Positions 1 through 64,000 of a stretch of DNA of 64,000 nt are shown one piece after another. A program made the position numbers and the translations under genes. Within the stretch, counting starts at the first letter, position 1. Each line of letters begins with the position of its first letter. The notes under the pieces are model-generated. The model had not been told where the DNA came from and ran no database searches. It saw only the letters and a program-made list of their open reading frames with translations. Origin of the DNA: Pomacea canaliculata (lineage: Eukaryota; Mollusca; Gastropoda; Architaenioglossa; Ampullariidae); assembly GCF_003073045.1 (NCBI RefSeq), contig NC_037595.1:4824227-4888226 (forward strand). The letters run 5' to 3'.

Positions 1-928
1 AAATAATAATAGATGTTCATGCATAAAGTAATAATGTATATAATAATGTTCATGCATACAGTGAAACCGTACTAGTGTGCTAGCAGTTCAGAGATAAAAG
101 AGAGCGATCGAGCAGACGACACTGCAATGACCAAATGGTCATCAAGAGTAACATCCTGTTTATTATTACCAAGTTTACTTATTTGACATTGAATTGTTAT
201 TTCCCCTTCTGGGGAGTGGGTCGCAGGTCGACCCGTGAGAAAAGTGGGGACGACGAGACGGCCTCAACGAGACGGTCGACATTCAGTTTAATTCCGAAGT
301 CGTCTGGAGGAGGTACTATCGGATCTCAAACTGACGTCGTTTGCCGCGAGCGCGACGAGTTCATTACTGACAGCAAACCTGTAAACCTCATTTCACTATC
401 GTTGACAACAGTATAGTCTGGCTTTACGTGATATTCGGGTTGAGCAGAATAGCATGCAAATTAAATAGCTTTTAATGTAGATAACTGCAAGTTTTGTAAA
501 ACTTTTTGTAAAAATATTACACATATTTTTAAAAAAATGTTTTACCATAGTTTTTACATTAATTTGTCACTAAGAAAACAGAAGAAACATCGTAATTAAT
601 ACGGTACTTATCTTTTCTGAGCATAAACAAGGGAAACAACCCTGCCCTCAGTAGCTTTAGTACTTCTTAACTAGACACAAACGAGAACTTTTAGGAAAGC
701 TAGGCTGTCACCTAGGGCGCAGTCTATAGCTGTACTAAGCTGGTTGTCTTTGGCATGGCGCGCTCCTTGATCGTGGGTCGTGCAGATGTGGGACTTGAGG
801 TTCAGAGGAGCTCGGGTTGTCTCCATGGATCGTATGTGGTCGTGTGGGTCAGGGTAGCGCGGTTGTTGTCTGCATTGGACTTACCGGTCACCTTCTGATT
901 TGTTTCTTTGCTCTAGGCCAGTCTAGGG
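1..928. other. No supported gene
   Basis: A/T-rich sequence with a G/C-richer stretch around 200-360. One 93-codon open frame (135-416, plus) has no recognisable domain, and its composition follows the local bases. It looks like chance or old repeat sequence. Nothing here can be assigned with support. Confidence 0.4.
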
Positions 929-1415
929 CAGTGATGCCCAACCTTTTTCGGCCTGCGGGCCATATCCATTTCGGACAGCCGTGTCGCGGGCCATATCCAT
1001 TTCGGACAGCCGTGTCGCGGGCCACTTCACCGCAAAAATACAAAAAGGAAAAAAAAAACAGAGCAGATACCATTTTTTATTAGAAACAAGTTGTACTTAC
1101 CATTAATTATATATTAATTAGTGGGATATTTGAAGTTGTTTTCCCGAAACCAACTTCTGAATGTCCGGCCTCATCGTAGAGACACCAAGTCGGAGCACTG
1201 AATCGAAATATTCGTCTATCGCAAAAAAAAAAAAAGATTGGGAAACGCCCCTACGTGGGGATAAATACTTCTTCTTCCTTTTTTTTCGTTTTTTTAATGT
1301 TTTCTTTTATTACTAACATGCCGATTTCCTGCACTGTTGGCAGAAGTTTCGCGGGCCGGATGGCACCGCGTCGCGGGCCGGATATGGCCCGCGGGCCGTA
1401 GGTTGTACATCCCTG
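929..1415. mobile_element. Non-autonomous hAT-type MITE, copy 1
   Basis: The element opens with CAGTGATGCCCAACC and closes with GTACATCCCTG, whose reverse complement is CAGGGATGTAC. The subterminal GCGGGCCATAT motif is inverted at the two ends. There is no transposase inside. The same sequence recurs at 14224-14676. The left end carries a local tandem duplication of about 41 bp (CGGACAGCCGTGTCGCGGGC repeated). The 8-bp flanks, gtctaggg and ccatagag, agree only partly, so the target duplication has decayed. CAG...CTG ends and an 8-bp duplication are hallmarks of hAT elements; this copy lacks the coding part. Confidence 0.75.
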
Positions 1416-1837
1416 CCATAGAGGATATCTAGCCTCTCTTGTAGTACCGATTTGTCGCAAGGTGCTTTGGTCCCTCTGGAAAGCGGCTCACGTCACTCAA
1501 CCCCCTCTTTCCCCACCCTAGGGAATTAGGTGCTACGTTTTAGTAGGCTAGGTAGGTAGGTGAATCACCGCCCTCTTCTTGCTGTGACGGATAGGAACTG
1601 TATGTCAAAGTTGTAGTGAACAGATCAATCATATGGACACCAAGGATATTATTTTTGCAGTTGGTAAGACTCATTCTAGATACATGCTACAGTTTCTGCA
1701 TGATGCTGAATGTGTACATTTTCAAACTACTAGGCAGTGTATGTGTTCCTAATTTTAATACCTCCATGTAGCCAGACAATTTTATCTTTAGTTTGTCATA
1801 TTCACCAGTATCTTTTACCTTTTCAATGCTGGTTGGT
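1416..1837. other. No supported gene
   Basis: Unique-looking non-coding sequence between a MITE and a foldback element. No open frame of note, no RNA gene and no promoter that I can support. Confidence 0.4.
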
Positions 1838-2083
1838 GTTAACAAAGAAAACAAATCTCATTTTTAGAACTTATTAGTACTGTAAAAGTCTAGAAAATTT
1901 GAGAAAAGAAAAGTGTAGAAAAAGTCACTATAAAAAAAATGACATTGTGTTATTAAATTCGTTAATGGCTCAGTATCATGCTTTATTTATTTAGTGGCAA
2001 TAATAATAAATAAATCTTGGCTGAAATGGGCAGCACTACAGTACTAATAAGTTCTAAAAATGAGATTTGTTTTCTTTTGTTAC
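1838..2083. repeat. Foldback / MITE-like inverted repeat
   Basis: The arms are 1838-1884 (starting GTTAACAAAGAAAACAAATC) and 2037-2083. The right arm is almost a perfect reverse complement of the left over about 46 bp, with one extra T. The loop of about 150 bp is A/T-rich and non-coding. Arms this well matched suggest a fairly recent small DNA element or foldback. No family is recognised, and a TTAA-like or TA target duplication is not clear. Confidence 0.6.
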
Positions 2084-2400
2084 CATGTACCTATAAAGGA
2101 AACTTGAAATGTTATATTTTCAGCGCTATTAACTAGTCTTCAGCTTTCTCTTGTATATGCATTTTCTTTCCTTATTCTAGCAACACAAACTAGCTGGCAA
2201 TATTTTAAGCTAGTAGAGTTTCAAATTTCTCTAATAACACAAATATAATTCTCAACAGAAAAAAATTATATTTAAACTAGGCATCATTTATAACCACTTT
2301 TATCTTTATGTTGCAATCAACAATTAATGACAAGCATTTGTATTTTTTTTTAAATCTTGAGCCAAAATTTTGTTACAATTGTTGGTGATGTTTAATACAT

Positions 2401-4036
2401 AAGTAACGATTCGCGATTGATGCGAATCTAGTTAGATTCATTTTTATTTTTATTCTCCTTGTGTTCAGGGAAGATAGTGAGACACTGACGTAGCTCTGCG
2501 TGACGAATTCTTTTGCGTCATATATGAAATGACGTAATTAAGCTAGAGACTGACGAAAAAAGGAAGAGCAGTGAGTTAACGGAGAGGGAGAAAACGGTTT
2601 CTGGAATATACAAGACCAAGCAGTTGGAGAGTACAGAGCTCCGTGAAGAGTGAACAGTGTGTGTTAACTGCCCTTCAAAGTATAGCCAACGTTTTTTTCC
2701 AGTGGAGGATTATCATATGTATTCCGAGATTGTGGTGTAGTAATTAATTCAATCGGAATATAACAACTTCGCCGATACGGCTTTGATCCCCTTAGCCTCA
2801 CGAACTGCGTGAAGTAATTCATTGGATTAACCTTATTATACAGAGTCCGCAGCAGAGAAGGGAAGGCGGTACACCAAGTCGTGGTGCCTAAGGCATACAG
2901 ACAAGAGGTGCTGCGGTTGGCGTACGACACACCCATGGCTGGGTACCTCGGAGTCAGAAGGACTAAATACAAAATGGCGAACGACTTCTCCTGGCCGGGA
3001 ATCTTCGCCGACGCGCGCAGGCATTGCAAGGCGTGCGACATCTGTCGGAGGTCGTCACCCTGCAACAGTGTATTCTCCCGAGCTGTGATGTATAAAGGAT
3101 ATACGGCGTCTCTTACAGAAAAGATTAACAGTGGAAACTTCGAATCAGTTTGCCCAGGAAGCACAAACAGTGATATGGACTCCACAAAATCGTCTAACCC
3201 GGTAGAAGGTCAAAAGGAATCAGGTGGAGCAGAGACACCGGAGAAGAAAGCAGGAAAAGGAAACATAAAGAAAGATGAGGAGAAGATGGACACGGAAGAA
3301 GATAGGAAGGAAAGAGGTGTAAAGGATGCTAAAGGAGACAATAAGAAGGAAAGACATAGGACAAACAGAAATCATAGCACCTATGAACATAAAAACGACA
3401 AGCAGAGTGCTTTACCAGGGAATCAAGACTTCCAGAATTTCTTCAAACCTAAGATGAAAGCCAGACAGCTTTAGAATATGAAAATGTAAGTCATAAACAG
3501 TAATGTTAACGTAGTGGTAGTTTATTTGAATCGCTCATCATTGTTTTGAGCCAAAAATTGAGAATTTTGGGCTTAAGGGGGGGCCTATGTAACGATTCGC
3601 GATTGAGGCGAATTCATTTTTATTTTTTATTCTCCTTGTGGTCAAGGAAGACTAGTCGCGCGAGCGCTAACGCGGATCTATATCACCCATTCTCTTACGT
3701 CATGGATGGAATGACGTAAATAAGCCTAGTTACCCGGTCGCTAAGGGTGCCTGATTGGTCAGGAGGAGAAAAAGGATGAGTTAACTGGGTGGTTCTAACG
3801 TTTCTCGGGACAGACGAGACCAAGCAGTTGGAGAGTACAGAGCTCCGTGAAGAGTGAACAGTGTGTGTTAACTGCCCTTCAACGTATAACCAACGTTTTT
3901 TCCAGTGGAGGATTATCATATGTATTCCGAGATTGTGGTGTAGTAATTAATTCATTTGGAATATAACAACTTCGCCGATACGGCTTTAATCCCCTTAGCC
4001 TCACGAACTGCGTGAAGTGATTCATTGGATTAACCT
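2401..4036 (+). mobile_element. LTR retrotransposon fossil, Ty3/gypsy-like
   Basis: Two direct repeats of roughly 430-450 bp (about 2401-2833 and 3588-4036) share the start GTAACGATTCGCGATTGA and the end TTCATTGGATTAACCT. A purine-rich G run just before the second copy fits a polypurine tract. The interior is only about 750 bp, far short of a full gypsy element. It keeps one open stretch (2881-3474) whose first part resembles the HHCC zinc-binding N-terminus of a Ty3/gypsy integrase, followed by a Lys/Glu-rich tail. The rest of pol and the gag region are absent. The element is broken and internally deleted. The two LTRs are close in their 3' halves but clearly diverged in their 5' halves, so it is not young. 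Confidence 0.7.
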
Positions 4037-4439
4037 GCTGGTCCAGTCCGACATCTCGCCAGCCCGTCTGCTAACCGTAGGAGGGAGGTTGACGCTGAGG
4101 GAGTAGTGGTCTTTTATTTTGTTTCATTCACATCTCATCGCTAATTAGCCTGCAAGAGTTCATCGGCCCCGAACGGGCCCGTTTCGGGCTGAGAAATGGG
4201 GCCGTTAAGGGAAGTTACACTCCCAGCCCTGCGTATTTTGGAAGCCTAAAGTGCATCGGCCCCTTGCGGGTTTGGGAGAAATAACTCCCTCAGCCCTTCA
4301 AAGCCCCACTCTAAAAACACCTCTCAGCCCTTTCCATAGTCCCGCAGCCCTCCAAAGCCCCATCCTAAAAACACCTTTCAGCCCTTCAAAGCACTTGGTA
4401 AATACCAGCAGACAAAAAATAGACATGATTCAACAATTT
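4037..4439. other. No supported gene; GC-rich short repeats
   Basis: Contains short imperfect repeats of the type CATCGGCCCC...GGGCC and CAGCCCTTCAAAGCCCC (4251-4390). No convincing open frame or RNA gene. Possibly the edge of an unrecognised element: AGCCTGCA near 4147 is mirrored by TGCAGGCT near 8813, but the similarity does not extend far enough to call terminal repeats. Confidence 0.35.
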
Positions 4440-5006
4440 ATTAAATACAAGCAGATACAAATGGTTTTAATATTAATTTACAACAAAGAATTTTTCACAA
4501 ATGCCTGACCAAAAAATATTCATTGCAATTTATCATATACATATACCAGCAAAAAAAAGGGGGGTTTTAATATTTATTACAACAAAGAATTTGAGTCTTC
4601 AAAAACTTCAGGCTAATTGTTGCGAATACCTGACCCCCCAAAAAAGAAAAAAAAGGATCATTACAATTTTCAAAACAATTTATCATATACAAGCAAAAGA
4701 TAAACAAGGATTTAATATTTATTTACAACAAAGAATTTGCCACAAATGTCTTACCCCCACCTCCAAAAAAAGAAAAAAAAATCATTACAATCTTCAAAAC
4801 AACGTATCATATACATATACAAGCAAAAAATATACATGGTTTTAACATTTATTTACAACCAAAAATTTTAGTCTTTACAGTCTTCAGGCTAGTTGTCGGG
4901 AATAACTGACCCCCCCCCCCAAAAAAAAAAAATCATTACAATCTTCAAAACAATTTATTATATTCAAGCCAAAACTAAACATAGTTTTAACATTTATTTA
5001 TTATAA
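4440..5006. repeat. A/T-rich minisatellite, period roughly 120-140 bp
   Basis: About four to five imperfect units share the blocks TTTATTTACAACAAAGAATT, CATTACAATCTTCAAAACAA and TTTATCATATAC, plus runs of C followed by A (CTGACCCCCC-AAAAAA). Open frames across it are low-complexity artefacts. One further unit lies at 5805-5960, after an intervening 0.8-kb repeat. Confidence 0.6.
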
Positions 5007-5804
5007 AAAAAACCTACTATTAAACTTTAAAACTCTGCTATATGGAATAAAAATGTCACAAAGAAGTAAAAAAAAAAAGCAACCTTAAATGCTTTTTTGA
5101 GCAAACATGCAAAGTAAATACAAGCATGGAAAGTAAACACAGCCGTCACGTTTTATTATTTTTTCCCCCAGGCTGTACATAAAACCAGAAACAAGGGACG
5201 TACCTTTTTTCTTGTTCTCATTTCCTATCAAGAAAAAAGTCATTTCAAAATTATAAAATATTACATTGGAAACATTTAAGAACTTTTAAGGCAGCCAAAG
5301 GACCACCTATGCATTAAACCAAACACAGTGACTACATTTATGTATTTCTATACATTCTCTGGAGTCGTCACCGTTAAACGTGCAGTGATCACCCTTTACT
5401 GACGGAATGCATTGAATCTTCGCATTGTTACTCGTTCTACATCTGTGTGACTATTTCATGATATTGTTCCCCGGAGTGCGTGTGCCTTTGGCTGAGATTT
5501 TCGCTATATTTCTCACATTATTATTAAGGCCACAGGAAAACAATGGTTTGAGGCGATTGTTCGGAACATTCAGTCAATGCCAGTACAATGGCGGCTTTGG
5601 GACATATCGGAGAGTTTTGTTATGTAACAGTCCTTAAAAACTTTGAAAGCACCATTTGTAGATAATACATAAGAGCGCGGCATACTTACGATTCAGGACA
5701 GCATTCAGGACCTGTTGAGTATGCTGTTATAGATGTATGGAAGTCACGTGACCATGTGACGCCTTTTATGAATTGCATCACGTCATGACGCGCAAAGGAA
5801 TTCA
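5007..5804. repeat. Dispersed 0.8-kb repeat, copy A
   Basis: Near-identical over most of its length to 12349-13137, in the same orientation. Shared landmarks are AACCTACTATTAAACTTTAA at the left, CAATGCCAGTACAATGGCGG in the middle and CATCACGTCATGACGCGCAA at the right. The two copies differ by small internal insertions and deletions near 5610-5760. A 70-codon open frame (5425-5637) is conserved in both but matches no family I know. This may be an unclassified mobile element; terminal repeats were not found. Confidence 0.6.
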
Positions 5805-5960
5805 GGCTAGTTGTCGGGAATAACTGACCCCCCCCCCCCCCAAAAAAAAAAATCATTACAATCTTCAAAACAATTTATTATATTCAAGCCATAACTAAAT
5901 ATGGTTTTAACATTTATTTACAACAAAGAATTTGAGTCTTCAAAGTCTTCAGGCTAGTTG
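5805..5960. repeat. Extra minisatellite unit after the dispersed repeat
   Basis: Repeats, nearly base for base, the segment at 4887-5000 (TTCAGGCTAGTTGTCGGGAA, C run, A run, TCATTACAATCTTCAAAACA) and then continues with the standard unit. The 0.8-kb repeat at 5007-5804 is therefore bracketed by two copies of about 115 bp of the minisatellite. Confidence 0.55.
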
Positions 5961-8563
5961 TTGCAAAAAATGTTTTCATTAGATTTCACAACAGCCACTT
6001 TTCCCCCTAAATTCTCTACACACAGATTCCTCTTGCAGCCTATCAAATTTCTCACCTGAAACATGGGATTGCTGCTGGAGTCACCTACATTTCATAACTT
6101 GATTCATATGTGGAGCAAGCTTCGAAACATTTCTCTGTGCTCCTCAACAGCATGACCCATCTGCAATCCTTTAATGATAAGCAAAAACAAGGCATTTCAA
6201 TTTATTCACTTCTTACCGATGTGCCATTCAGTTGAAGCACACATATTTCCGTTTCTTACTATTTATGAGCTTTAAAGCAGCTAGGAGGCAACAGGAAGTT
6301 GATGGCCAACACCACTTATGTAAATAGATTCATGTAGGCTTGCTTCTAGTTTTGATTACTGTTTGTGGATTAGAAAGGAAAACTAATAAGAGGTAGAAAT
6401 ACTAGAACCATATCACATCAAAGCAGTTGCACTTGTAAACAGGTGAACAACATGAAGAGATTACCCAGAACAGAGTAATAGGCCGGGTTAACTTTCTTCA
6501 TAAACACAACATGAATGATAAAGCCATGCTTACATTGATAAATTAAACACATGCATGGTTATTTTCTTTGATTTCTTATTTCACTGACCATCAGATGGCT
6601 TTGTCCTTGGACTTGTTCCTCCATTCTTGCCTGTTACTTCCAAACTATTTGTAAGCAGTGGCAGATATAATATCCCCAGGCTGCTGCTGTGCACAAAGGG
6701 AAATTGTGAGGGTTAGAAGTCAAATACAAATGTTTCATTGTAATACATTTGTACATGAAACCACAGTCTACTTCAGGGTCATATGCAAACCAAACAGGAA
6801 AACATATTGACTTGCAAAAACAAAACAAAAACAATCAAGTATGCTCTCAGTATCCCACCCTTTGCCCTACATAACTAGCACCACAATTTCTACCTGCCTG
6901 CCCCCACTATTTCTTGAAAGTAGCATTTTGACTAAAAGAGCATACTCTGTAGTAACAATTATCTTGTTATGAGTAGTACATCTTTCATGTATTGATGAAA
7001 TGTCAGTAGTTTTCAGTGTATGGTTAGATATGCTATCTCTCTCTCTTACATATCTATATGTAAAGTTTTCGATTTACTTGAACAGGAACATTAAAAATGG
7101 AAAAATTAAAATTTTGACAAGCTATCAAGTGACAGGACACTTAAATGAAAGTGGAGCATTTATCTTGTGAGACTCACTTATAGCTAAACCCAGTCAGACT
7201 CACTGCGAGAATCTCTCTCCTTGCAAAATAAAGTACTTAAGCTCACAAAATAAAAAAGAAGCAATTTAAGAAGCCACTTCAAAACACTTACTGGTACAGC
7301 AATAATCCTGTTTGATATGCAGAATGATGAAATATTTTAGTTCTTCTTTTAGAATTCCACTCATTCCAGATTGGGAATAACCAGTCTCGTCATATACCAT
7401 GTCAGTTGATTTTCTTACAACGCTTCCAGGATCTTGAATATCCTTCACAAATAAAGTAAAGCATCCTACACAACATGTTAATTTATGGCATTGTCACAAC
7501 TCTTCATGAAAAACCTCTATTATAATTACTGTTATCTTATCACGTGTGTGCACATTTATGCAGAAACAATCTGCAGCCTGTGTTGTCTCTTTTTCTAATA
7601 TATATCCTACATTGCCCAAAGATTACTTGAAGTTATCACTAAAGTTTCAAATAGATGAAATTTTAAGCTAATGAGCTAATTGGTTTGGTTGTGTTTACAT
7701 TGTGTTTAACTAAACTGTAACTGTGGTCAGTCTTCATGTTTGTAAAAATGTACAACAGCTTTACAACAATGTTATTTTATAAATTATAATTGCAGAATGC
7801 AAACACAATAGAACACACTTTAAACATTCATTGTAAAAGTATGCAAATATTATAAAACTGGACTACTTCATATGAAAGAAAAAAAAAAGTATATATAACA
7901 CATGTTACCAAACTGAAACACTAATGTATTTCACTCTGTCAGGAATACTGTTTGATGTTCTCAATGATTAAGAAATGTGTAGCCTTATTTTACAACATGG
8001 AACGGTTTATACGCACACTATACATTCAGCTTGGCTCATCTTCAGCCACGCTGTGGAGTCATCTGTTGACTGTTTTGTAGTCGGCCATCGCATTATTACA
8101 ATGCTTTGACTAAGCACGATCCCCGATCTTCAGCATTTCCTAGAAAGTGAAATAACCAAAGTCTGCATTAAAAAAAAACCACAAACAAACAAACAAAAAA
8201 ACGATTACAATAATCTTTCAATACACGATCGAGTGTATAAATTTCAATAGAAGGTAAATTGCTAAGAACTATTATAGGGTCAATTAATTATAAGGATTGT
8301 TTGAAACACTAATATTTTGCTTCGAGAATTTATACATAAAATACCTTGTGTTAGCCATGCGGCATCTTACTACAGCGAGCACATGGCACAAAGCGGAAGT
8401 AGCACGCAACAAATCGACGATTCGGGCTGAACTATACAAATTAAATTAAACTAATACCAGAAATCCTGATACTGTACAGACAGTTTCAACTGGTATGAAT
8501 AATTCATGTTATAATATTTTACAGAATTTTAGGGTACACTTTACACTTAATTCACAAACTCAC
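5961..8563. other. Mostly non-coding; possible minus-strand exon near 7266-7440
   Basis: No gene can be asserted. On the minus strand, the stretch from about 7441 down to 7291 is open (containing DIQDPGSVVRKSTDMVYDET). It is preceded by an AG in a T-rich context and followed by CCA-GTAAGT, a good splice donor. This could be an internal exon of an unidentified gene whose 5' end might be the CpG-rich block near 8.6 kb. No domain is recognised and the linking exons were not found. Confidence 0.25.
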
Positions 8564-8800
8564 CGAGAGTGCGATGACCAAAGCGGTTGTTGCAGGTAGA
8601 AGCCCATCGGGCGGCGAGTGTGGAGTCCGACAGCCGGTCAGCAAATGCGGGCGCGAGGTCAGAGGGCGGAGTGAAAAGTCCGACATACGGGTCACTGTCA
8701 GCGCGTAACGGCTACGCCCTATGGGCGTTCGGTCACTTAGGAGCGGGATAGCCCGTAGCCCTTACTTTCACCCGTCCCCCCGATCGGGGCCCTTCAAAAT
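8564..8800 (-). promoter_or_regulatory. CpG-rich block with candidate minus-strand first exon
   Basis: An island of G+C and CpG in otherwise A/T-rich DNA. On the minus strand an ATG at 8686 opens 41 codons (starting MSDFSLRPLTSRPHLLTG) that end exactly at a splice donor, CTCTCG-GTGAGT (8564/8563). A T-rich acceptor (TTTCACTTTCTAG) lies near 8144, but the exon after it reaches a stop within about ten codons. It may be a promoter with a short coding or non-coding transcript. No family is recognised. Confidence 0.3.
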
Positions 8801-8961
8801 CTGAAAGCTTATGCAGGCTGTAGTCCAGGATTATTCAGTTATTCCTCATAAAAAAAAAAAAATCTAATTGTATGAGTAGATATTTTCGTAACTGTTCTAG
8901 AACATTGCTTTCTACCTGGCAGACAATTAACTATTTTAAAATATTTGCATAATTCTCAAAT

Positions 8962-9345
8962 TTATTGACATTTTTGCCGATGTTTTGACAAACTTTTGGA
9001 CCAACGGAAAACTTCTCCGCATTTGGAGCACTCAAACAGTCTATGCTCATGAATAGTTGAGATGTGATATTTTAGACTGCGTCTTGATGAAAACACTTTT
9101 TGACATTCTTCACAAGAAACCTCTACCTGCCCTTCTTCAACAGAATTTTCCTTCCGCTTCATGCATGTTAAACGATGAATTTGCAAACTTGCCTGACGAG
9201 TAAAGGACTTATTACAAAGATGACACACATGTTCTCTAACTGTACCTCCAATATTATGTTGTTCCCTTCTGTGGCGCCCAAGTGATCGATTACTTTTGTA
9301 AGACATGGGGCAGTCCTTACATTTGTAGACTCTGTATCTCTTCAT
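8962..9345 (-). pseudogene. Four-finger C2H2/C2HC zinc-finger protein, probably 5'-disrupted
   Basis: 127 codons carrying four zinc fingers, each C-x2-C-x12-H. Fingers 1 and 3 end H-x4-H (residues about 9-31 and 78-101). Fingers 2 and 4 end H-x3-C (about 41-61 and 105-126). This alternation fits nucleic-acid-binding proteins of the C2H2 class. The stop overlaps an AATAAA on the same strand. Upstream on the minus strand (about 9350-9600) there is coding-like, Lys- and Glu-rich sequence, but it lies in other frames and is interrupted, and the ATG at 9345 falls just before finger 1. I infer a gene fragment or retro-pseudogene with at least one frameshift near 9340; an intact short protein is the alternative. 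Confidence 0.6.
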
Positions 9346-9628
9346 TATTCTCAGTCAAACACAACTCATCATGCTGAGAAATTTGATTTGTACAAGATTC
9401 TTGATATTTAAAATGTGATTTATTCTCAGACAGAATATTTACTTCAGATTTTGATTTCCTTTTCTTTTCTTTGCCTTTTCCACTATTGGAACACACTCCT
9501 AGTTATGGTGTTTTCATCACCATTATGTACATCATCTGATGCACATTTACTTTCTGCCTCAAAGTGGCCTTTTTTTGCCATCTGCACATATTTCATTCCT
9601 AGATGGATATACCTCCACCACTCCGACA

Positions 9629-10289
9629 ACAATTTAAATTGAAAAAATATAATATAATTTAAAAATCAAAATGAGAAACACAACACAAAACAATTCCTAA
9701 TACCCCAACCCCACAGTTCGAACACGCGTTTCTTCCAACAATTTCAAAAGTATTCACTCTTCTTGCACAGTTCCTCTCAAAGTCTCACTTGAACAGCACA
9801 ATGTTTCCGCTTCTAACATACACCATATATCCACATGAAAAGTACACACAGTTTCCACTTCTTCTTGAAGTTATATCACTTCTTCTTGAAGTTATATCCC
9901 AAAGAAAATCCACAAGAAAATCTACAAGAAAATCCAAAAGTAAATCCAAAAGTAAATCCACAAGAAAACCTGGAGAGCAAAAACAAAATCATTCTTTAGA
10001 TAAATGTAAATTCACTCTCAACTATTTCAAACCATGTTCATGAAGTATACACAAATATATCACACTCATCAGAAATACACACTCACGGAAAAATCAACAG
10101 ATTCACACTCACCTCAACAGGTTCAATGCTAACAAAAATACAAACAAGTCTGGTAACTTCAAGTCGGTTCAGGACTTGTACAACACTATACAAATCTGGT
10201 CAGGATTTGTACAACAACACCAAGTCCGTCAAGACTGGTTACAAACAAAAACCGTCCGCTCCGGACGCACTGACAACACCAAAGAGACT
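9629..10289. repeat. 0.66-kb direct repeat, copy 1
   Basis: Matches 10846-11502 in the same orientation, from AATATAATATAATTTAAAAA at the left to GACAACACCAAAGAGACTG at the right. It contains short internal tandem runs (AGAAAATCCACA-type units and TTCTTCTTGAAGTTATATC twice). The A/C-rich open frames inside are low complexity. The pair could be a duplication or the ends of an unrecognised element about 1.9 kb long; no TG...CA ends were seen. Confidence 0.55.
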
Positions 10290-10845
10290 GTCCCTTCTCC
10301 CCGCTCCCGTCAAAGAAAAACCCCAATCAAACCATACACATCCAAAACACTACCACACTCTTTCCTTTGTTCGAACTAATCAACAAACAACCTATCAACA
10401 GAACTTAATTAAGACAAAGACCGGCCGGCCATCCCTGTATGGCGCGGCACGCCTCAGGCTGTTGACACTAACAGCCCACTAATAGGTGTTTTACCACCTT
10501 CCCTTTCCAATTACTTCTCCCTATCCCCTTCCTAACTAAAATAAAAAAAATATTTTAACAAAATATTGTGACAACATTCAACACACTCTTTCGTAAAACG
10601 TTACAATAACCAAACAGCAGCAGTTACAGCCTATAGCAGTTGTTTATTATAAAATCAAACAACAGGTCTGCTTGTAGTGGTTGCAATGAAATAGTGTAAA
10701 GCAGCTGCTGTCAATAGCAATCACATTGTAGACTTATGTGCATAAATCTTCTTCAGGGTACATTGTGAACCTAATGCCGACTGTCACCTGCACTCTACAG
10801 TGCCTTTCAGACGAGACAATTAATAAAATCAAAACACAGACAACA
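10290..10845. other. Spacer between the two 0.66-kb repeats
   Basis: No gene supported. A short motif near its right side (GGGTACATTGTGAACCTAAT, about 10776) recurs just after the second repeat at about 11547, so the duplicated unit is slightly longer than the 0.66-kb core. Confidence 0.4.
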
Positions 10846-11502
10846 ATTTAAACTTTAGAAATATAATATAATTTAAAAATCAAAATGAGAAACACAACAC
10901 AAAACAATTCCTAATTCCCCAACCCCACAGTTCAAACACAAGTTTCTTCCAACTGAAGTTTCAAAAGTATTCAATATCTTCTTGCACAGCTCCTCTCAAA
11001 GTCTCACTTGAAACAGCACAATGTTTCCGCTTCTAAGATACACCATATATCCACATGAAAAGTACATAAAGTTTCCACTTCTTCTTGAAGTTATATCCCA
11101 AAGAAAATCCACAAGAAAATCCACAAGTAAATCCAAAAGTAAATCCAGAGTGAAACCTCACAAGAAAACCTCACAAGAAAACCTGGAGAGCAAAACAAAA
11201 TCATTCTTTAGATAAATGTAAATTCAAACATATTCATAAAATATACATAAATATATCACACTCATCCAATACAGAAATACACATTCACTGAAAAATCAAC
11301 AGATTCACACTCACCTCAACAGGTTCAATGCTAACAAAAGTACAAACAAGTATGTAACTTCAAGTCGGTTCAGGACTTGTACACACAATCCAAGTCTGGT
11401 CAGGACTTGTACTCAGGTCTACACAACAACACCCAGTCCGTCAAGACTGGTCACAAACAAAAACCGTCCGCTCCGGACGCACTGACAACACCAAAGAGAC
11501 TG
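10846..11502. repeat. 0.66-kb direct repeat, copy 2
   Basis: Second copy of the block at 9629-10289. It is diverged by small insertions and deletions and lacks one of the TTCTTCTTGAAGTTATATC units. It abuts sequence with a minus-strand open frame. Confidence 0.55.
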
Positions 11503-11785
11503 GTAATAATATGCTAATAATAATGCTACTCAAAGTGAATATTAAGGGTACATTGTCAACCTTATGCCGAACATTCCTAGCCATTCCCTCTCTTCGGTCG
11601 TCTACATAGTGTTGTTGATTAGGCACGATGGCTAGATGACCCATTGCGCGTGCTTGACGTGCTTGACGGGCTTGACGGGCAGGACGTCCTGGACCCCTGA
11701 CTGCGGCTACACGACGGGGGACCTCCACCCTCCTCCCACCTTCTCGCTGCTGGGCCGTGGGGCGTCGTTTTGCCTTTGGATGCAA
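11441..11785 (-). other. Unrecognised basic open frame
   Basis: A minus-strand frame of about 114 codons with no ATG at its start. It is rich in Arg, Pro and Ala (GRPARQARQARQARA) and then reads AMGHLAIVPNQQHYVDD. The Arg-rich, low-structure part resembles the C-terminal tail of some transposases, but no catalytic motif is visible. Its 3' part overlaps the end of the 0.66-kb repeat. I do not recognise it. Confidence 0.2.
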
Positions 11786-12348
11786 ATAATTAAAAAAAGG
11801 ACTTTATTAACTCATTCCATTCAACAAACTGCTGATGGCGTCATTTTCGTTTCGTCTCAGCTCTGCCCTTATATACCTCTGGGAAAGGGTAAACTTTGCG
11901 ATGCTCCGATACGGTCGGGGCCATGTTGTTGAGCTTGAAAGGGAGAGTGCTTCCACCTCAAGGCGATTTCGCACTATGGGGGAGGGGGGCCAGGGATTTT
12001 CAGGGGAGGGGAAGGCTTTGGAGAGGGTAGGTGACGGTGGTAAGGAGGGGAAGGGAGTGGGAGAAGGGTCATCATCACAAAATCCCAATTTTCCCATTTT
12101 GTTATCTGCAGAAACTGTACAGAAGCTTTATCATAAATGGTCAACATTTGTTGTACATGTAAGATTAATTATGATGTAAATGTTTCCTGGGTTTATGCTC
12201 ATTGACATTAAATATGTTTTAATGAAAAGGAAATGAAAATCTGTGTATGTCATTGTTGCCATGTTTGAAGTGGAACTTCAGAGAGTATGCGTGGTTTAAA
12301 ATTTAACATTATGAAAGGTTTTTGCTTAAACCTTTGTAAAACATTTAT
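11786..12348. other. No supported gene
   Basis: G-rich stretch (11970-12075) followed by A/T-rich sequence. The open frames on both strands here are compositional. Confidence 0.35.
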
Positions 12349-13137
12349 AAAAAAAACCTACTATTAAACTTTAAAACTCTGCTATATGGAATAAAACTGT
12401 CACAAAGAAGTAAAAAAAAAGCAACATTAAACGCTTTTTTGAGCAAACATGCAAAGTAAATACAAGCATGGAAAGTAAACACAGCCGTCACGTTATATTA
12501 TTTTTTCTCCCAGGCTGTACATAAAACCAGAAACTAGGGACGTACCTTTTTTCTTGTTCTCATTTCCTATCAAGAAAAAAAGTCATTTCAAAATTATAAA
12601 ATATTACATTGGAAACATTTAAGAATTTTTAAGGCAGCCAAAGGACCACCTATGCATTAAACCAAACACAGTGACTACATTTATGTATTTCTATACATTC
12701 TCTGGAGTCGTCACCGTTAAACGTGCAGTGATCACCCTTTACTGACGGAATGCATTGAATCTTCGCATTGTTACTCGTTCTACATCTGTGTGACTATTTT
12801 ATGATATTGTTCCCCGCAGTGCGTGTGCCTTTGGCTGAGATTTTCGCTATATTTCTCACATTATTATTAAGGCCACAGGAAAACAATGGTTTGAGGCGAT
12901 TGTTCGGAACATTCAGTCAATGCCAGTACAATGGCGGCTTTGGGGCATATCGGAGAGTTTGGCGCTTCATGACTTTGCCCGGTTACTGAAATGTGCTTTT
13001 GTCATGTAACAGTCCTTAAAAAGTTTGAAAGCACCATTTGTAGATAATACATAAGAGTGTGACATACGATTCAGGACAGCATGTGACCATGTGACGCCTT
13101 TTATGAATTGCATCACGTCATGACGCGCAAAGGAATT
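12349..13137. repeat. Dispersed 0.8-kb repeat, copy B
   Basis: Same orientation as copy A (5007-5804). Compared with A it has about 40 extra bases around 12960-13005 and lacks about 40 bases near 13085. Here it is not bracketed by the minisatellite, so the minisatellite is not part of the repeat. Confidence 0.6.
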
Positions 13138-13669
13138 TGAGAGCCATCAGCCCGTGACCTCCTGAATTTGTGTAAAGGGAAATAAGTGATATAAAATACG
13201 AGTGTTCTCCCATTCGAATCTCTCGTCGCGGGACAATGTCGTATGCCAGTCAGTTATCATTATCATTATCATCATCATCTCATCTATTGTTCAGTTAATA
13301 TAAATTAGCTTGATTAAATAATGTGGGAATTAATTCTCGGCCCTTTATGTAAAACAAGGGCCTTTAATAATAATACAAAATTTGTAAAGCGCATACTCTC
13401 ACTACAAAGGAGTATACTCTTGGCGCCTATGTAAAAGAACGAAACATGGACAGCATACGAGTGACAGAAAAACAAACAAACATATGAAATATAAACAATA
13501 AAATAACCGCACTAAACGAAGAATAAAATCAAATGAAGAAAACACAAAAAGGAACCAAATAACAAGAACACGAGCTGAGAGCAACATGATATTGCAAAAG
13601 GAAGGGTGTGATAAAGGACTAGCAATGGGAAAGGGTGTAAGGCCCGGTTCTCAAACGCGGTTCTCAAAG
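13138..13669. other. No gene; possible SINE-like remnant
   Basis: Around 13365-13430 the sequence AAATTTGTAAAGCGCATACT...GGAGTATACTCTTGGCGC has the look of short dispersed repeats common in marine invertebrates. No poly-A tail or target duplication could be placed. The remainder is unassigned. Confidence 0.25.
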
Positions 13670-13806
13670 CATGCTTCGTTTTAGTAGTTAATCTGAAATG
13701 TAAATAAACCGGAAGCTTTATAGTATCATGCCTCGTTTTAGTAGTTAATCTGAAATGTAAATAAACCGGAAGCTTTGTACACATCCGCCTCGTTTTAGTA
13801 GTAAAC
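13670..13806. repeat. 57-bp tandem repeat, about 2.4 copies
   Basis: Units start at 13670, 13727 and about 13784, each containing CTCGTTTTAGTAGTTAATCT and AATAAACCGGAAGCTTT. The open frame on the minus strand across it repeats with the units and is not a gene. Confidence 0.75.
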
Positions 13807-14223
13807 AAAAAAAACTCGTCTGCCAGCAGTCCAGTGATACAAGTTCGTGATCAGACGAAGAGCGGAGTAGTGTGGCCTGGATGGACAAGAAGAAAAGTAC
13901 AGAGAAGTAGTCATAGCCTGCAAAGACATTAAAAGACAACAGAGACAGTTTGTATAGAAAGCGACAAAATATGGGTATCAAGTTAAGAGAACGAAGGACA
14001 GGAGTGATATGGTCCCAATTAGTGACAGGAGTGGCATATGGTCCCAAGTGACATGGTCCCATATGACAGGAGTGACGTAGTCTCACACCAGACGCCGCCG
14101 ATCGTGGCCTCCGCTGGTGGTGGCGCTGCTGCTCACGAGCGAGCTGCGTTTGAACATATATCTTGGTCAAGCGATCTTATCGACCTCGTCCTGGTTTTTG
14201 TCGTCGCTGCGTTTCTTCTATAT
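13807..14223. other. No supported gene
   Basis: Contains short direct repeats of the type AGTGACATGGTCCCA/AGGAGTGGCATATGGTCCCA (14000-14070). Overlapping open frames on both strands follow these repeats and have no recognisable domain. Confidence 0.35.
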
Positions 14224-14676
14224 CAGTGATGCCCAACCTTTTTCGGCCTGGGGGCCATATACATTTATGACACGCGTGTCACGGCCGCCTCACCGCAAAA
14301 ATACAAAAATAAAAAAAAAATAGAGCAGATACCATTTTTATTAGAAACAAGTTGTACTTACCATTAATTATGTAGTAATTAGTGGGATATTTGAAGTTGT
14401 TTACCCGAAACCAACTTCTGAATGTTCGGCTGCATCGTAGAGACACCAAGTCGGAGCACTAAATCGAAATGTTCGTCCATCGAAAAAAATATTGAGAGAC
14501 GCCCCTACGTGGGGATAAATACTTCTTCTTCTCTTTTTTTTCTTCGGTCTTTTTTTTTTTTTTTTTTTTATTACTAACATGCCGATTTCCTGTACTGTGG
14601 GCAGAAGTTTCGTGGGCCAGATGGCACCGCGTCGCGGGCCGGATATGGCCCGCGGGCCGTAGGTTGGGCATTCCTG
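14224..14676. mobile_element. Non-autonomous hAT-type MITE, copy 2
   Basis: Starts CAGTGATGCCCAACC and ends GGGCATTCCTG. It is flanked on both sides by the identical octamer TTCTATAT (14216-14223 and 14677-14684), the 8-bp target duplication expected of hAT transposition. It shares the internal GAAACAAGTTGTACTTACCA and the CCGATTTCCTG...GCGGGCC end with copy 1 but lacks that copy's left-end duplication. The intact duplication suggests a more recent insertion than copy 1. Confidence 0.85.
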
Positions 14677-14864
14677 TTCTATATCATCATCTCATTCTTC
14701 TGCGGCCTTTCCGCCTCTGTGTGTGCGGAGTCTCGACTGTTCTACGTTTCGTCCTCCCTTAATCATTTCTTTGTTCCGTCGCCTACGTCGTCCGGTCCTG
14801 CATCGTGTGGTCAACGAGGCAGCTCAACAGAAAAGCTGCACGAGTGATGGTCGAATGTATTTTA

Positions 14865-15060
14865 AGTTTACTATAGGTCATTAAACTCCGCCTAAACCCC
14901 CCGGGTAAATTGTCGGTCCTAAGCCCGGATGAAGGAGGAGGGTTGGGTGTGGGGCTAGCAACCCCACAATGTAAAATACCCCCTGCTACAGAAACAGCAA
15001 ATTATGCGGCCCTATGCTCTACTGGGAGTGATTAGGAACAAGAAGAAGATTGGTCATTAG
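14865..15060 (+). mobile_element. Non-LTR retrotransposon 5' remnant (tentative)
   Basis: The stretch CCTAAGCCCGGATGAAGGAG ... GGGGCTAGCAACCCCAC ... GCTCTACTGGGAGTGATTAG resembles a conserved segment at the front of RTE/CR1-type LINE reading frames seen in many invertebrate genomes. This is recalled family resemblance, not a domain I can prove here. No reverse transcriptase follows; downstream sequence is unrelated. Confidence 0.35.
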
Positions 15061-15390
15061 GAAATTGTGACTAGGCATTCTAGTACCTACACCAAGTGCC
15101 TCCGATGCGATTAGGCATTCTAATAATACACCAAGTACCTACAATGTGATCAGGCTTCTAATAATTAATCACCTTACCATGCCTTTATTTGTGTTCATTC
15201 CAGCTCAGCACTATACTACCGTTTTATAGTCTTTTTTTCAGAAACTGGTTCATTTTGTAGTGCATTACTTCCAGGCCTGATGGAGTAGTAAGTTAGGCAG
15301 GAAGGAGGGGGATAACGAGGGTGATGAGGGAGGTGTAGTCAGCGGTGTCACATTCTCATCAGACTGGACGCGACAGGTGTTAGACAGCCG

Positions 15391-16330
15391 TCCGCACTGT
15401 TGGGCAAGCTACTTTTAATTTGTAGTCGGCTAGACTACAGTTACTTTTTTTCAAAACGTAGCCGCCTACACTACAGCTACAATTTTCCAAAAAGTAGCCA
15501 GTTACTTTTGTCTACTTTTAAAATGTAGTCAGCTTCTTTTGGCTACTTTTAAAAGCGTGATGCTATAAAAAGTTAGCTGTAGCCATCTGGCTGTAGCAAC
15601 ATACACAAACATCAAACATACACACAAAACACTATTACTTGCTAACACAAGAACTGGTTTTTATATACATTGACCTTTATTCTGATCTGAGACAACCAAA
15701 AACTCCATATTAACAACAAAATGCAAAGGTATAAAACAAACTTTTGACTTAGTGCTGATAATTTGTGAATACTGTTAAAACAAATCTACATGCTTTCAGT
15801 CCTTCATGGAATTGAACTTGACCAGAACTTTGGCCTCGAAGTTGCTGTCTGTCCCCCTAGTGTGCAGCTTTGTCATGATAAGTCCTGCCAGACTGAACTA
15901 TCTCTCAACCGCAGCACTGCTTGGCAAGACGGTGTTGGTGCGCAGATAGAGTTGTTTGATCTTTGGGTAGTTGTCCAGTTCATTGACATTCTGTGACAAT
16001 CCAGACATCAGGAAGGTTGTTGTCTCAGGGGTGCCGGTAACTTCTTCATAAATGATGAAGTCTGCTTGTTGAGCTGAGCACTTGGTTGGGGACTGGACTG
16101 GCGTGTCCATCACTGCTGCCTCTGCAGTCAAGAGGGATCTGCATTTCTCACGCAGGGTTTGGTCCCCAGTCCACATCAACTTGCACCTGAAACAATAATA
16201 TGCACAATAATTAATGCTTTGTTTAATTTGGTTAATTTTTTATTCTTATTGTTGTTTTTTAATTAATTTTATAAAAAGTACTGGTTTTTATGTACTTATT
16301 TTGATTTGTACGCAAGTGTCAAAAGAATTT
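15391..16330 (-). mobile_element. hAT transposon remnant with transposase C-terminus
   Basis: The plus-strand left edge reads CACTGTTGGGCAAGCTACTT, close to the CAGTGTTGGGCAAGTTAC ends of hAT elements, followed by TAGTC/TACTTTT repeats. On the minus strand an exon begins after a good acceptor (TATTGTTTCAG, exon start 16187) and runs to a TGA at 15796-15798. It contains NELDNYPKIKQLYLRTNTVL and SSAAVER-stop-FSLAG, the hAT dimerisation region near the C-terminus. One in-frame TAG (15898-15900) interrupts it and the N-terminal part is missing. It lies directly beside the first Kazal-like gene, which lacks its exon 1. Confidence 0.75.
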
Positions 16331-16478
16331 ATCCATACCTAGCCTTTAGTCGATTGTTAAAAAAAATTCTCCTCTGAACTGACAAGTAGGACATTGATAG
16401 CATAAATACCGCTTTAGTGATATAGAAAGTAAGATGGTGCACGAACAGTAATACAAACACAATGTTTTCAACGTGCAG

Positions 16479-18644
16479 GTCAACCGCAATACCCCTTCGC
16501 AGTGAACTGTGAAGAACCCAGAATATGTACCTTGGATCTGATTCCCTACTGCATCAAGGGCCGGAGAGATCCCGTGCGTGGACATTGTGAGGTACAGGAC
16601 GCCATCTGCAAGTAAGTTTTACTTTTCTCTCGTCAGCATCTTATTTTATCCCTTTTCAATAACGCATCTAACTGTTTATGGTTATTTTTATTTGAAGCTT
16701 TCTTGTAGTTTAATTTGAATGTGAGTAGAGCGAAGCTAATATGGGATGGTCCTTTGAAATGAATAATGAAACACTTTCAGCATACCTTGCAAGGTGGAGA
16801 CAGAAATAAAAAATATCCAGGATTACATAAGAAGATCGACTAGCATTACCATGAATGACTTACAGTAAAACTGTTGAGTAGGTTAGATGAGAAACTCTGT
16901 AAACTATTGTCTCGGTGGTGTTGTGGTTACACGCAGCGTCTGTCGCTTGACGTGTTTTGCATTCCAAAGGTGGGTGTATTTTTTCTTGTTTATTTATTTT
17001 TTAGGTGTTTTGCTTTGGAATTTTTTCATTCTGTAATATAATAAATTTTATGTCAAGCCTTTCATGAAAACTCATTGATTACCAAGCGAAACCACATAAT
17101 GTAGCTGCGTAAAGTCTTGTCGATAGACACTTACCTAAGGAACTCTACTATCATTCATAAGCTGATATCGAAATGTTGATATTTTCGACTCACAGAACCC
17201 TCAGAGGGCATTTAGAGCAAACCGTAGTATACGCAATTATGAAATATGTGATAAATGTAAGTATGTTTGAAGAACTGTATAAAACATACAGAGAGTAAAT
17301 GAAGACAAAGTCATTAAATGTTCACCACTTGGACAATAACAACTGTGATCTTAATTCTTGTTCAGCATTTCCTATGATGTTGACAATTAAATTATTCTTA
17401 TAACTTTTGTTAAAACATCTTTCTCAGTAGTACCAGATCCAACACACACCCAAGGTTCGAACCCAATACATTGTCAAACCATATCAATTCTTGTAACTAC
17501 TACACTACAGTGACATTGTAAAGAAGTTTTGCTCTTCTAACCTACTTAACAGTTTTACACTGTCTCGGTTGTTCTTGGCCGTAAGTTAAGTTACCTTTAC
17601 ATGTCATCAGTTTAGGACTTGAGTTATTTCGCCTGTCACCACTACCTTTATACAGCCCACATAGTGTTGAACAGTTGTCGAGGTCAGCGCCATGTCCAGG
17701 TGGCAAAGATGGAGATGATGGTTTGCACAGCGAGGACTATCAGGGTCGCTGACATCACTCTTCCGAAGGTTCCCGAAGGTTTTCCCTTCACTCAGACCTT
17801 TACGAAAAAAAAGTCAGCTACCCGGACAAGAGCAGCTGATAGTCAGTTGGTACTAGTCATGGAGTCAGTACAACTAATAAAATGCAGCTCTCTTCTCTTT
17901 CTCTCTCATGTGCTGCATGTGTTGCATTCTGATTGCAGTGGCGAGGAGCTGGACCCCAGCCACAGCTGCTTTCTGCCCTACACCGTCAGGTGCGACCGAC
18001 CGGCCGGCCAACGCCCTTGCTTTCGTGACCTCCGACCCTTCTGTGTGGTGGGACGCTCGGAGCCCGTGCGAGGTCACTGCGCCATCCAGAGGGCCATTTG
18101 TGACGAGTGAGTTTTCCTTTCCTTTACTCAAAGCGACATGTAGTGTTAGAGAAAGCTGGAAGCTAGAAACAACTTGTAGCAGTTTGTGAGAAGACCTTGT
18201 AATTATTAAAATCCAGGAAGAGATATCAGCAGCTTGAAACATCTTCTTACATCTTGTGTCCCTGAGTTACTTTTGCCGACTTACCTCCACGCAGATTTTG
18301 TTGATAAAATAAGAGCGACTTAATCAAATGTGTTTACATTTGTATATATACGTATGTACCTTGTATGCACGTATGTACGTAAATATATATTTTTTTAGAG
18401 GGATGCTTTTGTGTTTGGAGGGGAGGGAAAGGGAGAGAGCGGGAAGGAAGAGAAAGAAAAAGAAGTTAAGAAGTGGACTGAGCGAGAGACAAAGGGAAGT
18501 ACACTTTAATCAAAATCAGGAAGAACAGAAAAGTTTAGTTACTTAGGTGTTGGCATAGCAGGCTAGCGATTTTAAATCTCATCCTGGTTTCATTTTTTTC
18601 TTAGAAACTCCGTGCTTGATGTCAGCAACAGCTGCATGGAGTGA
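16479..18644 (+). CDS. K1: two-domain Kazal-like secreted inhibitor, 5'-truncated
   Basis: Exons: 16479-16611, 17939-18106, 18605-18644. Exon 2 gives Cys1-5 of domain 1 (NCEEPRICTLDLIPYC...), joined in phase 2 to an exon giving Cys6 (DPSHSC) plus Cys1-5 of domain 2 (CFRDLRPFC), and then Cys6 in the last exon (DVSNSC) and a TGA. The spacing C-x7-C-x11-C-x6-C with T-L-D-L-x-P-x between Cys2 and Cys3 matches the reactive-site segment of Kazal inhibitors (C-T-L-E-Y-R-P-L-C in ovomucoid domain 3). The putative P1 residues are Leu and Arg. AATAAA is at 18739. The signal-peptide exon is absent: intron 1 sequence begins only at about 16331, next to a hAT remnant. It is either a remnant or starts from an unseen distant exon. 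Confidence 0.75.
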
Positions 18645-18749
18645 GACAAGCCTCTCCTTTCGTTAAACATGTGCAAGTCATTTGTTTATTATCTGTACTT
18701 ACAATATTACCTTCAATAATTTTGTATTAATGATGTGCAAATAAAACTA

Positions 18750-19079
18750 TATAACTTCCCATACTTTTGTGAGTATCACTGAATGCTTGTCAAGAAGTAT
18801 GTTGATGGGGACGACTGTCGGGGTAGGTGGAAAGTGAAATAGATGACAATTCATCACAGACACCAAAACTTAGAAGCCGCAAGACAAAAATCGAATTCAC
18901 AGAAAAAAGGGGATCCAAGAATTAAATAGGGATAGAAGGACACTGCGAATGACATCGGAGTGGAAGGTTTTGCACAAACACAAGCAGAAATCTGACAGAC
19001 CGAGGACCAAAGAAGATATTAAATATCTGAGAGTGACTGACAGCTGACAATGGTCCTGAAAGCACTTTACCATCTGTAC
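18750..19079. other. 3' flank of K1, no gene
   Basis: Conserved with the flanks after K2, K3 and K4 (GACAATTCATCACAGACACC and the following GGACATTGC-type stretch), so it belongs to the duplicated unit. No open frame is supported on either strand. Confidence 0.6.
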
Positions 19080-19745
19080 AAATTCTAATAGGATGCTAAA
19101 TGGAGCAGAAGTAGAGCAGCTTGTCTATATATTCTTGAAAAAAAAATGCACCCTGTAGTCAGCCACCTACTGTGTGTAGTCGTCTGACCTTCTCTTTTGC
19201 AAATAAATGTCACTAAAATACAATAATAGCTTAAGAACAATAAACTTCATGGGGAAACAATGCCTTGTTAATTATTTTTAAAAGCTGCAATTTAAGTCTA
19301 GGTAATGTGAGTGTAGGAAAGAGAGAGAGAAAGAGATGGATGGAAAACTACAGAACTGAAGTTTGGTAGAAATTATACTAAAGCGTGTAGATAAAAGTAA
19401 TAAAATATAAGTAAAATATGAATATGGCGAAATTAATATGCATATATCTAAAAGTAATAGTCATCTGTTGAAGACTGTAGTCATTTCGTCACATCCATAC
19501 CCACAGCCACAACCACCCACCCTTTCTAATCACACATTTACAACATTTATATCCACACTCACAGAGACGAGGAAACTACGAGAAGGTTGAGCCGTTAAAG
19601 CTGACAATGCAAAATGTAAGTTAAGGGGGAGGTGGGAGGGGAGATGATGAGAGCAGGCAGTAACCACAACAGTGTATGTCAGCGTGTGGTCACTTGAATA
19701 TGTAGATCACACACACACACACACGAATAGAGTGAAAAAAACGAA
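19080..19745. repeat. Left arm of a long inverted repeat around K2
   Basis: From GGATGCTAAATGGAGCAGAA through GATGGATGGAAAACTACAGA and CACAGCCACAACCACCCACC to the short CA run and CGAATAGAGTGAAAA, this block is the reverse complement, with moderate divergence, of 21790-22535. Only non-coding sequence is seen. Confidence 0.6.
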
Positions 19746-20053
19746 TCCAATAAACTAAAAGAAAAAAAGGAACGAACACATAAATCTACCTAATAAACAT
19801 GTAACAGATAAATCATTGTTTAAAAATAAAATGAACAAACCGATTAAAAGACAGAAAATAAAATAAACAAAGTTAGAAAAAAAAAGAAATAGAAGCAAAT
19901 CGAGAGAAGATGGACAGGCAGGCGATTTAACTGTCATGAACTCTACAGGAGGGCAATTATTCGACAGAAAAATAGACAATTTATTCACTTAATGGTCAGA
20001 TAATTTTCAAGGCAATAACAGCGATGGAAACATTTTCAGTAATAGTTTGGATC

Positions 20054-20061
20054 TATATATA
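20054..20061 (+). promoter_or_regulatory. TATA-like element of K2
   Basis: TATATATA lies 81 bp before the K2 ATG in a block (about 19995-20140) repeated before K3 and K4 (GATCTATATATAGCCTGCGA), differing there by only a few bases. The block is unlike the promoters of K6-K16 except for the position of the TATA element. Confidence 0.5.
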
Positions 20062-20141
20062 GCCTGCGATGTGACAGTTTTTCATTTGTGGCGGTGGCAG
20101 CGACATTGTACTCGTGACATCGTCGACACCAGGTCCTCAGG

Positions 20142-21084
20142 ATGACGACTACCACACTGTCCACAGTCATGCTGCTGATGCTGTTGGTGGCACTGGCCCT
20201 GGGGAGTGTGATCGTTGGTAACAAAGCTACCTTCGCCATAGTTTGTCAAACCCTCGACATACGATGGGGAAGTCGACTTAGAAAGATGATGTTGTGTCGC
20301 TGGAGAGATTTTGCTGATTTGATTTAAAGTACTATCTTTATCCATACCTAGCCTTTAGTCGATTGTTTACAAAATGTCGCATGTGAACTGCACAGGTAGT
20401 ACATTGATAGCATGGCGACAGTTATAGTGATGTGGAAAGTCAGATGGTGCATGAGAACAGTTATACAAACACAATGTTTTCAACTTTGCAGATGAAAAGC
20501 AATACCCCTTCCGAGTAAACTGTGGATGGCCCAGAATATGTACACCGGATCTGATTCGTTACTGCATCAAGGGCCGGCTAAATCCGGTGTATGGAAGCTG
20601 TGAGATACAAGAAGCCATATGCAAGTAAGTTTCACCACAAACTCATATCTATGGACTGCTGGCAGACGATTTTTTGCAGTTAACTGCTAAAACGAGACAT
20701 TAGACGACATAGCTTCCGGTTTAGTCACATTCTTTGTTACTGCTCGCTGAGACTAACAGATCACTTCGCAAGAGGCTAAGCGTTGGTCTTGGCAGACAGA
20801 CAGCAGTCCACCTATACAGGTCCTTGACTTATCTCTCATCTACATCTGGTGTTGTGATAGTTTGTTAAATGACTTTTTTAACTGTCAAGTCAGTTATCGC
20901 CATGACGACACGTACCCGGATCAGTGTAGCTGATAGTCAGTAGGTATTAATCAGAGAATAAGTACAACTAATACATTCTGGTCTCTTTCTTTTTGTCTCT
21001 TTCTCAAATGCTGCAGGTAATGTAAGTCATCATTCTGATTGCAGTGGCGAGGAGTGGGACCCCAGCAGGAGCTGTCGGCACTGA
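20142..21084 (+). CDS. K2: single-domain Kazal-like secreted protein
   Basis: Exons: 20142-20217 (signal, MTTTTLSTVMLLMLLVALAL), 20492-20624 (Cys1-5, NCGWPRICTPDLIRYC), 21045-21084. The last exon starts like exon 3 of K1 and K3 and supplies Cys6 (EEWDPSRSC), but then reads R-H-stop. At that point the sequence jumps into what is 3' UTR in K3 (ACTGATGATATCACCTCTAA), so the rest of exon 3, intron 3 and exon 4 are deleted. The result is 82 codons encoding a signal peptide plus one complete six-Cys domain. AATAAA at 21124 follows at once. The putative P1 is Pro. The gene sits between inverted repeats of about 0.7 kb. Confidence 0.8.
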
Positions 21085-21789
21085 TGATATCACCTCTAAT
21101 AATCTTTGCATCACTAAAGTGCAAATAAAACTATAAAACTTTCCATAGTTTTTTTGGAAAAACATGATTGATTTGTAAAATTGAGTGATGAGCTGTCACT
21201 GAATGCTTGCCAAGAAGTGTGTTGATGTTGAGGACTGTCGGGGTAGGAGGAAAGAGAACAAGAGATGACAATTCATCACAGACACCATGTTGAATAAGCC
21301 TGCATAAGAAAAATCCAAAATACAGAAAAAGAGATCGAAGAATTAAATCGGTACAGAAGGACATTGCTAATGACATGGGAGTGGAAGGTTTTGCACAAAC
21401 ACAATCAGAAAGCTGACAGACCGAGGAACCAGAAGGAAAGACAGAAGATGTGAAATATCTGAGAGACACTGACAGGGGACAATGGTCCTGAAAGCACTTC
21501 ACCATCTGTACTACACACAGTGTAGAGATTTCGTGATCAGAAATTCTTTCATTTTCTGTGTTGACAGCGAAGGTGTGTGGGACAACATCTGTCTTGTGAC
21601 AGAAAGCTGGCTCTGTCCTTGCTTATGTTGTTTGTAGACTTGTTGTCCTTGTGGTTAATGTGTCGTGTGCATTCAACTTCGCTGTCTGTGTGTGCCTACA
21701 CCAAGGGTTGATACAACTCTCGAAAAACAAGTTCAAAATACCTTTCATTGAAAGAAACCTCTTAGAAATAAAACCTTTGTCCACTAAAG

Positions 21790-21828
21790 ATGTTTATTGG
21801 ATTTTTGTCACTCTATTCGTGTGTGTGT

Positions 21829-21898
<70 letters not shown>

Positions 21899-22535
21899 AC
21901 ATATTCAAGTGACCACGCACGCGCTGACATACACTGTTGTGGTTACTGGCTGCTCTCATCATCTCCCCTCCCACCTCACCCCTACTTACATTTTGCATTG
22001 TCAGCTTTAACAGCTCAACCTTCTCAATCTTCAATTTTTCCGTTCTCTGTAAGTGTGGATATAAATGTTGTTAATGTGTGGGTAGAAAGGGTGGGTGGTT
22101 GTGGCTGTGGGTATGGATGTGACGAAATTACTACAGTCTTCAACAGATGACTATTACTACTAGATATATCTATATAATTTCGCTATATTCATATTAAATT
22201 ATATTCTATTACTTTTATCTACACGGTTTAGTATAATTCCTACCAAAAACCCTTCTGTACTTTCTCATCCATCTCTTTCTCTCTTTTTCCTACACTCACA
22301 TTATCTATACTTAAATTGCAGCTTTAAACGATGATTAGAAAACCATTGTTTTACCCCATGAGGTTTATATTTCAAAAGCTATTACTGTATTTTAGTGACA
22401 TTTTTTGGGGAAAAGAGAAGGTCAGGTGACGACTACTTAACAGTAGGTAGGTGTACACAGGGCACATTTTTTTCTAAGTAAAATAGATAAGTTATTCTAA
22501 TTCTGCTCCATCAGCATCCAATTATAATTCGACAC
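21790..22535. repeat. Right arm of the long inverted repeat around K2
   Basis: Inverted relative to 19080-19745: it carries the TG run, then CATCATCTCCCCTCCCACCT, GGGTGGGTGGTTGTGGCTGT and CTCCATCAGCATCC in reverse order. Part of it (21790-22030) recurs at about 25670-25950, in the same orientation, between K3 and K4. Confidence 0.6.
21819..21892. repeat. (TG)n microsatellite
   Basis: About 74 bp of nearly pure TG with one GG break near 21829. Long Cys/Val frames across it are artefacts. Confidence 0.95.
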
Positions 22536-23095
22536 GTCAGGTCTGGTGAATGCTAATGTAGACATATTCTCAGTAACAAGGAGAGTGTCACAGACATATG
22601 TAACTAAACTACACTCATTCTGGACATTCTTTCAAAAACGGATAAATGATTTCCTTTAAAGCTCACAATGCAAAATGTAAGTAGGGGTGAGGGGGGAGGG
22701 AAGGGGAGATGATTAGAGCAGCAAGTAATTACAACAGTGTATGTCAGCACGTGCTCAGTTGAATAGATAGATCTCACACACACACACAAACAAGCGCGCA
22801 CACGAATAAAGTGAAAAAAAAAATCCAATGAACGAAAGTAACAAAGGTCTGAACATATAAATCGAACTGATACACGTGTAAGAGATTAATCATTCTATAC
22901 AAGTAAAATGCACAAACAAATTTAAAGAGAGAAGATAAAAGAAAACAAACAATGAAAAAAACCGACTAAAGCAAATCGGAGAAAAGATGGACAGGCAGGC
23001 GATTTAACTGTCATGAACTCTACAGGAGGGCAATTATTCGACAGAAAAATAGACAATTTATTCACTTAATGGTCAGATAATTTTAAAGGCAATAA
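22536..23095. other. Spacer between K2 and K3
   Basis: 22650-22850 repeats, in direct orientation, the CA-side of the inverted-repeat arm (19590-19750). 22970-23095 repeats the K2 upstream block starting AAGATGGACAGGCAGGCGAT. No gene. Confidence 0.6.
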
Positions 23096-23217
23096 CAGCG
23101 ATGGAAACATTTTCAGTAATAGTTTGGATCTATATATAGCCTGCGATGTGACAGTTTTTCATTTGTGGCGGTGGCAGCACATTGTACTCGTGACATCGTC
23201 GACACCAGGTCCTCAGA

Positions 23218-24931
23218 ATGACGACTACCACAATGTCCACAGTCATGCTGCTGATGCTGTTGGTGGCACTGGCCCTGGGGAGTGTGCTCCCTGGTAACAA
23301 GAGTAGAGTTCGTGGTAGATTTCAACTTGTAGATGACGAGCGATACCCCTTCCGAATATACTGTGGAGAGCCCGTAATATGTACACCGGATCTGATTCCT
23401 TACTGCATCAAGGGCCGGTACAATCCGGTGTACGGAAGCTGTGAGATACAAGAAGCCATATGCAAGTAAGTTTCACCACAAACTAATAATATCCCTGGAT
23501 TGCTGGCAGACGATTTTTTTCCAGTTTACTGCTAAAACGAGGCATTAGACGACATAGCTTCCGGTTTAATCACATTGTTACTGCTCGCAGAGACTAACAG
23601 ATCCCTTAGCAAGAAGCTAAGCGTTGGTCTTGGCAGACAGACAGCAGTCTACTGTCTACCTATACAGGTCCTTGACTTATCTCTCATCTACATCTGGTGT
23701 TTTGTTAGTTTGTTAAATGACTTTTTTTAACTGTTCATGGCTAATTTCAATCCAAGCTCTTTTGTTAGTTCAGTTCTCTAACATTTGTGATAATGAATGA
23801 GTGCATGTGCTTACAGTTGTCCTTTTCTATGTGTTTGAAAGCTCTTCTGCCTAATGTTCAAAGACCCCTAATGTGAGCAAAAGCTATTATGGTAAACAGA
23901 TGGTCATGTGAAGAGAAGAATGCAACTTTCAGCGTACCTTGCAAGGTGCTTCACGCCAAGGTGGAAACAAATAAAAAATAGTCAGGATTATACATGAGAA
24001 TCGACTAACCACACCATAAAAAACTTATCATTATCTTTATTCCCGCCGAAAGGGTGAGTCAGTTATCGCCATGACGACACGTACCCGGACCAGTGTAGCT
24101 GATAGTAAGTTGGTATTAATCAGAGAATAAGTACAACTAATAAAATTCTGGTCTCTTTCTTGCTGTCTCTTTCTCAAATGCTGCAGGTAATGTAAGTCAT
24201 CATTTTAATTGCAGTGGCGAGGACTGGGACCCCAGCAAGAGCTGCTTTCTGCCCTACCCCGTCTTTTGCGACCTACCGCATGAAGAACGCCCATGTTATC
24301 TTGACCTCTCACCCTGGTGTTTGGAGGGACGCTCAGAGCCCGTGCATGGTCACTGTGAACTCCAGGATGCCATTTGTAACGAGTGAGTTTTGCTTTCCTT
24401 TAGTCAATGCATTTGGACAAAGCTGGAAGAAGCTAGAAACAACTTGTAGCAGCTTTTACGATGACTTCGTAATTAATAAAATCCAGAAAGAGATAGCAGC
24501 AGCTTTAAAGATCTTGTTATATCTTGTGTCTATGAGTTAAATTTGTCTACCAACCAATCCGCGGATTTTGTTGATAGAATAAGAGATATTTGGCAAATGT
24601 GTCTACATGTATATGTTGTTTGGGTGGGAGGGGAGTGGAGATAGACATTACTCTGTGATAGAGAGGTTTTTCAAGCAGTGACTGCCAAGAAGATAAACGT
24701 AGACGAGAGAGATACAGAGAAAACGTTTAAGAAGCGCTGAGAGAGAGAGAGAAGTAAACTTTATCGAAATCTTACAAAAGAAGAGAAAAGTATAAAGTAT
24801 ATTTACGTAAGTGTTGGCATGTCATGATAGTGATTTTAACTAACTTTCATCCTGGTTTCATATTTTTTAGGAATGCCGTGTTTGATGTCAGCCACAGCTG
24901 CTTGACCGAAACAAGCCTCTCCGTTCGTTAA
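23218..24931 (+). CDS. K3: intact two-domain Kazal-like inhibitor with exonised intron 1
   Basis: Exons: 23218-23465, 24215-24382, 24871-24931; 158 codons. The first exon fuses signal and domain 1. Where other members have intron 1 (about 130-275 nt), K3 has only 39 nt (23294-23332). They still begin GTAACAAG and end TTGTAG but are in frame and free of stops (NKSRVRGRFQLV). Domain 1: YCGEPVICTPDLIPYC..., Cys6 in DPSKSC. Domain 2: C-x8-C-YLDLSPW-C-x11-C-ELQDAI-C, Cys6 in DVSHSC, then a tail TETSLSVR. All twelve cysteines are present. The putative P1 residues are Pro and Leu. AATAAA is at 24999. This is the best candidate in the window for a working two-domain gene. Confidence 0.85.
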
Positions 24932-25009
24932 GCATGTGATTTGTTTATTGTCTGTACTGATAACATCACCTCTAATGGTGTTTGTATTAGTAAAGAGCAA
25001 ATAAAACTA

Positions 25010-25669
25010 TAAAACTTTCCATAGTTTTTTGGAAAAACATGATTGATTTGTAAAATTGAGTGATGAGCTGTCACTGAATGCTTGCCAAGAAGTGCGTTGA
25101 TGGGGAGGACTGTCGGGGTAGGAGGAAAGAAAATAGATGACAATTCATCACAGACACCAAAACTTAGAAGCCGCAAGACAAAAATCCAATAAACAGAAAA
25201 TGGGGATCCAAGAATCAAATAGGTGTTAATGACATGGGAGTGGAAGGTTTTGCCCAAACACAAGCAGAAAGCTGACAGACCGAGGAACCAGAAGGAAAGA
25301 CAGAAGATGTTAAATATCTGAGAGACACTGACAGCTGACAATGGTCCTGAAAGCACTTCACCATCTGTACTACACACAGTGTAGAGATTTCGTGATCAGA
25401 AATTCTTTCATTTCCTGTGTTGACAGCGAAGGTTTGTGGGACAACATCTGTCTTGTGACAGATAGCTGTCTCTGTCGTTGTTTATGCTGTTTGTAGACTT
25501 GTTGTCCTTGTGGAGTGTGGTCACTGATAAGAGAATGACGGTCGTGTGCATTCACCTTCGCTGTCTGTGTGTGCGTACACCAAGGGTTGATACAACTCTC
25601 GAAAAACAAGTTCAAAATACCTTTCATTGAGAGAAACCTCTGAGAAATAAAACCTTTGTCCTCTAAAAT
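25010..25669. other. 3' flank of K3, no gene
   Basis: Conserved with the flanks of K2 and K4: GAAAAACATGATTGATTTGT, GGACTGTCGGGGTAGG, then GTTGATACAACTCTCGAAAA. Minus-strand open frames here recur in the K2 and K4 flanks and are shared only because of the duplication. Confidence 0.5.
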
Positions 25670-26080
<411 letters not shown>

Positions 26081-26465
26081 CGAAAATAACAAAGGTCTGA
26101 ATTCATAAATCGACCTGACGAACATGTAAAAGATTAATCATTCTATACAAGTAAAATGCACAAACACATTTAAAGAGAGAAGAGAAAAGAAAAGAAACAA
26201 TGAAAAAAAACGATTAAAAGCAAATCGAGAAAAGATGGACAGGCAGGCGATTTAACTGTCATGAACTCTACAGGAGGGCAATTATTCGACCAAAAAAAGA
26301 CAATTTGTTCACTTAATGGTCAGATAATTTTCAAGGCAATAACAGCGATGGAAACATTTTCAGTAATAGTTAGGATCTATATATAGCCTGCGATGTGACA
26401 GTTTTTCATTTGTGGCGGTGGCAGCGACATTGTGCTCGTGACATCGTCTACACCAGGTCCTCAGG

Positions 26466-27526
26466 ATGACGACTACCACACTGTCCACAGTCCTGCTGCT
26501 GATGCTGTTGGTGGCACTGGCCCTGGGGAGTGTGCTCCCTGGTAACAAGAGTAGAGTTCGTGGTAGATTTCAACTTGTAGATGACGAGCGATACCCCTTC
26601 CGAATATACTGTGGAGAGCCCATAATATGTACACCGGATCTGATTCCTTACTGCATCAAGGGCCGGAATAATCCGGTGTACGGAAGCTGTGAGATACAAG
26701 AAGCCATATGCAAGTAAGTTTGACCACAAACTAATATCCCTGGATTGCTGGAAGACGATTTTTTTTCCAGTTGACTGCTAAAACGAGGCATTAGACGACA
26801 TAGCTTCCGGTTTAATCACATTGTTACTGCTCGCCGAGACTAACAGATCCCTTAGCAAGAAGCTAAGCGTTGGTCTTGGCAGACAGACAGCAGTCCACCT
26901 ATACAGGTCTTTGACTTATCTCTCATCTACATCTGGTGTTTTGTTAGTTTGTTAAATGACTTTTTTTAACTGTTCATGGCTAATTTCAATCCAAGCTCTT
27001 TTGTTAGTTCAGTTCTCTAACATTTGTGATAATGGAATGAGTGCATGTGCTTACAGTTGTCCTTTTCTATGTGTTGAAAGCTCTTCTGCCTAATGTTCAA
27101 AGAACCCCTAATGTGAGTAGAGCAAAGCTATTATGGGATGGTCATGTGAACAGAAGAATGCAACACTTTCAGCGTACCTTGCAAGGTGCTTCACGCCAAG
27201 GTGGAAACAGAAATAAAAAATAGTCAGGATTATACATGAGAATCGACTAGCCACACAATAAAGGACTTAGCATTATCTTTATTCCCGCCGAAAGGGTGAG
27301 TCAGTTATCGCCATGACGACACGTACCTGGACCAGTGTAGCTGATAGTCAGTTGGTATTAATCAGAGAATAAGTACAACTAATAAAATTCTGGTCTCTTT
27401 CTTTTTGTCTCTTTCTCAAATGCTGCAGGTAATGTAAGTCATCATTCTGATTGCAGTGGCGAGGACTGGGACCCCAGCAAGAGCTGCTTTCTGCCCTACC
27501 CCGTCTTTTGCGAGCCTACCGCATGA
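26466..27526 (+). pseudogene. K4: Kazal-like gene, domain 2 frameshifted
   Basis: Exons: 26466-26713 and 27457 onward. Exons 1 and 2 are fused exactly as in K3 (39-nt remnant at 26542-26580). Domain 1 is complete, including Cys6 (DPSKSC). In exon 3, one extra G relative to K3 (GCGAGCCTACC against GCGACCTACC, near 27512) shifts the frame to a TGA at 27524-27526, leaving the tail FLPYPVFCEPTA. Without that base domain 2 would read through to the donor at 27625. Exon 4 (28113 onward) and AATAAA (28243) persist. The stop lies 99 nt before the exon junction, so decay of the message is likely. It could instead be a one-base assembly error. Confidence 0.75.
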
Positions 27527-28249
27527 AGAACGCCCATGTCATCTTGACCTCTCACCCTGGTGTTTGGAGGGACGCTCAGAGCCCGTGCATGGTCACTGTG
27601 AACTCCAGCATGCCATTTGTGAAGAGTGAGTTTTGCTTTCCTTTAGTCAATGCGGTTGGACAAAGGTGTAAGAAACTAGAAACAACTTGTAGCAGCTTTT
27701 ACGATGACTTCGTAATTAATAAAATCCAGAAAGAGATATTAGCAGCTTGAAAGACCTTGTTATATCTTGTGTTCATGAGTTAAATTTGTCTACTTACCTG
27801 CCCGGGGATTTTGTTGACAGAATAAGAAATATTCGGCAAATGTGTCTACATGTTTATGTTGTTTGGGTGGGAGGGGAGTGGAGATAACATTACTCTATGA
27901 TAGAGATAGAGGTTTTCAAGCAGTGACTGCCAAGAAGATAAAAGTAGAAGAGAGAGATACAGAGAAAACGTTTAAGAAGCGCTGAGAGAGAGAGAGAGGG
28001 AAATACACTTTATTGAAATCTTACAAAAGAAGAGAAAAATATAATTACGTAAGTGTTGGCATGTCATGATAGTGATTTTAACTAACTTTCATCCTGGTTT
28101 CATATTTTTTAGGAATGCCGTGTTTGATGTCAGCCAGAGCTGCTCGAAGCGAGACAAGCCTCTCCGTTCGTTAAGCATGTGATTTGTTTATTGTCTGTAC
28201 TGATAACATCACCTCTAATGGTGTTTGTATTAGTAAAGTGCAAATAAAA

Positions 28250-28805
28250 CTATATAACTTTCCATAGTTTTTTTTTGGAAAAACATGATTGATTTGTAAA
28301 ATTTAGTGATGAGCTGTCATGAATGCTTGTCATGAAGTGTGTTGATGTTGAGGACTGTCGGGGTAGGTGGAAAGGGAAATAGATGACAATTCATCACAGA
28401 CACCATGTTTAATAAGCCGCAGCACAAAAATCTAATTCACAGAAAAATAAATCCAAGAATTAAATAGAGATAGAAGGACATTGCTAATGACATGGGAGTG
28501 GAAGGTTTTGCCCAAACACAAACAGAAAGCTGACAGACCGAGGAACCAGAAGGAAAGACAGAAGATGTTAAATATCTGAGAGACACTGACAGGTGACAAT
28601 GGTCCTGAAAGCACTTCACCATCTGTACTACACACAGTGAAGGATTTCGTGATCAGAAATTCGTTCATTTCCTGTGTTGACAGCGAAGGTTTGTGCGACA
28701 ACATCTGTCTTGTGACAGAAAGCTGGGTCTGTCCTTGTTTATGTTGTTTGTAGACTTGTTGTCCTTGTGGAGTGTGGTCACTGATAAGAGAGCGACTGTC
28801 GTGTG
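28250..28805. other. 3' flank of K4 up to the LINE
   Basis: Same flank as after K2 and K3. It breaks off at GACTGTCGTGTG, where the other copies continue CATTCA(A/C)CTTCG; this marks the left junction of the LINE. Confidence 0.6.
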
Positions 28806-31130
28806 AATTAGCCTCTACACTCAAAGAAGGAGTAATTATATGTATTCCAAAAGTAGATAAGCCTAGAGATCAAATGAAAAACTGGAGACCAATCACTTTA
28901 CTGAATGCTGTATATAAGATTGACTCAACATGCATTGAAAACAGAATGAAAAAAGTTGTATCATCCCTAATTCACGAGACCAATCTGAATTTGCACGCGA
29001 GAGATAATTAGGGGTTATGTTGGGCTGATATACGATTTGATTGAACATGTGAATATAAATAAAGAACCTGGTTGGTTGGTATGTCTTTATTTTGAAAAAG
29101 CCTTCAGTAGTATCAGCTGGAGCTTCATGCTGGAAGGTTTGCATTATTTTTGTTTCAGTTCACAGTTTTGTAAATGGATAATCACAATTTTTACAGAAAT
29201 GTCAAGTCTAGTGTGTCAGTTAATGGCACATTATTTAAATGATTCTATGTTAAAAAAGGATACAGACAGGGGGACACAATTTCACCTTATTTATTCCTTT
29301 TATGTGTAGAAATGTCAGCTATTATGACTAGAAAAAATACATACATAAAAGGTATAAATATCCAAAATACCGAAAGTAAAATTTTACAATATGCAGACGA
29401 TACAGAATGGACTTTAGAGTGTGATAAATTGTCTTTTGAATAATCAATGAATACATTAAAATTATTTTTTAAAAATCTGGTTTATTTCTGAACACTGAAC
29501 ATCAAGTGCAATATGCCTTGAAAGCAAAGCAAATTATTCAACTAACTACTTACCCACTTAAAGATGCAATCGAACCGAGAAATTAAAAATTTTTGGTATT
29601 TGGGTTACTAATAATCTAAAAGCATATATGAAATTAAAGTATGATAGCAAGCTAGCCGAAATTAGAACACTGTACAAGATTTGGCTAAAGAGATAGTTAA
29701 CTCAGGAAGAAGAGCAATACTTAAGTCGTTAATCTTGTCAAAGTTTTTGCTGAGAAAACCTCCAGATCATAAATTATTGTTAACAACATTCAGAAATCTA
29801 TATTTCAGATTGTGTGGGATGGAAAAAATGATAAAATTAACAGAAAAGTATCTATTAAAAAAGTGTATAATGGGGGGATTTGCATACCTGATGTTAGAAC
29901 TTATATGAATGCCTTAAAACTATTATGGTTGCGGAACATAAAGAAACCCAATCATCGTTGGAAAAAGATTATGTCCTCACATAAAATGTTAAATGACCTA
30001 GACAAACTTGGCTCAGCAATTGGCTCTAAATTTTTGTAAATAATTTCTGGACGGATGTTTTAAAAGCCTACAAGATATTTTGAAAAAGTGTTGTGTGTAA
30101 AAAAATTGAAGAGATTATATCAGAGCCTATCTTTTGTAAAACAAAATTAAGATTGGAAATAAACCATTTCTGTATAGAAGTAAGGTAGACAAAAGGATAT
30201 ATTTAATATATTTCATTAAACGCTTGCCTATGACACAAATAAAACTCTTACTGTAATGCAATCTATACAGAAAGGTGCAACACTGTATTATGATAAAATG
30301 GTAACCAATATACATGTGACTAACTGATGTACAAAATGGGATAAAACACTAAATGGAAATGTTGATTGCACATTATCTTCAGAGAAGTAGCCAATGTTAA
30401 AGATATTAAATTAATAAGGCTTGAAATCAGAGTTCTGCATAGAATACTGGGGACAAAAATAACTTTATTAATATGAGCTTCGAGAAGGATGATTTTTGTG
30501 ACTATTGTAGGTGTGAAAAAAAACCATTGAACATATATTTTGGGAATGTAAATATGTCCAAGATTTCTGGCAAAACGTTCAAAATTATGTGTCGAACAAC
30601 TGTGGGATTATGAGAAGGATGATTTGAGTGAACACCTTGTTTTATTTGGATGGAGTAATAACTTTAAGACAGCTGCTGTACTGGATTTAATCTGACTGCT
30701 TGCTAAACAATACAAATATCCTGAAAATTAAAAAAACAAACAAACAACAAAAAAAAACCCAACAACACCTCAGTTGCAACCATTCATTTGGATACTGCAG
30801 AATAGATATAAACTTGACATGTTTAATGCACGTCTGTAAATGAAGAAAAGAATTGTAAAACAGTGGCTACTTTATATGCAACTTGTCGACCAGAATTTCA
30901 GCACTGACTAGACTTTTATACATATATGTTGACATACATTATCTTATATGTCTGTTATATTGTTATATATGTTATATTGCAACGGTGTGAATTGTTAAAG
31001 CATATAATGTGTTAAGCCTGTAATATGTTTAATGTGTTAATGGAAAAAAAATGTTTATATATTTTAAAAATTTGGAAAATGAGTTATGCAATGGTTGCAG
31101 AAAATGTGTCTACATCTCCCCAGTTATCAA
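28806..31130 (+). mobile_element. LINE remnant, L1/Tx1-like clade
   Basis: Plus-strand pieces in order: reverse transcriptase start (GVIICIPKVDKPRDQMKNWR-PITLLNAVYKI), palm (YRQGDTISPYLFLLCVEMSA, then ILQYADDTEWTL with the YADD catalytic motif), and the C-terminal part (WDGKNDKINRKVSIKKVYNG and GICIPDVRTYMNALKLLW). A final Cys/His-type end, TIEHIFWECKYVQDFW, lies near 30520. These are typical of L1/Tx1-group ORF2. The frame is broken by many frameshifts and stops and the endonuclease is absent, as in a 5'-truncated dead copy. It splits the spacer between K4 and the next unit; the right edge is somewhere in 31080-31190. Confidence 0.75.
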
Positions 31131-31189
31131 AAGCTAGAAAAAAAAGATGCACAGGACACACTCGTACAGAGGACATCCCGCGATGTGCC

Positions 31190-31730
31190 TCATTATAATC
31201 GCTTGTTGATGGAACAGAATTAGAGCAACTTATCTTTATTTTCCTACCAAAATATGCACCCTGTGTTCAGCCACCTGATGTCAAGCAGCCATCTGGCCTT
31301 CTGCTCTACAAATAAATGTCACGAAAATACATTAGAAGCTTGTTTTCATGTTGAAAATCAAACCACATGTGGAGGAGAAGAATGGAGTTTATAAGTGCAA
31401 CAAGTGGTCATGGCTGTTTGCCTTATTATAAAATGCCATGACAGTGTATTATGGTGGGTCTGTCGCATTTTTAATAGACAGCTCACACACACACACACTC
31501 TCACAAGCATAAAAATTAACATCCATTCACCGAAACAAAAAAAACAAAGGAACGAACACAGAAAAGAAAAGAAAATCAAATAAACAGCCAAATAAGAAAA
31601 AAAAAAAGGAAAAGCGACAGAGGAAGTTAAAAAAAAAAAGAAAAAATAAAGATGAAGAGAAGCAGGCGGGTGAGAAGGAAAAGAACAGTAGGGAGAATCG
31701 GTCAGTAATTGGACCAGAAAATAAACCATA
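31190..31730. other. Spacer upstream of K5
   Basis: 31195-31345 resembles the start of the inverted-repeat arm at 19085-19230 (ATGCACCCTG...AGCCACCT, then AATAAATGTCAC). It is followed by a short CA run and an A-rich stretch (31540-31670). No gene; the long minus-strand frame is from the A-rich run. Confidence 0.5.
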
Positions 31731-31915
31731 ATATCTTCACTAAATAGCCAGATTGCTTTCAAACCAATTACAGTAAATAAAACATTTTCAGAAATAGGTT
31801 GGCCTCGTAGGGAGATATATAATTATGAAGTTTATGATTTCACAGTTTTGTTGTTAATTTCTGACGGTGTCAGCGAAATTGTGTGGATGGCAACGACTGT
31901 GTCACATCTCCAGAC

Positions 31916-31991
31916 TGAAGACTACCACACTGTCCATAGTCATGCTGCTGCTGCTTGGGGCTGTGCTCTACCTCGGGAGTGTACTCGTTGG
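31916..31991 (+). pseudogene. K5: orphan signal-peptide exon
   Basis: 76 bases aligned to exon 1 of the family, the same length as every other exon 1. The usual ATG reads CTG (31916); an in-frame ATG follows at 31943 (MLLLLGAVLYLGSVLV). The donor is GC (TTG-GCAACAG) instead of GT. No exon 2, 3 or 4 follows before the K6 promoter, so this is a relic. Its upstream block (31725-31910) is a diverged copy of the K2-type promoter. Confidence 0.65.
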
Positions 31992-32259
31992 CAACAGAAG
32001 CCATCTTCGAATACGTTCATCATAGTTTGTCAAATAAATCATGGACTACGACGACCACCACTGGAGGAGCTTCTTGCAGAAGAACAGTCTGACTTCTGAG
32101 CAGGCAGAAGCACAGTATGAATAGAAATGGTTATAAAATTCATTTCTTTTTATCAGTAGTAATATTAAAGTTCTCCGTTAGCTTGTGCTGCTACAAACCA
32201 CCTGGTTTTAACATTCCTATACAATTCTTTAATTACATGCACAAAAAGTAAAGAGTAGG

Positions 32260-32640
32260 GTGTCCGAAGAAGTTATTATGCAGAAGTAACAAGATATATA
32301 CAAACAAATACATTGTTACACAAACATATAAATGCGCACATACGGCCGGCATACTTGCTTGAAGTACGAGAGCAAACACCGAAAGAAGAACAATAAAAAG
32401 ATTAATTAAAACATTTTTTTAAATAGCTAAATACACGAACCTACGAAAAGCATAATTAATAAAGCGAAGGTGAAAAAAAAGAAGTGAACGAAATAAAATA
32501 CCATACGATAAAAGGTAGTCGTGCACAAAAAAAAAACCAACCCAAAAGAGTTAATTCGGTTTGTGTGTGTGTGGAGGGTATCGTCCTGGTCTAAAAAAAA
32601 GATAGGGCGTTGACATTATACGAACAGAAAATAAACCATA
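32260..32640. repeat. S1 spacer block, first copy
   Basis: A non-coding block that precedes many P1 promoters. It contains AACAAGATATATACAAACAA, CGCACATACGGCCGGCATAC and an A-rich part ending in a TG run and GTCTAAAAAAAAGATAGG. Other copies: about 44420-44740, 52085-52430, 56290-56620, 60120-60440 and 63900-64000 (cut by the window end). Confidence 0.7.
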
Positions 32641-32802
32641 ATTTCTTTAACCTTAATGGTGCTATTACTTTCAACCCAATGACACGAAGGCAATTTTTTT
32701 TATATATAGCTTTCGTCGAGAGCTATATATTTAGTCTGTGATGAGACTAGCCCTCATTCCTGGCTGTGACAGCGACATTAGCCACGTGATCACGTCCACA
32801 CA

Positions 32803-34188
32803 ATGACGACTACCACACTGTCCACAGTCATGCTGCTGATGCTGTTGGTGGCACTGGCCCTGGGGAGTGTGCTCCCTGGTAACAAAGCTACCTTCGCCAT
32901 AGTTTGTAGAATCTTCGACACACGATGACGAGGTCGACTTTGATGTAGCGATGATGTTGTGTCGCTGGTTACATTTCAATATTTTTTTTTATCAATGCCT
33001 ATCCTGTAGTCGATTCTCTTAAATATGTTACATGTAAGAGCAAGGAGCAGTAATGCAAACACAATGTTTTCAACTTGCAGATGAACGTCGATCAGTGAAC
33101 TGTGCACCCAACAGACCATGTACCGCGGATGCGATTCCTCACTGTATCAAGGGTTGGGACATTCCCATATTTGGAAATTGTGATTTACTGGACGCCCTAT
33201 GCAGGTAAGTTTCTCTTCTCGTTGAGATATTTTTAGTCACTTTACAATCTTTTCTCTAATTGTTCTCTGTTAGTCTCAGTTGAAGCTCCTTTGCATTCTC
33301 TAACAGTTGTGATGATGCTGATTGATGTACTTTTTTGCTAAGATGAAAAGCTCTTTTAACTAATGATAAATCAAGGTAAGAGCTGTTGGTACTGATACTT
33401 TATTTTAGGACAACTTCTCAAGCAGGCACTCAATACCACAATGTCGGACACTTTCTACATTAGTCTCTTACATCCAGACTAAACTGTGTAGATAGGTCTG
33501 TCGAAGATGTCTCAAACGATGGTCAGAGGTAAGAAATCCCACAAACAAAGATTGTAGCTGCACGGGAGAAAATGGCGTTGATATAGAAACAGCGACACCT
33601 GCACTGACTATGTGGATACAAATTAGCACATCAATGGCATCAGGTTTGTTACCCAATGTAGCCTGCACAAGGCTTCCATAGTTCCCATCCTTCTGTACGG
33701 ATAAAGGAAGCGGACCCTGGTTTCTGATACATCACCACCAGTCTCCGAGAAAAAGTTTGGGGCATTGAAAATAAAGTTCTTATGACATAGTTTTTAATTT
33801 TTGCCAGACTGCTGAGCTGGCAAGTATCCGTAATGTGAGTAGAGCAAAGCCAATCTGAAATGGTCATATTATCCAACACATGTAAGATCGTCTTATAATG
33901 TACCTTGCAAAGCTGTTCCTGGAAAGGTTAAACCAGAAACAAAAATCGGTCTGGATAACAACCCGAATGAGTGGAGCTGATAGTACGAGTCAAGAAATAA
34001 ATAAAATAAATTAAATGCTGTTATTTTTCTTTCTATCACAGACTGGTGCAGGTGTTGTAAGTCATCATTCTGATTGCAGTGGCGAGGAGGAAGACTTCAG
34101 CGGCAGCTGCATGGTCAACATCGAGCAAAGTCCTGATTACATGAGGGTCGTTGTGTCTGATTCCGAGACCTCCAACCCTGGTGTGTGA
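32803..34188 (+). CDS. K6: Kazal-like, one domain plus short tail; no 3' end
   Basis: Exons: 32803-32878, 33081-33204, 34080-34188; 102 codons. Exon 2 is three codons shorter than in K1 and gives NCAPNRPC-TADAIPH-C; the putative P1 is Ala. Exon 3 supplies Cys6 (EEDFSGSC), then leaves the domain-2 frame and ends ...SDSETSNPGV-stop. Immediately after GACCTCAGAGGTC (about 34200) the sequence becomes the K7 promoter, so the end of exon 3, intron 3, exon 4 and the poly-A signal are missing. The next AATAAA is that of K7 (36392). Confidence 0.75.
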
Positions 34189-34289
34189 AGGGACCTCAGA
34201 GGTCCATAATTTCTTTAACCTTAATGGCGTTATTACTTTCAGCACGATAACACCGAGGCAATTTTTTTTTGTTTGCTTTCGGAGAGAGC

Positions 34290-34374
34290 TATATATTTAG
34301 TCTGTGATGAGACTATCCCTCATTGCTGGCTGTGACAGCGACATTGTTCACGTGATCACGTCCACGTCACGTCC
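34290..34374 (+). promoter_or_regulatory. P1 promoter of K7 (representative of K6-K16)
   Basis: The TATA-like GCTATATATTTAGTCTG lies 90 bp before the ATG. About 30 bp before the ATG comes CACGTGATCACGTCCACGTC: an E-box (CACGTG), a TGATCA palindrome and repeated CACGTC / TGACGT-type (CRE-like) words. The same arrangement stands before K6, K9, K11-K16. From its distance to the TATA element, the cluster probably lies in the 5' UTR or just downstream of the start site. K2-K4 have the TATA position but not this cluster. Confidence 0.5.
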
Positions 34375-34379
34375 ACACA

Positions 34380-35825
34380 ATGACGACTACCACACTGTCC
34401 ACAGTCATGCTGCTGATGATGTTGGTGGCACTGGCCCTGGGGAGTGTGTTCGCTGGTAACAAAGCTACCTTCGCCATAGTTTGTATTATCTTACACACAC
34501 GATGACGAGGTCGACTTAGATGTAACAAAGATGTTGTGTCACTGGTTTCATTTAATAATAAATACTGTTTTTATACATGCTTAGTCTTTAATCGATTCTC
34601 ATAAATATGTTACATCTGAAAGTAACGAGCAGTAATGATAACACAATGTTTTCAACATGCAGATGAACGTCGATCAGTGAACTGTGGACACCCCAGACCA
34701 TGTACATTGGATCTGATTCCTCACTGCATCAAGGGTTGGGACATTCCCATATTTGGAAATTGTGCCTTAGTGGAAGCCCTCTGCAAGTAAGTTTCTCTTC
34801 TCGTTGAGATATTATTTTTAGTCACTTTACAATCTTTTGTCTAGTTGTTCTCTGTTAGTCTCAGTTGAAGATCTTTTTGCGTTCTCTAACATTTGTGATG
34901 ATGCTGATTGAATGTACTTAGAGCTGATATTTTTGCTAAGATGAAAAGCTCTTTAACCTAATGATAAATCAAGGTAAGGAGTGTTAGTACTGATACTTTA
35001 TTTTAGGGTTAGCTTCTGAAGCAGGCACTCAATAGCACGATGTCGGTCCCCTTTCTACATTAGTCTCCTTGCCACCAGTCAATAGGATGTATACCACCTT
35101 GATTCAATATACTTATGGAAACTGGCTGCTTGAGTGTACATGTACACAGTCTCTATACTTGTCAAATAAATAGTCGGATGATTTGTAAATAAAGATTTGG
35201 ATATATCTTTGTTGCGGCGATATGCTCTTGGAGGAGTGATAAAAACTAAACTAAAGTTACTGTGTGCTAGTCTGACTAACAGTCAAATGTTAAAAAAAAC
35301 AATCATATTTCTTTAACACAATTTGTTCATTACACAGTTTGATAGAAGTGAGGTTTGGCCTCTTTGATTAGATATTAGATAAAGAATTGCACATGCCAAC
35401 AGTAAAAAAATTTTTAAAATAAAATTCCAAATAGAAAAAAAGAACCGGAAAGAGAAGAGACCAGCGCAATGTCCTGCGTACAGCAAAGCTAATCTGAAAT
35501 GTTCATATTAACGGACACATGTCAGATCGTCTTTTACTGTACCTTGCAAGGCTGTTCGTAGTAAAGGTTAAGAACAGAAACAAAAAAGTGTCTGGATAAC
35601 TACCCGGATGAGAGCAGCTGATAGTGCGAATCAAGAAATAAATAAAATAAATTAAATGCTATTATTTTTCTATCACTGACTGGTGAAGGTGTTGTAAGTC
35701 ATCTTTCTGATTGCAGTGGCGAGGAGGAAGACCACAGCGACAGCTGCATGGTCAACATCGACAAAAGTCCGTATTACATGAGGGTCGTTGTGTCTGATTC
35801 CGAGACCTCTGACCCTGGTGTGTGA
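34380..35825 (+). CDS. K7: Kazal-like, one domain plus 25-residue tail
   Basis: Exons: 34380-34455 (MTTTTLSTVMLLMMLVALAL), 34663-34786 (NCGHPRPC-TLDLIPH-C), 35717-35825; 102 codons. The putative P1 is Leu, the closest match to ovomucoid in the window. After Cys6 (HSDSC) the tail reads MVNIDKSPYY... to SDPGV. The domain-2 remnant continues untranslated to a still good donor (35882), and exon 4 follows at 36269 with its old stop. AATAAA is at 36392. The stop lies 57 nt before the junction. Confidence 0.8.
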
Positions 35826-36399
35826 AGGGACCTCACAGCACGTGCGAGGTCACTGTGCCATCCAGGAGGCCATTTGTGACGAGTGAGTTCCACTGTATTC
35901 ATACAATGCGACATATAGTGTTAAAGAAAGCTAGAGAAAGCTAGACACAACTTGTAGCAGCTAGTACGATGACTAGTAATTAGTGAAATTAACAAAGACC
36001 TTCTAACAGCTTGAGTCCATGATATCAGTTTACCTCGCCGTGTGTTTTGTTGATGTTACGAGAGTGAATCCAATGTGTTTACATGAATGTTCTTTTTTAT
36101 GGGGGATGTTTCTGTGTGTGTGTGTGTGAGAGAGAGAGAGAAAGAGAGAAATACAGACTGAAGAGAAGTACAATTTTATCGAAATCTAAGAAAATACAGA
36201 ATAGTATCTTTTTTCCAGATATTCACATATCACGATAGTGACTTTCTTCTCGGTTTTATTTTTCCTAGAAACGCCGTGCTTGATAGAAGCAGAAGCTGCT
36301 TGCCGTGAGACAAGTCTCCTCCTTCGTTCAACGTTTGCTCTTCATTGTTTATTATCCTTACTGATGATGTAACCTTTGTACTCTTTGGACTAATAAAGT

Positions 36400-36800
36400 G
36401 CAGTAAAAATACCTAAGCTCTTTATGTTTTTCAACAGTATTATGTATTTGTTCTGCTATTTAAAATGAAGTGAAAACTAAACGGCTGTAACGTACACGAG
36501 CATACACGTGCGTGCGCGCAGAAATGTAAAACCAGATACAGACGAACAAAAATACACATATCCATACTTACACACACATGCGCATGAGTGAGCATACTGA
36601 GCAAGAGGATGGCAGGAACAGAATTAAAAGAAGTAAAACACCATAAAAAATAAATTCACAAATAAACAAATCAACAAATACACGAACAACGAAAACGCCC
36701 AATGAATAAATCAAACAGAAAAACAGATGTTAACAAAATTCAGTCGAGGAGGCAACAGGGACTTAAAAATATCAACAGTGGGAGGCGACATTACACGACC
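36400..36800. other. 3' flank of K7, no gene
   Basis: Contains CACACACATGCGCATGAGTG and the A-rich stretch AACGAAAACGCCCAATGAAT, shared with the flanks after K11, K13, K14, K15 and K16. No gene. Confidence 0.5.
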
Positions 36801-37573
36801 AGAAAATAAACCATAATTTCTTTAACCATAATGGCGAAAGTACTTCCACCCCAATGACACGAAAGAAACATTTTCAGGAGTTGGTCGTTTTCATATGGAG
36901 CTGTATATTTGTTGTGTAACGACACAATCACTCATTCCGCGGGTTGGGACATTCCCATATTTGGAAATTGTGAGTTATTTTGTTGATGTAGCAATTAGCA
37001 CATCAATAGCATCAGGTTTGTTACCCAGTGTAGACTGTACAAGGCCTCCATAGTTCCCATCCTTCTGTACGGATGAAGGAAGCGGACCCTGGTTTCTGAT
37101 AAATCACCACAAGTCTCATGGACAATGATCAGGACATTCAAAATAAAGTGTTGATGAGATGATTTTGCCAGACTGCTGAGCTGGCAAGTGTTAAAACACA
37201 TTATGGTAATGTGAGTAGAGCAAAGCTAATCGGAAATGGTCATATTATCCAACACGTGTAAGATGGTCTTATAATGTACCTTGCAAAGCTGTTACTGGAA
37301 AGATTAAAACAGAAACAAAAGACAGATTCTGGATAACTACCCGAATGAGTGGAGCTGATAGTACGAGTCAAGAAATAAATAAAATAAATTGAATGCTATT
37401 ATTTGTCTTTCTATCAATCTCTCTCTCTCACTGCTGCAAGTGTTGTAAGCCAACATTCTGATTGCAGTGGCGAGGAGGACCACAGCGGCAGCTGCATGGT
37501 CAACATCGAGCGAAGTACTGGTTACCGGAGGGTCGTTGTGCCTGACTCCGCGACATCCGACCCTGGTGTGTGA
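36800..37573 (+). pseudogene. K8: chimeric remnant (P2 promoter, exon-2 scrap, exon 3)
   Basis: A P2-type promoter (36800-36938) runs directly into a 35-bp scrap of exon 2 (GGGTTGGGACATTCCCATAT), then into the far part of intron 2, and then an exon 3 (37468-37573: HSGSC, tail MVNIERSTGYRRVVV to SDPGV). There is no exon 1, and no Cys1-3. As in K6, exon 3 then joins the next promoter without a 3' end. Confidence 0.65.
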
Positions 37574-37762
37574 AGGAACTTCAGAGGTCAATAATTTCTT
37601 TAACCTTAATGGCGTTATTACATTCAAACCAATGACACGAAGACATTTTTTTTTTTTGCTTTCGTAGAGAGCTGTATATTTAGTCTGTGATGAGACTATC
37701 CCTCATTGCTGGCTGTGACAGCGACATTGGCCACGTGATCACGTCCACGTCACGTCCACACA

Positions 37763-38649
37763 CTGACGACTACCACACTGTCCACAGTCATGTTGCTGAT
37801 GTTGTTGGTGGCACTGGCCCTGGGGAGTGTGCTCGCTGGTAACAAAGCTACCCTCGCCATAGTTTGTATTATCTTACACACAAGATGACGAAGTCGACTT
37901 AGATGTAAAGATGATGATGTGTCGCTGGTTTTATTTAATAATAAATACTATTTTTATCTTGGACTAGTTTTTAGTCGATCCTCATAAATATGTTACATCT
38001 GAAAGTAACGAGCAGTAATGCAAACATAATGTTGTCTACGAGTAGATGAACAACGATTACCCTACCCAGTGAACTGTAAACCACCCAGATTCTGTTTCCG
38101 TGATTTGGCTCCTCATTGCATCAAGGGCCGGAGAGAACCTGTGCGTGGACATTGTGAGTTCCAGGACGCCATGTGCAGGTAAGTTTCACTTTTCTATCAT
38201 CAATATATGATGTTTTGTCACTTTACAATCATTTCTCTAATTGTTCTCTGTTCATTTCAGCTGAAGCTCTTTTTGTAGTTTTGTTCTCGAACATTTGTGA
38301 TAATACTGATCAAATATACTTACTGTTGTCTTTATGCTCAAATGAAAAACTCTTTTACCTAATGATAAATCAAGGTAAGGAGTGTTAGTACGATAATTAA
38401 TTTTAGGATAGCTTCTCAGACCAACCCATGCTGATAGTATGACTCAAGAAATAATAATAATAAAAAAAAAATAGAATTCATTTCTTTTTCTATCTCTCTC
38501 TGACTGGTGTAGGTGTTGTAAGCCATCTTTCTGATTGCAGTGGCAGAGAGTGGGACCCCAGCAAGAGCTGCTTGAGCAAGATTGGGTCACGATGGAATCA
38601 ACTGCGGATCACCTCACGTGATTCCGAGACCTCCGACCCTGGTGTTTGA
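37763..38649 (+). CDS. K9: Kazal-like, one domain plus tail; CTG at the first start
   Basis: Exons: 37763-37838, 38046-38178, 38541-38649. The aligned ATG reads CTG at 37763; translation probably begins at the in-frame ATG 37790 (MLLMLLVALALGSVLAG), giving 96 codons and a still hydrophobic leader. Domain 1: NCKPPRFC-FRDLAPH-C...; the putative P1 is Arg, which would suit trypsin-like proteases. Cys6 is in DPSKSC, and the tail is of the LSKIGSRWNQ type ending SDPGV. Intron 2 is short here (362 nt; 750-1,630 nt elsewhere in this block). Exon-4 relic at 39092; AATAAA at 39214. Confidence 0.75.
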
Positions 38650-39529
38650 AGGGACCTCAGATGTCACTGTGCCATCCAGGAGGCCACTTGTGACGAGTGA
38701 GTTAATTCCGCTTTCTTCACACAATGCGACATAAAGTGTTAGAGAAAGCTAGAGGAAGCTAGACACAACTTGTAGCAGCTAGTACGATGACTAGTAATTA
38801 GTGAAATTAACAAAGAACTTTTAACATCTTGAGTCCATGATATCAGTTTACCTCGCCGTGTGTTTTGTTGATATAACGAGAGCGAATCCAATGTGTTTAC
38901 ATGAATGTTCTTTTCTTTTTATTGGGGATGTTCCTCTGTCTGTGTGTGTAAGAGAGAAAGACAGAGAAAGAAAGACAGATAGACAAAGGAAAGTACACTT
39001 TTATCGAAATCTGAGGAAATTCAGTTTAATATATTTTAGAGATATTCTCATATCACGATAGTTACTTTCTTCTCGGTTTTATTTTTCCTAGAAACGTCGT
39101 GCTTGATACAAGCAATAGCTGCTTGCAGTGAGACAAGTCTCCTCCTTCGTGAAATGTTTGCACTACATTGTTTATTATCCTTACTGTCCACGTGACCTTT
39201 GTACTCTTGGACCAATAAAGTGCAGTAAAAAATATCTAAGGTCTATAAGTTTTTCAATAGTAAAATGGATTTGGTCTGATAGTTTAAATTAACTGAGAAT
39301 GTTTGTTGAGGGTGTGTAAATGGAAAAGACAGTGAGACAGTGGAAAAGTGAAGATAGATGAGAATTCACTTGCACACACCAACACTCACAACATGTGAGG
39401 CAGACATAACAAAGGACAAACTCCTCCTGTGGGTACTAACCGCAGTCACACAATCCACGTCTGAAACGCACCCTTCCGAGCCAAAGTCACTAAAAAAAAA
39501 AAGATGACCTAAAATGTTTCTCAAAATTT

Positions 39530-40374
39530 AATTTTTCAAATCTTCTTTGAAGAGACGCAATTGCTGTATCCACTATCATGTTGAAGCAGTTGATGCGGAC
39601 ATCCTCCTGGGCATTTCTTCCTCCTACAGCTTCTCCTTCGTATTGTTCGTAATCAAACATTCTCCTTCTCTTTCTAATTCGTGTAGCTTTAAAAACTGCT
39701 TCTGTATCCAAATCCTCTGCAATTTCTCTTGCATTAATCAGAGAGCTTGAAAATCCATTTTGACGATAATCTGTCAGCCATGTGCAAATGCCCTCCAAGC
39801 CATTTAGTGCATCTGAAAAATCCGCAGTCAGACCTTGAAGTTCTTTACTGACCGTGTTTATTCGAAACAATAAGTCATACCAGAAGCACAAGGAAACAAG
39901 GAATTTGAAATTCTTCAGTTCGTTAGCCAGTGATTCAGTTTCACTCCGAGTTTTTGGATCGTTCGTTTCCTCCGACAGTTTGACCAATGCATCATAAAAG
40001 TTTCCAGCCTGATACCTCACAGCTTTCACGCTGTCTACACGACACTCCCATCGTGTTTCACATAAAGGTTTGGGAGTCATGTCTGTCACAAACTGAAGCA
40101 AGATTTCCCACCTTTTCCCAGATCCAGAGAAGAGAAGGTACAATCGTTGCAGGATGCCGAAAAATGTCATACCTTCTGGGCAACATTTGGCCATATCACC
40201 AAGCAGGAGGTTGTAACTGTGACATGCACATGTCTCCAAGCGCGTCCAGCGAGAATGTGATACGGCTGACTACACTTCCATATGCCTAGTTACCATATCT
40301 ATCAGGCGCGGGGCCCCTTGAAGCGCGGGGCCCTAGGCAGATGCCTCGTCTGCCTGCCCCTAAGCACGGCCCTG
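39530..40374 (-). mobile_element. hAT element (ZMYM1-like transposase), internally deleted
   Basis: The right end (its 5' end) is CAGGGCCGTGCTTAGGGGCA read on the minus strand, a typical hAT terminus. Inside, a minus-strand frame (39490-40239) carries ETCACHSYNLLLGDMAKCC, LLFSGSGKRWEILLQFV and ETRWECRVDSVKAVRYQ, matching the middle of hAT transposases of the zinc-finger-MYM-1-like group. The N-terminal zinc finger, the first catalytic Asp region and the C-terminal dimerisation part are missing. The frame runs out of the element into the K9 flank (its last few residues). No matching left terminus or target duplication is present. Confidence 0.75.
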
Positions 40375-40823
40375 ACCACAAGTCTCCTGGAAAAGGATCG
40401 GGGCATTCAAAATAAATTGCTGATGAGATGATTTTGCCAGACTGCTGAGCTGCCAAGTATCCGTAATGTGAGTAGAACAAAGCTAATCTGAAATGGTCAT
40501 ATTATCCAAAACGTGTAAGATGGTCTTATAATGTACCTTGCAAAGCTATTACTGGAAAGATTAAAACAGAAACAAAAGACAAATTCTGGATAACAACCCC
40601 GATGAGTGGAGCTGATAGTACGAGTCAAGAAATAAATAAAATAAATTAAATGCTATTATTTTTCTATCCCTCTCTCACTGCTGCAGGTGTTGTAAGTCAT
40701 CATTCTGATTGCAGTGGCGAGGAGGAGGACCACAGTGGCAGCTGCATGGTCAACATCGAGCGAAGTCCTGGTTACCGGAGGGTCGTTGTGCCTGATTCCG
40801 CGACATCCGACCCTGGTGTGTGA
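40375..40823 (+). pseudogene. K10: orphan exon 3 behind the hAT element
   Basis: The sequence resumes inside intron 2 (CACAAGTCTCCTGGAAAAGG) right at the hAT end. Exon 3 follows at 40715-40823 (HSGSC, tail MVNIERSPGYRRVVV to SDPGV, stop 40821-40823). Promoter, exon 1 and exon 2 are missing. Exon 3 joins the K11 promoter at GAGGTCAATAATTTC, the same junction as K8. Confidence 0.65.
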
Positions 40824-41023
40824 AGGGACTTCAGAGGTCAATAATTTCTTTAACCTTAATGGCGTTATTACTTTCAAACCAATGACACGAAGGCAATTTT
40901 TTTCTTTTTTTTTTTTTTTGCTTTCGTAGTGAGCTGTATATTTAGTCTGTGATGAGACTATCCCTCATTGCTGGCTGTGACAGCGACATTGTCACGTGAT
41001 CACGTCCACGTCACGTTCACACA

Positions 41024-43648
41024 CTGACGACTACCACAGTGTCCACAATCATGCTGCTGATGCTGCTGGTGGCACTGGCCCTGGGGAGTGTGCTCGCTGG
41101 TAACAAAGCTACCTTCGCCATAGTTTGTATTATCTTACACACACGATGACGAGGTCGACTTTGATGTAAACATGATGATGTGTGGCTGGTTTCATTTCAT
41201 AATAAATACTATTTTTATCTTGGACTAGCCTTTAGTCCATTCTCATAAATATTTTACATCTGAAAGTAACGAGCAGTAATGCAAACACATTGTTTTCTAC
41301 GTGCAGATGAATACTCCTTCCCAGTGAACTGTGAAGAACCCAGATTGTGTACCGATGATCGGACGCCTTACTGCATCAAGGGCCGGAGAGAACCTGTGCG
41401 TGGACATTGTGAGTTCCAGGACGCCCTATGCAGGTAGGTTTCGCTTCTCTCTCGTCGATATATTATGTTTAGTCACTTTACAATCATTTCTGTAATTGTT
41501 CTCTGATTGTTTCAGTTGAATCTCTGTTGTTAGTTCAGTTCTCTAACATTGTGATAATGCTGATCAAATGTACTTACAGTTTTTTTTTTTTGCCAAGGTT
41601 GAAAAGCTCTTTCACCGATTGATAAATCAAGATAAGAAGTGTTAGTACGGATACTTTATTTTATTTAATCAAGCAGGCACTCAATACTTAAGTGACGGAT
41701 CTTTTCTACATTATTCTCCTAGCCACCAGTGAATAAGATGTTTACCATTTTACTTCCATACACCAATCGAAACTAGCTGCTTGAGAATACATGTACACAG
41801 TCTCTATACGTATCGAATAAATAGTCGGAGGAATTCTAAATAAAAATTTGGATACAACTTTCTTCGCTCTTTGTTGCAGCCTTCCGCTCTTTGATGAGTA
41901 ACAAGGTTTAAACTAAAGTTACTCTGTGCTCGTCTAACAATTGATTGTAAGAAACCAATCATGTTTCTTTAACACAATCTGTTCATTGAACAGTTTGATT
42001 GAAGTGAGTTTTGGCCTTTTTGATTAGATATAAGATTCTAAATTGTACATGCGCACAGTACAAACCATTTAAAAATAATCCCAAATAGACACTAAAAAAG
42101 AGAAATGGAAAGAGAAGCGACCAATTCAATCTTTCTGGATACAGCAAGTGATGAGAAGAGAAAGAACTAAACTGTGTAGATAGGTCTGTCGGTGAGGATG
42201 TGTAAAGCGATGGTCAGAGTTAACAAATCCCACAAACACAAAGATTGGAGCTGCGTTGATATTGAAACAGCAACATTTACAATGACCAAGTGGGTAGAAA
42301 TTAGCTCATCAATGGCATCAGGTTTGTTACCTAATGTAGACTGAACAAGGCCTCCATAGTTCCCATCCTTCTGTACGGATAAAGGAAGTGGATCCTCAGG
42401 GTTGTCCATGGGACATATTTTTCTATCCCGTCCCATCCCATCCCATGGCAATTTATGCCTGTCCCATCCCGTCACATCCCACGGGATGTTTCCCATGGGA
42501 TTTCCATGGTATTAACAATCCTATGGACAACACTGAAAACCACTTTTTGGCTTTTGTTCTATAATTCCTGCTACTTCACATACAATAGATGATTCAGAGG
42601 AAAGATTTAAATCCTTGATGAATGAAATAACAGTAAATTTATTTTGCAATATCAAGTATCGACTACCATGGGAAATACAAATGTGTGCTGTCCCATCCCA
42701 TCCCATCCCATGGGACGTTTACCATGGGATTCCCATTCCGATGGACAACACTGTGGATCCTGTTTGCACCACTAACCCAACCCAGAGAAAAAATCGGGGC
42801 ATTCAAAATGAAGTGCTCATGAAATAGTTTTGAATTTTTGTTAGACTGCTGAGCTGCCAAGTAGCCCTAATGTGAGCAGAGGGAAAAAAATTCAAATGGT
42901 CATATAAACCGACATATTTAAGACCGTGTTTCAGCTTATCTTGCAAGGTGGTTCACGACAAGGTGTAAACAGAAAGTAAAAATTGTCAAGTAATAAAATG
43001 TTAATCTTTTTCTTTCTGCCTCGTTCTTACTGGTGCATGTGTTGTAAGCCATCATTCTGATTGCAGGGGCGAGAAGGAAGACCCCAGCAACACCTGCTTT
43101 CTGCCCTACCCCATCAGGTGCGACCGACCGCCCGACGAACGAGCCTGTGTCCGTGACTGCCGACCCTGGTGTGTGGTGGGACGCTCCGAGCCCCTGCGAG
43201 GTCACTGTGCCATCCAGAGGGCCATTTGTGACGAGTGAGTTAATTCTGCTTACTTCATACAGTGCGAGATATAGTGTGAGAAAAAGCTAGAGGAAGCTAG
43301 ACACAACTTGTAGCAGCTAGTACGATGACTAGTAATTAGTGAAATTAACAAAGACCTTTTAACATCTTGAGTCCATGATATCAGTTTACCTCGCCGTGTG
43401 TTTTGTTGATATAACGAGAGTGAATCCAATGTGTTTACATGAATGTTCTTTTTTCTGGGGGATGTTTCTGTGTGTGTGTGTGAGAAAGAGAGAAAGACCG
43501 AAGGGAAGTACACTTTTATCGAAAAGTGTAACAATTACCAAATGGTATATTTTCGAGATATTCACATATCACGATAGTGATTTTCATCTCCGTGTTACTT
43601 TTTCCTAGATACGCCGTGGTTGATAGAATCAGAAGCTGCTTGCCATGA
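41024..43648 (+). CDS. K11: two-domain Kazal-like inhibitor with an extra Cys
   Basis: Exons: 41024-41099, 41307-41433, 43067-43234, 43609-43648. CTG replaces the first ATG; from the ATG at 41051 the product is 127 codons. Domain 1: NCEEPRLC-TDDRTPY-C; the putative P1 is Asp. Exon 3 here keeps the whole second domain: CDRPPDERAC-VRDCRPW-C-x11-C-AIQRAI-C, with Cys6 in DRIRSC and the ending LP-stop. It is the only member of the K5-K16 block to keep domain 2. An additional Cys (VRDCRPW, where K1 has FRDLRPF) sits three residues after the putative P1 Arg. Intron 2 holds a 357-bp hAT-type MITE. AATAAA is at 43742. Confidence 0.8.
42397..42753. mobile_element. hAT-type MITE in intron 2 of K11
   Basis: Begins CAGGGTTGTCCATGGGA and ends TCCCATTCCGATGGACAACACTG (last 20: CATTCCGATGGACAACACTG). 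The flanking octamers TGGATCCT (42389-42396 and 42754-42761) are identical. Short CATCCCATCCC-type repeats fill the ends, and there is no transposase. Other copies of the intron lack it and read GAAGCGGACCCTGG across the site. Confidence 0.85.
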
Positions 43649-44149
43649 GACAAGTCTCCTCCTTCGTGAAACGTTTGCACTTCATTGTTTATTATCCTTA
43701 CTGACCACGTGACCTTTGTGCTCTTTGAACTACTAAAGTGCAATAAAAAATATCTAAGCTCTCTTTGCTTCTCAACAGTAAAATGGATTCGCTCTGATAC
43801 TTAAAATTAAGTGAGAACTGTTACTGAATGTCTGTTAATTGGTATGTAAATGGAAAAGACTGTGAGATGGAGGAAAAGTGAAGACAGATAACAATTCACG
43901 TCCCACACACATGCGCATGAGTGAGCATACTGAGCAAGATAACAACAGGTACAGAATTGGAAACAGTTAAACACAATAAATAATAAATGCATAAAAAAAT
44001 AATCAAATACTCGTCCAGCGAAAACGCCCAATAAATATTCAAAAAGAAAAACAGACTTTAAAAAAAAATCAGGCGAGGAGGCAACAGCGATTCACTCCAG
44101 GGGAGTTAACTGGGTTAGAAATCTCCACAGTGGGAGGCGACATTATACG

Positions 44150-44390
44150 AACAGAAAATAAACCATAATTTATTTAACCACAATTGCGAAAGTACTTTCA
44201 CTCCAATGACACGATGGAAACATTTTTAAGAGTTGGTCGTTTTCGCAGTGAGCTGTATATTTAGTGTGTGATGAGACAATCACTCATTCCAGGCGGTGAC
44301 ATTTAGCACGTGACAACTTCCACGTCACGTGCACAGACTGAAGACTGATTATTAAAGTCGCGGGTAGTTTTAGAGGCAATTTAAAGGTAA
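44150..44390 (+). promoter_or_regulatory. P2 orphan promoter copy (44.2 kb)
   Basis: Homologous to P1 from CATAATTTATTTAACCACAA through GAGCTGTATATTTAGTGTGT to TAGCACGTGACAACTTCCAC. At the position of exon 1 it reads ACTGAAGACTGATTATTAAA, so the signal peptide is gone. The Cys-rich segment found after the other P2 copies is deleted here; the sequence goes on into the S1 spacer. Confidence 0.55.
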
Positions 44391-44937
44391 ATTTAGAGAG
44401 CGTTGTATTTGTAGTAACTTAGTGATTACATAACAAGATATACACAAACAACTACATTGATACACAAACATATAAACGCACACATACGGCCGGCATACTA
44501 GCTTGAAGTACGAGAGCAATAAAATTAAAAAAAACACCGAAAGAAGAACAATATTAAAATTAATGAACAAAAAGACAAATACACAAATATACGAAAAGCA
44601 GAATGAAAAAAGCGAAGGTTTCAAAAAGAGGAAAACATTAATATAAAAGATTGTCAGGCAAACAGACAAAAGAGTTAATTTGGTTTCTGTGTGTGTGTGT
44701 GTAGGGAATCGTCCTGGTCTAAAAAACAAGGGAGTTGATATTATACGAACAGAAAATAAACCATAATTTCTTTAACCTTAATGGCGTTATTATTTACAGT
44801 GCAATACCACGAAGACATTTTTTTTTTTTTTGGCTTTCGTAGAGAGCTATATATTTAGTCTGTGATGAGACTATCCCTCATTGCTGCCTGTGACAGCGAC
44901 ATTGTTCACGTGATCACGTCCACGTCACGTCCACACA

Positions 44938-46695
44938 CTGACGACTACCACACTGTCCACAGTCATGCTGCTGATGCTGTTGGTGGCACTGGCCCTGGGG
45001 AGTGTGCTCGCTGGTAACAAAGCTACCTTCGCCATAGTTTGTATTATCTTACACACACGATGACGAGGTCGACTTAGATTTTCATAAATATGTTACATCT
45101 AAGAGCAACGAGCATTAATGCAATAATAATGTTTTCTACGTGCAGATGAACAACGATTACCCTACCCAGTGAACTGTGAAGAACCCAGATGGTGTTACGA
45201 TGATCTGGGTCCTCACTGCATCAAGGGCCAGGTAGCTCCCGTCTTGGGACATTGTGACTTCCAGGAGGCCATCTGCAAGTAAGTTTCGCTTCTTTGTCGT
45301 CGATATATGATGTTTTGTCACTTTACAATCCTTTCTCTAATTGTTCTCTGTTAGTTTCAATTGAAGCTCTTTTTTTTGTGTCCCTTAACATTTGTGATGA
45401 TGCTGATTGGATGTCCTTCGAGTTGTTTTTTGCTAAAATGATAAGCTGTTTTACCTAATGATAAATCAAGGTAAGAGCTGTTAGTACAGATACTTTATTT
45501 TAGGATAGCTTCTGAAGCAGGCACTCAATAGCAAGATGTCGGACACTTTCTACATTAGTCTCCTTGCCACCAGTAAATAGGATGTATACCACCTTGATTC
45601 AATATACCTATGGAAACTGTCTGCTTGAGTGTACATGTACACAGTCTCTATACGTATGAAGAAGTGCTCGAAAATTTGTATATAATATTGATATAAAACT
45701 TTTTCCCCCTCTTTGTGGCGGCCAAATGCTCTCCGAGGAGTAACAAGGACTAAACTAAAGTAATTCTGTGCTAGTCTGAGTAGCAATCGAATGTAAAAAA
45801 CAATCATATTTCTTTAACACAATTTGTTCATTACACAGTTTGATAGAAGTGAGGTCTGGCTCTTTGATAAGATATTAGATAAAGAATTGCACATGCGCAC
45901 AGAACCCTTTAAAACTAATCAAAAATAGACAGCAAAAATTAAGAAAAACGGAAAGAGAAGAGACCAATACAATCTCTCTGCTTACAGCAAGTGTGAGGGG
46001 TGAGATTCCGGACTAAATTGTGTAGATAGGTCTGTCAAGGAAGATGTCTCAAGCGATGGTCAGAGTTAAGAAATCCCACAAACACAAAGATTGGAGCTGC
46101 ACAGGAGAAATTGTCTTTGATATTGAAACAGCAACACCTGCAATGACCACGTGGGTAGAAATTAGCACATCAATGGCATCAGGTTTGTTACCCAGTGTAG
46201 ACTGAACAAGGCCTCCATAGTTCCCATCCTTCTGTTTGTATAAAGAAAGCGGACCCTGGTTTCTGATAAATCACCACCGGTCTCAGAGAAAAAGATCGGG
46301 ACATTGAAAATAAAGTGCTGATGAAGTGCCAGACTGCTGAGCTGGCAAGTATCCGTAATGTGAGTAGAACAAAGCTAATCTGAAATGGTCATATTAAAGG
46401 ACACGTGTATAATGGTCTTTTAATGTACCTTGCAAAGCTGTTCATGGAAAGGTTAAAGCATAAACTAAAAAGTGTCTGAATAACTACCCGGATGAGTGCA
46501 GCTGATGGAGCTAGTCAAGAAATAAATAAAATAAATTAAATGCTGTTATTTTTCTTTCTATCTCAGACTGGTGAATGTGTTGTGAGTCATCTTTCTGATT
46601 GCAGTGGCGCGGAATGGGACCCCAGTGACAGGTGCATGGTCAACTACGGGAGGGTCGCTTTGCCTGATTCCGAGACCTCTGACCCTGGTGTGTGA
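44938..46695 (+). CDS. K12: Kazal-like, one domain plus short tail; CTG start position
   Basis: Exons: 44938-45013, 45146-45278, 46605-46695. From the ATG at 44965 the product is 90 codons. Domain 1: NCEEPRWC-YDDLGPH-C, Cys6 in DPSDRC; the putative P1 is Asp. The tail is the short MVNYGRVALP form ending SDPGV. Intron 1 is only 132 nt because its middle is missing relative to K9. The old exon-3 donor (46742) and exon 4 (47108) persist in the 3' UTR; AATAAA at 47231. Confidence 0.78.
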
Positions 46696-47239
46696 AGGGA
46701 CCTCAGAGGTCACTGTGCCATCCAGGAGGAAATTTGTGACGAGTGAGTTCTGGTTTCTTCATACAATGCGACATAAAGTATTCGAGAAAGCTAGAGGAAG
46801 CTAGACACAACTTGTAGCAGCTAGTACGATGACTAGTAATTAGTGAAATTAACAAAGACCTTTTAACATCTTGAGTCCATGATATCAGTTTACCTCGCCG
46901 TGTGTTTTGTTGATATAACGAGAGCGAATCCAATGAGTTTACATGAATGTTCTTTTCTTTTTCTGGGGGATGTTCCTCTTTCAATGTAAAAGAGAAAGAG
47001 AGAGAAAGAAAGACAGATAGACAAACGGAAGAAAATACAGATTAGTTTATTTTAGAGATATTCATATATCACGATAGTTACTTTCTTCTCTGTTTTATTT
47101 TTCCTAGAAACGCCGTGCTTGATAGAAGCAGAAGATGCTTGCCGTGAGACAAGTCTCCTCCTTCGTTGAACGTTTGCACTTCATTGTTTATTATCCTTAC
47201 TGATCACGTGACCTTTGTACTCTTTGGACTAATAAAGTG

Positions 47240-47612
47240 CAGTAAAAAATACCTAAGCTCTTTATGTTTTTCAACAGTATAATGGATTTGTTCTGCTATT
47301 TAAAATGAAGTGAAAACTGTCACTGAATGTCTGTTAAGGGGTGTGTCAGGGGAAAAGACAGTGAGACAGTGGAAAAGTGAAGATGGATGACAATTTACTT
47401 ACACACACTATCACTCACAAGCTGTAAGGAAGACATAACAAAGGACGTCCTCTTCCTGCAGGTCCTGAAACGCAGCTGGCCTCCCCTTCCGAGCCATTGC
47501 CATTAAAAATTAGATGAACTGAAATGTTTCTCAAAATTTAAGAAAACTGACGGTAGGTCTCAGAATTCCTTGAAAAGAAGGTAGTAAAGATGATGACGAT
47601 AATGATGATGAA

Positions 47613-47667
<55 letters not shown>

Positions 47668-47885
47668 CGCATGAGTGAGCATACGGAGCAAGAGAACAAC
47701 AGGTACAGAATTATTGGAAGTAAAAGACCCTAAAAATAAATGCTCAAATAAACAAATAAACAAATACACGAACAACAAAAACGCCCAATAAATACATCAA
47801 ACAGAAAAACAGATGTTAAAAACAAAATCAGGCGAGGAGGCAACAGGGACTCACTCCAGGGGAATTAACTGAGTTAAAAATCTCC
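47240..47885. other. Spacer between K12 and K13 with (GAT)n
   Basis: 3' flank of the standard unit, then a GAT microsatellite (about 47590-47668, roughly 25 units, with interruptions at the left), then the A-rich block. A poly-His frame on the minus strand is an artefact of the repeat. This unit has neither a P2 promoter nor an S1 spacer. Confidence 0.7.
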
Positions 47886-48096
47886 ACAGTGGGAGGCGAG
47901 ATTATACGAACAGAAAATAAACCATAATTTCTTTAACCTTGATGGCATTATTACTTTGAACACGAAAACACCGAGGCTATTTTGTTTTTGTTTTTTTTTT
48001 TTTTGCCTTCGGAGAGAGCTATATATTTAGTCTGTGATGAGACTATCCCTCATTGCTGCCTGTGACACGACATTGTCACGTGATCACGTCCACACA

Positions 48097-49878
48097 CTGA
48101 CGACTACCACACTGTCCACAGTCATGTTGCTGATGCTGTTGGTGGCACTGGCCCTGGGGAGTGTGCTCGCTGGTAACAAAGCTACCTTCGCAATAGTTTG
48201 TATTATCTTCGACACACGATGACGACTTAGATGTAAACATGATGTTGTGTTTCATTTGAATAGTCTATTTCTTAAATATTTTACATCTGAAAGTAACGAG
48301 CAGTAATGCAAACATAATGTTTTCTACGAGCAGAAGAACAACAAATCCCCTACCCAGTGAACTGTGAAGAACCCAGATGGTGTTACTATGATCTGGGACC
48401 TTACTGCATTAAGGGCCAGGACACTCCCCTGTTGGGACATTGTGCGTTCCAGGACGCGATATGCGAGTAAGTTTTGCTTCTCTGTCGTCGATATATGATG
48501 TTTTGTCACTTTACAATCATTTCTCTATTTTTTTTCTGTCACTTTCAGTTATAGCTTTTTTTGTGTCCCTTAACATTTTTCATGATGCTTATTGAAGGTA
48601 CTTAGAGGTGTTTTTTTGCTAAGGTGAAAAGCTCTTTTAAGTAATGATAAATCAAGGTAAGAACTGTTAATATGGATACTTTATTTTAGGAAAGCTTCTC
48701 AAGCAGGCACTCAATACTAAAATGTCGGCGTCTTTGTACATTAGTCTCCTTGCCACCAGTAAATAAGATGTATACCACATAGATTCAATACTTATGAAAA
48801 CTGTCTGCTTGAGTGTACATGTATATAGTCTCTACACTTATCAAATAAATAGTCAGATGATTTGTAAATAAAGATTTGGATACACCGTTGTTGTGGCCAT
48901 AATTATGCTCTTCGAGGTGTAACAAAGACTGAACTAAAGTTACTCTGTGCTAGTCAGACTGACAATCGAATGTAAAACCAATCATATTTCTTTAACACAA
49001 TTTGTTCATTACAAAGTTTGATAGAAGTGAAGTTTGGCCTCTTTGATTAGATAATAGATACAGAATTGCACGTACGCACAGAACAAACTCTTTAAAACTA
49101 ATCCCAAATAGACAGCAAAAAATAAGAGAAACCGAAAGAGAAGCGACCAATGCAATCATTATGGGTACATTAAGCGGTGAGGGGTGAAATACCTGACTAA
49201 ACTGTGTAGATAGGTCTGTCGAGGAGGATGTCTCAAATGATGGTCAGAGATAAGAAATCACACAAACACAAAGGTTGGAGCTGCAAGACAGAAATTGGTG
49301 TTGATATTGAAACAGCGACACCTGCAATGACCACGTGGGTAGCAATTAGCACATCAACGGCATCAGGTTTGTTACCCAGTGTAGACTGTACAAGGCCTCC
49401 ATAGTTCCCATCCTTCTGTACGGATAAAGAAAGCATACGCTGGTTTCTGATAAATCACCACCAGCCTTCGAGAAAAAGATCGGGACATTGAAAATAAAGT
49501 GCTGATGAAATGCCAGACTGCTGAGCTGACAAGTATCCGTAATGTGAGTAGAACAAAGCTAATAGAAATGGTCATATTAACGGACACATGTAAGATCTTC
49601 TTTTAATGTACCTTGCAAAGCTGTTGCTGGAAAGGTTAAATGAGAAACAAAAAAGTGTCTGGATAACTACCCGGATGAGTGCCGCTGATGTAAGTAGTCA
49701 AGAAATAAATAAAATAAATAAAATGCTGTTATTTTTCTTTCTATCTCTGACTGGTGCAGGTGTTGTAAATCATCTTTCTGATTGCAGTGGCGCGGAATGG
49801 GACCCCACCGGCAGCTGCAGGGTCAACTACGGGAGGGTCGCTTTTCCTCAGTCCGAGACCTCTGACCCTGGTGTGTGA
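48097..49878 (+). CDS. K13: Kazal-like, one domain plus short tail; CTG start position
   Basis: Exons: 48097-48172, 48334-48466, 49788-49878. 90 codons from the ATG at 48124. Domain 1: NCEEPRWC-YYDLGPY-C, with Cys6 in DPTGSC; the putative P1 is Tyr, which would suit chymotrypsin-like proteases. Tail RVNYGRVAFP to SDPGV. Closest relative: K12. The residual exon 3 between stop and donor (49879-49920) has lost further bases compared with K12. Exon-4 relic 50300; AATAAA 50423. Confidence 0.78.
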
Positions 49879-50429
49879 AGGGACCCCAGGGGTCGCTGTC
49901 CAGGAAACCACTTCTGACGGGTGAGTTTTACTGTGTTCATACAATGCGACTTATAGTGTGAGAGAAAGCTAGAGGAGGCTAGACACAACTTGTAGCAGCT
50001 AGTACGATGACTAGTAATTAGTGAAATTAACAAAGACCTTTTAACATCTTCAGTCCATGATATCAGTTTACCTCGCCGTGTGTTTTGATATAACGAGAGC
50101 GAATCCAATGTGTTTACATGAATGTTCTTTTCTTTTTCTGGGGGATGTTTCTCTTTCAGTGTAAAAGAATAAGAGAGAAAGAAAGACAGACAAAGTGAAG
50201 TACACTTTTAATCGAAATCTGGGAAAATACAGATTAGTTATTTTAGAGATATTCACATATCACGATAGGTGATTTTCTTCTCGGTTTTATTTTTCCTAGA
50301 AACACCGTGGTTGATAGAAGCAGAAGCTGCTTGCAGTGAGACAAGTCTCCTCCTTCTTGAAACGTTTGCACTTCATTGTTGATTATCCTTACTGACCATG
50401 TGACCTTTGTACTCTTTGGACTAATAAAG

Positions 50430-51309
50430 TGCAGTAAAAATACCTAAGCTCTTTATGTTTTTCAACAGTAAAATGGATTTGTTCTGCTATTTAAAATGAA
50501 GTGAAAACTGTCAGTGAATGTCTGTTAAGGGGTGTGTCAGGGGAAAAGACAGTGAGACAGTGGAAAAGTAAAGATGGATGACAATTTACTTACACACACC
50601 AACACTCACAAGCTGTAAGGAAGACAACAAAGGACAGCCTCTTCCTGCAGGTCCTAACAATCACACAATCCTCATCTGAAACGCAGCTGGCCTCCCCTTC
50701 CGAGCCATACCCTTTAAAAAAAAGATGAACTGAAAAGTTTCTCAAAATTTAAGAAAACTGACGGTAGGTCTCAGAATTCCTTGAAAAGAAGGTAGTAAAG
50801 ATGATGACGATAATGATGATGATGATGATGAATGATGATGATAATTATGATGGTAATTGATTATAAAATGAGGAAAAGTAGTATAAAATTAAAATGCACT
50901 TTACAAATTAGCTGTATACAGAAACACACAAAGTAATTCATTAATCCAACCGTAAATGGTAAGAACTAAATGGCTGTAACGTACGAGAGCAAACACGTGC
51001 GTGCGTGCAGAAATATAAAATCAGATATAGACGAAAAAAAAATACACATATTCATATTTACACACACATGCGCATTAGTGTGCATACTAAGCTAGAGGAT
51101 GGCACGAACACAATTAAAAGAAATAAAAACCATGAAAAACAAATTCACGAATAAACAAATCAACAAATACACGAACAACGAAAACGCCCAATAGCTACAT
51201 CAAACAGAAAAACAAATTAAAAACTAAATCAGGCGAGGAGGCAACAGGGACTCACTCCATGGGAATTGACTTTGTTAGAAAATTCTCCACAGTGGGAGGC
51301 GACATTACA
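50430..51309. other. Spacer after K13, no gene
   Basis: Standard 3' flank (AAGATGAACTGAAAAGTTTC, GGTAGGTCTCAGAATTCCTT), a short interrupted GAT run near 50810-50850, and the CATGCGCATTAGTG / CGAAAACGCCCAATAGC block. Nothing coding. Confidence 0.55.
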
Positions 51310-51545
51310 CGACAGAAAATAAACCATAATTTCTGTCAACCATAATGGCGAAAGTACTTTCTCCCCAATGACACGAAGGAAACATTTGCACGAGTTGGTC
51401 TTGTTAGTAGACAGCTGTATATTTAGTGTGTGATGAGACAGGCACTTATTCCTGGCCGTGACATTTAGCACGTGACAACGTCCATATCACGTGTACAGAC
51501 TGAAGACTGATTATTTAAGTGGCCGGTAGTTTTAGAGGCAATTTA
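51310..51545 (+). promoter_or_regulatory. P2 orphan promoter copy (51.4 kb)
   Basis: Same structure as the 44.2-kb copy, with CTGTATATTTAGTGTGTGAT as the TATA-like region and TTTAGCACGTGACAACGTCC downstream. It is followed, about 30 bp on, by the Cys-rich small frame at 51578. Confidence 0.55.
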
Positions 51546-51577
51546 AATATAAACATACCACTCTATCATAAACAACC

Positions 51578-51742
51578 ATGGGACACAATTTTATAACAGC
51601 CAACCACTCATGCAACGGACTGTGTGACTGGTGTCAGGTCCAAAAGGATGAGGAGGCTGTTGTGACAACTTTACAGCTTGAGTGTGGACATGTGATGAAT
51701 TGTTATCTCTCTTGTTCCCAATCGCAGATACATAAAACATAA
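51578..51742 (+). other. Small Cys-rich frame after a P2 promoter (R2)
   Basis: 54 codons with ATG: MGHNFITANHSCNGLCDWCQ, then an acidic stretch (QKDEEAVVTT), then LECGHVMNCYLSC. The pattern C-x2-C ... C-G-H-x3-C-x3-C recalls part of a RING-type zinc finger, but it is too short for the whole domain. Homologous segments follow the P2 copies at 55.9, 59.7 and 63.4 kb, where the Cys-x3-Cys-x2-Cys-x5-DEE core is kept but the upstream frame is not. The ending (CTTGTTCCCAATCGCAG) also looks like a splice acceptor, so this may be exon plus intron. Function unknown. Confidence 0.3.
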
Positions 51743-51779
51743 AATACAGAGTTTGAGAATATAACATTAACATTTTCAC

Positions 51780-52080
51780 TTAAGATAAGAATTGAAATGA
51801 GACAAGTCTCCTCCTTCGTGAAAAGTTTGCACGTTATTGTTGGACGGCCATCTGTACCTTGTCCCACTTAAAGAACATCCATTCCCAGAGTTGGTTCAGC
51901 TACTTTACAGGACTAGACTTGTTAACCTTCCAAGAGTTGTTTACAACAACAACATACAAAAAAGGAATCTTTAGTGTACTTGAAGCAATAATTGTGTGTT
52001 TAGACAACATCATAGATGGAACATGCTGACCCTAGACTTTCAATTCACGAATCCGTAAGCGTTAGAGAGCGTTGTCTTTG
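51780..52080. other. Non-coding segment with a stray Kazal 3' UTR piece
   Basis: GAGACAAGTCTCCTCCTTCG at about 51798 is the sequence normally found just after exon 4, here without any gene before it. The rest is unassigned. Confidence 0.4.
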
Positions 52081-52635
52081 AAGTATCTTATAGTGATTAC
52101 ATAACAAGATATACACAAACAAATACATTGTTACACAAACATATAAACGCACACATACGGCCGGCATACTAACTTAAAGTACGAGAGCAATAAAATTAAA
52201 AAAAGACCGAAAGAAGAGCAATATTAAAATTAATGCAAAAAAAAAAAAAAAACCAAATACACGAACATACCAAAAGCAGAATGAATAAAGCGAAGGTTTA
52301 AAAGAAGAAGTGAACAAATAAAACCCCGAAAGATAAAAAGTAGTCGTGCAAAAAGGCGAAAGAGTTAATTTGGTTTGTGTGTGTGTGTGGAGGGAATCGT
52401 CCTGGTCTAAAAAAAGATAGGGCGTTGACATTATACGAACAGAAAATAAACCATAATTTCTTTAACCTTAATGGTGCTATTACTTTGAACACTACAACAC
52501 GAAGGCAATTTTTTTTGTTTTTGTTTTTTGCTTTCGTCGAGAGCTATATATTTAGTCTGTGATGAGACTATCCCTCATTTCTGGCCTGTGACAGCGACAT
52601 TGTTCACGTGATCACGTCCACGTCACGTCCACACA

Positions 52636-54426
52636 ATGACGACTACCACACTGTCCACAGTCATGCTGCTGATGCTGCTGGTGGCACTGGCCCTGGGGAG
52701 TGTGCTCTCTGGTAACAAAGGTACCTTCGCCATAGTTTGTATTATCTTACAAACACGATGACGAGGTCGACTTAGATGTAGTGATGATGCTGTGTCGCTG
52801 GTTTCATTTAATAATAAATACTATTTTTATCTAGGCCTAGCCTTTAGTCCATTCTCATAAATATGTTACATCTGAAAGTAACGAGCAGTAATGCAATCAC
52901 ATTGTTTATAACATGCAGAATACCCCTACCCAGAGGACTGTGAAAGACCGTGTGACTTGGATTGGTGGCCTATCTGCATCAAGGGCCGGGACACTCCCCT
53001 GTATGGAGATTGTGGGTACCGGGAGGCCATATGCAAGTAAGTTTCTTTTCTCTCTCGTTGATATATTATGTTTTGTCACTTTACAATCATTTCTCTAGTT
53101 TTTTTTTTGGTTAGTTTCAGTTGGAGCTCTTTTGGTAGTTCAGTTCTCTAACATTTGTGATGATTCTGATTGAATGTACTTACAGTTGTTTTTTTTGCTA
53201 AGATGAAAAGCTCTTTTACCTAATGATAAATCAAGGTAAGGAGTGCTAGTACTGATACTTTATTTTAGCAAAGCTTCTCAAGCAGGCACTCAATACCACG
53301 ATGTCGGCCCCTTACTACATTAGTCCCCTTGCCACCAGTCAATAGGATGTATACCACCTTACTTCAATATACTTATGGAAACTGTCTGCTTGAGTATGCA
53401 AGTCAGATGAATGGTACAAAAATATTTGGAATACACCTTTTTTCCCCTCTTTGTGGCGGCCATATGCTCTTGTAGGAGTATCAAGGACTCAACTAAAGTA
53501 ACTCTGTGTTAGTCTGACTAATAATCAAATGTAACAAAAACCCCAATCATATTTCTTTATCACAATTTGTTCATTACACAGTTTAATAGAAGTGAAGTTT
53601 GGCCTCTTTGATTAGATATTCGATTCATAATTGCACATGCGCACAAAACAAAAACCCTTAAATTTAATCCCAAATAGACAGCAAAAAAAAAAAAAAAAAA
53701 AAAGAGAAATGGTAAGAGAAGCGACCAATGTAATTATTATGGGTGCAGCAAGTGGTGAGGAGACAAAGTCCGGACTAAACTTTGTAGATAGGTCTGCCGA
53801 GGATGTCTCAAGCGATGGTGAGAGATAAGAAATCCACAAACACAAAGATTGGAGCTGAACGGCAGAAATATCCGTTGATATAGAAACAGCGACACCTGCA
53901 ATGACCACGTGGATTGCAATTAGCACATCAATGGATCAGGTTTGTTACCTAGTGTAGACTGTACAAGGCCTCCATAGTTCCCATCCTTCTGTACGGATAA
54001 AGAAAGTGGTCCCTGGTTTCTGATACATCACAAGTCTCATGGAAAATGATCGGAGCATTGAAAATAAAGTGCTGATGAAATGCCAGACTGCTGAGCTGCC
54101 AAGTAGTCGTAATGTGAGTAGAGCACATGTAAGATCATCTTTTACTGTACCTTGCAAGTCTGTTCATGGTAAAGTGAATACAGAAACAAAAAAGGTGCCG
54201 GGATACCTACACATGCTGATAGTATGAGTGAAGAAATAATAAAAAATATATAATTCAATTCTTTTTCTATCTCTGTCTGACTGGTGCAGATGTTGTAAGC
54301 CATCTTTCTGATTGCAGTGGCTGGGAGTTCGACCCCAGCAACAGCTGCTTGAGCAACATTGGGTCACGATGGAATCAACCGCCGATCAACTCACCTGATT
54401 CCGAGACCTCCGACCCTGGTGTGTGA
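52636..54426 (+). CDS. K14: Kazal-like, one domain, shortened Cys1-Cys2 loop
   Basis: Exons: 52636-52711 (true ATG), 52919-53036, 54318-54426; 100 codons. Exon 2 is 15 nt shorter than usual, and the Cys1-Cys2 loop has three residues instead of five: DCERPC-DLDWWPI-C. The putative P1 is Leu, followed by the invariant Asp and two Trp. Cys6 is in DPSNSC; tail LSNIGSRWNQPPINS to SDPGV. The stop lies 30 nt before the old donor (54456). Exon-4 relic 54837; AATAAA 54960. Confidence 0.78.
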
Positions 54427-54969
54427 AGTCATTGTCCAGGAGGCCACTTGTGACGAGTGAGTTAATTCCGCTTTCTTCACACAATACGACATATAGTGTT
54501 AGAGAAAGGTAGAGGAAGCTAGACACAACTTGTAGCAGCTAGTACGATGACTAGTAATTAGTGAAATTAACAAAGACCTTTTAACAGCTTCAGTCCATGA
54601 TATCAGTTTACCTCGCAGTGTGTTTTGTTGATATAACGAGAGAGACTGATTCCAATGTATTTACATGAATGTTCTTTTTTCTAGGGTATGTTTCTTTGTG
54701 TTTGTGAGAAAGAGAGAAAGACAGACAAAGGGAAGTACAATTTTATCGAAACTCAGAAAATACAGAATGGTATATTTTTTCCAGATATTGCGACATATAA
54801 CGATAGTGACTTTCTTCTCTGTTTTATTTTTCCTAGAAACGCCGTGCTTGATACAAGCAGAAGCTGCTTGCAGTAAGACAAGTCTCCTTCTTCGTGAAAC
54901 GTTTGCACTTCATTGTTTATTATCCTTACTGACCACGTGACCTTTGTACTCTTTGGACTAATAAAGTGC

Positions 54970-55639
54970 AGTAAAAATATCTAAGCTCTCTATTAGTTTC
55001 TCAACGGTAGAATGGATTTGTTCTGATACTTAAAAAAGTGAGAACTGTCACTGAATGTCTGTTAAGGGGTGAGTCAGGGGAAAAGTGAAGAAAGATTACA
55101 ATCCACATCAAACACACCAACACTCTCAAGTTGTAAGGCAGACATAACAAAGGACAGCCTCTGTAGGTCCTTGGCCGCAGTCACACAATCCAAGTGTGAA
55201 ACGGAGCTGACCTCTCCTTCCAAGACTTTGTCATTAAAAAAAGATGAACTGAAAGGTTTCTAAAAATTTAATTAAACTATCGATGGGTCTAAAAAATTTG
55301 CTTCTTAGAATTCTTATTAAGAAGGTAATAAGATGATGGCTGTAACTTTCGCGAGCACGCATGTGAGTTCGCGCAGAAATGCAAAACCTGATATAGACAA
55401 ACCAAAATTAAAATATACACACATACACATGAGTGAGCATACTGAGCAAAAGGACGATAAATAACAATAAAAAATAAATGCACAAATAAAAAAATACACG
55501 AACAACGAAAACGCCGAATAAATACATCAAACACAAAAGCATATTTTGAAAAAAAAAAAATTCAGGCGAGGAACCACCAGGGACTCAGTCAAGGGGAATT
55601 AACTTTGTTAGAAAAATCTCACAGTGGGAGGCGACATTA
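54970..55639. other. Spacer after K14, no gene
   Basis: Standard flank with ACTGTCACTGAATGTCTGTT, AAGATGATGGCTGTAACTTT and the CGAAAACGCCGAATAAATAC block. Open frames on the minus strand recur after K16 and reflect the duplication. Confidence 0.5.
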
Positions 55640-56080
55640 CACGACCAGAAAATAAACAATAATTTCTTCAACCATCACGGCGAAAGTACTTTCACCTCAA
55701 TGACACGAAAGAAACATTTTGCACGAGTTGGTCTTGTTAGTAGACAGCTGTATATTTAGTGTGTGTTGAGACAATCACTCATTCCTGGCGGTGACATTTA
55801 GCACGTGACAACGTCCACGTCACGTGCACAGACTGAAGACTGATTATTTAAGTGGCAGGTAGTTTTAAAGGCAATTTAAATATAAACATACCACTCCCTG
55901 AAAACCAACCAATGGGACACACTTTTATAACCAGCCAACCACTCATGCAACGGACTGTGTGACTGGTGTCAGGTCCAACACGACGAGGAGGCTGTTGTGG
56001 CAACTTTACAGTTTGTGTGTGTGGACATGTGATGAATTGTTATCTCTCTTTGTCACCCCCCTGCCAGGTACATAACATAT
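55640..56080 (+). other. P2 promoter copy plus Cys-rich segment (R3)
   Basis: P2 (55640-55870), then ATG at 55912 (MGHTFITSQPLMQRTV-stop) in a frame different from the Cys-rich one. The Cys-rich frame (ANHSCNGLCDWCQVQHDEEA) is open from just after TATAACCAG, which could serve as a splice acceptor. It ends after FVCVDM. Confidence 0.35.
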
Positions 56081-56819
56081 AAAATGCAATGTCTGACACA
56101 ATAAAATTAACATATTCACATAAGGTAACAGTCACATAAAAGTACACCTATCTGCCAAGAAAGCCAACAATGCAAATCTTACACAACAAGTAAGGATTCT
56201 TTTCACTGGCTCCTGTAAGGATTTCATTGTATTTGAAGTACCTTAGTGATTACATGTGTGCACATAAGCAATCACTCGTGCACTTGCGGAGAAGCAACAA
56301 TAACAAGATGGACACGGAGAAATACATTTTTACATAAACATATAAATGCACACATACGGCCGGCATACCAGCTTGAAGTGTGAGAACAATAAAATGTAAA
56401 AAAGACAGAAAGGAGAACAATATTAAAATTAATGAACAAAAAGTCAAGTACACGAACATACGAAAAGCAAAATGAATAAAGCGAAGGTTTAAAAAAAAGT
56501 GAACAAAATAAAAACATTAAAAGATAAAAGGTAGTCATGCATAAAGGCAAAATAGTGAATTTGGTTTGTGTGTGTGTGTGGAGGGAATCATCCAGGTCTA
56601 AAAAAAGATAGGGCGTTGACATTATACGAACAGAAAATAAACCATAATTTCTTTAACCTTAATGGCGTTATTACTTTGAAACCAATGACACGAAGGCATT
56701 TTTTTTTTTTTTTTGCTTTCGTAGAGAGCTATATATTTAGTCTGTGATGAGACTATCCCTCATTGTTGGCTGTGACAGCGACATTGTTCACGTGATCACG
56801 TCCACGTCACGTCCACACA

Positions 56820-58489
56820 ATGACGACTACCACACTGTCCACAGTCATGCTGCTGATGCTGTTGGTGGCACTGGCCCTGGGGAGTGTGCTCGCTGGTAAC
56901 AAAGCTACCTTCGCCATAGTTTGTATTATCTTACACACACGATGACGAGGTCAACTTAGATGTAGATGTGATGTGTGGCTGGTTTCATTTCATAATAAAT
57001 ACTGTTTTTATCAGTGCTGAGCCTTTAGTCCATTCTCATCAATATGTTACATCTGAAAGTAACGAGCAGTAATGCAAACACATTGTTTTCTAGGTCCAGA
57101 TTTATCGAAATACCCTTGGCATTTTAACTGTGAAGAACCCAGATGGTGTTATGCTGATTTGGGTCCTCGCTGCATCAAGGGCCGGGACACTCCCGTGTAT
57201 GGACATTGTGAGTTACAGGACGCCCTATGCAAGTAAGTTTCGCTTCTTTGTCGTCGATATATTATGTTTTGTCACTTTACAATAATTGATCTAATTGTTC
57301 TTTGTTAGTTTCACTTGAGGCTCTTTTGTTAGTTCAGTTCTCGAACATTTGTGATAATGCTGATCAAATATACTGACAGTTGTCTTTATGCTCAAATAAA
57401 AGGCTCTTGTACCTAATGATAAATCAAGGTAAGGAGTGTTAGTACGGATACTTTATTTAAGGATAGTTCTCAAGTAGGCACTCAATACTAAAGTGACGGA
57501 TCCTTTCTACATTATTCTCCTTGTCACCGGTAAATTGGATGTATACCATTTTACTTCGATACCCATCAAAACTGGCTGCTTGCGAATACATGTGTACAGT
57601 CTCTACACGCATCGAATAAACAGTCGGATGAATTCTAAATAAAAATTTGGATACTTTATTTCGAGTTTGTTGCGGCCCTAAGCTCTTTGAAGAATAAGGT
57701 TTAAACCAAAGTTACTCTGTGCTAGTCTAACCATTGATTGTAAAAAACAATCATGTTTCTTTAACACAATTTGTTCATTGCACAGTTTCAAAGAAGTGAG
57801 TTTTGGCCTCTTTGATTAGATATAAGATTCTAAATTGCACCTGCGCAAATATACAGTAAAAATGCAATGTCTCTGCGTACAGCAAGTGGTGAGGAGCACA
57901 ATTCCGGACTAAACTGTGTAGATAGGTCTGTCTAGGAGGATGTCTCAAGCTATGGTCATTGTTCGACAATGTAGACTGAACAAAGCCTCCATAGTTAAAA
58001 TCCTTCTGTACGGATAAAGAAAGTGGACCCTGGTTTCTGATATATCACCACCAGCCTCCGAGAAAACGTTTGGGGCTTTCAAAATGAAGTGCTTATGAGA
58101 TAGTTTTTAATTTTTGCCAGACTGGTGAGCTGTCAAGTATCCGCAATGTGAGTAGAGCAAAGCTAATCGGAAATGATCATATTAACGGACACATGTAAGA
58201 TGGTCTTTTACTGTACCTTGCAAGGTTGTTCATGGCAAAGTGAACACAGAAACAAAAAGGTGCCAGGATACCTACCCTGGCTGATAGTGCGAGTAAGGAA
58301 AAAATAAAATAAATTAAATACTATTATTTTTTTCTATCTCTGACTGCTGCAGGTGTTGTAAGGCATCTTTCTGATTGCAGTGGCGAGGAGTGGGACCTCA
58401 CAAACAGCTGCTTGAGCAACATTGGGTCACATGTGAATTACCCGCGGATCAGCTCACCTGATTCCGAGACCTCCGACCCTGGTGTGTGA
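56820..58489 (+). CDS. K15: Kazal-like, one domain plus tail
   Basis: Exons: 56820-56895 (true ATG), 57100-57232, 58381-58489; 105 codons. Exon 2 opens DLSKYPWHFNC and gives CEEPRWC-YADLGPR-C; the putative P1 is Ala. Two acceptors lie six bases apart (TAG and CAG in TTTTCTAGGTCCAG), both in frame, so two forms differing by Gly-Pro are possible. Exon 3 gives EEWDLTNSC and the tail LSNIGSHVNYPR to SDPGV, stopping 30 nt before the old donor (58519). Exon-4 relic 58892; AATAAA 59014. Confidence 0.8.
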
Positions 58490-59029
58490 AGTCATTGTCC
58501 AGGAGGCCACTTGTGACGAGTGAGTTAATTCTGCTTTCTTCATACAATACGACATATAGTGTTAGAGAAAGCTAGAGGAAGCTAGACACAACTTGTAGAA
58601 GCTAGTACGATGACTAGTAATTAGTGAAATTAACAAAGACCTTTTAACATCTTGAGTCCATGATATCAGTTTACCTCGCCGTGTGTTTTGTTGATATAAC
58701 GAGAGCGAATCCAAAGTGTTTACATGAATGTTCTTTTTATGGGGGATGTTTCTGTGTGTGTGTGAGAGAGAGAAAGACAGGCAAAGGGAAGTACAATTTT
58801 ATCGAAATCTCAGAAAACACAGAATATTATATTTTTTCCAGATATTCACATATCACGATAGTGACTTTCTTCTCGGTTTTATTTTTCCTAGAAACGCCGT
58901 TATTGATACCAGTGATAGCTGCTTGCAGTGAGACAAGTCTCCTTCTTCGTGAAACGTTTGCACTTCATTGTTTATTATCCTTACTAACATGTGACCTTTG
59001 TACTCTTTGGACTAATAAAGTGCAGTAAA

Positions 59030-59425
59030 AAATATCTAAGCTCTCTATTAGTTTCTCAACAGTAGAATGGATTTGTTCTGATACTTAAAAAAGTGAGAAC
59101 TGTCACTGAATGTCTGTTAAGGGGTGTGTCAAGGGAAAAGACAGTGAGATGGGGTAAAAGTGAAGATAGATGACAATGCACATCACACACACACATGTGC
59201 ATGAGTGAGCATACTGAGCAAAAGGACGTAAGGTACAGAATTGAAAGAAGAAGTAAAACACAATTAAAAATAAATGCACAAATAAACAAATACACAAACA
59301 ACAAAAACACCGAATAAATACAACAAACAAACTTAAAAAAAACATTAAAAAAAAAATTCAAGCGAGGAGGCAACAGGGACTCACTCCAGGGGAGTTAACT
59401 GAGTTAAAAATCTCCACAGTGGGAG
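59030..59425. other. Spacer after K15, no gene
   Basis: Shortened version of the standard flank: CACTGAATGTCTGTTAAGGG, CACATGTGCATGAGTGAGCA, then the A-rich block. Nothing coding. Confidence 0.5.
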
Positions 59426-59429
59426 GCGA

Positions 59430-59830
59430 CATTACACGACCTGAAAATAAACAATTATTTTTTTAAGCATAGTGGCGAAAGTACTTTCAACTCAATAACA
59501 CGAAGAAACATTTGCAGGAGTTGGTCGTTTTCGCAGTGAGCTGTATATTGAGTGTGTGATGAGACAATCACTCATTCCTGGCGATGACATTTAGCACGTG
59601 ACAACGTCCACGTCACGTGTACAGACTGAAGACTGATTATTGAAGTCGCGGGTAGTTTTAAGCAATTTCAAGGTAATGACTCCTCTCTCTCATAAACAAC
59701 TGTGTGATTGCTGTCATGCCCAGCAGGATGAGGAGGAGGCTGATGTGGCAACTTTACAGCTTCTGAGTGTTGAAGTGTGATGAATTGTTATCTCTCCTTG
59801 TTGCCAATCACAGATATGTAGAGGGCCGGT
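59430..59830 (+). other. P2 promoter copy plus Cys-rich segment (R4)
   Basis: P2 (59430-59665), then a diverged Cys-rich core, LCDCCHAQQDEEEADVATLQ (59699 onward), with the loop one residue longer than in R2 and a stop soon after. No usable ATG in that frame. Confidence 0.35.
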
Positions 59831-60631
59831 AGTCCGGCTGTTAGGTGCTGATGCGATTGCAAAAAGTACCCGCCCGATTGGTATATAAGGGCAGAGAGGA
59901 GATGTCGACTCTTGTAGGGATTTCATTGTTGGTAATTATATTAGGCTAGAATATCTTAAGCATTCTCCTTGGGCATTGGTTTAAAAGGACACTTGTGTCC
60001 GCCTGATGTTTGCTGATATCTTCCAGAATGTACTTCCTCAGAGTGAGACCGAAAGGACATTGTCTCTAAAGATTCTTTACTTTATGTTTTTCTTTTTAGA
60101 ACTTTGGAAACTTTGAAACATATACAAGGACTAATATATATCTATAAAACATATAAACGCACACATACTGCCGGCATACTAAGTTAAATTATGAGAAGAA
60201 TAAAATTTTAGAAACACCGAAAGAACAAATAAAAACAATAAAATATTACAAAAAGTTAAATACACGAGCATGCAAAAAGCAGAATGAATAAACTGAAGAT
60301 GAATAAAAGAAAAGAAGTGAACAAAATAAAATCCAAAACGATAAAAGTCAGTCGTACAAAAGGGAAAGAGTAAATTTTGTTTGTGTGTATGTGTTGGGGG
60401 AATCGTCCTGGTCTTAAAAAAATAGTGTGATGACATTAAACGGCCGGAAAATGAACCATAATTTCTTTAAATACATGGTGTAAGTGCTTTCAACGCAATA
60501 ATTCGGAGGGAAATAGTTGTATTTTATCGTTTTCAAGAGTGCTATATATTTAGTCTGTGATGAGACTATCCCTCATTGCCTGCCTGACAGCGACATTGTT
60601 CACGTGATCACGTCCACGTCACGTTCACACA

Positions 60632-61989
60632 CTGACGACTACCACACTGTCCACAGTCATGCTGCTGATGCTGTTGGTGGCACTGGCCCTGGGGAGTGTG
60701 CTCGCTGGTAACAAAGCTACCTTCGCCATAGTTTGTATTATCTTACACACACGATGACGAGGTCGACTTTGATGTAACAATGATGCTGTGTCGCTGGTTT
60801 CATTTCATAATAAATACTATTTTTATCTTGGCCTAGCCTTTAGTCGATTCTCATAAATATGTTACATCTGAAAGTAACGAGCAGTAATGCAAACACATTG
60901 TTTTCTAGGTCCAGATTTATCGAAATACCCTTTGCATTTTAACTGTGAAGAACCCAGATTGTGTTTTGCTGATTTGGTTCCTCGCTGCATCAAGGGCCGG
61001 GACACTCCCGTGTATGGACATTGTGAGTTACAGGACGCCCTATGCAAGTAAGTTTCGCTTCTTTGTCTTCAATATATTATGTTTTGCTACTTTTCAATAA
61101 TTGTTCTAATTGTTCTTTGTTAGTTTTAGTTGAGGGTCTTTTGTTAGTTCAATTCTCTAACATTTGTGATGTTGCTGATTGAATGTACTTACAGTAGTTT
61201 TTTGCTAAGGTTGAAAGGTCTCCTACCATATTTCTTTAACACAATTTGTTCATTGCACAGTTTCATAGAAGTGAGTTTTGGCCTCTTTGATTAGATATAA
61301 GATTCTAAATTGCACCTGCGCACAGTACAAACACAAATAATCCCAAATAGACAGTAAAAACAGAGAAGCGACCAATGCAACGTCTCTGGGTACAGCAAGT
61401 GGTGAGGAGCTAAACTGTGTAGATAGGTCTGTCTAGGAGGATGTCACAAGCTATGGTCATTGTTGGACAATGTAGACTGAACAAGGCCTCCATAGTTCCA
61501 ATCCTTCTGCAACGGATAAAGAAAGTGGACCCTGGTTTCTGATACATCACCACCAGCCTCAGAGAAAAAGTTTGGGGCTTTCAAAATGAAGTGCTTATGA
61601 GATAGTTTTTAATTTTTGACAGACTGCTGAGCTGCCAAGTATCCGTAATGTGAGTAGAGCAAAGCTAATCTGAAATGGTCAAATTAACGGACACATGTAA
61701 GTCTTTTACTGTACCTTGCAAAGCTGTTCATGGCAAAGTGAACACAGAAACAAAAAGGTGCCAGGATACCTACCCATACTGATAGTACGAGTCAAGAAAT
61801 AATAAAATAAATTAAATGCTATTATTTTTCTTTCTATCTCTGACTGGTGCAGGTGTTGTAAGCCATCTTTCTGATTTCAGTGGCGAGGAGTGGGACCTCA
61901 CACGCAGCTGCTTGAGGAACATTGGGTCACGTGTGAATTACCCGCGGATCAACTCACCTGATTCCGAGGCCTCTGACCTTGGGGTGTGA
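60632..61989 (+). CDS. K16: Kazal-like, one domain plus tail; CTG start position
   Basis: Exons: 60632-60707, 60915-61047, 61881-61989; 96 codons from the ATG at 60659. Sister of K15, with the same DLSKYP opening and the same six-base double acceptor. CEEPRLC-FADLVPR-C; the putative P1 is Ala. Exon 3: EEWDLTRSC, tail LRNIGSRVNYPR ending SDLGV. The acceptor of exon 3 is TTTCAG instead of TTGCAG. Exon-4 relic 62417; AATAAA 62531. Confidence 0.8.
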
Positions 61990-62539
61990 AGGGACCTCGG
62001 AGGTCTCTGTGCCATCAAGGAGGCCACTTGTGACGAGTGAGTTCATTCTGCTTTCTTCATACAGTGTGAGATATAGTGTTAGAGAAAGCTAGAGGAAGCT
62101 AGACACAACTTGTAGCAGCTAGTACGATGACTAGTAATTAGTGAAATTAACAAAGACCTTTTAACAGCTTGAGTCCATGATATCAGTTTACCTCGCCGTG
62201 TGTTTTGTTGATATAACGAGAGCGAATCCAATGTGTTTACACGAATGTTCTTTTTTGTAGGGAATGTTTCTGTGTGTTTGTGTGTAAGAAAGAGATAAAG
62301 ACAGACAAAGGGAAGTACAAATTTTATCGAAATCTGAGAAAATACAGAATGGTATATTTTTTCCAGATATTCACATATCACGATAGTGACTTTCATCTCG
62401 GTTTTATTTTTCCTAGAAACGCCGTGCTTGATAGAATCAGAAGATGCTTGCAGTGAGACAAGTCTCCTCCTTCGTGCACTTCATTGTTTATGTTCCTTAC
62501 TGATCACGTGACCGTTGTACTCTTTGGACTAATAAAGTA

Positions 62540-63220
62540 CAGTAAAAATATCTAAGCTCTCCTAGTTTCTCAATAGTAGAATGGATTTGTTCTGATACTT
62601 AAAAAACAGTGAGAACTGTCACTGAATGTCTGTTAAGGTGTATGTAATGAAAAAAACTGGGGAAAAGTGAAGAGAAATGACAATATACATCACACACACC
62701 AACACTCACAAGTTGTAAGGCAGACATAACAAAGGACAACATCTTCCTGTAGGTCCTTGCCGTAGTCACACAATCCACGTCTGAAACGGAACTGACCTCT
62801 CCTTCTGATACTTTGTCATTAAAAAAAGATGAACTGAAAGGTTTCTCAAAATTTAAGTAAACTAACGATGAGTCTCAAAAATTTGCTGCTTAGAATTCTT
62901 ATTAAGAAGGTAATAAGATGATGGCTGTAACTTTCGCGAGCACGGATGTGCGTGCGCGCAGAAATGCAAAACCAAATACAGACAAACCAAAATTAAAATA
63001 TACACACATGCGCATGGTGAGCATACTGAGCAAAAGGACGATAAATAACAATAAAAATAAATGCACAAATAAACAAATACACACACAACGAAAACCGCTG
63101 AATGAATACATCAAACAGAAAAACAGATGTAAAAAAAAAAAAATCAGGCGAGGAGGCAACAGGGACTCAGTCCAGGGGAATTAACTTTGTTACAAAATTC
63201 TCCACAGTGGGAGGCCACAT
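62540..63220. other. Spacer after K16, no gene
   Basis: Closely matches the spacer after K14 (AAGGTCCTTGCCGTAGTCAC-type stretch, then GATGGCTGTAACTTTCGCGA and the A-rich block). No gene. Confidence 0.5.
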
Positions 63221-63224
63221 CACA

Positions 63225-63600
63225 CGACCAGAAATAAACCATAATTTCTTTAACACGAAAGAAACATTTGGACGAGTTGGTCTTTTTCATATGGAGATAT
63301 ATATTTAGTGTTTAATGAGACAATCACTCATTCTTGCTGTGACATTTAACACGTGACGTGCACAGACTGAAGACTGATTATTAAAGGCGCGGGTAGTTTT
63401 AAAGGCAATTTAAAGGTAAACATAGCACTCTCTCAAAACTAACCAATGGGACACACTTTTATAACCAGCCAACCACTCATGCAAGGGACTGTGTGACTGG
63501 TGTCAGGACCAACAGGACGAGGAGGCTGTTGTGGCAACTTTACAGCTTGTGTGTGTTGTTGTGTATGATGAATTATATACATAACACATACAATACAGTG
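63225..63600 (+). other. P2 promoter copy plus Cys-rich segment (R5)
   Basis: P2 here is shortened (63225-63395). ATG at 63446 opens the same short out-of-frame peptide as in R3. The Cys-rich frame reads ANHSCKGLCDWCQDQQDEEA, then VVATLQLVCVVV and a stop. Confidence 0.35.
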
Positions 63601-64000
63601 TTTGAGAATCTAAAATTAACATATTCACATAAGGTAACAGTCACATAAAAGTACACCTATCTGCCAAGAAAGCAAACAATGCAGATCTTACACCACAAGT
63701 ATGGATTCTTTTCACTGGCTGCTTGTAGACATTTCTTTGTTGGTAATTATATTAGGCTAGAATATCTTAAGCATTCTCCTCGGGCATTTGGTTTAAAAGG
63801 ACACTTAGATGACCCCTCGCACTTTCACTTCACGAAGCCGTAAGCGTTAGCGGGCTTTGTCTTTGAAGTAACTGAGCACATAAGCGATCACACATGCACG
63901 TGCGGAGATGTAGAAAAAGAACATATACAAGGACTAATATATATTTATAAAAACATATAAACGCACACATACTTCCGGCATACTAAGTTAAATTATGAGA
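63600..64000. repeat. Spacer leading into an S1 block cut by the window end
   Basis: 63655-63740 repeats 56150-56235 (AAAGTACACCTATCTGCCAA). 63900-64000 is the start of the S1 spacer (AACATATACAAGGACTAATA, then ACGCACACATACTTCCGGCA) that stands before K16 and others. Confidence 0.65.

Follow-up and report, generated by a model that had tools for sequence, protein, structure and literature searches.

What does a single locus encode when its tandem genes keep one cysteine scaffold and yet differ at one particular residue? Such a locus occurs in the snail Pomacea canaliculata, an invasive pest whose eggs, according to the account cited below, already employ a different protease inhibitor for their defence. 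The original prediction, made from 64,000 nucleotides of contig NC_037595.1 (hereafter the window), described an array of Kazal-like inhibitors with a hypervariable putative P1 residue. Pfam does not recognise the locus. The locus supplies 22 natural copies of a first head and ten of a second that is less variable at P1, and this two-head contrast at one locus constitutes a natural experiment on the evolution of the bait residue. We conclude that the array probably encodes oryctin/Kazal-like canonical serine protease inhibitors whose first head diversifies and whose second head, lost by a central block of genes, changes more slowly.

Organization of the array

The window copies were defined as open stretches with the pattern C-x3..6-C-x7-C-x11-C-x6-C. 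There are 13 such domain-1 exons (exon 2 of each gene), all on the + strand, and 40 Markov windows of equal dinucleotide make-up contain none. Each is preceded by AG and followed by GTAAGT or GTAGGT, and in all 13 copies the sixth cysteine is supplied by the next exon, spliced in frame. The array itself is thus confirmed, and the earlier tally of eleven copies plus K1 becomes 13, the number that its own list names. The spacing that had been reported as common to them, C-x5(3)-C-x7-C-x11-C-x6-C, is found in 13/13 and, with Cys6, extends to C-x5(3)-C-x7-C-x11-C-x6-C-x10-C. A signal exon accompanies 12 of the 13; K1, as had been noted, has none upstream within the window (E<=0.01).

Read from the DNA, the predicted genes of the array are built as follows (window positions, + strand throughout). 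K1 consists of exon 2 with Cys1-Cys5 of domain 1 and Leu at P1 (16479..16611), exon 3 with Cys6 and a second domain whose P1 is Arg (17939..18106), and exon 4 with Cys6 of that domain and the stop (18605..18644). K2 has a signal exon (20142..20217), exon 2 with Pro at P1 (20492..20624) and an exon 3 remnant that ends in an early stop after Cys6, without domain 2 (21045..21084). K3 is a complete two-domain gene, with a signal exon (23218..23293), exon 2 (P1 Pro, 23333..23465), exon 3 with Cys6 and domain 2 (P1 Leu, 24215..24382) and exon 4 to the stop (24871..24931). K4 has a signal exon (26466..26541) and exon 2 (P1 Pro, 26581..26713), and its exon 3 (27457..27625) is one base longer than that of K3, with domain 2 out of frame.

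In K6 the signal exon (32803..32878) and exon 2 (P1 Ala, 33081..33204) precede a truncated exon 3 of Cys6 and a tail that runs to the stop (34080..34188), for which no donor was found; in K7 (signal exon 34380..34455; exon 2, P1 Leu, 34663..34786) exon 3 carries Cys6 and a frameshift tail (35717..35882). The first ATG of the K9 signal exon reads CTG and the start is a later ATG (37790..37838); exon 2 (P1 Arg, 38046..38178) and exon 3 with Cys6 and a tail (38541..38696) follow. K11 is again a complete two-domain gene, made up of a signal exon (41051..41099), exon 2 (P1 Asp, 41307..41433), exon 3 with Cys6 and a second domain that has Arg at P1 and one extra cysteine (43067..43234), and exon 4 to the stop (43609..43648). 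The remaining genes all end in an exon 3 of Cys6 plus a tail. The signal exon, exon 2 and exon 3 lie respectively at 44965..45013, 45146..45278 (P1 Asp) and 46605..46742 in K12; at 48124..48172, 48334..48466 (P1 Tyr) and 49788..49920 in K13; at 52636..52711, 52919..53036 (P1 Leu, with Cys1-x3-Cys2) and 54318..54456 in K14; at 56820..56895, 57100..57232 (P1 Ala) and 58381..58519 in K15; and at 60659..60707, 60915..61047 (P1 Ala) and 61881..62036 in K16, whose stop codon ends at 61989, the position at which the original prediction had closed the array.

The cluster extends past both edges of the window, spanning ~113 kb in all, and no genome match was found outside it. Nine outside copies bring domain 1 to 22 copies, 21 of them distinct over the stretch compared (the outside copies O4 and O6 are the same protein). 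Invariant codons number 12/43.

Rapid evolution of the putative P1 residue

The putative P1 residues of the window copies are exactly those listed earlier. Within the Cys2-Cys3 loop, the third residue had been described as always Asp, which is true of the 13 window copies; two of the nine outside copies have Asn. The sixth, described as always Pro, is Pro in 12/13 and Arg in K2 (CTPDLIRYC). Ten residue types occur at P1 among the 22 copies, and the adjacent P1' does not change among the window copies. Pro (4/22) and Asp (2/22) are among the P1 residues; both are poor P1 residues for most chymotrypsin-fold proteases, and hence the proposed targeting of many proteases may not apply to each copy.

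Domain 1 has evolved under positive selection, with P1 foremost. In codon site models of the 13 window copies, M2a was preferred to M1a (2dlnL 22.9, P=1e-5) and omega=1 was rejected (M8a/M8, P=2e-6); the signal persisted with a tree from the intron flanks (P=4e-9) and with all 22 copies (P=1.4e-7; M8a/M8, P=7e-8). P1 was the top-ranked selected site of the window copies, with a posterior of 1.000 there and in the 22 copies. It ranked 1/29 among non-cysteine sites, kept that rank in 4/4 subsets, and showed seven inferred amino-acid changes, more than any other site. None of 60 null simulations, half of them with a tree switch, attained 2dlnL 22.9. The excess of change at the proposed P1, one of the two tests that the original prediction had set itself, is present, and the putative specificity residue does change faster than the scaffold. 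Further selected sites, in the 29-33 loop and ahead of Cys1, are less secure, because some site exceeded 0.95 in 7/30 tree-switch null simulations. The contact positions taken as a set were not significantly faster (P=0.092), and the eight distinct outside copies tested alone (without O6) gave P=0.25, with P1 not among their listed sites.

Among the nine copies K6-K16, divergence in 30-base steps is roughly 2-11% in the promoter-near region, signal exon and intron 1 versus 26% in exon 2, and synonymous divergence in exon 2 is 0.32 versus 0.10 in intron 1; K1-K4 were omitted from these comparisons because their intron flanks are much more diverged. In K6-K16 the sequence from the promoter-near region to intron 1 thus looks homogenised.

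A slower second domain and its probable loss

The second domain evolves differently at P1. Nine intact second domains have Arg or Leu there; a tenth, divergent one (C6:4920004), left out of the nine, has Pro. In the eight genes with both domains intact, 93% of pairs differ at P1 of domain 1 and 43% at P1 of domain 2, whereas divergence at the remaining positions is 30% in domain 1 and 27% in domain 2; with the ninth, divergent gene added, the P1 values become 94% and 56%. The intact second domain has Cys5-x12-Cys6, as opposed to x10 in domain 1. The ancestral form was probably of the two-domain type, and a central block of copies would have lost domain 2 by an apparently shared shift of reading frame, so as to encode, at present, predicted one-domain proteins with a short tail.

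Relationship to Kazal inhibitors and to oryctin

The original interpretation is supported in part, by the excess change at the proposed P1; Kazal membership of the domain itself is at most putative, and the lack of a Pfam or NCBIfam match speaks against it. The domains have six cysteines and the Kazal-type Cys2-x7-Cys3 (13/13 window copies), but Cys3-x11-Cys4. As stated at the outset, G-x-D-G-x-T-Y is absent and Cys4-x6-Cys5 is spaced as in agrin domains. Kazal models matched 0/28 domains and 0/6 whole proteins, and scanning the locus against Pfam, NCBIfam and Rfam gave no Kazal and no other convincing match; the few weak Pfam matches all fell on unrelated model names, the best being DUF3551 with E=0.016. 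With hhalign, the classical Kazal profile reached 1.6% and 3.4% against the domain profile. Counted back from Cys4, an invariant Gly (alignments A1 and A5) stands two residues before it, where Asn would be expected at P15'; this Asn is given as a Kazal rule in the portion of PMC1236909 consulted.

Oryctin was the top solved structure for a 16-row profile (E=0.022; hhalign 68%), with a score of 18.1 narrowly above the shuffle maximum of 18.0 (0/5000 shuffles with fixed cysteines reached it). With a broader 28-row profile, A5, it fell behind Epigen (E=0.66; 7/5000 shuffles reached it). Alignments A1, A2 and A4 omit the out-of-frame second domain of K4, and A5 omits near copies or domains with an odd cysteine (K4, K16, O6, the second domains of K11, O6 and O7, and that at C6:4908624). 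Oryctin and K1 share E-P-[KR]-[LI]-C-T-x-D-L-[VI]-P-[HY]-C, and the oryctin loop C-T-x-D-L-x-P-x-C, whose second residue after Cys2 we take to be P1, is exact in K1, K3, K4 and K7 and varied in the other copies. Oryctin itself matches nothing in Pfam, no other PDB chain by sequence at E up to 10 and no Kazal profile; a weak similarity is hence what a true relative would be expected to give. These comparisons suggest, if weakly, that the nearest solved relative is oryctin rather than a classical Kazal domain. A pattern search of viral_contigs gave eight matches, none a relative.

Two AlphaFold models, each of a single exon that ends before Cys6, place short strands ahead of Cys3 and of Cys4 and a helix that starts one or two residues before Cys4, the strand and helix order of Kazal domains. 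Searched with both of these models, which lack Cys6, Foldseek returned no Kazal chain; VIA-align, again with a single-exon model, found none among only seven chains compared.

Interpretation

We infer that the cluster genes encode small proteins, predicted to carry a signal peptide and either one or two domains of six cysteines, which would be secreted, adopt an oryctin/Kazal-like fold and disulfide pairing (1-5, 2-4, 3-6), and inhibit serine proteases by the canonical, standard mechanism. The Cys2-Cys3 loop would be the part inserted into the active site of the protease, and P1 would be the residue two positions after Cys2. Selection has replaced this residue and some of its neighbours again and again in domain 1, on a scaffold that is retained; in domain 2 it is mostly Arg, sometimes Leu. 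The role may perhaps be a defensive one, directed at digestive or pathogen proteases. Should the fold prove oryctin-like, a type so far tied, in the sources consulted, to one beetle only would extend to a mollusc. More tentatively, the array may represent a molluscan family outside the searched models, in which a slow bait head (Arg/Leu) is joined to a fast variable head, a homogenised promoter/signal cassette precedes the hypervariable exon, and in a portion of the locus a frameshift common to the copies has removed the slow head.

Alternatively, the products might be secreted peptides rich in cysteine but different in kind, such as antimicrobial, gamete-recognition or other ligand-binding peptides, with the Cys2-Cys3 loop as a variable binding surface rather than a protease bait. 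We consider this rather unlikely, for the cysteine spacing and loop resemble those of a solved inhibitor, oryctin, P1 is the fastest site beside a P1' fixed in the window, and nine second domains keep Arg or Leu, typical bait residues; nonetheless, the Kazal family models searched all miss the domain, the structure models lacking Cys6 matched no Kazal structure, and P1 is not the only selected site, others being found in the 29-33 loop and ahead of Cys1. The signal exon is also conserved and the mature exon fast, a pairing found in many secreted arms-race peptides.

That a separate inhibitor family, homologous neither to Kazal inhibitors nor to oryctin, reached the loop and cysteine pattern independently seems improbable. 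The similarity to the classical Kazal profile is indeed weak and that to oryctin depends on the profile rows used, but the oryctin-like loop extends to both sides of Cys2, Cys4-x6-Cys5 is equal, and oryctin is itself without PDB or Kazal-profile matches. Finally, relaxed constraint, or gene conversion misleading the codon models, is a very improbable source of the P1 variation: the homogenised flanks beside exon 2, its high synonymous divergence, the non-significant outside copies and the false site calls raised by simulated recombination would suit it, but omega=1 is rejected in both sets, none of the 30 simulations with a mid-exon tree switch reached the signal (largest 12.2), and P1' never changes in the window.

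Comparison with known systems

Among the closest known systems is oryctin of Oryctes rhinoceros (PDB 2KSW), whose fold is Kazal-like but which forms a MEROPS family of its own, I88. It shares with the snail domains Cys2-x7-Cys3, Cys4-x6-Cys5, the loop C-T-x-D-L-x-P-x-C, the absence of G-x-D-G-x-T-Y, Gly in place of the classical Asn, and the absence of a Pfam match. It differs in Cys3-x14-Cys4 (x11 in the snail) and Cys5-x13-Cys6 (x10 in domain 1, x12 in intact domain 2), and the absence of a conserved I-K-G is a further difference; moreover, oryctin is a single domain of a beetle, whereas the snail has an array. Oryctin inhibits chymotrypsin, subtilisin and elastase, as excerpted from PMC5691223.

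Kazal domains of the classical and agrin/follistatin types (MEROPS I1; Kazal_1, Kazal_2) likewise have six cysteines, Cys2-x7-Cys3 and C-E-L-x-x-A-x-C around Cys4-Cys5, and agrin shares Cys4-x6-Cys5; unlike them, the snail domains lack a Pfam match, D-G-x-T-Y and the P15' Asn, and x11 replaces x10. Hypervariability of P1 and other contact positions has long been known in Kazal inhibitors (PMC1236909, in part). The decapod hemocyte Kazal inhibitors also comprise many highly variable secreted domains, at least 26 in one crayfish (Cerenius et al. 2010, as relayed in PMC8234337), but they are crustacean and reported there as Kazal.

Among molluscs, the bivalve inhibitors of MEROPS I84 are, in the excerpted account (PMC9198434), small, secreted and tandem-duplicated, and so resemble the snail proteins; they have three exons and twelve cysteines in 69-89 residues with C-T-C, a pattern that the snail copies do not show, and membership was rejected. 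For the clam, site models found no positive selection, and Ka/Ks above 1 is cited for single genes (same account). The same snail possesses Ovorubin/PcOvo, described in the available part of PMC2997075 as a massive Kunitz-type perivitellin with protease inhibition in egg defence, apparently encoded at a different locus.

Organization of the cluster

The genome matches to the array all fall in one region. When 440,159,624 bases in 24 contigs were searched, the K3 gene as query gave at least 45 matches (E<=0.001) and the K15 exon at least 36 (E<=0.05), both counts being lower bounds, and all lay on C6 within 4,815,771-4,929,184. The array forms a single cluster, about 113 kb long, and the window (C6:4,824,227-4,888,226) is its middle portion. 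The adjoining stretches contribute nine further domain-1 exons, six further second domains that are intact, and four domain exons that have diverged. At the far cluster end (L014 and L015, C6:4920004-4929184), the four divergent exons have Pro, Ser, Arg and Lys at P1, the second residue after Cys2 and the proposed bait residue; one of them reads C-P-S-D-G-K-Q-F-C and V-T-G-T-C-A-L-R-R-A-L-C, nearer to Kazal wording, and these exons are possibly older members. The Pomacea canaliculata genome is described as a 440-Mb chromosome-level assembly (PMC6129957), in a paper whose main text contains neither "Kazal" nor "protease inhibitor".

Within the window, a pattern scan located 13 domain-1 stretches, all on the + strand, and the pattern had no occurrence in 40 Markov control windows. 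All 13 fit the originally noted spacing C-x5(3)-C-x7-C-x11-C-x6-C, to which a sixth cysteine, present in 13/13, adds -x10-C. The P1 residues first listed for these copies were correct; the supposedly invariant Pro at the sixth position between Cys2 and Cys3 is broken by K2. The gene model, derived from the sequence and not from transcripts, has four exons. The first (phase 1) encodes the signal peptide and the second (phase 2) the stretch of domain 1 from Cys1 to Cys5; the third (phase 2) carries the Cys6 of domain 1 together with the Cys1-Cys5 stretch of domain 2, and the fourth supplies the Cys6 of domain 2 and the stop. Profiles of these exons, applied to the window, recovered domain 1 in 13 complete exons, 13 signal-type exons of full length (12 assigned to genes), 11 full and four truncated exon-3 copies, and, for exon 4, a fragment besides 11 full copies. 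In 10 of 12 copies, a TATATA[AT] box precedes the first codon position by 77-102 bases. These are genes with signal-type exons and a conserved six-cysteine scaffold.

The remaining signal-type exon, MLLLLGAVLYLGSVLV (31856-31996), is an orphan with GC instead of GT at its donor position and no domain-exon match up to the next gene. Copies of the 5' leader at 44284, 51448, 55779, 59572 and 63331, downstream of K11, K13, K14, K15 and K16 respectively, all break off right where the signal sequence should start, and are perhaps abandoned or decoy promoters. Truncated exon-3 copies at 34056-34200, 37444-37586 and 40691-40836 end a few bases from where the following repeat unit begins, at the same starting point each time (34204, 37591 and 40841); this boundary is a recurrent recombination joint.

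Other elements share the window. A long open frame at 39493-40269 (- strand), with no Pfam match at 0.01, resembles a piece of a hAT/zinc-finger transposase; a recent hAT-Charlie burst is reported in the genome paper (PMC6129957). A retroelement-type integrase H2C2 zinc-binding domain lies at 2818-3471 (+ strand; Pfam E=7e-15), and the open frame at 8965-9354 (- strand) has three or more C2H2 zinc fingers.

Probable loss of the second domain and divergence along the gene

K3 and K11 each form a complete two-domain gene, and K1 has two domains without a signal exon. In K11 the second domain (43067-43234) carries an additional cysteine inside the loop (CVRDCRPWC), giving the protein an odd cysteine number. 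K4 has one base more than K3 in exon 3, which puts domain 2 out of frame, and exon 3 of K2 is cut off. In the other eight copies (K6, K7, K9, K12-K16) a single common frameshift directly after Cys6 appears to have turned domain 2 into a short tail, with a stop common to these copies; larger gaps are found at this site in K12 and K13. The tail ends DSETSDPGV in five of the eight, and DSETSNPGV, QSETSDPGV and DSEASDLGV in K6, K13 and K16. Under the usual rule for decay, the limit between stop and last junction is 50-55 bases. Seven one-domain copies have a donor site, and as this distance is 30-57 bases in them (<50 in six), most may escape decay; in K4 the stop lies 99 bases before the last exon junction.

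Divergence among nine copies (K6-K16) is 4% in the signal exon, 9% in intron 1, 26% in exon 2 and 24% in intron 2, so that the values jump abruptly at the acceptor of exon 2; the 5' flank differs by 21% overall, yet by only 4-7% in its final 120 bases. Of 36 pairs, 28 diverge more in exon 2 than in the introns taken together, and exon-2 synonymous divergence (0.32) is near that of intron 2 (0.21-0.35), unlike that of intron 1 (0.10). By these values, the front cassette was homogenised or conserved, and exon 2 kept or gained differences.

Positive selection on the first domain

Across 78 pairs of the 13 window sequences, exon 2 has a dN of 0.34 and a dS of 0.37, with 12 of 43 codons invariant at the protein level. 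P1 has the highest entropy of the 29 non-cysteine sites between Cys1 and Cys5 (2.45 bits, against 2.41 for site 30; site 2, which precedes Cys1, reaches 2.48) and leads them in inferred amino-acid changes, with seven. In custom-written codon site models, positive selection was favoured by M2a over M1a (2dlnL 22.9, P=1e-5), by M8 over M7 (P=1e-5) and by M8 over M8a (P=2e-6), and an intron-flank tree in place of the exon tree gave P=4e-9. P1 had a posterior of 1.000 in all three listed fits, and ranked first with the same posterior in 4/4 reduced copy sets. Of 60 null simulations without positive selection, 30 with a tree switch within the exon, none reached 22.9 (maximum 12.2), and six exceeded the nominal 5.99. 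The excess of change originally proposed for P1 was thus borne out. Under M2a with the exon tree, sites 2, 12, P4, 29 and 33 also had posteriors >0.8; these call for caution because nine of the 60 null simulations, seven with a tree change, produced some site >0.95. The published contact positions (11 of the 12 in PMC1236909, cysteine P3 being omitted) were not significantly faster as a set in the 13 copies (P=0.092).

With 22 domain-1 copies the test was stronger (2dlnL 31.5, P=1.4e-7; posteriors 1.000 for P1 and 0.99 for P4), P1 being Pro in four, Leu, Ala and Tyr in three each, Asp, Glu and Gln in two each, and Met, Arg and Asn in one each. Diversifying selection peaks at this residue, beside a fixed Asp that, first noted as invariable, is present in 20 of the 22 and replaced by Asn in two. 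Alone, the eight distinct outside copies gave P=0.25, with P1 missing from the listed sites; power is lower, but this does not replicate the window signal.

The two domains contrast in P1 change. Nine second domains have Arg (seven) or Leu (two) at P1, and their selection test gave P=0.077, with P1 missing from the listed sites; a tenth, divergent and adjoining the outside copy O9, carries Pro at this position, and the O2 second domain, also outside, is out of frame. When the eight genes that have two intact domains are compared pairwise, P1 is different in 93% of pairs for domain 1 vs 43% for domain 2, the rest of the domain differing by 30% and 27%; with O9 as ninth gene the P1 values are 94% vs 56%.

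Possible Kazal or oryctin affinity

Assignment to the Kazal families found no backing in Pfam, where neither whole proteins nor domains had a Kazal match and the few matches to other families were weak (E >=0.016). A 16-row profile searched against 177,635 PDB sequences gave two matches, the first being oryctin (E=0.022), a beetle inhibitor of solved structure; none of 5000 fixed-cysteine shuffles reached its score (maximum 18.0 vs 18.1), and hhalign of array against oryctin gave 68%. With a 28-row profile lacking Cys6, Epigen (0.56) preceded oryctin (0.66), and seven of 5000 shuffles matched the oryctin score. Because the match weakens between profiles, a relationship to oryctin is suggestive, not firm. 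As controls, oryctin itself has no Pfam match and, as query, found no further PDB chain up to E 10; it is classed as MEROPS I88, separate from I1 Kazal (PMC5673224). Scores against classical Kazal domains were weak, the best being the K3 second domain (4/1000 shuffles reach it; 167/1000 for oryctin). AlphaFold models without Cys6, of K15 exon 2 (pLDDT 80, pTM 0.53) and the K3 domain-2 exon (pLDDT 87, pTM 0.62), both have a helix spanning Cys4-Cys5 and short strands ahead of Cys3 and Cys4, and Foldseek returned no Kazal chain for either.

Discussion

These proteins would act by canonical inhibition, with P1 determining the target protease; domain 2 may retain a bait that is mostly of the trypsin type, with domain 1 following changing proteases. 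In Pomacea eggs the inhibitor ovorubin acts against digestive trypsin (PMC2997075), which makes defence of the egg one candidate role; immunity and digestion are others.

Among the literature matches listed, there was no oryctin-like array in a snail, and those naming oryctin with Kazal cited only the beetle protein. Hypervariable contact residues are already on record for Kazal inhibitors (PMC1236909), as are tandem inhibitor families for molluscs, in the I84 family (PMC9198434); for the latter, the site models reported there detected no selection.
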